Source: Halobacteriales archaeon QS_4_62_28 (GTDB lineage: Archaea > Halobacteriota > Halobacteria > Halobacteriales > Haloarculaceae). Taken from it: a stretch of 33,158 nucleotides of DNA. The notes beneath the pieces were generated by a model. It did not search any database and was not told the DNA's origin. It saw only the letters and a program-made list of their open reading frames with translations. Position 1 is the stretch's first letter; the number at the start of each line of letters is the position of its first letter. Below, in pieces: positions 1 to 33,158 of the stretch. The stretch is taken from positions 1 through 33,158 of the forward strand of contig PXRO01000031.1 in NCBI GenBank assembly GCA_003021685.1, in the 5' to 3' direction. The position numbers were made by a program, and so were the translations under genes.

Positions 1-1
1 G

Positions 2-982
2 GGCGATACGTACGACGCCGAATTCACGATCAATAGCGACGAAACCTCGCTCGCAGACGACAACCAGACCGCCACCGCAAGCTTCGACATCGTCGAAGTG
101 TCCGGGTCGCTCGACACGAACGACAACGACGAGATCATTCTCGAGTCGTCCGCAGGTCAGGAAGTCACCGGCGAGACCAACCTCGCTCCGGGTACCAATC
201 TGCGAGTCCGCATCGCATCCCAGACGACCGCCAGTCCGTACCGACAGCGTCCGGAGGCCACCGTCCAGCCGGACGGTACCTTCTCGGTGACTGCAGACCT
301 GAGCGGTGTCGATCCGGGAACGGAACTCGAACTGGCAGTCCTGGGTCCGAACGGTGACGAACTCAACACCTACGATGGTACTGTCTCCGAAGCACCGACC
401 GCTTCGGTCACCTTCAGCGATCAGACCTCCGACGGTACAACCGTGACGGTCGATTCCGTCACGATGTCCGAAGGTGGCTTCATCGCGATCCACAACGGTA
501 GTGCCAGCGGCGAAGTCGTTGGCAACAGTGAGTTCCTGGAATCGGGCAACTCCGAGGACGTCGAGATCACTCTCGACCAGTCGGTCAGCGCGAACGGCAC
601 GCTCGTCGCGATGCCCCACCTCGACACGAACAACAACTCCGAGTACGAGTTCGATGGTGGCTCCACTGACGCTCCGTACACCGCAGACGGCGCGCCGGTG
701 ACGGACAGCGCAGCGATCACCGTCGAAGAAGTGACTGAGACGGAAACCGCTACGGAGACCGAGAACGAGACGGAAACGGAAACCGAGACCGAGACGGAAA
801 CGGAGACCGAAACCGAGACGGAAACGGAAACCGAGACCGAGATGGACCCGGGCACCGAAACCGACACCGAGACCGAACCTGTGACCGAAACTACGGCTAG
901 TGACGGTCCCGGCTTCGGAGTCATCGTCTCCATCATCGCCCTCGTTGCTGCCGCACTGCTCGCAGTGCGACGCAACAACTGA
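2..982 (+). CDS. PGF-CTERM surface glycoprotein, C-terminal part (5' end outside window)
   Basis: The open frame runs in from the left edge, so the N-terminus and signal peptide are missing. The visible 326 codons resemble the C-terminal half of haloarchaeal secreted glycoproteins with BGTF-surface and DUF7282-like beta-rich repeats; the stretch with TVDSVTMSEGGFIAIHN and LVAMPHLDTNNNSEYEFD is the recognisable part. It is followed by a Thr-Glu linker of about 40 residues (alternating TE, typical of O-glycosylated cell-wall spacers) and a tripartite sorting tail: PGFG motif, one hydrophobic helix, then RRNN. Several NxS/T sequons are present, for example NGS and NGT. The family is exported, glycosylated, cut at the C-terminus and lipid-anchored by archaeosortase A, whose gene follows directly. 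The Glu-Thr repeat is nearly perfect at DNA level and could vary in length. The sorting tail is clear; the exact domain naming is less sure. Confidence 0.88.
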   Translation, partial: GDTYDAEFTINSDETSLADDNQTATASFDIVEVSGSLDTNDNDEIILESSAGQEVTGETNLAPGTNLRVRIASQTTASPYRQRPEATVQPDGTFSVTADLSGVDPGTELELAVLGPNGDELNTYDGTVSEAPTASVTFSDQTSDGTTVTVDSVTMSEGGFIAIHNGSASGEVVGNSEFLESGNSEDVEITLDQSVSANGTLVAMPHLDTNNNSEYEFDGGSTDAPYTADGAPVTDSAAITVEEVTETETATETENETETETETETETETETETETETETEMDPGTETDTETEPVTETTASDGPGFGVIVSIIALVAAALLAVRRNN

Positions 983-991
983 GGCTAACTA

Positions 992-1030
992 ACCGGACTC
1001 CGTCCGGTCCCTGAACGTGCGACTTTTTTT
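992..1030 (+). terminator. Hairpin plus T-run after the PGF-CTERM gene
   Basis: A 7-bp perfect stem (ACCGGAC, 992-998, with GTCCGGT, 1002-1008; loop TCC) lies 9 bases after the stop codon. A run of seven T follows at 1024-1030. A T-run is the usual archaeal termination signal. It would separate the surface-protein transcript from artA. Confidence 0.6.
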
Positions 1031-1119
1031 CGGTACCACCGTGCCGAGTGCCGACAGTGCGCTGTCGGCGGGCACAACGACAAAGCATATGCCGACGATT
1101 CTGCAATGTACAGCTACGA

Positions 1120-2115
1120 ATGGTTGTCGACGCTACGGTGGTCCTTTCGACGCTCGTCAGCGGGCCGCTCGACGTTGCGCGTCCGCTCTCCTGGCTGATC
1201 GTCGTGCTCTTCCTCGGGACTGCTGTGTTCGCGTCCCGAGAGAAAGCGTGGGCCCGGCGACTCGGCGTCCTGGCGTGGGGCCTGTTCGGTCTGTTCTGGC
1301 TCGTGTTGGTGCCTCATTTCGTGCTCGAACAGAAGAGCATCGTCGAGGGGATCGGCAGCATCGCGGCCGTCCCACTGTCGTTTTATGTCGGATATCTCCT
1401 CTGGAACGGCCGTGATTCGCTCTTCGTCCTCTCGAAGGCCGTCGGCATCATGGGCGTTCTCTATCTCCCCTTCGCGTACCTCCCGCTGGTCGAATCGAAC
1501 CCGCTTCGTCGGTGGATCATCGAGACTGTCGCGGCACAGACGGGGTTCCTGCTGTCGCTGATCGGTGTCGATCCACAACTGGTGACCGGTGCGAGTGTCA
1601 TCCAGGGCGACGTCCCCTCGGCCGATTACTACTACCAGAGTACGTTCCTGTTTCCGGGCAACTCGAAACCGATCACCTATACCATCATCGTCGCCTGTAC
1701 AGGCATGGGGAGTATCGTGATCCTGGCGGGTGCAATTCTCGCGGTCGAAGCACCGATGGCCCGCAAGGTACGCGCACTGGCAGTGTCCGTGCCCGTCATC
1801 TACGTCCTGAACCTGGTCAGGAACGTGTTCATAGCGACGATGTTCGGCCAGCAACGGATGCAGTGGTTCGTTGACCCGATCACGACGCTGTTTGGAACGA
1901 CGGACGAACAGATGGTGTCGTACTACATCGCTGATCGGTTGCTGGCACAGTTCGGGTCCGTCGTTGCCCTTCTCGTCATCACGTGGCTCGTCGTCAGAGA
2001 GCTGCCGGAGATACTCTCGCTGATCGAGGATATCGCCTACCTGGTGACCGGGACCGAGTACGATTTCGAGACCGCGCTCACCGAGCGTGTGGTCCAGCCC
2101 GAAACGAGTGAGTAG
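1120..2115 (+). CDS. artA: Archaeosortase A
   Basis: Polytopic membrane transpeptidase-like enzyme (331 aa) that recognises PGF-CTERM tails of secreted proteins, cleaves them and couples the new C-terminus to a lipid anchor. From the ATG at 1120 the catalytic residues are C193 (in VACTGMGS), R234 (in NLVRNVF) and R273 (in YIADRLLAQ). Their spacings of 41 and 39 residues match the Cys-Arg-Arg triad known for Haloferax volcanii ArtA. About eight hydrophobic segments cover residues 5-310, and a short acidic tail follows. An upstream in-frame start at 1048 would add 24 Arg/Cys-rich residues that do not look like an ArtA N-terminus, so 1120 is preferred. It sits just downstream of a probable substrate gene and converges with dph5, 18 bp apart. 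Confidence 0.95.
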   Translation: MVVDATVVLSTLVSGPLDVARPLSWLIVVLFLGTAVFASREKAWARRLGVLAWGLFGLFWLVLVPHFVLEQKSIVEGIGSIAAVPLSFYVGYLLWNGRDSLFVLSKAVGIMGVLYLPFAYLPLVESNPLRRWIIETVAAQTGFLLSLIGVDPQLVTGASVIQGDVPSADYYYQSTFLFPGNSKPITYTIIVACTGMGSIVILAGAILAVEAPMARKVRALAVSVPVIYVLNLVRNVFIATMFGQQRMQWFVDPITTLFGTTDEQMVSYYIADRLLAQFGSVVALLVITWLVVRELPEILSLIEDIAYLVTGTEYDFETALTERVVQPETSE

Positions 2116-2133
2116 CGCGGTCTGGAGCCACCG

Positions 2134-2913
2134 CTAGCGGCTGATCGGTGCGCCCGCGAGATGGCGGAGCGCGTCGCGCTCCATCTCGTGCAGGTCACCC
2201 GGCACGACGAGCAGGTGGAGTGGATCGCCGAACCCGTCGGCCGCGAGTGCGTCGAGCGTGTCGGCTTCGACGACTGGTTCGGGACTGCCGGCCCTGGCGA
2301 CGGCGACGCCGAGCGCGTCGGGAAACTCGGTTGCGAGGTGCCCTGCCGCGTGGTCTGCCGTCATGAACGTCTCGGTGCCGTCCCAGTGGGGGTCATCGAT
2401 CTTGATATCGAGGTACACCAGCGTGTGGAGGCCACGGCTTCGATTGTCCGTGATCGTTTCGACGACGCTGTCCGGGACGCCTTCACCACCGTGTGCATCC
2501 TCGAATGGCAGCGTCGTTGCCTTCCCGAAGCGGTAGTTCTGGAGGCCAGTGAGCGAACCCGCAGCGGTCTGTGCGGTCGTGCCGTGGATGACACGTGTCT
2601 CGATCCCTCGCCGTTCCGCCCGAAGCCGCAGGTCGACGTGTGTCGTCGAGACCATCGTATCACCCGCAGTGACGAAGACAGCGTCGTCGTCCTCGGCGGC
2701 GTCGAGTATCTCGCCGGGATCGCGTTCGACTGTCGCGCGGTCGAGCACCTGCAGGTCGATGTCGTGATAGGACGCCAGTTCCGAAGCGGTCGCGCCGACG
2801 AGTCTGCTCGTGTAGAACTCGGCGAACACAGTCGAGGCGGCCTGGAGTGCCTCCCGGCCCTCGATAGTGATCGACTGCTCGTCGTAGAGTCCGAGACCGA
2901 CGAACGTGAGCAT
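2134..2913 (-). CDS. dph5: Diphthine synthase (elongation factor 2 methyltransferase)
   Basis: SAM-dependent methyltransferase that methylates the modified histidine of elongation factor 2 on the way to diphthamide. The 259-residue protein starts MLTFVGLGLYDEQSIT, the family's N-terminal SAM/substrate loop. It carries the FVTAGDTMVSTTH segment near residue 95, the HGTTAQTAAGSLTGLQNYRFG region, and the C-terminal DPLHLLVVPGDLHEMERDAL block. Length is normal for archaeal Dph5. The frame stays open 55 codons upstream, but the start at 2913 matches the family and lies about 27 bp from a TATA box, so the message is probably leaderless. It is divergent from trm5 and shares its promoter region. Confidence 0.95.
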   Translation of the reverse strand: MLTFVGLGLYDEQSITIEGREALQAASTVFAEFYTSRLVGATASELASYHDIDLQVLDRATVERDPGEILDAAEDDDAVFVTAGDTMVSTTHVDLRLRAERRGIETRVIHGTTAQTAAGSLTGLQNYRFGKATTLPFEDAHGGEGVPDSVVETITDNRSRGLHTLVYLDIKIDDPHWDGTETFMTADHAAGHLATEFPDALGVAVARAGSPEPVVEADTLDALAADGFGDPLHLLVVPGDLHEMERDALRHLAGAPISR

Positions 2914-2988
2914 ATCACTACTGGGCTGTGCCGGTGTATAAAAGACGCGAAGCGTCAGGCTTACCGCCTGGGCCGGGCGAGTTGTGGT
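2914..2988. promoter_or_regulatory. Shared divergent promoter, dph5 / trm5
   Basis: A single AT-rich box, TGTATAAAAG (2935-2944), can be read as TATAAAA towards trm5 and as TTTTATA towards dph5, with the dph5 start about 27 bp away. Between the box and trm5 lie two small inverted repeats: GACGC-GAA-GCGTC (2944-2956) and CAGGC-TTACC-GCCTG (2956-2970). These would fall in the trm5 leader or act as operators. Confidence 0.6.
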
Positions 2989-3990
2989 ATGGGCGTTTCG
3001 TGCGTGCGAGTCGGCCGTGAGGCCGGCGAAGAGATTCGCCAGCGTCTCGCAGATGCCGACCTCGTCGCAGAGAGCCACGATATCGTCGTCGCGGACGATT
3101 CGATCTATATTCCGGTGACAGACCCGGCGGCAGTGCCGACTGACTTAGACGTTGTCGAGTACGACGCGCCGCTCCGGGAGTCCCAGACGATGCCTGCCGA
3201 CCACCTCGGGTTCGATCCCACGTACGAGCGGATCGGTGAGGTGATCCTCATCGACGAGGACGACTCGGAGCGAGCGACCACCGTGGCGGATGCGATAGTC
3301 GAGTCGGATCTCCCGGTCCGGACCGTCCTCAACCGTGCGTCGAAGGTCAAAGGCGAGACGCGCGTGCGGGACTGGGAGGTCCTCACCGCACTGGACGACG
3401 GCACGGAACGGAGACCAACCGAGGTCGTCCACCGGGAGTACGGATGTGAATTTCTTCTCGACCTCGATGCCGTGTATTTCTCTCCCCGCCTGGCGACCGA
3501 GCGCCACCGCGTCGTCGAGCAGGTCGACGACGGGGAACGAACCTTCGACATGTTCGCCGGCGTCGGTCCCTTCGTGATCCCGTTCGCGAGGGGCGGTGCA
3601 ACGGCCGTCGGCGTCGATATCAACGCAGCCGCCATCGAGTATCTGCGGGAGAACGCCCGGCGGAATACGGTCGAAGAGCACGTCACCGGCATCCACGGCG
3701 ACGTTCGGGAGGTCGCCACGAACTACACCGACTGGGCCGACCGAATCGTAATGAACCTGCCCCATAGCGCCGGGGACTTTCTCGACGCGGCCCTCACTAT
3801 CGCCGGCGACGGCTGCACACTACACTACTACGATATCCAGCACGACGACGACCCCTTCGGTCCCGGCGAGCGAGCGATCCGCGCGGCGTTCGAACCTGAC
3901 TACGACGTAACTGTCCAGAACCGCCACACTGTTCGCTCGTATGCCCCACACGAACTCAACGTCGTGCTCGATGTCAGACTGACACGGTAA
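2989..3990 (+). CDS. trm5: tRNA (guanine-37-N1)-methyltransferase, Trm5 type
   Basis: Class I SAM methyltransferase making m1G37 in tRNAs, which prevents +1 frameshifting. It has 333 residues. The N-terminal part (1-170) is the Trm5 recognition/D2 region, including LNRASKVKGETRVRDWEVL and VHREYGCEFLLDLDAVYFSPRL. The SAM-binding motif FDMFAGVGPFVIPFA begins at residue 186, the acidic motif GVDINAAAIEYLREN follows, and the NPPY-like motif is MNLPHS at 255-260. The same frame stays open upstream through the antisense of dph5 to 2161, but that extension is a high-GC shadow. The ATG at 2989 fits the family length and lies about 45-50 bp downstream of the TATA box at 2937. Confidence 0.95.
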   Translation: MGVSCVRVGREAGEEIRQRLADADLVAESHDIVVADDSIYIPVTDPAAVPTDLDVVEYDAPLRESQTMPADHLGFDPTYERIGEVILIDEDDSERATTVADAIVESDLPVRTVLNRASKVKGETRVRDWEVLTALDDGTERRPTEVVHREYGCEFLLDLDAVYFSPRLATERHRVVEQVDDGERTFDMFAGVGPFVIPFARGGATAVGVDINAAAIEYLRENARRNTVEEHVTGIHGDVREVATNYTDWADRIVMNLPHSAGDFLDAALTIAGDGCTLHYYDIQHDDDPFGPGERAIRAAFEPDYDVTVQNRHTVRSYAPHELNVVLDVRLTR

Positions 3991-3999
3991 CGGCATCGC

Positions 4000-4014
4000 T
4001 TACAGCCGGCAGTA
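4000..4014 (-). repeat. 3'-end repeat, copy 1
   Basis: Reads TACTGCCGGCTGTAA on the minus strand, 10 bases after the trm5 stop. It is one of a family of short repeats at gene ends in this window. Confidence 0.6.
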
Positions 4015-4107
4015 CGAGATGGATTTGTCGGTCAGTATCGGGCCGACTGTGCGACAGCGTGCAGTCGACCGGAATACAGCGACAACCATTGTATGACTTC
4101 GGAACCC

Positions 4108-4113
4108 TTATGA
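4108..4113 (+). promoter_or_regulatory. TATA box for tRNA-Thr
   Basis: TTATGA about 30 bp upstream of the mature tRNA 5' end is the only AT-rich box at the right distance in the upstream region. Confidence 0.4.
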
Positions 4114-4142
4114 TCACCTTGGGCTTCGTACCGAGTATCCGC

Positions 4143-4216
4143 GCCGGTGTAGCTCAGACTGGCAGAGCGAATCCTTCGTAAGGATTAGGCCGAGGGTTCA
4201 AATCCCTCCACCGGCT
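4143..4216 (+). tRNA. tRNA-Thr (anticodon CGT)
   Basis: The full cloverleaf can be drawn. Acceptor stem GCCGGTG pairs with CACCGGC; D stem GCTC pairs with GAGC; anticodon stem AATCC pairs with GGATT around loop TTCGTAA (anticodon CGT); T stem GAGGG pairs with CCCTC around loop TTCAAAT; the discriminator base is T. The length is 74 nt with no encoded CCA and no intron. The 3' half is duplicated about 100 bp downstream, as expected if it has served as an integration site. Confidence 0.96.
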
Positions 4217-4217
4217 T
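4195..4217 (+). repeat. attachment-site-like repeat, tRNA copy
   Basis: The T-arm and acceptor end of tRNA-Thr (GGTTCAAATCCCTCCACCGG then CTT) recurs at 4296-4319 with one extra base. This is the usual layout left by tRNA-targeting integrases. Confidence 0.6.
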
Positions 4218-4247
4218 TTTGCTGCGAACACGTCGTGAGCAGCAAAA
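4217..4247 (+). terminator. tRNA-Thr terminator hairpin
   Basis: The tRNA is followed at once by five T. These begin a 9-bp perfect inverted repeat, TTTTGCTGC (4217-4225) with GCAGCAAAA (4239-4247). The T-run alone would be enough for archaeal termination. Confidence 0.55.
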
Positions 4248-4295
4248 GCGGTCGTGGGATTTGAATCAGGGAGTGAAGCGAAGTGCAACGACCGT

Positions 4296-4319
4296 GGTTC
4301 ACAATCCCTCCACCGGCTT
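4296..4319 (+). repeat. attachment-site-like repeat, distal copy
   Basis: A 24-base segment matches the tRNA-Thr 3' end except for one inserted C after GGTTCA. It lacks the rest of a tRNA, so it is a partial copy rather than a second gene. A 10-base inverted fragment of the same T-arm (GGGATTTGAA, 4256-4265) lies between the two copies. Confidence 0.6.
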
Positions 4320-4372
4320 GCCTACAAAGGGTTCAAGTCCTTCTCGCATTTCCAGTATATAAAGAGCGGTCG

Positions 4373-4531
4373 CTATCGGTTCCGATCGGTCCTCTCACAG
4401 AACTCGTCGTGGTCCTCTCGACGATGCGTCGCATAGAGATATTCCATGCCTGCTGGAACCCACCAATCGCACTCGTCGTACGGACAGTGTGCTTGACCGG
4501 TGGTATGAATGAGGTCGTCGTGGTCGGTCAT
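4373..4531 (-). CDS. Small C2H2-type zinc-finger protein, third gene of the toxin operon
   Basis: A 52-residue protein starting MTDHDDLIHTTGQAHCPYDE. It has a Cys-x4-Cys followed 13 residues later by His-x4-His (CPYDEC ... HRREDH), a plausible single zinc finger, plus conserved-looking aromatic residues DWW. The ATG overlaps the stop codon of the upstream PemK/MazF-like gene (ATGA), so translation is probably coupled. The frame is open further upstream but that part is Arg/Cys-rich shadow. Its role is unknown. It could be a nucleic-acid-binding accessory of the toxin pair or an unrelated small haloarchaeal zinc finger. Confidence 0.7.
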   Translation of the reverse strand: MTDHDDLIHTTGQAHCPYDECDWWVPAGMEYLYATHRREDHDEFCERTDRNR

Positions 4532-4860
4532 GGGTTCGGCTCCACATATCGGGTGACACCGTCTGCGACGGCACGAATTACGTCGGCAGACACCTGTGCC
4601 ACTCGCCGGTCGATCTCGGCGTGTTCGAACCCGTGGACGGACCACGGGTTCACGAAACTCGGGAAGACGTTGATCGCACCTTCGGTGATGTCGCCCGCCT
4701 CAAGCCGGACGGCTTCGTCGCGGTCGGTCGTCGTCACAATCGCAATTGTGTACTGTTTTCCCTGGTAGGGGCGCTCGTCGTTCGACACGACCATGACGGG
4801 CCGAAGGCCGTCCGCATAGGGGTTTTCGACCAACACAATCGCCCCCTGCGCGTAGGCCAT
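4528..4860 (-). CDS. PemK/MazF-like toxin
   Basis: A 110-residue protein of the size and layout of PemK/MazF endoribonucleases. The N-terminal strand GAIVLVENPYADGLRPVMVV is the hallmark beta-barrel start, followed by SNDERPYQGKQYTIAIVTTT; the C-terminal part ends in a helix with VSADVIRAVADGVTRYV. Family members cut mRNA or other RNA and are held inactive by a partner encoded next to them. The ATG follows directly on the stop of the winged-helix gene (4861), and the stop overlaps the start of the zinc-finger gene, so the three form a tight operon. No classical AbrB/MazE-type antitoxin is present; the winged-helix protein is the natural candidate for that role. Confidence 0.82.
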   Translation of the reverse strand: MAYAQGAIVLVENPYADGLRPVMVVSNDERPYQGKQYTIAIVTTTDRDEAVRLEAGDITEGAINVFPSFVNPWSVHGFEHAEIDRRVAQVSADVIRAVADGVTRYVEPNP

Positions 4861-5214
4861 TCAGGCGTTCTCCCCCAGGTCAGGGAGATCGTCGGCCCAG
4901 CTCGGGTTCTCCGCGAAATAGTCGTCGCCGTACGTGTCGGCGATCGACTTTCGGCTCAATCGTCGCGCGAACGCATTGTCGTCGAGCCACCACACCAATG
5001 CCGGGCCGGTTTTTTTGCTGGCGACGGCCCCGCGCTCCCGGAGCTGCCGAAGCCGTCGATCTGCGTTCTGGCGGGAGCACCCAACGGCGTCAGCGATCTC
5101 TTTCGTCGACGCGGGGGCGTGTTCGTGAACGGCCTCGAGGATTTCCTCGTCGGCGTATTCCGGGGTATACCGGCCGTGGGTATCCCTTGTGTCTGAATCT
5201 GAATCGGTGGGCAT
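4861..5214 (-). CDS. Winged-helix DNA-binding protein, probable antitoxin/regulator of the PemK-like gene
   Basis: A 117-residue protein. Residues about 20-75 form a winged helix: a helix with DEEILEAVHEHAPASTKEIA, then the recognition region DAVGCSRQNADRRLRQLRER, then the wing GAVASKKTGPALVWWL. A 40-residue acidic tail (DTYGDDYFAENPSWADDLPD) follows and could be the toxin-neutralising part. The start at 5214 gives a typical Asp-rich haloarchaeal N-terminus; an earlier in-frame ATG at 5262 adds a basic stretch and is less likely. An AT-rich box on the minus strand near 5270-5278 (TATTAAACC) probably drives the operon. By analogy with toxin systems it may bind its own promoter. Confidence 0.75.
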   Translation of the reverse strand: MPTDSDSDTRDTHGRYTPEYADEEILEAVHEHAPASTKEIADAVGCSRQNADRRLRQLRERGAVASKKTGPALVWWLDDNAFARRLSRKSIADTYGDDYFAENPSWADDLPDLGENA

Positions 5215-5284
5215 ACGCGACGGTAGAATCCTGATGCACTTACGTCTTGCTCCGAAGCCCATGGGTAAGGTTTAATACGGCAGG

Positions 5285-5527
5285 CTACGTAGCAAGTGGT
5301 AGAGACAGACCCGCTCTTCGGGACGCTTCGTTTCGAGAAGTGCCCGGGTGCGCCAGTACGTGACTGTCCTGTCGGAGGGCGGCGGAGTCTACCCGCTTCT
5401 CGTGTAGTTCGACGTTGAGGCGCTCTCTGAGGCGGATGCCGAGGAAATTCAGGCCCGACTTTCGGAACTTGGTGACTAGTAGCCTCGCAAGATGGGGGAT
5501 GACAGTGGTTGAGGCCGGTTGTCTCAA
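5285..5527 (-). pseudogene. Possible decayed coding remnant (mobile-element debris)
   Basis: An 80-codon open stretch reads as a basic, Ser/Arg-rich peptide ending SRRAGLSLPLAT with no recognisable domain. Its position between the tRNA-Thr scar and the ABC exporter, and an ending that vaguely recalls the C-termini of haloarchaeal IS200/IS605-type TnpB proteins, suggest an eroded insertion-sequence fragment. I cannot see transposase motifs or terminal repeats, so this is a weak call. Confidence 0.2.
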
Positions 5528-5647
5528 TGCATGTGGCAGCCAGGGTGATTTTGCTGTCCGTCGGAAGCAGTGGATTGCACCAACATCTTAACAGATGAGA
5601 TCCGATATATCCGTGCCAGGGACTGTACTGGACCTGTTTCAGGGCTA

Positions 5648-7564
5648 CTACCCGTGCGAACGAAGTTGCTCTGGTAGTTTCGTAGTTTCCCCGGTATGAA
5701 TCTTCCAGAGGGACGCGTACAATCCGTCTCGTTCGATCAGTTCTTCATGATCACCCGATTCTACGATCCGTCCATCACGGAGCACCAGCAATCGGTCTGC
5801 CTCGCGAATCGTCGAGAGTTGATGAGCAATCACGAACGTTGTACGTGTAGCGATCAGGTCGTGAAGACTCTCTTGGATCAACAACTCGGTCTGATTGTCG
5901 ACGTGGCTGGTCGCTTCGTCGAGAATCAGGATTGGTGGGTCCTTGAGGATCGCGCGAGCGATTGTAATCCGTTGGCGTTGTCCACCGGAGAGTTTGACAC
6001 CCCTTTCCCCGACCGCAGTGTGGTACCCGTCGGGAAGATCACGGATGAATTCGTGAGCGTTCGCTCGCTTGGCCGCCTCAACGATTCGTCGTTCATCGGC
6101 GTTCGGATCACTGTACGCGATATTCTCACGGACCGTACCCCCGAATAAGAACGGGTCTTGACTCACGTATCCGATCGCCTCACGAAGGCTCTCTAATGTC
6201 GTCGTCGACACGTCGATGCCATCGATCGTGATCGTTCCTTCATCGGTTTCGTATAATCGGAGTAAGAGTTTCAATATCGTCGACTTTCCGGCTCCTGTCG
6301 GTCCCACCAGTCCGACGAACTCGCCGGGCTTGGTTTCGAAGCTCACGTCTTCCAGTGTCGAGCTGTCGGCGCCGGGATACGTGAACGACACGTCGCGGTA
6401 CTCAACGTGTCCGTCGACGCTTCCCAGTGGCTCCGCGTTGGCCGACTCCAATCTTCCGGTAGGGTATTGAAAGAGACCAAACACTCGCTTTGCTGATGCC
6501 CTCGCATCAGTGTACGTATCGACGAGGTCCCCAATCTGTGATGATTCCTGTACGAGCCGTCGCCCGTAGAAGAGAAACGTCACGAAGAGGCCCGTAGAGA
6601 GCGAGGCGGAAAACACGAACGGCGGCCCGAACAGTGCCCACCAGCCACCAACGACGACAATGGCGAGCGACATCACTTCGGTGAGTAGCCGTCGAGTCGA
6701 GTAGAAGAGCCCCGAAAGTTTGGCTGCACGCCAGTCGGCATGCCAGAACGCTCGTGAGTGCATTCGATGCTGTGCACTCTCTCGTTGTTCTGTGCTGAAT
6801 GTTTTGATGGTCTCGATGCCCTCGATAGCGTTCTGCACGTGTGCATTGAGTTCCCCGACTGCCGACCGGCGGTCCTCGTATCGTGGCTCTATCGCCTGTT
6901 GATAGACGTATACCAGTCCGAACATCACGGGGAGAAACGACATCGAAAACAGGGTAAGTTGCCAGTGGAGTCCGATCATGAAGACGAGTAGTCCAACCAG
7001 TAACGTCGCCGATTCAATGAACTGTCTGAGTCCGCCGAGGAGAAAGTCTCGCAACTGATTAACGTCGTTGTTGAGGACGCTCATGACGTTCCCCGTCGCT
7101 TCGGTCTCGAAAAACGCCATATCGAGCCGCTTAGTCGCGTCGTAGGCGTCCGTCCGGAGGTCGTGCAGGACCGATTGCTGGAACCAACGGAACGTCACGA
7201 GCTGCACGGCTTGAGTGAGTGCTGTCGCGAGGGCGGTCGCGACGAATAGTCCTGCAATAAATCCGAACTGGCCGCGTATACTTGAGGGTATCCAGGGTTG
7301 TGGCACGAATGCGACAGACAATGCGGTCCGCTGTCCGGTGAAGAATGCGTTGAGCGTGACTCCGAGGAGGTACGGCGGGACGAGTGTGAGTAGTTGATGG
7401 AGAATCGTCGTACAGACGGCGATGGTAAACACGCTCGTATTTCCCGGTACATATTGTCTCAGCAGTTCTACGATCGGATCGGACGCTCTACTGCCCTCCT
7501 CGTACACCGTCGAAATGTCAGGGTGGCGCTCGTCCCCAGTCATGTGTTGGGGGACTGCCTCCAT
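5648..7564 (-). CDS. ABC exporter half-transporter (fused permease and ATPase)
   Basis: A 638-residue type-1 exporter of the MsbA/MdlB/LmrA class, working as a dimer in the cytoplasmic membrane. Residues about 40-330 hold six membrane helices with the DVNQLRDFLLGGLRQF coupling region. The nucleotide-binding domain follows: Walker A GPTGAGKST near residue 420, Q-loop YVSQDPFLFGGTVRENIAYS, signature LSGGQRQRI near 525, Walker B ILILDEATSHVD and the switch histidine FVIAHQLST. All catalytic motifs are intact. Start ATG at 7564; a second ATG seven codons later (MTGDERHPD) is equally possible. Substrate is unknown (lipid, drug or peptide). It appears to be monocistronic, transcribed away from the CBS gene region. 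Confidence 0.92.
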   Translation of the reverse strand: MEAVPQHMTGDERHPDISTVYEEGSRASDPIVELLRQYVPGNTSVFTIAVCTTILHQLLTLVPPYLLGVTLNAFFTGQRTALSVAFVPQPWIPSSIRGQFGFIAGLFVATALATALTQAVQLVTFRWFQQSVLHDLRTDAYDATKRLDMAFFETEATGNVMSVLNNDVNQLRDFLLGGLRQFIESATLLVGLLVFMIGLHWQLTLFSMSFLPVMFGLVYVYQQAIEPRYEDRRSAVGELNAHVQNAIEGIETIKTFSTEQRESAQHRMHSRAFWHADWRAAKLSGLFYSTRRLLTEVMSLAIVVVGGWWALFGPPFVFSASLSTGLFVTFLFYGRRLVQESSQIGDLVDTYTDARASAKRVFGLFQYPTGRLESANAEPLGSVDGHVEYRDVSFTYPGADSSTLEDVSFETKPGEFVGLVGPTGAGKSTILKLLLRLYETDEGTITIDGIDVSTTTLESLREAIGYVSQDPFLFGGTVRENIAYSDPNADERRIVEAAKRANAHEFIRDLPDGYHTAVGERGVKLSGGQRQRITIARAILKDPPILILDEATSHVDNQTELLIQESLHDLIATRTTFVIAHQLSTIREADRLLVLRDGRIVESGDHEELIERDGLYASLWKIHTGETTKLPEQLRSHG

Positions 7565-7613
7565 TCAATATCAGCCCCAGGTGAAGTATTACCCCGGCTG
7601 TGACTGGAGATCG

Positions 7614-7697
7614 TTGCGGGTACTCGCGCTCTTAGTAGCGGTCGCAATCGTCCTGTCTGCAATCGCGCCAGCGCTCGCGTACAACCGTCATTTTTAG
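7614..7697 (+). pseudogene. Truncated reading frame resembling a signal peptide
   Basis: From a TTG codon the frame encodes 27 residues: a short Arg start, a hydrophobic core (VLALLVAVAIVLSAI) and an AXA-like end (PALA), then a stop soon after. It looks like a Sec signal peptide with no mature protein behind it. It may be the stump of a broken secreted-protein gene or pure chance. Confidence 0.2.
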
Positions 7698-7770
7698 CTC
7701 GGTCCTTCGGTAGTGGTCGCGTTGAACAAAGGTCCCGTATCATCGGTTTGAACCGCTGACGGGCGGCGGC

Positions 7771-7806
7771 CGGCCATAGCGCAGCACCGAGCCAAGGCTA
7801 TGGCCG
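7771..7806. repeat. Perfect 10-bp inverted repeat
   Basis: CGGCCATAGC (7771-7780) is followed after 16 bases by its exact complement GCTATGGCCG (7797-7806). It has no T-run. It could be a structured remnant of a mobile-element end or a protein-binding site. Confidence 0.5.
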
Positions 7807-8047
7807 CGAGAAGACACTCGAATGTATCTGGGAGGCTGAGAATAAGAGTTGTGTTTTCGGATAGTCCCGGCAGGTCATAAATCGACTGTTGAACGAGGTC
7901 CCTCCTTCGACACAGTTGAGAGTGCATTCTGCTGTCGTTGATGCAGGACTATCCCGTCGTAATCTGGAGTATCGAGATCAGAAATTCGACGAACGGCGGA
8001 AGTGTTAGATCATCAATTATTAATACTCAACGTCCGATACGATTGAC

Positions 8048-8443
8048 ATGGACAGACAAGGTGTCCCCACCGAACAGCTCATGACGCCCGACATCGTCAC
8101 AGTTACTTCAGATACCACCATCGACGAAGCCGTCGATACGATAATAGAGAACGACATCGGCTCGCTGATGGTCGTTGACGAAGACGACCACCTGTCCGGG
8201 GTCATCACAAACAATGACTTCGTGGATTTTCTCGCGGATGGCGAATACGGAACCGACGTGACTATCGACCAGTTCATGACAGATGAGGTTATCACGATCA
8301 ACGCAGACGACTCCATTCAGACTGCGGCGGCCAGAATGATTACGAACAGTATTTCGCACCTCCCGGTCGTTGACGACGATGGGAAGACTCTGGGTATGCT
8401 CTCAACGACGGATATTACCGCCTACTCGGTCTCGCGCGCATAA
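8048..8443 (+). CDS. CBS-pair protein
   Basis: A 131-residue protein made only of two CBS motifs (a Bateman module): residues about 10-65 (LMTPDIVTVTSDTTIDEAVD, then GSLMVVDEDDHLSGVITNND) and 75-128 (FMTDEVITINADDSIQTAAA, then SHLPVVDDDGKTLGMLSTTD). Such modules bind adenosine nucleotides and regulate partner proteins. Its target cannot be told from sequence. A TATA-like ATTAATAC lies about 25-30 bp upstream, suggesting a leaderless message. It precedes the GAPDH gene by 108 bp on the same strand but GAPDH has its own promoter signals. A second CBS-pair gene lies on the other side of GAPDH. Confidence 0.93.
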   Translation: MDRQGVPTEQLMTPDIVTVTSDTTIDEAVDTIIENDIGSLMVVDEDDHLSGVITNNDFVDFLADGEYGTDVTIDQFMTDEVITINADDSIQTAAARMITNSISHLPVVDDDGKTLGMLSTTDITAYSVSRA

Positions 8444-8504
8444 CCAGCGGGAGTTGGGGTCAGTCCCCGACCGTTTGTTACTCGCTTTGACCTGTGTCGA
8501 TGTC

Positions 8505-8547
8505 GAAATAACTTTTATCGTGTCGATTATCTAACTACACGGAGAAA
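8505..8547 (+). promoter_or_regulatory. gap promoter and ribosome-binding site
   Basis: A TATA-like CTTTTATC lies near 8511-8518. A GGAG element sits at about 8541-8544, 8 bases before the ATG at 8552. A Shine-Dalgarno sequence is uncommon in this window and fits a highly expressed gene. Confidence 0.45.
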
Positions 8548-8551
8548 TACT

Positions 8552-9562
8552 ATGGCTGTGAATACTCCAGTTCGGCTTGGCGTCAACGGGTTCGGCCGTA
8601 TCGGTCGGTGTGCCTTCAGGTATGCGCTGCAGAACGACGATGTCGAGGTCGTCGGCATCAACGACGTGATGAACTTCGAGCAGATGGCGTACCTGGCAGA
8701 GTACGACACGAATCTGGGAAACCTTTCTGAAGATATCGAACTCGACGGTAACGAATTACACGTCGGTGACGAGGTTATTTCTGTATTCAACATCCAGAGT
8801 CCCGCAGAGTTGCCCTGGGACGACCTCGATGTCGACGTTGCCATCGAATCGACCGGGATTTTTCGAACGAAAGACGAAGCATCTGCCCATTTAGAAGCAG
8901 GGGCGAGCAAAACGTTGATCTCCGCACCACCGAAGGGTAATAAACCGGTCTCACAGTTCGTATTCGGTGTTAACCAGGACGAATACGATGGCGAGGACGT
9001 CGTCTCCGGTGCGTCGTGTACTACCAACAGCGTCTCGCTGCCAATGTACGTCTTGCTCGAAGAGTTCGGCGTCAACTCGGCGGAAATGACTACGATCCAT
9101 GCCTACACTGGCTCCCAGGCCATCGTCGATTCACCGAAATCGAAGATCCGTCGTGGCCGGGCGGCCGCGGAGAACATCGTCCCGACGACGACCGGTGCGT
9201 CCCAGGCCACGACAGATATTCTCCCCGCACTCGAAAACAACTTCGAGGCGATGGCTGTTCGCGTGCCGACTGCGGCCGGTTCCATCACCGAGATTGTTGT
9301 CGATCTGCCGGGCAATCCCGGGGTCGAAGCGATCAACGATGCCATGACCGAGTACGCCAACGGCGAACTCGAACACTCGATGGGCGCGACAAACGACGAG
9401 ATCGTCTCCAGTGACATCGTCGGTTGGGAGTACGGCTCCTGTGTCGACCTGAGCCAGACCAGCACCGTCGAAGGGGGCGATCTGGCGAAGGTCTTCGCCT
9501 GGTACGACAACGAGATGGGGTACACGAGCCAGATGATGCGACTCGCTAACTACATCGCCTGA
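8552..9562 (+). CDS. gap: Glyceraldehyde-3-phosphate dehydrogenase, bacterial-type
   Basis: Oxidises glyceraldehyde-3-phosphate to 1,3-bisphosphoglycerate in the lower glycolytic pathway. The 336-residue protein has the Rossmann motif VNGFGRIGRCAFR (11-23), Asp38 in INDVM, which favours NAD+ over NADP+, the catalytic Cys156 in SGASCTTNS, the HAYTGSQAIVDSP segment with the catalytic His, and the C-terminal WYDNEMGYTSQ block. This is the bacterial/eukaryotic GapA-type enzyme (glycolytic GapI in haloarchaea), not the archaeal class II type. The stop codon is the first base triplet of a 3'-end repeat copy. It is flanked by two CBS-pair genes. Confidence 0.97.
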   Translation: MAVNTPVRLGVNGFGRIGRCAFRYALQNDDVEVVGINDVMNFEQMAYLAEYDTNLGNLSEDIELDGNELHVGDEVISVFNIQSPAELPWDDLDVDVAIESTGIFRTKDEASAHLEAGASKTLISAPPKGNKPVSQFVFGVNQDEYDGEDVVSGASCTTNSVSLPMYVLLEEFGVNSAEMTTIHAYTGSQAIVDSPKSKIRRGRAAAENIVPTTTGASQATTDILPALENNFEAMAVRVPTAAGSITEIVVDLPGNPGVEAINDAMTEYANGELEHSMGATNDEIVSSDIVGWEYGSCVDLSQTSTVEGGDLAKVFAWYDNEMGYTSQMMRLANYIA

Positions 9563-9579
9563 CACTATCGGACGTAAGC
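9560..9579 (+). repeat. 3'-end repeat, copy 2, at the gap stop codon
   Basis: TGACACTATCGGACGTAAGC begins with the gap stop codon TGA and matches the repeat consensus in most positions (GGACGTAA is exact). Confidence 0.5.
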
Positions 9580-9668
9580 TACTGACGTATTTTGTCCCCT
9601 GGGGTGGCAAATATCTTCACGAAGTCACATCCAACGGTATAGGCCTCCTCACCGCCGTTTTACTGCAT

Positions 9669-10118
9669 TTAATCACCCGCAGTGACGCTCTGGCTCTGGG
9701 CCCCGTCCGTGCGCAGTGGCTCACCCTCCCACTCGATGTCGAGTGTGTGCCGGGAGAGGTACAGTTCGAGGGTGTCGGCCAACAGCAGACCGTGGTAGGT
9801 GTCGTCATCGATGACAGGCAGCTGTTTGACCCCGTTCGCTCGCATCGTCTCTGCGGCGTCGTGAATCGTCGCGGTCGGCGAGATCGTCGCCGGTGGTGTA
9901 GACACGATTGCACGCACGGCCGGTTGCTCGTCGGTCTCTGCGACGAGTGCGACGATATCGGATTCGGTCACAATCCCGACGACGGTGTTATCTTCCAGAA
10001 CCGGTAGCGCGTGGACTCCGGGACGGCGGAGACGTTTTGCTGCGTCGCCAATAGGCGTGTCAGGCGCTACTGACGGGGGTGATCGGAGTTCGATGGCGTC
10101 GACCAGTATCTCGATCAT
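9669..10118 (-). CDS. CBS-pair protein
   Basis: A 149-residue protein with two CBS motifs: residues about 8-60 (PSVAPDTPIGDAAKRLRR, then GVHALPVLEDNTVVGIVTES) and 72-122 (ATISPTATIHDAAETMRANG, then VKQLPVIDDDTYHGLLLADT). A hydrophilic tail follows with no extra domain. It is a probable nucleotide-sensing regulatory module. It is convergent with gap. Minus-strand AT-rich sequence at 10150-10160 (AAATAATATA) is the likely promoter. It differs clearly from the CBS protein at 8048, so the two are not a recent duplication. Confidence 0.92.
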   Translation of the reverse strand: MIEILVDAIELRSPPSVAPDTPIGDAAKRLRRPGVHALPVLEDNTVVGIVTESDIVALVAETDEQPAVRAIVSTPPATISPTATIHDAAETMRANGVKQLPVIDDDTYHGLLLADTLELYLSRHTLDIEWEGEPLRTDGAQSQSVTAGD

Positions 10119-10289
10119 GGTTGACTCTGGTTTTCGGCCCGCTCCGTATATTATTTATGGACATATATGTTCTAGGAGCTAGAATAGCTAGCACAATAAC
10201 CATAGCATAGAGAAATACCGAAACAAACGTTGTTGTATTTTCCAGAAAGAATTATATTGTCGCATATCGAGATAGCAGCCACATAGCCC

Positions 10290-10460
10290 GTGACTGCTCG
10301 GCCTGGGCAACGGCTGATCGCCGCTGTCGCAATCCACAAACTCAAAATTCTCCTGGTTCGAGACGAGGGTCTGCTGGATCGACGACTTCTGCTCGCGCTC
10401 TCCCCGTTCGCACTCGACGACCTCGCGACGGTGCCGACGCTGGTACGCCACCTCCAGTAA
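10290..10460 (+). CDS. Small hypothetical protein (56 aa)
   Basis: A GTG-started frame begins MTARPGQRLIAAVAIHKLKI and ends DDLATVPTLVRHLQ. Its third codon positions are mostly G/C, as in real genes here, and the composition (Leu-rich amphipathic helices, few Cys) is reasonable. A TATA-like TTATATT lies at 10251-10257, about 35 bp upstream. It ends 5 bp before the convergent kinase gene. No family is recognised. The competing frames on the other strand are Arg/Ser-rich and look like shadows. Confidence 0.4.
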   Translation: MTARPGQRLIAAVAIHKLKILLVRDEGLLDRRLLLALSPFALDDLATVPTLVRHLQ

Positions 10461-10464
10461 ACAG

Positions 10465-12477
10465 TCACTCGGCATCGAGTTTGCAGGCGCGAACGTCGGT
10501 GAACACCGCTTCGCTGGTCCGTTTGCTATCGTGGCTACACACCAGCAGGCCAACGGTGACGTCGTCCCCGAGTTCGATTGGTCGCTGGTCGACCGGGTAC
10601 CACTGGTCGCCCGCTGCAGAGAGATAGCACGTCATGATACTGTCGGCATAATCGATGCGGTACCACGAGACGGTGTCCGGCAGTTCTTCGAACTGTCGAC
10701 TGTCGGTGAACCCGTCTTCGGCGAGTCGCCAGATGACTTCAGAGCCATGCGCATCGGTCGTCCCGACGTATCCAAACGGTGCTCGTTCGTCGGTGCCACT
10801 CCTGATCGTGACGCCGGCCTTGCTGAATTCGTCGCACCCGTCGAGTGACTCGATTCGTGCCTCGATCCGCACCGGTGTATTCCCCGCTCCATAGACGTGG
10901 TGGAACTCGTGAGTGTCGCTCCAGATGTTCGTCCCATTGCCCACCACTGTCCATCGGTCGGTTTCGTCGTCGTACTCTGCGCTGCCGGGAATCGATACCG
11001 GTCCGATGTCTCGGTTTTCGTCGATACTGATGGGTTCTGTCGGCCGGAAGGAACGGTCAGCGTCGGTGATAACTGGAATGTCGGAAATCCGGAATCGGAC
11101 TCCCTCCTCGTCTCCTTCGACGGTCACTTCGCCGTTTAGCCGGTCGACGGTCTCGGCGACGGTGTCGAGGCAGATGCCGGTCCCGTCGGTCTCGGAGTGA
11201 GAAGCCTCTCCTCGGTCGTCCTCGTCGAGCGTCGGCCCATCGTTGGCGACGTAGAAGCCACGGGGTTCGACGGTGCCGACTCGTACCGTCACGTCCGGCG
11301 CTCCCCTGTCGATTGCGTTGTTCAGCAGGTTCTCGACGAGTGGTCGGATCGTTTCTGTCTCTGCGGCGATGACTGTCTCCTCTGGCAGGTCGACGATCAG
11401 TTCCGCCTCTCCTGTCCGGATGCTTGCCCAGGTTGCTTCGAACAGGGTAGCGAGGTCGGTCGTCAAGACCTCGAGGTAGATGGATCGGATCGACGAACCC
11501 GAGAGGGTAGACGTGTCTACGTCTGTCGATAACCGGTGGAGGTCAGTGACCGTGCTCTCGACCTGTTCGATCATCTCTTCGGCCTTTTCGATACCTGCTT
11601 TTTCCCCCGCACGAGCGCGGTCGAGCGACCCGTATGCGACCTGCAGTGGCGTTCTGATGTCGTGGGCGACACGCTGGATGAACTGGTCGACGCGATTCGC
11701 CTGCTGCTTGAGTCGCCGCTCGTAGGTCTTCTCCTCCGTGATGTTTTCGGAGATACCGATCAGCCCCAGTATCTCGCCGTTCTGATCGCGCCAGGGGATT
11801 TTCGTCGTCCGCACCCGGTCTTCGTGGTCACCGTATTCGTGATCGACTACCTTCTGGTAGATCGCTTCGCCCGTCTCGACGACACGCATATCGTCTCGAT
11901 ACGCTTCCTTTGCGCGCTCCCGGAGTTCGGTTCTGGCAATTTCCACGTCGGTTTTTCCGATCACTGATTCCGGGTCGGCGTTGCCTTCGATGTCAGCCCT
12001 GTAGAGGTATTTACCCTGTGTATCTTTGGCATAGATCATCACGTCGCCGTCTTCGAGTAATGTCGTGAACAGACTGCTCTCTGCGGCCTCCCGGCGACGG
12101 TCTTGGTGTCTGGCGAGTGCGTCGTCGACGACGCCCCGAACCGTTCCGTCGTCGACCGACGTCGGAAGATACTCCAGGTCCCAGTGGCTGGCAAGTGCCG
12201 GTACGTCACACGCCGACTCGGGGGCGAAGACGAGTATCGGCACTGTCTCGTAGTCAGAACGGATCTCCTGATAGGCCTCGACCGGTTGTCTGTCCGGATC
12301 CTCGAGGACCACGACACATCCGATCTGATCCTGCGAGTCGAGCGTGTCGAGCGCATCGCCGACAGACGGAACGGTGACGATATCGGCTGCAGGGGCTGCC
12401 GACCGAACGCGCTCGGTTGCTGTCTCTGACTCACCTACCACGAGCACGCTCGTTGCGTCCACCAGGAGATAGCTCAT
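10465..12477 (-). CDS. Histidine kinase: pseudo-receiver, PAS, HisKA, HATPase and C-terminal DUF1349/lectin-like domain
   Basis: A 670-residue soluble sensor kinase. Residues 8-125 have the receiver fold pattern (VLVVGESETA, GCVVVLEDPD, VPILVFAP), but the acidic pocket and phospho-acceptor Asp are replaced, so it is probably a pseudo-receiver. A PAS domain spans about 135-250 (VMIYAKDTQGKYLYRADIEG). The dimerisation helix carries the phospho-acceptor His272 (RVAHDIRTPLQVAYG). The ATPase has its N box at 382-394 (ENLLNNAIDRGAP) and G box at 430-440 (TDGTGICLDTV). Unusually, about 200 residues follow the kinase core: from about 495 a beta-rich segment (GSAEYDDETDRWTVVGNGTN, SKAGVTIRSG, WYRIDYADSIMTCYLSAAGD, VTVGLLVCSHD) resembles DUF1349/concanavalin-like beta-sandwich domains. 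There is no signal peptide or membrane helix. No response-regulator gene is adjacent. Confidence 0.88.
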   Translation of the reverse strand: MSYLLVDATSVLVVGESETATERVRSAAPAADIVTVPSVGDALDTLDSQDQIGCVVVLEDPDRQPVEAYQEIRSDYETVPILVFAPESACDVPALASHWDLEYLPTSVDDGTVRGVVDDALARHQDRRREAAESSLFTTLLEDGDVMIYAKDTQGKYLYRADIEGNADPESVIGKTDVEIARTELRERAKEAYRDDMRVVETGEAIYQKVVDHEYGDHEDRVRTTKIPWRDQNGEILGLIGISENITEEKTYERRLKQQANRVDQFIQRVAHDIRTPLQVAYGSLDRARAGEKAGIEKAEEMIEQVESTVTDLHRLSTDVDTSTLSGSSIRSIYLEVLTTDLATLFEATWASIRTGEAELIVDLPEETVIAAETETIRPLVENLLNNAIDRGAPDVTVRVGTVEPRGFYVANDGPTLDEDDRGEASHSETDGTGICLDTVAETVDRLNGEVTVEGDEEGVRFRISDIPVITDADRSFRPTEPISIDENRDIGPVSIPGSAEYDDETDRWTVVGNGTNIWSDTHEFHHVYGAGNTPVRIEARIESLDGCDEFSKAGVTIRSGTDERAPFGYVGTTDAHGSEVIWRLAEDGFTDSRQFEELPDTVSWYRIDYADSIMTCYLSAAGDQWYPVDQRPIELGDDVTVGLLVCSHDSKRTSEAVFTDVRACKLDAE

Positions 12478-12577
12478 AGGGAACAGTACTTATTCGATCT
12501 TGAATACAGGTAATAAACCTTCCGGCACCGTACATTTTCCTTCGTGAGGGTCGACGCCGCTCCTGTCGTCCAGCTAT

Positions 12578-13639
12578 TCACTCGGTAGCCAGGACCTCGA
12601 CGATCCGCTCGGCGGCCGACCCGTCACCGTATGGCTGTGGGTGTGCTGGCGCGTCGAACGGCGCTGCGATGGCATCGAGAATTCGCTCTGTGCCTGCACC
12701 GACGAGCGCGTTCCACCCGTGCTGGACTGTTTCTGTCCACTCCGTTTCCTCGCGTAGCGTCACGCAGGGCGTTTCGAGGAAGAAGGCCTCTTTCTGGACC
12801 CCACCGGAGTCAGTGACGACTCGCTGTGCACCATCGAGCAGTCGAACGAAATCGAGGTACCCGACCGGATCGGTGCACTCCAGTCCCTCGGCGACGGCCG
12901 CCCAGCGGTTCTGGTCTCGCAACGCTGCTTCTGTCCTGGGATGAACGGGGAACACGACCGGGGCCGGTGCCTGCAGCAGCGCCTCCACGATGGCGTTCAG
13001 TCGATCCGGATCGTCGGTGTTTCGCGGTCGATGAACAGTCGCCAGCACGAACGGATCATCGTCGACCCCGAGTCGCTCGACGATATCTGACTCCCGGTGA
13101 GCGATCCGGTCTGCCCACTTGATAGCGTCGTACATCACGTCGCCAGTCTCGGACGCACGGTCTGCGATTCCTTCCCGTTCCAGGTTTCGCGTGGCCGCCT
13201 CACAGGGCGTGCAGAGCACGTCTGCGACGTGGTCTGTCACGATCCTGTTGATCTCTTCGGGCATCGAGCGCTCGCCGCTCCGGAGTCCTGCTTCGACGTG
13301 CGCAACAGTCGTGTCGCGGTTCGCGCCTACCAGCGCGCCGGCAATCGTCGAGTTCGTATCGCCATACAGGAGGATTACGTCGGGTGCTTCGGCGGCCACT
13401 ATCGGATCGAGGCGGCGCATCATCTCACCGGTCTGGACGGCGTGGGTGCTGGAGCCGACGCCGAGATTGTGGTCGGGGACCCTGAGATCGAGTTCCTCGA
13501 AGAACACGTCAGAGAGTTCTTGATCGTAGTGTTGCCCGGTGTGGACGAGTACCTCGTCGTGGTCCGGCTGGAGCGCTCGCGTCACCGGGAACGATTTGAT
13601 AAACTGCGGGCGTGCCCCGACGACTGTCAGGACCTTCAT
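12578..13639 (-). CDS. wecB: UDP-N-acetylglucosamine 2-epimerase (non-hydrolysing; WecB/WbpI family)
   Basis: A 353-residue GT-B-fold epimerase that inverts C2 of UDP-GlcNAc or of its 3-acetamido uronic acid derivative. Motifs: GARPQFIKSFPVTRAL at 8-23, TGQHYDQELSDVFFEEL, YGDTNSTIAGALVGA, HVEAGLRSG with PEEINRIVTDHVAD, TVHRPRNTDD, and the active-site loop DSGGVQKEAFFLETPCVTLR with TEWTET. This last loop is of the archaeal/WbpI-like kind rather than the enterobacterial WecB kind, so the substrate may be the diacetamido sugar. The start ATG at 13639 begins directly with MKVLTVVGARP; a GTG four codons upstream is not needed. It lies about 4.6 kb from the nucleotide-sugar dehydrogenase on the same strand. 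Confidence 0.93.
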   Translation of the reverse strand: MKVLTVVGARPQFIKSFPVTRALQPDHDEVLVHTGQHYDQELSDVFFEELDLRVPDHNLGVGSSTHAVQTGEMMRRLDPIVAAEAPDVILLYGDTNSTIAGALVGANRDTTVAHVEAGLRSGERSMPEEINRIVTDHVADVLCTPCEAATRNLEREGIADRASETGDVMYDAIKWADRIAHRESDIVERLGVDDDPFVLATVHRPRNTDDPDRLNAIVEALLQAPAPVVFPVHPRTEAALRDQNRWAAVAEGLECTDPVGYLDFVRLLDGAQRVVTDSGGVQKEAFFLETPCVTLREETEWTETVQHGWNALVGAGTERILDAIAAPFDAPAHPQPYGDGSAAERIVEVLATE

Positions 13640-14141
13640 GCTCTCACCCACCCGGTCGAGGTACTGGGTAACTGTCGCGTCGACACTCGGTCTGGTGGCA
13701 CAGTGGCGTCGTGGTGTCTCATCGAGATAATCTCGGTCGGGGTGTGTCTCCAGGGCATTACTTTGTGGTGAGCTAGTGGCAGTTTTGTTATTACTCTCCT
13801 ACAGCTATTCAGGAGATTCGATACCCCGGGATGTCGGAACGTCACTCGACCGGCGACGGACGGCAGGCCGCTCTGATCGGTTCTATAAAAACGGGGAGTG
13901 GGGTTGGGGGTGGGGTTGGCAAGTGGCGACGAGTCGGGGGACGGAGACAGCCAATGTGGGGATTACCTCCCCAAACAACACATGGTCGCCCAGTACTATT
14001 GTTAGTTGATTCGTACCTCTGCAAGTAACCGACTACCGGCCCGGGTAATGGGTGTAAGGAGACGTGAACGACGTTCGGAGAGCTGGTGAATCCCCGGAAA
14101 ATCATGCATAACATTGTCTATACGTCTGCTTTACTCCGGTA
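13640..14141. other. 500-bp intergenic region with G-quadruplex motif
   Basis: I see no convincing protein gene. Contents: the wecB upstream region; a TATA-like box (13883-13891) followed by a four-run G-tract (13893-13915); a small perfect hairpin TGGGGA-TTACC-TCCCCA (13956-13972); and the promoter of the next gene (TCTATAC near 14117). The region could encode a small RNA. Confidence 0.45.
13893..13915 (+). other. Intramolecular G-quadruplex motif
   Basis: Four G-runs of 4, 4, 5 and 4 bases (13893-13896, 13900-13903, 13906-13910, 13912-13915) are separated by loops of 3, 2 and 1 bases. This is the canonical pattern of a stable parallel quadruplex. A TATA box TTCTATAAAA ends 3 bp before it, so transcription would start inside or just after the G-tract. 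Confidence 0.6.
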
Positions 14142-14456
14142 ATGGTCGATAACGGACCGGTGCCCGACATTTCGAACAGCCAACTCCTTCGAGCCCTCGC
14201 CTCAGACACGAGACGCGCTGTGGTCCGGGAACTACAGGACACTCCCCTGCGCTCACTGGACGAACTCGCGAGCGCCGTTGCAAACAATACGAACACCGAC
14301 CTGACAGCGCTGGACCGGAGCAGACAGCGACTCCATCACTGTCATTTACCTCTCCTGGAGGAGGTCGGTGTCGTCGTGTACGATACGGACGAGGGTATCG
14401 TCGAGTACAGAGGGAACGACACGCTCGAAGCGATTCTCGGGGCCCTGCGCGACTGA
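14142..14456 (+). CDS. DUF7344-type winged-helix protein (short form)
   Basis: A 104-residue soluble protein. Residues 12-45 (QLLRALASDTRRAVVRELQD) are the first helices of a winged helix. The conserved haloarchaeal motif RQRLHHCHLPLLEEVGVVVYD then matches the RKRVYVxLYQxHLPK motif of the DUF7344 family seen three more times in this window. It is a likely DNA-binding regulator with unknown targets. A TATA-like TCTATAC about 22-27 bp upstream suggests a leaderless message. Its stop codon starts a 3'-end repeat copy. It is convergent with phnM. Confidence 0.8.
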   Translation: MVDNGPVPDISNSQLLRALASDTRRAVVRELQDTPLRSLDELASAVANNTNTDLTALDRSRQRLHHCHLPLLEEVGVVVYDTDEGIVEYRGNDTLEAILGALRD

Positions 14457-14470
14457 TACTGTTCGTTGTC
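14454..14470 (+). repeat. 3'-end repeat, degenerate copy 3
   Basis: TGATACTGTTCGTTGTC starts with the stop codon of the DUF7344 gene and matches the TGATACTG..GNTGT.. pattern. Confidence 0.4.
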
Positions 14471-14520
14471 AGTCATTACCGCTGATTCGCCACACCGTGT
14501 CGGCGAATCAGCGGTCAACA

Positions 14521-14542
14521 GTTACAACAAACAGTATGAGAC
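14521..14542 (-). repeat. 3'-end repeat, degenerate copy 4
   Basis: On the minus strand it reads TCTCATACTGTTTGTTGTAA, close to the copy at 18148-18170 (TCTCATACTGCCGGCTGTAA). It lies 20 bp past the phnM stop, facing copy 3 across the convergent junction. Confidence 0.45.
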
Positions 14543-14562
14543 GGACCGGTATCGGACAGTAC

Positions 14563-15735
14563 CTACGAACCGTCCTCGAACGGGCGCGGCGTCGCGTCGT
14601 ACACTTGCTTGCCGGCGACAAAGACACGCTCGACCCGTGGTTCTGGCCCGGGGTCCACGACGATGAGATCACCGCGAGCACCGGGCTCGATCCGGCCACG
14701 GTCTGTCAATCCGATGGCGTCGGCCGGTGCGCTCGTTACTCTGGCGACGCGCGTGGTGAGTGACTCTCCAGTGTCGACGAAGACACTCGCGAGCAAGGAC
14801 TGGGGACGGAAATCACTGCAGAGCACGTCGACGACGCCGTCATCGATTGCCCGTCTGGCCGATAGGTTGTCCCAGATGCTCTCACCACGAACGAGGTTCG
14901 GCGCGCCCATCGCGGCACACATCCCGGCAGCGCTGGCCGTCTGTGCTGCCGAAAGTGAGACGGGGAACTCACAGATATCGACACCTGCCTGTGCGTGGCG
15001 TTCGACCGTCGCCGGGTCTTCACAATCGTGGGCCGCGACCGGGACATCTCCGTTGCCGGCACGGGCAAGTAACCGTAGCGCACGCGCTCGTACCGTTCGA
15101 TCCGGGACACTGGTCCGCTGGGCGACGAGTTCGCTCATCGCCTCCTGTGACACGGACTCGCCGTCGTCAAACCGATCTGCGTACTCTGCTGGCGAGTCGA
15201 ACTGTCCTTCGCCGGGAACGTGGGTCACGAGCGAGGCGAGGGCGACAGCATCGTCGTCGAGTCGGGCACAGACGCGCTCGACGGAGGCTTTGCTCGTCAG
15301 TTCACACCGGAGGTGGACCAGATGAGTGCTCAAGGCGCGTCCGCTGCTATTGAACGCCGCTATCCCGTCTGCCACCTGGTCGGCGAGTTCTAGCGACCGG
15401 TTTTCGTCCGGCGTGTTCTCGAAAGCGAGCGCGTGACACTTCGTGGTGACACCCGCCGCTATCGCCGCCTGGTCACAGATCTGGATCGCTCTCGACGGCG
15501 GGACGCTGTCTTCTGCACGGGGAAAGAGGTGGCGCTCGATATCGTCGCCGTGGAGGTCGACGAACCCGGGGAGCAGAAACTTTCCAGACACGTCGATGTT
15601 CGTCGCTCCGTGGATCCTGCGCCCGACGGCATCGAAAACGCCGTCCTCGATTGCGACAGCGCCACCGTCGATTGTCCCCTCGGGCGTCACAACGCGCCCG
15701 CCAGTGAGTACTGTCCGTTCTCGACCGGTACTCAT
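14563..15735 (-). CDS. phnM: PhnM-like amidohydrolase (alpha-D-ribose 1-methylphosphonate 5-triphosphate diphosphatase)
   Basis: A 390-residue amidohydrolase-superfamily protein. In the C-P lyase pathway PhnM removes pyrophosphate from the ribosyl-methylphosphonate triphosphate intermediate. Diagnostic segments: LLPGFVDLHGDDIERHLFPR at 54-73 with metal ligand His62, GVTTKCHALAFEN, STHLVHLRCELTS, PVAAHDCEDPATVERH, and near the C-terminus VDVLCSDFRPQSLLASVF and GARGDLIVVD. The HGDDIERH signature separates PhnM from other amidohydrolases. No other phn genes are in the window, so it stands alone here. It may serve a distant C-P lyase cluster or a different hydrolysis. A 7-bp inverted repeat lies about 20-40 bp upstream of the ATG. 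Confidence 0.9.
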   Translation of the reverse strand: MSTGRERTVLTGGRVVTPEGTIDGGAVAIEDGVFDAVGRRIHGATNIDVSGKFLLPGFVDLHGDDIERHLFPRAEDSVPPSRAIQICDQAAIAAGVTTKCHALAFENTPDENRSLELADQVADGIAAFNSSGRALSTHLVHLRCELTSKASVERVCARLDDDAVALASLVTHVPGEGQFDSPAEYADRFDDGESVSQEAMSELVAQRTSVPDRTVRARALRLLARAGNGDVPVAAHDCEDPATVERHAQAGVDICEFPVSLSAAQTASAAGMCAAMGAPNLVRGESIWDNLSARRAIDDGVVDVLCSDFRPQSLLASVFVDTGESLTTRVARVTSAPADAIGLTDRGRIEPGARGDLIVVDPGPEPRVERVFVAGKQVYDATPRPFEDGS

Positions 15736-15756
15736 ACAGTACCCCCACTCCGCAGC

Positions 15757-15776
15757 GATCCGCTCTGCCGGATCGA
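15757..15776. promoter_or_regulatory. Inverted repeat upstream of phnM
   Basis: CGATCCG-CTCTGC-CGGATCG, a perfect 7-bp inverted repeat, lies about 20-40 bp before the phnM start. This is the position of promoter or operator elements. Confidence 0.4.
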
Positions 15777-15878
15777 TACCTGGCCGATCATATCGCTCCT
15801 GCGAAAGAAAACTAAATTGTTATGGAGTTTTTACCATCAGTAGTCGTGATTCTGTGGGACGAGCGCCATTAGCGAATG

Positions 15879-15898
15879 TCGCCACGACAGGGTGGCGA
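15879..15898. repeat. Stem-loop in the phnM/HalOD1 intergenic region
   Basis: TCGCCAC (15879-15885) and GTGGCGA (15892-15898) are perfectly complementary around a 6-base loop. The 320-bp gap between phnM and the HalOD1 gene otherwise contains only promoter-like AT stretches (GATAAGAAATAG near 15945). Confidence 0.4.
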
Positions 15899-16058
15899 GC
15901 ATCGCCACAGTGTGACAGTCACCCCAGAGGTGTCGACATGACCCGATAAGAAATAGATGCAGTTTTACACCTGGGACGGCGCGTGTTTACACGGGCAATC
16001 GAATGGAACGTATTGGTTTCGAACACGGCGACAGGGCGTCTAGGGAGAGGACTGAGAG

Positions 16059-16358
16059 ATGATGAGAGACGTCTCTATCGAGTACGACGACGAGTTCGAA
16101 CATCACGTGGTGGATGTCTCCGGCGACGATCAGCAGTTGATGAGTGAGTTGGTGGTGTATGCTGTCGCGGAGATTTCTGGGCGTGACCCGACGGATCTTC
16201 AGCCACTCGCGGGAGTGATCAATCCGGATGCGCTCGACAGTATTTTCGATCATATCGGCAACAGGGATCCGGGGACCGCGCACATTACCTTCGAGTATCA
16301 CGCCTACGAGGTCACGATCTTTGGCCACGGACGACTGACGATTGCTGGATCGAACTAA
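16059..16358 (+). CDS. HalOD1 output-domain protein
   Basis: A 99-residue protein that is essentially one HalOD1 domain, a haloarchaeal module found alone or at the end of signalling proteins. The core is LVVYAVAEISGRDPTDLQPL, then VINPDALDSIFDHIG, then ITFEYHAYEVTIFGHGRLTI. Its molecular function is not established. Two tandem ATG codons (16059 and 16062) are both possible starts. The stop TAA is embedded in a strong copy of the 3'-end repeat. Confidence 0.9.
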   Translation: MMRDVSIEYDDEFEHHVVDVSGDDQQLMSELVVYAVAEISGRDPTDLQPLAGVINPDALDSIFDHIGNRDPGTAHITFEYHAYEVTIFGHGRLTIAGSN

Positions 16359-16383
16359 TACTGCCGGACGTAACTATCTGAAG
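16356..16383 (+). repeat. 3'-end repeat, long copy 5
   Basis: A 28-base element beginning with the HalOD1 stop codon: TAATACTGCCGGACGTAA then CTATCTGAAG. The copy at 26120-26147 (opposite strand) is identical at 26 of 28 positions, well beyond the shared core. Confidence 0.75.
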
Positions 16384-16597
16384 AGTTTCGCCACTCCCGA
16401 GTCTCGCCATGGATGGCGGCGATAGGGATAACGGCTGGTTGGCACAGCCAGCGGTTCACCCGTTTGCCCGTAGTGAGGGCGGTAGTCCACAAATACCGCC
16501 TGCTAGTTCGCTTTCGATGTGTTTGCTGGTGGCCCGTGACACTACTGGGAAGGGAGAATATAACGAAGCCCTCTCTCATAGACGGGTGGAATGAGAT

Positions 16598-16783
16598 ATG
16601 CCAACACGGACTAATCGAACCGACGATGGGGGGACTCAGCGCTACCGGGCCATTGTCGACCGCTACCAGTCACGACCGAACCGGTGTACGATCTTTCGGT
16701 CGGACGCAACGAATGGTGAGCTGACATCCGCCTGGATCACGGCCCACGAAGGGTCGTACGTCTCTCTCCTGTTGATGCGGTGA
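16598..16783 (+). CDS. Small DUF7511-like haloarchaeal protein
   Basis: A 61-residue protein with the layout of a small haloarchaeal family I recall as DUF7511: an N-terminal polar tail, then YRAIVDRYQSRPNRCTIFRS, then ELTSAWITAHEGSYVSLLLMR at the extreme C-terminus. Function is unknown. A TATA-like GAATATAA at 16556-16563 lies about 35 bp upstream. The stop TGA starts another 3'-end repeat copy. It is convergent with the membrane DUF7344 gene. Confidence 0.75.
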   Translation: MPTRTNRTDDGGTQRYRAIVDRYQSRPNRCTIFRSDATNGELTSAWITAHEGSYVSLLLMR

Positions 16784-16801
16784 TACTACTGGACGTACCA
16801 G
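16781..16801 (+). repeat. 3'-end repeat, copy 6
   Basis: TGATACTACTGGACGTACCA begins with the stop codon of the DUF7511-like gene. It differs from the consensus at the centre but keeps GATACT and GGACGTA. Confidence 0.5.
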
Positions 16802-16891
16802 CGCGAGGAGTGTCTCGAGAATCCTCTCGTCGGGACTGGTGACGTCTCTGTTCGTGGGACACAAAAAATTCGTCTACGGTGGCCGGGGCGA

Positions 16892-17518
16892 TTAGGCGTT
16901 ACTGGTTTCGTCGGCCGATTGCTGGTTGATGTATCCGTTTGCCAGTGCGCAGGTAGCGAACGCGGCAATGATCACTGGAACGACCAGCGTGATTGATAGT
17001 GCTGACAGCGCCAGTGCAGCGCCATACAGCACGGCGCTCCCGGCGGCCAGGCCAGCGTAGTAGCGTGGCCAGCTATAGCCGTTCTCGTCGTTGATATCGA
17101 GGAACTCTTCGAGTTGCTCGGCGTTGGGGCCGAGTTCGATTGTCCCGCGGTTCTGATCGAATGCGACGACGTTCATATCGTCCATCTTGGGCAGATGGCA
17201 CTGATACAGTCCGACGTAGACTCGCTTTCGTTCGCTGGACGAGATGGCTCTGACCGTGGTATCGTTTTCGATAGCTGCGATATGCTCTGCAAGATCACTC
17301 AGCGAGACGACTTCCTCGTCCGACGTTTCGAGGTATCGCAACACTTCTCTCCGCCGCTGATTTTTCAACAGTTCGAACACACGGTCGATCGGCAATGCCT
17401 CGGGTTCGTCGGCTGGCTCTGTCACCCCTTCCGTCCGGGCTGACTCTGCTATCTCATCTGCACCCGCGACCGAACCACCCTCCGTCGATCGCGTCGACTC
17501 ATCGCGCGCTGCACTCAT
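16892..17518 (-). CDS. DUF7344 winged-helix protein with C-terminal membrane hairpin
   Basis: A 208-residue protein. The acidic N-terminal tail (1-45) is followed by a winged helix (45-130) with DRVFELLKNQRRREVLRYLE and the family motif RKRVYVGLYQCHLPKMDDMN, then two membrane helices (about 155-198, GLAAGSAVLYGAALALSAL and VVPVIIAAFATCALA). This suggests a membrane-tethered DNA-binding protein. GGGAGG about 10 bases before the ATG is a good ribosome-binding site, unlike most neighbours. Its closest relative in the window is the protein at 20010, with the same layout. Confidence 0.85.
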   Translation of the reverse strand: MSAARDESTRSTEGGSVAGADEIAESARTEGVTEPADEPEALPIDRVFELLKNQRRREVLRYLETSDEEVVSLSDLAEHIAAIENDTTVRAISSSERKRVYVGLYQCHLPKMDDMNVVAFDQNRGTIELGPNAEQLEEFLDINDENGYSWPRYYAGLAAGSAVLYGAALALSALSITLVVPVIIAAFATCALANGYINQQSADETSNA

Positions 17519-18082
17519 AGTAGCCTCCCAGTTTTGAATTGATTCATATTCGTGACCTCAGTTGTCCGTCCAGTACCGGCTTGTGTCCGTGTTTGTTTCG
17601 GCGGTGACCCCATACCGGTATTCTCGATGGCGACTCCCACCCGTGGGCGCCGGCATCGAATCGGTGGACATGTACCCTAACCAGCGGAAGGGTTTTAATT
17701 GTTTCCTATACTTAATTTACACGGAGATATTATCTGTGTTGTACTTTTCATCAGGTGAACTATTACGCCGTATAGGGATCAGTTACTTTCACTACAATAC
17801 TTTTGACATCAGTTTAAATAGGTCCAGGTGCAACATACTCAAATAAACTCCACCATTTGTTACTCTTACTGAATATGCCGACTATCGGCCCTTTTATGAT
17901 ATCTTGCTACTTTGGCAGACTGGTTCACTTCTGGATATACACCAGAATCGTGTAGATTGCCATCGTAGTGGCTATTGTCGGTCGTTCCAGGTGCCACTGC
18001 TCGTGGAATGTCCTCGCGAAGTTGGCAGTAGCACAGCGATAGACATGCGCAATGACGCGTTCAGCCCGGGGATTGTGACGGC

Positions 18083-18102
18083 TGATACTGCCGGCTATAC
18101 GG
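18083..18102 (+). repeat. 3'-end repeat, copy 7
   Basis: TGATACTGCCGGCTATACGG has the core TACTGCCGGCT. It faces copy 8 about 45 bp away. Confidence 0.6.
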
Positions 18103-18147
18103 CTATCGAGGATTTCGCGCCCCCGGGGTCGCTACTATCACGAAACC

Positions 18148-18170
18148 GTTACAGCCGGCAGTATGAGAAG
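18148..18170 (-). repeat. 3'-end repeat, copy 8
   Basis: On the minus strand it reads CTCATACTGCCGGCTGTAAC. It lies about 30 bp downstream of the stop codon of the minus-strand dehydrogenase gene and is in its sense orientation. Confidence 0.65.
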
Positions 18171-18200
18171 TATCAAACGGTGCGTCTACCGGTATCATCA

Positions 18201-19571
18201 CTACCGGTCGGAACTGGCTCGACCGCCGCCGATTGTGTAGACGTGCCCGTCGATGTCGGGATCAGTGATCACGTCCCGACCATCGACGACGACTGGGTCG
18301 GACAGTCGCGCCCACGGGATGTCTTCGAACGCGTCGTGTGCGGTGACGAGGACGAGTCCGTCGGGATCGACCCGGGGCAGCTCTGACAGCGTTGTCGGTC
18401 GTCCGGCAAACGTGGCCAGGTCACTACAGACAGGGTCGACCGTGAACACGTCGGCACCCGCTGCCGAGAGCGCAGACGTGATCGTCCACGCCGGCGACGC
18501 ACGGGTTTCGTCGATCCCTGGCCGATACGTGACGCCGAGGATAGCGACTGCCGCATCCGCCACGGGCACGCCCGCGCGCTCCAGTTCTTCGATGGTCTTG
18601 CGGACAGTGAACTGTTCCATTCGCTCGTTGACTGCGCGCGCGGTTTCCAGCAGTGGCGTCCGGGCTTCAGCGCTGTCGATGACGAAATGGGGGTAGTAGG
18701 GAATACAGTGGCCACCGACCCCCGGGCCGGGGTCGTGGATGTCACAGTACGGCTGGGTGTTGGCCGCAGCAATCGCCTCACGGATGTCTGCATCGAGTTC
18801 GTCACCGAGGCGGGCGAGCTCGTTGGCCAGCGCGATGTTGACATCCCGGTACAGCCCCTCGAAGAGTTTCACGCATTCGGCGGTCGTACAGTCGCTGACC
18901 GTGATCACGTCGTTTGTCGTTATTTCGCTGTAGACCAGTTTCGCGACGCGGGTGCTCTCCTCGTCGATCCCGCCGACGATCTTCGGATAGCTGTGCCGTA
19001 TGTCTTCGAGCGCCCTGCCGCTTGACGTTCGCTCCGGACAGAAGGCCAGTCCGAATTCGTCGGCCTCCAGGCCACTCTCGTCGACGAGCCGTGGCTGTAT
19101 CACGTCAGTACAGGTTTCGGGGGGCAGTGTCGATTCGACGAACACAGTGTCACTCGGATCTAGTCCGGCTCCGATATCCGTCACGACCGCTTCGATCGCC
19201 GAAAGATCCGGGCTGTCGTTGTCGTCCAGGAGTGTCGGCACGATGACGACGTGGAGGGTCGCGTCACGCGCGGCCGACTGTCCGTCGGTGGTCGCCCGTA
19301 ATGCGTCCTCATTGACGAGAGTCGATATTGCGGGTTCGAGTCCCGGTTCGCCCTCGACGGGTGCTGTCCCGTCGTTAATCGCGTCGACGACGTCACTGTC
19401 CAGGTCGACGCCGACGACGTTGCCATTCCGTGCCCCGAAGGTCGCTGCGAGTGGCGCGCCCATCTTTCCGAGACCGTAGATTGCAACGGGAGCCGCTCCA
19501 CTAGTAAAGGCCCTTCGCTGAGCTTTGTCACTGGCATCGCTGCCATAGAGCCCGTGTTTCGTCGTGCTCAT
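18201..19571 (-). CDS. wecC: Nucleotide-sugar 6-dehydrogenase (UDP-ManNAc/UDP-GlcNAc type; WecC/WbpA family)
   Basis: A 456-residue NAD-dependent four-electron dehydrogenase converting the C6 alcohol of a UDP-acetamido-hexose to a carboxylate. The N-terminal Rossmann motif is VAIYGLGKMGAPLAATFGAR (G33, G35, G38). Middle-domain catalytic Lys235 lies in TAECVKLFEGLYRDVNIALA. Catalytic Cys289 is in GPGVGGHCIPYYPHFV. The UDP-binding domain contains ILGVTYRPGIDETRASPAW. Residues 1-27 are a polar extension not usual in the family; the ATG at 19571 is preferred over the further-upstream 19586. The sequence is of the acetamido-sugar group, but whether it uses UDP-ManNAc or UDP-GlcNAc cannot be decided by eye. 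It is coded opposite to the acetyltransferase operon that begins 2.8 kb away. Confidence 0.93.
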   Translation of the reverse strand: MSTTKHGLYGSDASDKAQRRAFTSGAAPVAIYGLGKMGAPLAATFGARNGNVVGVDLDSDVVDAINDGTAPVEGEPGLEPAISTLVNEDALRATTDGQSAARDATLHVVIVPTLLDDNDSPDLSAIEAVVTDIGAGLDPSDTVFVESTLPPETCTDVIQPRLVDESGLEADEFGLAFCPERTSSGRALEDIRHSYPKIVGGIDEESTRVAKLVYSEITTNDVITVSDCTTAECVKLFEGLYRDVNIALANELARLGDELDADIREAIAAANTQPYCDIHDPGPGVGGHCIPYYPHFVIDSAEARTPLLETARAVNERMEQFTVRKTIEELERAGVPVADAAVAILGVTYRPGIDETRASPAWTITSALSAAGADVFTVDPVCSDLATFAGRPTTLSELPRVDPDGLVLVTAHDAFEDIPWARLSDPVVVDGRDVITDPDIDGHVYTIGGGRASSDR

Positions 19572-19677
19572 CTTCACCCACCCCAACGTACGTTTGTCAG
19601 CAGGTTGTTCGAGACTGTCGGAACCATCTGATTGGGCGATATGTCGAAAGCGGCATTGTTACGAACATCATTCCTCA

Positions 19678-19696
19678 CAGTAATATATTATTACTG
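19678..19696. promoter_or_regulatory. Palindromic operator-like site upstream of the dehydrogenase
   Basis: CAGTAATATATTATTACTG has 8-base inverted arms (CAGTAATA / TATTACTG) around TAT. It lies about 107 bp upstream of the dehydrogenase start. Related half-sites occur at 19907-19926 (TAGTAA ... TTACTA, 8-base spacer) and 20691-20706 (ATTAC ... GTAAT), all in the upstream regions of this cluster. Confidence 0.45.
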
Positions 19697-20009
19697 TCCC
19701 ATACAGGTCAGATTTCTGTCCCGGTCTGGTTCGGTGCCGGTTTCGGGAAGGCCAGCGCCGGTGTCTCACTGGTTTTCGCTCTACTGGACGGCACTGGACC
19801 GTCGTCGACAGTTTCAGAAAGATAGACATACGCTGTATCCATGTCGGTCTCTAGATCCCTTTGGCCGTCAAACGACGCCTTACATAGTGTCGGATCTCTC
19901 GGGTCGTAGTAATCTGACTGTTACTAAACTATGGGCGGGGGTCATATATACTGTATCGGTCGTATACGCCGAACCCTCCGCACGGTACAGGGGCACACTG
20001 AGACACTCG

Positions 20010-20519
20010 ATGTTCAGCAACAACGAAGAAATCTCCCAAGATACGGTTTTCGACGTACTTAGCAGCGCGAGGCGTCGCGAGACGATCTCGATTCTGCGAG
20101 AGGAAGAAACACCAATAGAGTTGACGACACTCGCCGAGACAGTCGCGGCCCGCGAGAACGAAACAACAGTCGAAGAACTCTCTTCACAGGACCGAAAGCG
20201 CGTTTACGTCTCACTCTATCAAACGCACATCCCGAAACTGGTCGATGTCGGCATCGTCGAGCACGACTCGGACTCTGGGGACGTCTGGTTGACTGACCGG
20301 GCAGACTCGATCGAACCGTACTTGCAGGGTCCGGAGCAATTCACGCCGTGGCACCGGTATTACCTCGTGCTTGCAGCCGTCGGTGGGATCCTCTTCCTGA
20401 TTATCTCTCTCGGACAGATCGGGGCCATCTCCAGTGCTCTCATCGGCCAGCTCGTCATCCTCGCCTTCGTGGTACTGGCGGCCGTCCAGTTTGTTCTCGA
20501 ACGTCAGCAGCGCGGCTGA
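20010..20519 (+). CDS. DUF7344 winged-helix protein with C-terminal membrane hairpin
   Basis: A 169-residue protein. The winged helix is at 10-105 (TVFDVLSSARRRETISILRE) with family motif RKRVYVSLYQTHIPKLVDVG at about 70-90, followed by two membrane helices (about 118-160, YYLVLAAVGGILFLIISL and ALIGQLVILAFVVLAAV). It is a likely membrane-anchored regulator, paralogous to the protein at 16892. The frame is open for 126 more codons upstream, but that part is Arg/Tyr-rich and crosses palindromic promoter-like DNA, so ATG 20010 is preferred. CATATATAC at about 19943-19951 or GTATACG at 19966 may be the TATA box. Confidence 0.83.
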   Translation: MFSNNEEISQDTVFDVLSSARRRETISILREEETPIELTTLAETVAARENETTVEELSSQDRKRVYVSLYQTHIPKLVDVGIVEHDSDSGDVWLTDRADSIEPYLQGPEQFTPWHRYYLVLAAVGGILFLIISLGQIGAISSALIGQLVILAFVVLAAVQFVLERQQRG

Positions 20520-20558
20520 GGGCGCTTTCGACCGATTAGGTATGAAAAGAGGGGACGG

Positions 20559-20672
20559 TCAGTCGTCGCCGTTCGAATCTGGCATCAGCTGTTCTGGCGT
20601 GCGCTCGTAGACCGGTGTCTCTGCAAACTCGGTAATCCGTTCCATCTCTGACTCGGATATGTGCTTGACCAT
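20559..20672 (-). CDS. Small hypothetical protein (37 aa), leaderless
   Basis: From an ATG at 20672 the minus strand encodes 37 acidic residues beginning MVKHISESEMERITEFAETP and ending PEQLMPDSNGDD. The composition is typical of real haloarchaeal proteins, and it has a well-placed promoter: CTATACGG about 25-29 bp before the ATG. It is convergent with the DUF7344 gene. No domain is recognised. The short charged helix could be a peptide partner of a neighbouring regulator. Confidence 0.6.
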   Translation of the reverse strand: MVKHISESEMERITEFAETPVYERTPEQLMPDSNGDD

Positions 20673-20687
20673 CGGACGTGTCCACGC

Positions 20688-20706
20688 ACTATTACCGTAT
20701 AGTAAT
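20688..20706 (-). promoter_or_regulatory. Promoter and palindromic site of the 37-aa gene
   Basis: ACTATTACCGTATAGTAAT contains the minus-strand TATA-like CTATACGG inside an inverted pair ATTAC ... GTAAT. A regulator binding here would block the promoter. Confidence 0.45.
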
Positions 20707-21078
20707 TCAGCGCGTAGCGAAACCGTTTACAGGCGAAAAACACTGTTACCAGCGGTTACAATGTGACTGATTTACACATCTGCCGGTATAGTAGCATTTG
20801 CACGTCTTCACTCATCTGATCGCGCGACTCCATGCGACCGGATGAGCAATCGGTTACAGCTGCTACTATATCTCGGTCACAGGAGACGCTGTTCATGAGT
20901 GGGACAGTCCGTGCGCGTTGTCCAGGACAGATTGTAGAGGCTGTTTTGTGGCTGTATCGCAGTGTGAGGCATATCTAGATGTGTCACCCTGCCGTGGTAT
21001 CATTCTACTATGGATCCTGTCAGCGCCGCTCTCCATCCTGTTCTGGCCGGTGTCGCCGACGACCGACAACAGGCCGTT
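20707..21078. other. 370-bp region without a visible gene
   Basis: No reading frame with haloarchaeal character is seen. It contains CATCTGCCGGTATAGTAG (20779-20796), which may be a diverged 3'-end repeat, and AT-poor unremarkable sequence up to the end of the winged-helix gene. Confidence 0.4.
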
Positions 21079-21357
21079 TCACGCCATGTTTTCTGCTTCG
21101 ATCGTCTTCCAGACTCTGTTTCCCTCCTCTGTGAGGCCGTAGACGCGACCTTTCTTGCGGTCATCCGAAACGAGCAGGTCGACCAACCCGTTGTCTCGCA
21201 ACTCTTGGAGGGCGCGTGAGACGTGGGCCAGTCCCACGTTCGCATCGTCGGCGATATTCGACGGCGTCGATGGTCCCTCGTCGAGGCGGCGCATCGCGGC
21301 CACTCTATAGCGCGAACTGATGACGAAGCTCACGTCGTCCCAATCCGGGTCTGTCAT
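21079..21357 (-). CDS. Winged-helix transcriptional regulator
   Basis: A 92-residue protein consisting of one MarR/PadR-like winged helix: VSFVISSRYRVAAMRRLDEG (helix 1), TPSNIADDANVGLAHVSRAL (helix-turn-helix), then LRDNGLVDLLVSDDRKKGRV (wing) and the closing helix LTEEGNRVWKTIEAE. It is a likely DNA-binding repressor or activator with no ligand domain. Its role is unknown; it lies just upstream of, and divergent from, the DUF7344/glycan operon side. Confidence 0.88.
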   Translation of the reverse strand: MTDPDWDDVSFVISSRYRVAAMRRLDEGPSTPSNIADDANVGLAHVSRALQELRDNGLVDLLVSDDRKKGRVYGLTEEGNRVWKTIEAENMA

Positions 21358-21808
21358 GGCTGAGGCTCCCGTTTTCGGGTTCTGACGAACACTGGATACG
21401 GCTCTCGGCCCGACGCGTTGCCGGTGGCGCTGTGGGATATCACTGTCGCTATGTGAAGAGATGAGTATAACATAAAGACAGTTGGTCGTTAATCGCGTTC
21501 ACGGATAGTAAGGGGATATTTCTCGCGTACACTCGTGCAGAGACTGTCAACAGGCGCTCCTGATGCTATGGTCGGTCTCCTGAGTTTCACTGTCCCATAT
21601 GACCGCCATAACGATACCACTCCGTTTCGGAGTTTCACACCGCGACCGCTCTGATCGCTGGACAGCATTGTGTCCGAAGTTAATGTAATGTTGGATCACT
21701 GGACTGTTGATATTCATCAGCCATCAGTACTACTAGCCAAACGTTTCGCAAGCAGATGAAAGCCGTATTCTATTACTTACTATATTGAAGGAACCGACAA
21801 AAGCGGCT
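21358..21808. other. 450-bp intergenic region between divergent regulators
   Basis: It holds the promoters of both flanking genes. ATAACATAAAGA near 21467-21478 is AT-rich. CTATTACTTACTATATT (21769-21785) contains the likely TATA of the 21809 gene. No gene is visible. Confidence 0.4.
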
Positions 21809-22240
21809 ATGGACAACCACGCCGATATGGGAACAGAGCACGACCCGGAAGTATTAGAGGGGGAATCAGACTTCCAGGACGACGCCGAGACGGAGTCGCT
21901 ACGGTCGACTTCTATCGCGATCGACGACCTCTTCGACGTGCTGGCCCATCCAGCGAACCGCTACGCTCTGACGTTCCTATTGCAAGCCGATGATTCCGTT
22001 TACTCCCACGAACTGGTCGAGTATATCGTCGAGCAAACCGAACCGCCGGAGGGACTTTCCGAGGCGGAGTATCGCGGCCAGATCAACGCCCGGCTACTGC
22101 ACGCGTCGCTCCCGAAACTCTCGGACATCGGTCTAATCGAGTTCGACGAACGCCGCCAGCGGATCACCGAGACGGACGAGACAGCAGTCGCCCTCCCGTA
22201 CCTTCGGATGGCCCTGTTACAACAGACAACTGACGAGTGA
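21809..22240 (+). CDS. DUF7344-type winged-helix protein (soluble)
   Basis: A 143-residue protein. The acidic N-terminus is followed by DDLFDVLAHPANRYALTFLL (first helices) and INARLLHASLPKLSDIGLIE, a diverged form of the family motif with the LPKL core intact. There are no membrane segments. It is a likely regulator, placed 126 bp upstream of the acetyltransferase-aminotransferase-oxidoreductase operon on the same strand, so it may control it or be co-transcribed. The ATG at 21809 is preferred; a TTG 24 bases upstream is in frame. CTATATT lies about 26 bp upstream. Confidence 0.78.
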   Translation: MDNHADMGTEHDPEVLEGESDFQDDAETESLRSTSIAIDDLFDVLAHPANRYALTFLLQADDSVYSHELVEYIVEQTEPPEGLSEAEYRGQINARLLHASLPKLSDIGLIEFDERRQRITETDETAVALPYLRMALLQQTTDE

Positions 22241-22366
22241 ATCGGACACTGTGGTTGTTATCGACGTACGTCTCCCGATAAACGGACCCTTCTCAGACAG
22301 GCGCTTTATAACAAAGGGCGCAGTCGATGTGGAATCTGACGAACACTGCTCTCCAGTGTGGATACT

Positions 22367-22945
22367 ATGACAAACGCGAGAATCGGTGATGAAAGTTACG
22401 TAGCACCGGACGCCGTCGTCGGCCAGCCCGGCGGTGACGACGTCGTCCCCACGCTCGGGCGGAACGCGACGGTTCGCTCGGGAACGATCATCTACGGTGA
22501 CGTGGCCATCGGTGATGACTTTTCGACCGGCCACAACGCCCTGATCCGTGGCGGGACGACCCTCGGCGACGACGTGCTCGTCGGGACGAACACAGTCGTC
22601 GACGGGAACGTTACGACCGGGTCCCACGTTAGTCTCCAGACCAACGTCTACGTCCCTCCAGAGACGACGATTGGCAACGAGGTGTTTCTCGGCCCACAGG
22701 CCGTGATTACCAACGATAACTACCCCATCCGGCCAGCGAGCGAAATCGAGGGTGTAACTATCGAGGATCACGTCTCGATTGGGGCTAACGCGACTGTCCT
22801 GCCCGGCCTGACCGTCGGTGAGGGGTCGTTCGTCGCGGCCGGCGCGGTCGTTACGGACGACGTGCCGCCCGAGACACTCGTCGTCGGCGCGGGCCGACAC
22901 GAATCCCTTCCCGAGAACTTACAGCGGAGGAACCAGATCGCATGA
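22367..22945 (+). CDS. Left-handed beta-helix N-acetyltransferase (WbpD-like)
   Basis: A 192-residue hexapeptide-repeat acyltransferase. Repeats run from about residue 8 (YVAPDAVVG) to 175 (VTIEDHVSIGANATVLPGLT, VGEGSFVAAGAVVTDDVPPE). The loop ITNDNYPIR and the HNALIRGGTTLGDDVLVG region resemble enzymes that acetylate the 3-amino group of UDP-3-amino-3-deoxy sugars (WbpD/WlbB group). Its gene overlaps the aminotransferase start (ATGA), which would supply exactly such an amino sugar. The GTG three codons before the ATG at 22367 is an alternative start. The enzyme is trimeric, cytoplasmic and acetyl-CoA dependent. Confidence 0.88.
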   Translation: MTNARIGDESYVAPDAVVGQPGGDDVVPTLGRNATVRSGTIIYGDVAIGDDFSTGHNALIRGGTTLGDDVLVGTNTVVDGNVTTGSHVSLQTNVYVPPETTIGNEVFLGPQAVITNDNYPIRPASEIEGVTIEDHVSIGANATVLPGLTVGEGSFVAAGAVVTDDVPPETLVVGAGRHESLPENLQRRNQIA

Positions 22946-24057
22946 ACCCTCACGCCACGCTCGAAGAGGTGCCACTCGCTGCGCCGGCAATCGGTGACAG
23001 GGAAATCCAGCAGGTGGCGGCGGTCATGGAGAGTGGCCAACTCGCGGCCGCCAGCGAGGTCGAGGCCTTCGAGTCTGCGTTTGCCGACTACTGCGACGCC
23101 GAGCACGCCGTCGCAACCAGTAACGGAACGACCGCGCTGCACGCGGCTCTAGCCGCTCTCGGCATCGAGGACGGTGATCGGGTCCTCACGACCCCTCTCT
23201 CGTTCGTCGCGACGGCCAACTCGATCAGGCTTGCCGGTGGCGACCCCGTCTTTGCCGATGTCGATCCGGTGTCGTACAACCTCGATCCCGACGCCGCACG
23301 GGACCGTATTCGCGAACTCGACGGTGATATCGACGCGATCATGCCTGTCCATCTGTACGGGCTCCCGGCGGAGATGGATCGCTATCGCGCGCTCGCCGAC
23401 CAGTACGACGCGGCACTGATAGAGGACGCAGCCCAGGCCCACGGCGCGGCATACCGGGGTACACCCGTCGGTTCAATCGGTGACGTCGGCTGTTTCTCCT
23501 TCTATCCGACGAAGAACATGACGACTGGCGAAGGCGGCATGGTCGTCACCGACCGCGACGACGTGGCCCGAGAATTACGGGCCTTCATCGATCACGGTCG
23601 TGATCCCGATGACGGTTCAGTCTACCGGTCAGTCGGCCACAACTTCCGGATGACGGACGTGGCTGCTGCTATCGGACGCGCCCAGTTACGCCGGCTCCCG
23701 GAGTTCGTCCGAACGCGCCGCGAGAACGCTCGTCGGCTGACAGAGCAAATCGTCACGTCGGCGGTCGAGACACCGACCGAACCTGCCTACGCCAGGCACG
23801 CCTACCACCAGTATACGATCACCACGCCGTATCGTGACGCGCTGGCGTCGGAACTAGATCGGTACGGTATCGGATCCGGGATCTACTACCCCACGCCGAT
23901 CCACGAACAGCCGGCCTACGACGGTATCGAGCGGTCGTTCCCCGTCGCAGAGCGCCTGACCGACCGGGTCCTGTCGCTCCCGATTCATCCGGAACTCACG
24001 GGCGAAACGGTCGACGCAATCGCGAGCGCTATCAATGGGTTCAGCACGGATGAGTGA
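22942..24057 (+). CDS. DegT/DnrJ/EryC1-family sugar aminotransferase (WbpE-like)
   Basis: A 371-residue PLP-dependent aminotransferase that converts a keto nucleotide sugar to its amino form, using glutamate. Motifs: PLAAPAIGDREIQQV at the start, GTTALHAALAALGIEDGD, VFADVDPVSYNLDP, LIEDAAQAHGAAYRG, Schiff-base Lys191 in FSFYPTKNMTTGEGG, and the GHNFRMTDVAAAIGRAQLRR block. It overlaps the acetyltransferase by 4 bases and the Gfo/Idh oxidoreductase by 8 bases, so the three are translationally coupled and likely act on the same molecule: oxidation at C3, transamination, acetylation. Confidence 0.95.
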   Translation: MNPHATLEEVPLAAPAIGDREIQQVAAVMESGQLAAASEVEAFESAFADYCDAEHAVATSNGTTALHAALAALGIEDGDRVLTTPLSFVATANSIRLAGGDPVFADVDPVSYNLDPDAARDRIRELDGDIDAIMPVHLYGLPAEMDRYRALADQYDAALIEDAAQAHGAAYRGTPVGSIGDVGCFSFYPTKNMTTGEGGMVVTDRDDVARELRAFIDHGRDPDDGSVYRSVGHNFRMTDVAAAIGRAQLRRLPEFVRTRRENARRLTEQIVTSAVETPTEPAYARHAYHQYTITTPYRDALASELDRYGIGSGIYYPTPIHEQPAYDGIERSFPVAERLTDRVLSLPIHPELTGETVDAIASAINGFSTDE

Positions 24058-25033
24058 GAACGGAAGCCTCCGAACCGGTGTCGTCGGCGTCGGTAACATG
24101 GGTCGTCACCACGCTCGCGTGTACGCCCAGAACCGCGCCGTCTCACTGGTCGGGGTCGCTGACGCGGACGAATCGATCGCACGCGAGGTCGCTGCCGACT
24201 ACGGAACCGACGCGCTCCCCGTCGACGAACTGCTCGAACGGGCTGATGCGGTCACGATTGCCGTGCCCACGCGGCACCATCACGACCTCACTGCAAAGGC
24301 CCTCGACGCGGGGACCCACGTTCTCGTCGAGAAACCGTTCGTCAAGGACAGTGCTGTCGGGGAGAAACTCGTCGCACAGGCCCGACAGGCCGACCTCGTG
24401 TTGCAGGTCGGCCACATCGAACGGTTCAACCCAGCGATCCAGACCGTCCAGGATATCATCACCGACCACGACGTGATCGGGATCGAGGCCCAGCGACTCG
24501 GCCCACCGGTCGACCGAGACACGACGGACAGTGTCGCCCAGGATCTGATGGTCCACGACCTCGACATCGCGCTGTCGCTGCTGGAAGCCGATGTCGATAC
24601 CCTCTCGGCGGCTGGCACCTGTGCCGGCCAGCACGTCACTGCACAACTCACCTTCGAGGACGGGACCGTCGGTCAGTTCTGTGCCAGTCGCGTCACCCAG
24701 CAGAAGGTGCGTCGGCTGGCTATCACGACCCACGACGCGCGGATAACCGTCGACTACGCGGATCAGGATGTCCAGATCCATCGCCACTCGGTGCCGGCGT
24801 ACGTCGAGAACGACGGCGACGTGCGCTATCGTCACGAGAGTGTCATCGAGCAACCGACCGTCGCCAGCGCCGAGCCGCTCGTTCGGGAACTCGATGCGTT
24901 CATCGAAGCAGTGATTACCGACAGTGAACCCGTCGTCTCGGGTCGGGACGGACTGCGCGCACTCGAACTCGTCTCGGCCATCGAAGACCAGGTGACGGTC
25001 GCGCCGGACGCCGAGCACCCCGACCTGCAGTAA
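24050..25033 (+). CDS. Gfo/Idh/MocA oxidoreductase, nucleotide-sugar 3-dehydrogenase type
   Basis: A 327-residue NAD-dependent oxidoreductase. The N-terminal Rossmann fold carries TGVVGVGNMGRHHARVYAQ, the EKP motif is in THVLVEKPFVK, and the catalytic region is LQVGHIERFNPAIQTV and DLMVHDLDIALSLL. The GHIERFNP segment is characteristic of enzymes that oxidise C3 of UDP-GlcNAc or of its uronate (GnnA/WbpB group), which feeds the aminotransferase. The ATG at 24050 lies inside the end of the aminotransferase gene; an earlier start at 24035 is less likely. It is the last gene of the tight three-gene block. Confidence 0.92.
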   Translation: MSENGSLRTGVVGVGNMGRHHARVYAQNRAVSLVGVADADESIAREVAADYGTDALPVDELLERADAVTIAVPTRHHHDLTAKALDAGTHVLVEKPFVKDSAVGEKLVAQARQADLVLQVGHIERFNPAIQTVQDIITDHDVIGIEAQRLGPPVDRDTTDSVAQDLMVHDLDIALSLLEADVDTLSAAGTCAGQHVTAQLTFEDGTVGQFCASRVTQQKVRRLAITTHDARITVDYADQDVQIHRHSVPAYVENDGDVRYRHESVIEQPTVASAEPLVRELDAFIEAVITDSEPVVSGRDGLRALELVSAIEDQVTVAPDAEHPDLQ

Positions 25034-25178
25034 GAGACCGAATTCGAGCAGCAACACCGTTTTACTTCCCCCCTCCGATCCGTATCCCTGCCTGAACGGT
25101 CAGTACAGGTCCAATAACAATGTTTACATCCTGTGACAGTTCGGCTATGCGAAGTCAGTCAGGACGGAGGGTCAGGTC

Positions 25179-26111
25179 GTGGGATCGGTCGTGATCTCGA
25201 TCGATGCCGAGCTGGGATGGGGATTCCATCGCCGAGACCTGCCACAGGAACGCCTCGAATCCGCACGTGTCGGCTGGAAGCGCCTGGCTGGCCTCTGCTC
25301 GGAGTACGGCATCCCCGCCACCTGGGCCATCGTTGGACATCTCTTCCTGTCGAACTGTGATACCCGTCACGCGGATCATCCGCGGGGTCCGGAGTGGTTT
25401 CGCTGTGAACAAGAGGAGTGGGCTGATCGTCCGAGCCTCCGCTATGGCCCTCACCTCATTGCCGACGTGTTCGACGATCCGGTCGCTCACGAGATCGGCT
25501 GTCACACGTTTTCACACGTCTCTTTCGGGCGACCGGAGACGACGGCCGCGACCGCTCGCAGTGAGATCAAGCGTTGTCTGGCCGCCGTTCCCTGGACGGA
25601 ACTCTCGCTTCGCTCGTTCGTGTTCCCCGATAACGCAGTCGGCCACCGGGATATCCTCGCCGAATACGGGTTCGAGTGCTATCGCGGCCCCGGCCCGGGG
25701 AGTCCGACGCGCTTCGAGAAGGTCACTGCAGCGACCGTCGGAATGCCCCAGCCCAACCTCGTCACACCGTCTATCGACGAATACGGTCTCGTCAACGTCC
25801 CTGCTTCACTCAACCTGTTCTCGTTCGAGGGGAGAGCGAAACGGCTGGTCACCCGGCTGTTCGAGGACCCGATCGTCGAACGCGCCCGTCGCGGTATCGA
25901 CGCTGCCGCGAACGGCGACGGCGTGTTCCACATGTGGCTCCACCCGAGCGACTTCATCGGCCGGCCAGAGATCGCGCGTCTGCGGACGGTCTTCGAATAT
26001 CTCGACAGCCGGCGGCAGGACCTGCGCATCGAAACGATGGGTGCCGTCGCAAAGAGAGTCCGTGACGAGCGGGGACCGTCACCCGCGTCAGAACCACGAT
26101 CTATCGACTGA
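25179..26111 (+). CDS. Polysaccharide deacetylase-like protein
   Basis: A 310-residue protein with the NodB/polysaccharide-deacetylase fold. The N-terminal metal-site strand SIDAELGWGF replaces the classical TFDDG (Asp-Ala-Glu variant), the second motif HTFSHVSFG is the usual H-x-x-x-H zinc ligand pair, and FVFPDNAVGHRDILAEYGFE and HMWLHPSDFIG correspond to the later motifs. It probably removes an acyl group from a glycan or lipid-linked sugar in the cytoplasm (no signal peptide). The start is GTG with GGAGG 8 bases upstream; no ATG is available in frame after the preceding stop. It follows the glycan operon by 145 bp and could be co-transcribed. Confidence 0.82.
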   Translation: MGSVVISIDAELGWGFHRRDLPQERLESARVGWKRLAGLCSEYGIPATWAIVGHLFLSNCDTRHADHPRGPEWFRCEQEEWADRPSLRYGPHLIADVFDDPVAHEIGCHTFSHVSFGRPETTAATARSEIKRCLAAVPWTELSLRSFVFPDNAVGHRDILAEYGFECYRGPGPGSPTRFEKVTAATVGMPQPNLVTPSIDEYGLVNVPASLNLFSFEGRAKRLVTRLFEDPIVERARRGIDAAANGDGVFHMWLHPSDFIGRPEIARLRTVFEYLDSRRQDLRIETMGAVAKRVRDERGPSPASEPRSID

Positions 26112-26119
26112 TAGTGGCA

Positions 26120-26147
26120 CTTCAGATAGGTACGTCCGACAGTATTA
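26120..26147 (-). repeat. 3'-end repeat, long copy 9
   Basis: The minus strand reads TAATACTGTCGGACGTAC then CTATCTGAAG. It is identical to the 16356-16383 copy at 26 of 28 positions, and starts 9 bases after the deacetylase stop in reverse orientation. Confidence 0.75.
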
Positions 26148-26167
26148 GACCGGCACACGATAAGTGC

Positions 26168-26175
26168 GATATAAC
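26168..26175 (+). promoter_or_regulatory. TATA box of the GalE-like epimerase gene
   Basis: GATATAAC lies about 29-36 bp upstream of the ATG at 26204, consistent with a leaderless or near-leaderless transcript. Confidence 0.5.
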
Positions 26176-26203
26176 AAAACGACGACCCGCAGAGTCCACT
26201 GTC

Positions 26204-27154
26204 ATGTCGGAGTTCGGACTCAGCGGCACGGAACTCTTGATTACGGGTGGTGCCGGATTCATTGGCAGCCATCTCGCGCGAGCACTGGCACCGGACAACG
26301 AGGTGACCGTGCTAGACGACCTCTCGACCGGACGACGCGAGCGCGTTCCAGACGCGGCGACATTCGTCGACGGCGACGTTCGTGACCGGCGCAAACTCAA
26401 GCGGGCCACGAGAAACGCGGACGTGATATTCCATCAGGCGGGGTTAGTCGGAGTCGAGCAGTCGCTCCGACAGCCGACCCGTAGCAATCACATCAACACC
26501 GGTGCGACCGTACAGTTGCTCGATTATGCACGCACGTACGATACACGCGTGGTGCTCGCGTCCAGCGCAGCGGTCTATGGCCACCCCGACTCGATCCCTG
26601 TCAGCGAGGACGACTGTCTCGAACCGACATCCCCCTACGGCGTCGACAAACTCGCCGCCGACCACTACGCTCGCGTCTTCGCCGACCGCTACGACCTCCC
26701 GGTCGTCGTCTTGCGCTACTTCAACGTCTATGGCCCACGGAACGGTTCGAACCCCTACAGCGCAGTGGTGGAGACGTTTCTGCGACAGGCGCTCGCTGGC
26801 GAGACGATTACCGTTCACGGGTCGGGCGACCAGACCCGTGATTTCGTCCACGTCGACGATGTCGTCCGGGCGAACGCCCTGGCCGCGACGACTGACGCTG
26901 TCGGTCGGTCGTATAACGTTGCGAGCGGGACGGCTCGCTCGATCCGCGCCCTCGCCGAGTTGGTGAAAGATATCACCGGGACCGACTCACGGATCGTTCA
27001 CACTGAGGAGCGGTCGGGGGATATCGACCGGAGCGAAGCCGACCTCACACGTGCACGCGAACAGCTCGGCTACGAACCGACGACCACACTGGAATCCGGT
27101 CTCCGGTCGCTCATCGAAGACGGTGAGGCTGTGACTCCTTCACACGGAGGATGA
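26204..27154 (+). CDS. NAD-dependent nucleotide-sugar epimerase (GalE/WbpP-like SDR)
   Basis: A 316-residue extended short-chain dehydrogenase. The cofactor motif is LLITGGAGFIGSHLARAL (12-29), Asp in VTVLDDLSTGRRERVPD, catalytic SSAAVYG with Ser and the pair YGVDK (Tyr and Lys), and LRYFNVYGPRN, the usual sugar-binding turn. DLTRARQ/LGYEPTT-type C-terminal motifs are present. Likely a 4-epimerase of UDP-glucose or UDP-GlcNAc, or a dehydratase-related enzyme; the exact substrate is not readable. It has its own promoter and closes the glycan gene set. The region 27155-27393 downstream contains no visible gene. Confidence 0.92.
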   Translation: MSEFGLSGTELLITGGAGFIGSHLARALAPDNEVTVLDDLSTGRRERVPDAATFVDGDVRDRRKLKRATRNADVIFHQAGLVGVEQSLRQPTRSNHINTGATVQLLDYARTYDTRVVLASSAAVYGHPDSIPVSEDDCLEPTSPYGVDKLAADHYARVFADRYDLPVVVLRYFNVYGPRNGSNPYSAVVETFLRQALAGETITVHGSGDQTRDFVHVDDVVRANALAATTDAVGRSYNVASGTARSIRALAELVKDITGTDSRIVHTEERSGDIDRSEADLTRAREQLGYEPTTTLESGLRSLIEDGEAVTPSHGG

Positions 27155-27393
27155 TACGAACAGTTACGGCGTCTCTCGGGGCTGTATCCCCAGTAATATG
27201 AACTTACTCCAGTCACCGGCTGGATTATCACGATTTACGGCTCGCACGCGCGGCTCTCGTGTGGAGTAGAGTGATTGTAACACTCGATAACTGAATCTTA
27301 CTGTCGTTCTCAATTTCTGGTGTGTATCGCGCAATCATCGCGCACGTAGCTGGTACGTAATTCTCTGAACCCCGACGGAACCGTTTTGTCGGT

Positions 27394-27492
27394 ATGGACG
27401 GATTACCATCTGTTGATGGTGACGACACACACCCGATGCCCGCCGGAAGTGGGGATCAGCAACTATCACGGCCGACGGGGGCAAGACAATGA
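27394..27492 (+). CDS. Possible small leader protein (32 aa) coupled to the next gene
   Basis: The ATG-started frame MDGLPSVDGDDTHPMPAGSG and 12 more residues ends at a TGA that overlaps the ATG of the 27489 gene (ATGA). This overlap is the normal sign of coupled genes in this window. The peptide has no recognisable motif and could be an uncharacterised small protein or a chance frame. Confidence 0.35.
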   Translation: MDGLPSVDGDDTHPMPAGSGDQQLSRPTGARQ

Positions 27493-27749
27493 GTGGTGAG
27501 ACGAACAACACTGACAGTGAACGTCCCGAATCCGAAGCGACAACGCTAGACGGCACTGCGTGGGAAGACCGACCGGTCGATCCCGACCTCCACAGTGACT
27601 TGGGCTATACGCTCGTCAACTGGGAAGTCGTTCAGGCGGCCTGCGACGACAAGAAGGTGTTCCTGCCTATCGAGGAGTCAATGCTCAAAGAAGAGGCGTT
27701 TATTGTCGCCGAACCAGACTCCTACTGTGACCTCGGGACGAAGCTCTGA
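27489..27749 (+). CDS. Haloarchaeal hypothetical protein (86 aa)
   Basis: The acidic N-terminal half is disordered-looking (MSGETNNTDSERPESEATTL). It is followed by a more ordered half with DLGYTLVNWEVVQAACDDKK, then VFLPIEESMLKEEAFIVAEP. The composition and GC-rich third positions support a real gene. I do not recognise the family. It is coupled to the 27394 frame and is followed by the convergent HTH gene. Confidence 0.7.
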   Translation: MSGETNNTDSERPESEATTLDGTAWEDRPVDPDLHSDLGYTLVNWEVVQAACDDKKVFLPIEESMLKEEAFIVAEPDSYCDLGTKL

Positions 27750-27869
27750 TCCTTCGATTCGGGAAGTCGCTGGTTCGGACACCCGAGACGCGGTGGCGTG
27801 GGGAGTCGCGACACTGTGACGCTGATGGTGAATATCTGTTCGCTGGTACCGAAAACTAACACATCGGGT

Positions 27870-28421
27870 CTAGATACTCTCTGCCGTCGGGAGACTTTCG
27901 GGCCGCTCTCGAACTTCGAGTGGACCACTCGATAGCTCTGTGACTGCTGTCAAATACTCACGGACTGGCACGTTGACGGGTCCGAACTCACAGGGAACGA
28001 CACCGCTGAGGTCGCCGTCCGCGTACACTCCGAGACAGATTCTAGGGAGTTTGATACAATGGTACTCCCGATCTGTGACAAACGGCTTACAGACGGTCGA
28101 TTCGAACGGGAGCGTCACTCCGTGGGTTCGCTCTCCCCATTGTTCGAATTCCATGACTTTGCTCTGGAGAAAGCGGCCGACTGGGGACTGGGCGCATCGC
28201 TCGTCCGGGTAGATTTGGTCCCCCCACACCTGCACAGTGAATCGGTCGATGCGCCCTATTTCTTCGAGTTCGTCCAGCTGTTCCAGGACGGCTGCCTGTG
28301 TCGACCGTGTCGCTGTCGGCGCACCGAGAGATCGCAGGAACACATCCACTCGAACGTCGTCACTCGCCTCGATACCATCCCTGTGCTCACTCCACCAATT
28401 CCTGTACTGCGTCTCAGTCAT
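27870..28421 (-). CDS. Haloarchaeal HTH-domain protein
   Basis: A 183-residue protein of a haloarchaeal group with an N-terminal region VRVDVFLRSLGAPTATRSTQ, then AAVLEQLDELEEIGRIDRF, which looks like a ferredoxin-like or HTH-related part. A middle block IYPDERCAQSPVGRFLQSKV follows, and a C-terminal block LPRICLGVYADGDLSGVVPC. Relatives are annotated as HTH-domain proteins of unknown function. The ATG at 28421 is favoured over a GTG five codons upstream because TTATTACC (about 28450-28458 on the minus strand) is at promoter distance. Confidence 0.72.
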   Translation of the reverse strand: MTETQYRNWWSEHRDGIEASDDVRVDVFLRSLGAPTATRSTQAAVLEQLDELEEIGRIDRFTVQVWGDQIYPDERCAQSPVGRFLQSKVMEFEQWGERTHGVTLPFESTVCKPFVTDREYHCIKLPRICLGVYADGDLSGVVPCEFGPVNVPVREYLTAVTELSSGPLEVRERPESLPTAESI

Positions 28422-28768
28422 TGCTGCTGTGTTCACTTAACGTGTGGTAATAAGGGGGCCAGACTGTTCAATGACTGTTTACTCCGATCGGAATCCCGCT
28501 ATGAACGATAGGTGAACATTTCTCGCAACTATCGTGATATCACTGAAATTATAAGAACGATCGAGATCCGCGAGAACATTACTGTTAGCCCGTCCGAAAC
28601 GCTTTCTCGACTTTCGCTATTTTCCACTGGATGTCACTGTCGAAACTATGCCCGCGTTCGCTGCTAAGATAGTTCCGAAACGGCACAAACAGCTACCGTA
28701 TTAATTTCTACGTAGAACGTAACAGAACGAGCAACAGTATCTCGTTTCGTTGGACTACCATTATTTTC

Positions 28769-28786
28769 GATATCCGACAGATATCA
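28769..28786 (+). repeat. GATATC-type direct repeat, copy A
   Basis: GATATCCGACAGATATCA matches copy B at 28909-28926 in 16 of 18 positions; each copy is itself two GATATC palindromes separated by 5 bases. Confidence 0.55.
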
Positions 28787-28908
28787 TAACGGATCGTTGT
28801 TAGTTTTGAAAGATTAACCGTTTACCACTCTGCACGTTCCTCTTACTCCCTGTCTCAGGATAGTACGGAACCTCCCTCAATCAAGGCTCTGACGTCTTGT
28901 TAATTACG

Positions 28909-28926
28909 GATATCGTACAGATATCA
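28909..28926 (+). repeat. GATATC-type direct repeat, copy B
   Basis: GATATCGTACAGATATCA lies 140 bp downstream of copy A in the same orientation. The dimeric layout suggests a protein-binding site. Confidence 0.55.
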
Positions 28927-29074
28927 GAAACATCCCGGCAAACGGCATTTCGACGCATCTTGTGACAGCGAACGTTCGTAACATCCAGTGATACAAATAA
29001 CAGACAGTAGACTTATGTGACCTGTCGGTTCCACACTCTCCTATTATTTATATTCCGTTATAGTAATCCACAGC

Positions 29075-29229
29075 TATCACTTCTTTTCCAGGGGCTCGGA
29101 AGTACCGAACAGTGGCAACGTATGACAATATCTGGATTCCAACACGACCCTGTTCGCAGTGCTCTCATGAATCCGCCAGAGCCGGATCGATCTTCGTTGC
29201 CGTGACCGCCCGTCGTCGGTCGGTTTTTT
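29075..29229 (+). ncRNA. Candidate small RNA upstream of the SMC-like gene
   Basis: A TATA-like TTATTTATATT at 29044-29054 would start transcription near 29075-29080. A 5-bp hairpin GACCG ... CGGTC (29204-29221) followed by T6 (29224-29229) would end it. The intervening 150 bases have no good reading frame and higher GC than their surroundings. I recognise no known RNA family. Confidence 0.25.
29204..29229 (+). terminator. Hairpin plus T6
   Basis: The stem GACCG/CGGTC with an 8-base loop is followed by two G and then six T. No protein gene on this strand precedes it within 1.4 kb. Confidence 0.4.
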
Positions 29230-29286
29230 GGGCCTGGGCCGGTCAGTTCCGTAACGGTGGTACGACCGTTATACAATCTGAGCCAG

Positions 29287-29301
29287 ATATTTTCAAAATA
29301 T
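29287..29301. promoter_or_regulatory. Palindromic AT-rich site upstream of the SMC-like gene
   Basis: ATATTTT-C-AAAATAT is a perfect 15-base palindrome about 90 bp before the start codon, next to TTATATATG. It could be an operator overlapping the promoter. Confidence 0.45.
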
Positions 29302-29388
29302 TATATATGTTCGGTGGTGGTGACTTATACAGAGAACAGACGATCCGTACCAGAATTTACAAATAGGGGGACTGTCCTTGTGTTGAAC

Positions 29389-31332
29389 ATGGCCACTGGT
29401 ACTCTGACCGTCGAGAACGTCGGCGGCATCGAGCAGACGGAGGCGGAGATTCCGCCCGGTGTGACAGTCCTGGCGAGTCCGAATGCATCGAACAAGACGT
29501 CGTTCCTTCGGGCTGTCATGGCTGCACTCGGCAGCAATCAGGTGTCGATCAAGGGAGACGCAGACGAGGCCTCCGTCAATTTGGATATCGACGGCGAGAC
29601 CTACAACCGGCGGCTAGAGCGCACGGGATCGGGTGTCACTTTCGAGGGGAACCCGTATCTCGACAATCCCGAGGTCGCGGACCTCTTTGCGTTCCTGCTG
29701 AAATCGAACGAGGCGCGGCGCGCGGTCCAGTCGAACGTCGATCTCCGAGAACTCATCATGCGGCCGGTCGACACCGAGGAGATCCAGAACGAGATTGACC
29801 GGTGTCAGCGCGAACGGGATCGAATCGACGAACAACTCGACGAGATCGATTCGCTCAAGCAGCGACTCCCTGCGCTCGAAGAGAAGAAAACCGAACTGGA
29901 GTCGGAAATCGAGGACAAGCGAGCAGAACTCTCCGAGATCGAAGACGAAATCGAGGATGCCGACGCCTCCGTGGAAAACCAGCGCAAAGAACGCGACGAA
30001 CTCGAAGCCAAACTCTCCGAACTTCGTGACGTCCGCTCGACGCTCGAAGACGTGCGCTACGAGATCGAGGCCAAGCGAAAGCGCCTCTCCTCGCTTCAGG
30101 ACGAACGCGAGGGCCTCGAAGCGGAGATCGACGACCTCTCGGAGATCCCGGAACAGGAACTCGAAAACATCGAGAGTCAGGTCGACGACCTCAGATCACA
30201 GAAACAGACCCTCGACGCCGAGATCAGCGAACTCCAGAAGACGATCCAGTTCAACGAGAAAATGATCGACGACGCGGCGAGTGGCAGCCATCCCGCCGCC
30301 GATATCGCCCCTGACGGGGGAGACGGTGCCACTGTCACTGACCAACTGCTCGACCAGAACGCACAGACGGTCTGCTGGACCTGCGGCTCCGAAGTCGATG
30401 TCGACCAGATCGAGTCCACTGTCCAGAACCTTCGTGACCTCCGGCGACAGAAACTCGATGCAATCGACGAGATCGAGTCCGAACTCGACGAGTACAAGCA
30501 ACAAAAAAAGGACATCGAGTCCCAGCAACGTGATCTCGACGAAGCCCAGCGACGACTGGCCCGTGTCGAGAACGATATCGAGTCGACCGAAAGCGGCCTG
30601 GACCGTCTGACCGAGCGCAAGGAGTCGCTCACTGCGGAAGTCGAGGACCTCGAAGCCGCTGTCGAAGCGCTCGAATCTGATAGCTACGAAGACGTCCTCG
30701 AACTCCACCGGACCGCCAACGACCTGGAGTACGAACTTGGCCGTCTGGAGAACGAACGTGACGAGGTCGCATCGGAGATTGCGGACATCGAGTCTCGCGT
30801 CGGCGAGGCCGAAGACCTGCGCGAGCGCCGTAGCGAGTTGCAGGAGGAACTGACGGACCTGCGCACCCGGATCGACCAGATCGAAGCGAACGCCGTCGAA
30901 CAGTTCAACGACCATATGGAACAGATCCTCGGCATCCTCGATTACGACAACATCGACCGAATCTGGATCGAGATCGTCGAAAACGAAGTGCGAGAGGGTC
31001 GCCGAAAGACTACGAAGCGCGCGTTCGAACTCCACGTGGTTCGTAGCAGCGAAAGCGGCGTCGCCTACGAGGATACGGTGGACCATCTCAGCGACTCCGA
31101 ACGTGAGGTGACCGGCCTCGTGTTCGCGCTCGCGGGCTACCTCGTCCACGACGTGTACGAAGACGTTCCCGTGATGAGCATGGACGCGCTCGAACCAATC
31201 GACTCGGAACGGATCGCTGCGCTGATCGAGTATTTCGAGTCCTACGTGGACTACCTCGTCGTTGCACTCCTGCCCGAAGACGCCGATGCGCTGACGATTG
31301 ATCACCACTCGATCAGCGAAATCGGCGCTTGA
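29389..31332 (+). CDS. sph3: Archaea-specific SMC-related protein (Sph3-like)
   Basis: A 647-residue Rad50/SMC-like ATPase. The N-terminal head has a modified Walker A, ASPNASNKTSF at 29-39, with SNKTS in place of GKS/T. Two long coiled coils (about 120-300 and 340-520) flank a zinc-hook CWTC at 329-332. The C-terminal head has the signature-like HLSDSEREVTGLVFALAGYL and a Walker B-like VPVMSMDALEPID. These features and the neighbouring rdfA identify the haloarchaeal Sph3 type, linked to cell-shape control rather than general chromosome work. The frame is open upstream to 29257, but MATGTLTVENVGGIEQTEAE at 29389 is the family start. It is convergent with rdfA, 90 bp between stops. Confidence 0.88.
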   Translation: MATGTLTVENVGGIEQTEAEIPPGVTVLASPNASNKTSFLRAVMAALGSNQVSIKGDADEASVNLDIDGETYNRRLERTGSGVTFEGNPYLDNPEVADLFAFLLKSNEARRAVQSNVDLRELIMRPVDTEEIQNEIDRCQRERDRIDEQLDEIDSLKQRLPALEEKKTELESEIEDKRAELSEIEDEIEDADASVENQRKERDELEAKLSELRDVRSTLEDVRYEIEAKRKRLSSLQDEREGLEAEIDDLSEIPEQELENIESQVDDLRSQKQTLDAEISELQKTIQFNEKMIDDAASGSHPAADIAPDGGDGATVTDQLLDQNAQTVCWTCGSEVDVDQIESTVQNLRDLRRQKLDAIDEIESELDEYKQQKKDIESQQRDLDEAQRRLARVENDIESTESGLDRLTERKESLTAEVEDLEAAVEALESDSYEDVLELHRTANDLEYELGRLENERDEVASEIADIESRVGEAEDLRERRSELQEELTDLRTRIDQIEANAVEQFNDHMEQILGILDYDNIDRIWIEIVENEVREGRRKTTKRAFELHVVRSSESGVAYEDTVDHLSDSEREVTGLVFALAGYLVHDVYEDVPVMSMDALEPIDSERIAALIEYFESYVDYLVVALLPEDADALTIDHHSISEIGA

Positions 31333-31422
31333 AGTCGATGAACTAACGGCAGTTCCCCTCTATGGGCTGTTGTAAGACAGTCCGGATAGCACTGACTCGG
31401 AGTCGGTATACAACGGTCCCTA

Positions 31423-32031
31423 TCAGGTGTCTTCTGTCGGGCACTCACAGCCACCGCCGTCGAGGAGACCTGAGACGGTTTTCTGAGTGTCACAGTCACG
31501 GCAGTAGACCTGGAAGTCGATGATGAGCCGAAAGTTGCCAAGCGAGATCCGGCCGGTGTCGCGGAGTCTGGTCAACTTCTCTTCGGTAACTGACGTGGCG
31601 CGACTCACGAGGCGCTGGATCGTGTTTTTCTGTTTCTCGATGTGCTCTTCGTCCGTCGCTGTCTGGTACTCCGCGTTCCGGATGTCCTTGACGTAGGATC
31701 TGATCGCCTGGTAGGTAACGAAATCTTTCTCTAGTTCCTCGACATCGATCCCCGCCCGTTCGAGTCGTGCCTCGACTGTCGCGCGGTCGCTCTCTGCGTT
31801 GTCCTCGGACAGCGCCTCGTAGATCGCTTGTCCGTCGGTATCGAAGTGAGTGACGCCCGCCTGTTCGAGGCGTGCATCGACGAGCGCGACGTTGAACTCC
31901 GTTGCGAGTTGTCGAAGGCTCTTTCGCTCGTCGCCCTCCGCTGTCCAGCTCGCGACCAGTTCGTCACCAAGCCCATTCAGGTCGTACCCCTCTATCAGTC
32001 GTTCGACCTTGCTCCGCCGTTGTTTGGCCAT
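31423..32031 (-). CDS. rdfA: Rod-determining factor RdfA
   Basis: A 202-residue haloarchaeal protein of the family needed for rod-shaped cells in Haloferax volcanii. Recognisable blocks: SKVERLIEGYDLNGLGDELV at 7-26, RKSLRQLATEFNVALVDARL, EALSEDNAESDRATVEARLE, GIDVEELEKDFVTYQAIRSY. A C-terminal Cys-rich tail, CRDCDTQKTV ... GGGCECP, may bind zinc (4 Cys). It is transcribed towards sph3. A minus-strand CATAATGG about 25 bp upstream of the ATG suggests a leaderless message. Pairing with an SMC-like gene is the known arrangement for the family; here the two are convergent. Confidence 0.9.
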   Translation of the reverse strand: MAKQRRSKVERLIEGYDLNGLGDELVASWTAEGDERKSLRQLATEFNVALVDARLEQAGVTHFDTDGQAIYEALSEDNAESDRATVEARLERAGIDVEELEKDFVTYQAIRSYVKDIRNAEYQTATDEEHIEKQKNTIQRLVSRATSVTEEKLTRLRDTGRISLGNFRLIIDFQVYCRDCDTQKTVSGLLDGGGCECPTEDT

Positions 32032-33061
32032 GTGGCAATTACAGGTTCCACCATTATGTAGGTTGTCACATATTCCCGTGATACCGCTATCGTGATCGAC
32101 GGAATAACAGGGGTATTGGTGTTACGATATCCGCACTCAGGAGTGTGTGAAACGGTTCACGCGCCGACCGGGGGACCGGGTCACGGTCGGGTGCGCAATG
32201 ACTCTCACGTCCCGCCGTGTCTCTGGCCAATATCCTGACGGGAGCAAATGATCGAGGAGTAGACGCGCGGTTTGTGGGCAGAGAACAGCCGTGCAGATAC
32301 ATATAGTGAGATATATAGATCCTATATAGAGACATATTGTCCGAATCTGTAAGCACGGGTCCGAAAGCGGATATATCTGGAACCTATGAAGACACATCTT
32401 CCGAATACGAGAATATAGCTACGAATACGGACTTATAAGTCACACAACTACATTCAAAACTTCCGTTTGGAGTCAACTGCCGGAACTCCGGAACAGCCGT
32501 TTCGACCGAACCGTTGAGACGGTCAGCAATGGTTTCTAACCGTGCTCGCACGCGTGACAAACAAACAGTAACGACTTCCGACAATCAGTGTGCTAACCCA
32601 TCACACCACACCAGACAGTTAAACGTTGCACCTATCGTTACATCGGTGTGTGTACTTTTTGTTACCGCAAAGATCGCTTGTCCCATCAACAATTTATATA
32701 CCACTTTCTCACTGTGCTACTGGTACTGTGCGGGTGCGTACCACCATACGTGAGACGTGTGCAGCCATCACAGGGCGCCGCCGAGACGTGCGATTTATAT
32801 GTACCCCTCCCATCGGGTGTAATACGAAGGTCGCGCCGGGTCACCCCGGCAAGGCCTGGCCGGTGTATCACCGCGATATACCGATCATGCGGAGTGAGAG
32901 TTCGCCGCGGTGCCTTCAGGCATCGTGGGGCTCTTGCGATGTATGAGGATTCCACCTCTGCGGTCCGCCGTAAGATGGAATCTGATGTGAGCCCTGACGG
33001 ACCAATAGTTACGCTTCCGACGGAGTGATACCACTTCCGCCGAGCTGACAGATGTCAGCAC
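32032..33061 (+). promoter_or_regulatory. rRNA operon upstream region: promoters and 16S leader
   Basis: No protein gene is visible in this 1-kb stretch. It contains an AT-rich upstream part with imperfect repeats (GACATATTGTCCGAATCTG near 32329 and GACACATCTTCCGAATACG near 32390) and a 12-base palindrome GACTTATAAGTC (32430-32441). Two TATA-like boxes are the best rRNA promoter candidates: AATTTATATA (32691-32700) and CGATTTATAT (32791-32800). The remaining leader should contain the 5' half of the 16S processing stem, whose other half is outside the window. Confidence 0.65.
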
Positions 33062-33158
33062 ATTCCGGTTGATCCTGCCGGAGGCCATTGCTATCGGAGT
33101 CCGATTTAGCCATGCTAGTCGCACGGGTTCAGACCCGTGGCAGATAGCTCAGTAACAC
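33062..33158 (+). rRNA. rrs: 16S ribosomal RNA, 5' end (continues beyond window)
   Basis: Begins ATTCCGGTTGATCCTGCCGG, the universal archaeal 16S start, followed by GGCCATTGCTATCGGAGTCC and the helix with CACGGGTTCAGACCCGTGG typical of haloarchaea. The gene is cut by the window edge. Confidence 0.98.

Follow-up and report, generated by a model that had tools for sequence, protein, structure and literature searches.

The prokaryotic MITEs in a published table mostly have TA ends and are A+T-rich (PMC2229807, PMC10969869). The IS1031 group of IS5 is described as inserting at 5'-TNA-3' and as producing direct repeats of 3 bp exclusively (PMC12016507), and IS605-type elements are described without target duplication (PMC3119063). 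Among the haloarchaea, the MITEs, SMRs and PATEs of Haloquadratum are transposase-free repeats; in the account given of them the MITEs and SMRs have inverted ends, and the SMR HqIRS41 is 80 bp long (PMC3119063).

Here we analyzed a window, the whole 33,158-nucleotide stretch of contig PXRO01000031.1 from Halobacteriales archaeon QS_4_62_28, in which an earlier note had pointed to nine short repeats at gene 3' ends. These repeats are very probably the terminal arms of a ~78-bp non-coding hairpin, a MITE-like mobile element that inserts with a 3-bp TNA duplication.

The repeats of the window as arms of a longer palindrome

All nine places listed earlier are present in the window, and the repeats occur above chance, as a 15-mer pattern with up to two mismatches matched the window 8 times, compared to 0.41 expected, and none of 100 shuffles reached 8. 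The places at 4000 and 18149 each scored on both strands because the arm itself is palindromic. A weak match to the same pattern at 10068 was not among the nine. While the places are real, what had been called a core belongs to a ~78-bp imperfect palindrome, of which it forms one arm; the left arm is TACTGCCGGCTGTAA, the right arm is TTACAGCCGGCAGTA, and the whole measures 78 bp end to end. The facing pairs, 14454 with 14521 and 18083 with 18148, each mark the opposite ends of one element. The window contains three full elements (9563-9639, 14457-14536 and 18086-18163) along with four arms or halves. In a search of the window with a covariance model built from ten elements, flanks excluded, the full elements scored 64.2-78.3 bits.

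All three full elements lie on the plus strand. The first (9563-9639, or 9560-9642 with flanks; 72.6 bits) is decayed, with the gap stop TGA (9560-9562) on its left, TAG (9640-9642) on its right and a fold no better than that of shuffled sequences (z 0.26). The second (14457-14536, span 14454-14539; 64.2 bits, z -8.94), of subfamily C, has a TGA/TGA duplication whose left copy (14454-14456) is the stop of a DUF7344 gene, and seven further copies align with it in its own genome. The third (18086-18163, span 18083-18166; 78.3 bits, z -4.06), of subfamily A, is likewise flanked by a TGA/TGA duplication and lies 37 bp past the stop of a minus-strand UDP-glucose dehydrogenase gene.

Of the incomplete copies, the plus-strand half at 16356-16397 begins with the HalOD1 TAA stop (16356-16358), followed by one B-type arm that shares 35 of 39 bases with the B right arm; the remainder runs into a tnpB-end remnant, and the model matched 16359-16444 weakly (17.8 bits, E 0.0064). 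At other loci the repeat after 16356 continues the C-terminal coding end of a tnpB-like gene (family assigned by reading the translation), and an Rfam match to sot0042 at 16388-16451, below the gathering score in a search of 9000-19000, coincides with this tnpB-end repeat. The minus-strand half at 26106-26147, which lies immediately beyond a putative polysaccharide deacetylase gene, has one B-type arm (27 of 39 bases as in the B right arm) and an adjoining TAA. The agreement at 26 of 28 bases between 16356 and the reverse complement of 26120, noted earlier, can be read directly from the sequence. A decayed plus-strand arm (16781-16799; best match 21 of 39 bases) directly follows the DUF7511 TGA stop (16781-16783), and a solitary plus-strand arm at 4000-4015 has no TNA flanks and lies 10 bp after a TAA stop (3988-3990). 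In the covariance-model search of the window, 4001-4051 fell short of significance as a full element (10.9 bits, E 0.68), and neither 16781 nor 26120 was listed. Within 9000-19000 no Rfam family fell on the elements, sot0042 being the sole match and below gathering; at gathering level, the window and three further loci yielded only a tRNA and 16S rRNA.

As a single arm is near-palindromic by itself (4001-4014), the repeat might be viewed as a protein-binding palindrome, either an operator or a nucleoid-protein site. That is hardly conceivable given the full ~78-bp unit with its target-site duplication, the families of unlike interior and equal length, and the precise presence or absence of the unit between sister genomes.

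Families, distribution and the hairpin

The window's own assembly (2.64 Mb in 57 contigs, 89.7% complete) has at least 92 distinct places found by the model, 90 of which were read, two being without sequence; copy numbers per genome are lower bounds throughout, since no more than 150 candidates were scored in each genome, and no more than 24 in the order and phylum samples. In this genome the strict palindromic arm was located 29 times, and its reversed control not once. Exactly 78 bp is the length of 56 of the 90 copies. The main subfamilies are A (TACTGCCGGCTG) and B (TACTGTCGGACG), and a third, C (TACTGTTTGTTG), includes the window's 14457 element.

Matches were found in all seven genomes of the genus, and in an order-wide sample in at least 59 of 195 genomes and at least 26 of 66 genera. 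In a phylum sample at least 8 of 196 genomes had matches, all in the same order, the share of the 196 that lies outside the order not being given. Among named genomes there were at least 105 matching stretches; judged by titles alone, these are haloarchaeal except for contigs labelled 'Euryarchaeota archaeon' and 'Nitriliruptoraceae bacterium'. Nine plasmid records, from Haloarcula and Halomicrobium, contain 36 places, and none of 50,697 phage records matched.

The structural scans (279 loci, sister stretches, clustering and the relative G113) are limited to elements flanked by TNA at either end. The 279 loci, which overlap and were in many cases chosen because they bear elements, were scanned for palindromes between identical TNA triplets; 171 had TAC...GTA ends and 20 had TAG...CTA ends, with none for ten other end triplets. 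Among the 171 TAC...GTA elements, 124 are 78 bp long and 166 are 76-80 bp. The commonest TAG...CTA elements are 78-80 bp as well and appear to form another family. When those of 193 distinct elements that measure 77-80 bp were clustered greedily, 30 clusters resulted, nine of them with at least four members, whose interiors are very unlike while self-complementarity is strong. Across seven hand-picked cluster consensuses, pairing is preserved at 169 of the 201 differences that affect both sides; in all, 195 of 238 cells are paired, where shuffling gave 158 on average and never more than 174.

The earlier note had suggested a gene-end function, such as transcription termination, RNA processing or protein binding. 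Under this scenario the repeat would be a host element, possibly a co-opted mobile one, whose hairpin ends transcription or protects mRNA 3' ends. Several copies do form a long single hairpin (L002, z -9.2 and -9.3 on the two strands; L006, z -7.6), the copies are enriched at stops and between convergent genes, and both-sided changes exceed independence in subfamily A (30 versus 16.6) as well as in B (6 versus 2.5). However, one-sided stem changes mostly break pairs, both in the 23 copies of subfamily A (81 pair-breaking versus 29 not) and in the 29 of subfamily B (49 versus 14), the fold is lost in the gap-end copy, and 17 of the 90 copies lie between divergent genes. Archaeal intrinsic terminators have a T-run in or right after the hairpin. 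The elements at stop codons do not show one: TTTTT occurs within none of 27, and downstream T-runs, reported as no rarer than in controls, number 4 of 27 versus 30 of 175 for TTTT and 1 of 27 versus 13 of 175 for TTTTT. Nothing found supports a terminator, and a host gene-end element is unlikely.

For the mobile element, we read the hairpin instead as a structure needed for movement and not one kept by the host after insertion. As palindromy and length are conserved between families while stems are mostly decaying in the individual copies, both features may be maintained by the needs of mobilization.

Insertion, mobilization and stop codons

Insertion of the element comes with a 3-bp direct duplication of TNA. 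Equal flanking triplets surround 44 of the 90 copies in the window's genome, all of them TNA (20 TGA, 14 TCA, 5 TAA and 5 TTA), whereas shuffling the right flanks gave a mean of 15.8 and never more than 30 in 10,000 trials. Flank identity never reaches four bases in these copies. TNA stands on both sides of 52 of the 90, and in 44 of those the two agree; the unequal flanks of 46 of the 90 are read as decay. In the relative G113, 63 elements were detected between two TNA triplets, and in 61 of these the two triplets are the same.

The sisters Halomicrobium katesii (G001), H. mukohataei DSM 12286 (G002) and Halomicrobium sp. LC1Hm (G003) belong to the same genus as the window's genome. In 200-kb stretches of these three genomes, 24 elements were found, 23 with equal flanks, compared to none in reversed sequence. 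For ten of the 24, the orthologous site of a sister is empty, and 10 of 12 comparisons are gap-free. The empty alleles have the same TNA in eight of ten cases, the other two having TAA for TGA and CTA for TCA. The UDP-glucose dehydrogenase stop differs among the sisters, with an old arm and then TCA in G003, two additional elements from another family in G002, and one element together with part of another in G001, the aligned pieces of the region being 92-97% identical. On Haloarcula plasmids an element follows the TGA of a CAAX-protease gene in two relatives, while in two others the gene ends in TAG and has no element. One A-type element is nested inside a D-type element, at a TCA. Given the equal TNA flanks and the filled and empty orthologous sites, the repeat is taken to be a small transposable element with a 3-bp target-site duplication.

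The enzyme would be supplied in trans. The most probable candidate is a DDE transposase that cuts with a 3-nt stagger, as described for the IS1031 group. In 11 genomes no PF13586 match exceeded the cut-off. For PF01609, 60 loci were inspected of 147 matches (30 of 86 in the genus, taking the best three end pairs per locus, and 30 of 61 in four relatives, taking the best two), and none had TAC...GTA ends with TNA around its own transposase. Neither these loci nor the locus scans revealed an autonomous relative sharing the element's ends. Several candidates were set aside: L411 has an insertion sequence, which we take to be ISH8-like, lying inside an element with its own ~10-bp duplication; L350, L404, L408 and L428 have TNA pairs with unlike ends at the three-mismatch limit and were taken as chance; and five long pairs in L193, L226 and L237 are separate or nested elements, not autonomous transposons.

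Alternatively, the repeat could be of the REP/BIME type, moved as single-stranded DNA by a Y1 enzyme of the RAYT or IS200 kind. In keeping with that route, the palindromes are short, lie at gene 3' ends and are numerous, and five of six genomes tested have Y1 genes. However, the 3-bp target is duplicated, and G003, the genome without a Y1 match, carries two elements whose sites are empty in a sister, making a Y1 enzyme very unlikely.

That the small transposable element can occupy a stop codon and leave the gene intact can be read from its target. TNA is TGA or TAA on one strand (TCA or TTA on the other), and therefore insertion at a stop leaves the protein unchanged; TAG stops fall outside TNA. 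In the four genes named in the earlier note (gap, DUF7344, HalOD1 and DUF7511) a stop triplet does stand directly before the arm. The note had placed the stop inside the repeat, as its first triplet; it is instead the target-site duplication and not repeat sequence. Sites with C before or G after TNA are favored, at least one of the two being present at 40 of 44 compared to 1,116 of 2,766 background sites.

Stop codons carry more copies than expected. Based on gene calls made in this analysis from codon usage, the genome-wide comparison of distances to stops that had been proposed revealed enrichment, with 27 of the 90 copies exactly on a called stop versus 156 of 2,775 noncoding TNA sites (5.6%). 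Of the 44 equal-flank copies two fell outside the distance bins, and 17 of the other 42 are at stops against 8.0% expected after weighting for C and G. In the 600-kb sister sample 16 of 23 elements, one orthologous pair being counted twice, are at stops (8.7% background, 12.1% weighted), as are nine of the ten with an empty orthologous site; in G113 the figures are 19 of 61 versus 67 of 1,044 (6.4%). In the deposited annotation of the plasmid regions, one region has a CDS ending exactly at an element. The earlier idea of a mobile repeat that tolerates only gene ends stands as regards mobility, which the TNA duplication and the filled and empty sites support, but not as regards exclusivity, since 63 of the 90 copies do not coincide with a called stop. 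Stop codons are thus preferred without being the sole sites.

Purifying selection may have concentrated the surviving copies at stop codons, perhaps aided by a true target preference. Convergent spacers were examined to separate targeting from promoter harm. There, elements at stops and elsewhere number 8 to 1 in the sisters (taking the orthologous pair as one; background 108 to 256, p 5e-4) and 15 to 8 in the window's genome (background 61 to 203, p 5e-5); in G113 ten are at stops and five are not, as raw counts without a convergent background. Two points speak against targeting: relative to TNA sites 1-30 nt downstream, the stop preference in the window's genome is only about two-fold (p 0.059), and insertion into the 3' UTR could be harmful in ways that insertion at the stop codon is not. 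Leaning on the convergent spacers, where no promoter is at stake, one might go further and propose that the ~78-bp hairpin transposons make up a haloarchaeal superfamily whose members actively seek out stop codons, a possibility we consider doubtful. The enzyme would then cut at C-TNA-G, guided to the ends of genes by the target context or by transcription or translation, and each insertion would regenerate the stop, sparing the host.

Relation to known mobile repeats

Our literature search, conducted largely at the level of titles and abstracts and thus not establishing absence from print, found no earlier description of the element. New here are the TNA target that regenerates a stop codon, a hairpin held almost constantly at ~78 bp in families whose arms covary, and the wide occurrence among haloarchaea. 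An abundant haloarchaeal repeat is thereby explained as a mobile element that spares genes by stop-codon duplication, and the gene ends and 3' UTRs of these archaea have evidently been reshaped by it. Close relatives that can be cultured offer many filled and empty sites and young families.

Like RUP, Correia/NEMIS, ERIC and YPAL, as described, the element is short and non-coding, with terminal inverted repeats, target-site duplication, many copies and hairpins (PMC2229807, PMC10969869). It has several features of a MITE: it is short and non-coding with terminal inverted repeats of complementary arms, and it shows both target-site duplication and insertion polymorphism. Filled and empty sites are also described for YPAL, whose duplications range from 3 to 26 bp compared to the fixed 3 bp here. 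Unlike those MITEs, the element is ~78 bp long, palindromic throughout and flanked by a fixed 3-bp TNA that is often a stop codon, and searches for PF01609, PF13586 and Y1 found no parent transposon for it. The 3-bp TNA duplication is common to the IS1031 group; however, in the account available the ISLrh repeat begins GAACCTGTC whereas the element begins TAC (PMC12016507). As no PF13586 match exceeded its cut-off and the PF01609 loci were without the element's ends, we did not assign the element to that group.

Among haloarchaeal repeats, SMRs are described without target duplication, which the element has, and PATEs without terminal inverted repeats, which it also has; HqIRS is set apart by its description only (PMC3119063). 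The combination expected of REP/RAYT systems, a Y1 gene and no target duplication, was not what we found, nor was the unduplicated target of SMRs. The GTAG and CGTC REPs are, in their published description, palindromes situated mainly between tandem or convergent genes, as here, but they are 20-40 bp long (PMC3733652) compared to ~78 bp, and TAG is not a TNA. Ends of GTAG REPs often supply a TAG stop to the flanking ORF (PMC3733652), whereas here the stop is the duplicated target. Set against the published descriptions of REPs, SMRs and PATEs, the element matches none of them, and it works like a MITE.

Insertions beside and within elements

In G113, a relative genome scanned for elements with TNA on both sides, four element pairs have a spacing of 81 bp and the arrangement TNA-element-TNA-element-TNA (L359 2665/2746, L361 1449/1530, L386 1540/1621 and L398 2499/2580, in coordinates local to each locus), one of them combining mixed families. 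These four pairs suggest that the neighbourhood of an existing element may be favoured for new insertion. Elements are also themselves interrupted. At L193 6335-6497, an A-type element lies within a D-type element, and its target there, TCA, is duplicated. An ISH8-like IS lies within an element at L411 1008-2498, flanked by its own duplication of about 10 bp.

Related palindromes and a contig labelled bacterial

At 20 loci (L002, L014, L059, L127 and L156 among them) there are palindromes that end in TAG...CTA and have the same TNA triplet on either side; the commonest are 78-80 bp long, and they are probably another family of the same kind as the TAC...GTA element. The element is also present on L230, a contig filed under Nitriliruptoraceae bacterium that is possibly haloarchaeal and misbinned.

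Other features of the window

The remnant of a tnpB-like gene end (16388-16483) has further copies in other loci and matches Rfam sot0042, though under that family's gathering score. A gathering-level Rfam search placed an archaeal 16S rRNA gene at 33062-33158, where only its beginning lies inside the window and the rest is cut off by the window end, and a tRNA gene at 4143-4216. The 3' end of the latter, AATCCCTCCACCGGCTT, has a second copy approximately 100 bp downstream (about 4303-4319), a recurrence that would resemble an old integration site.
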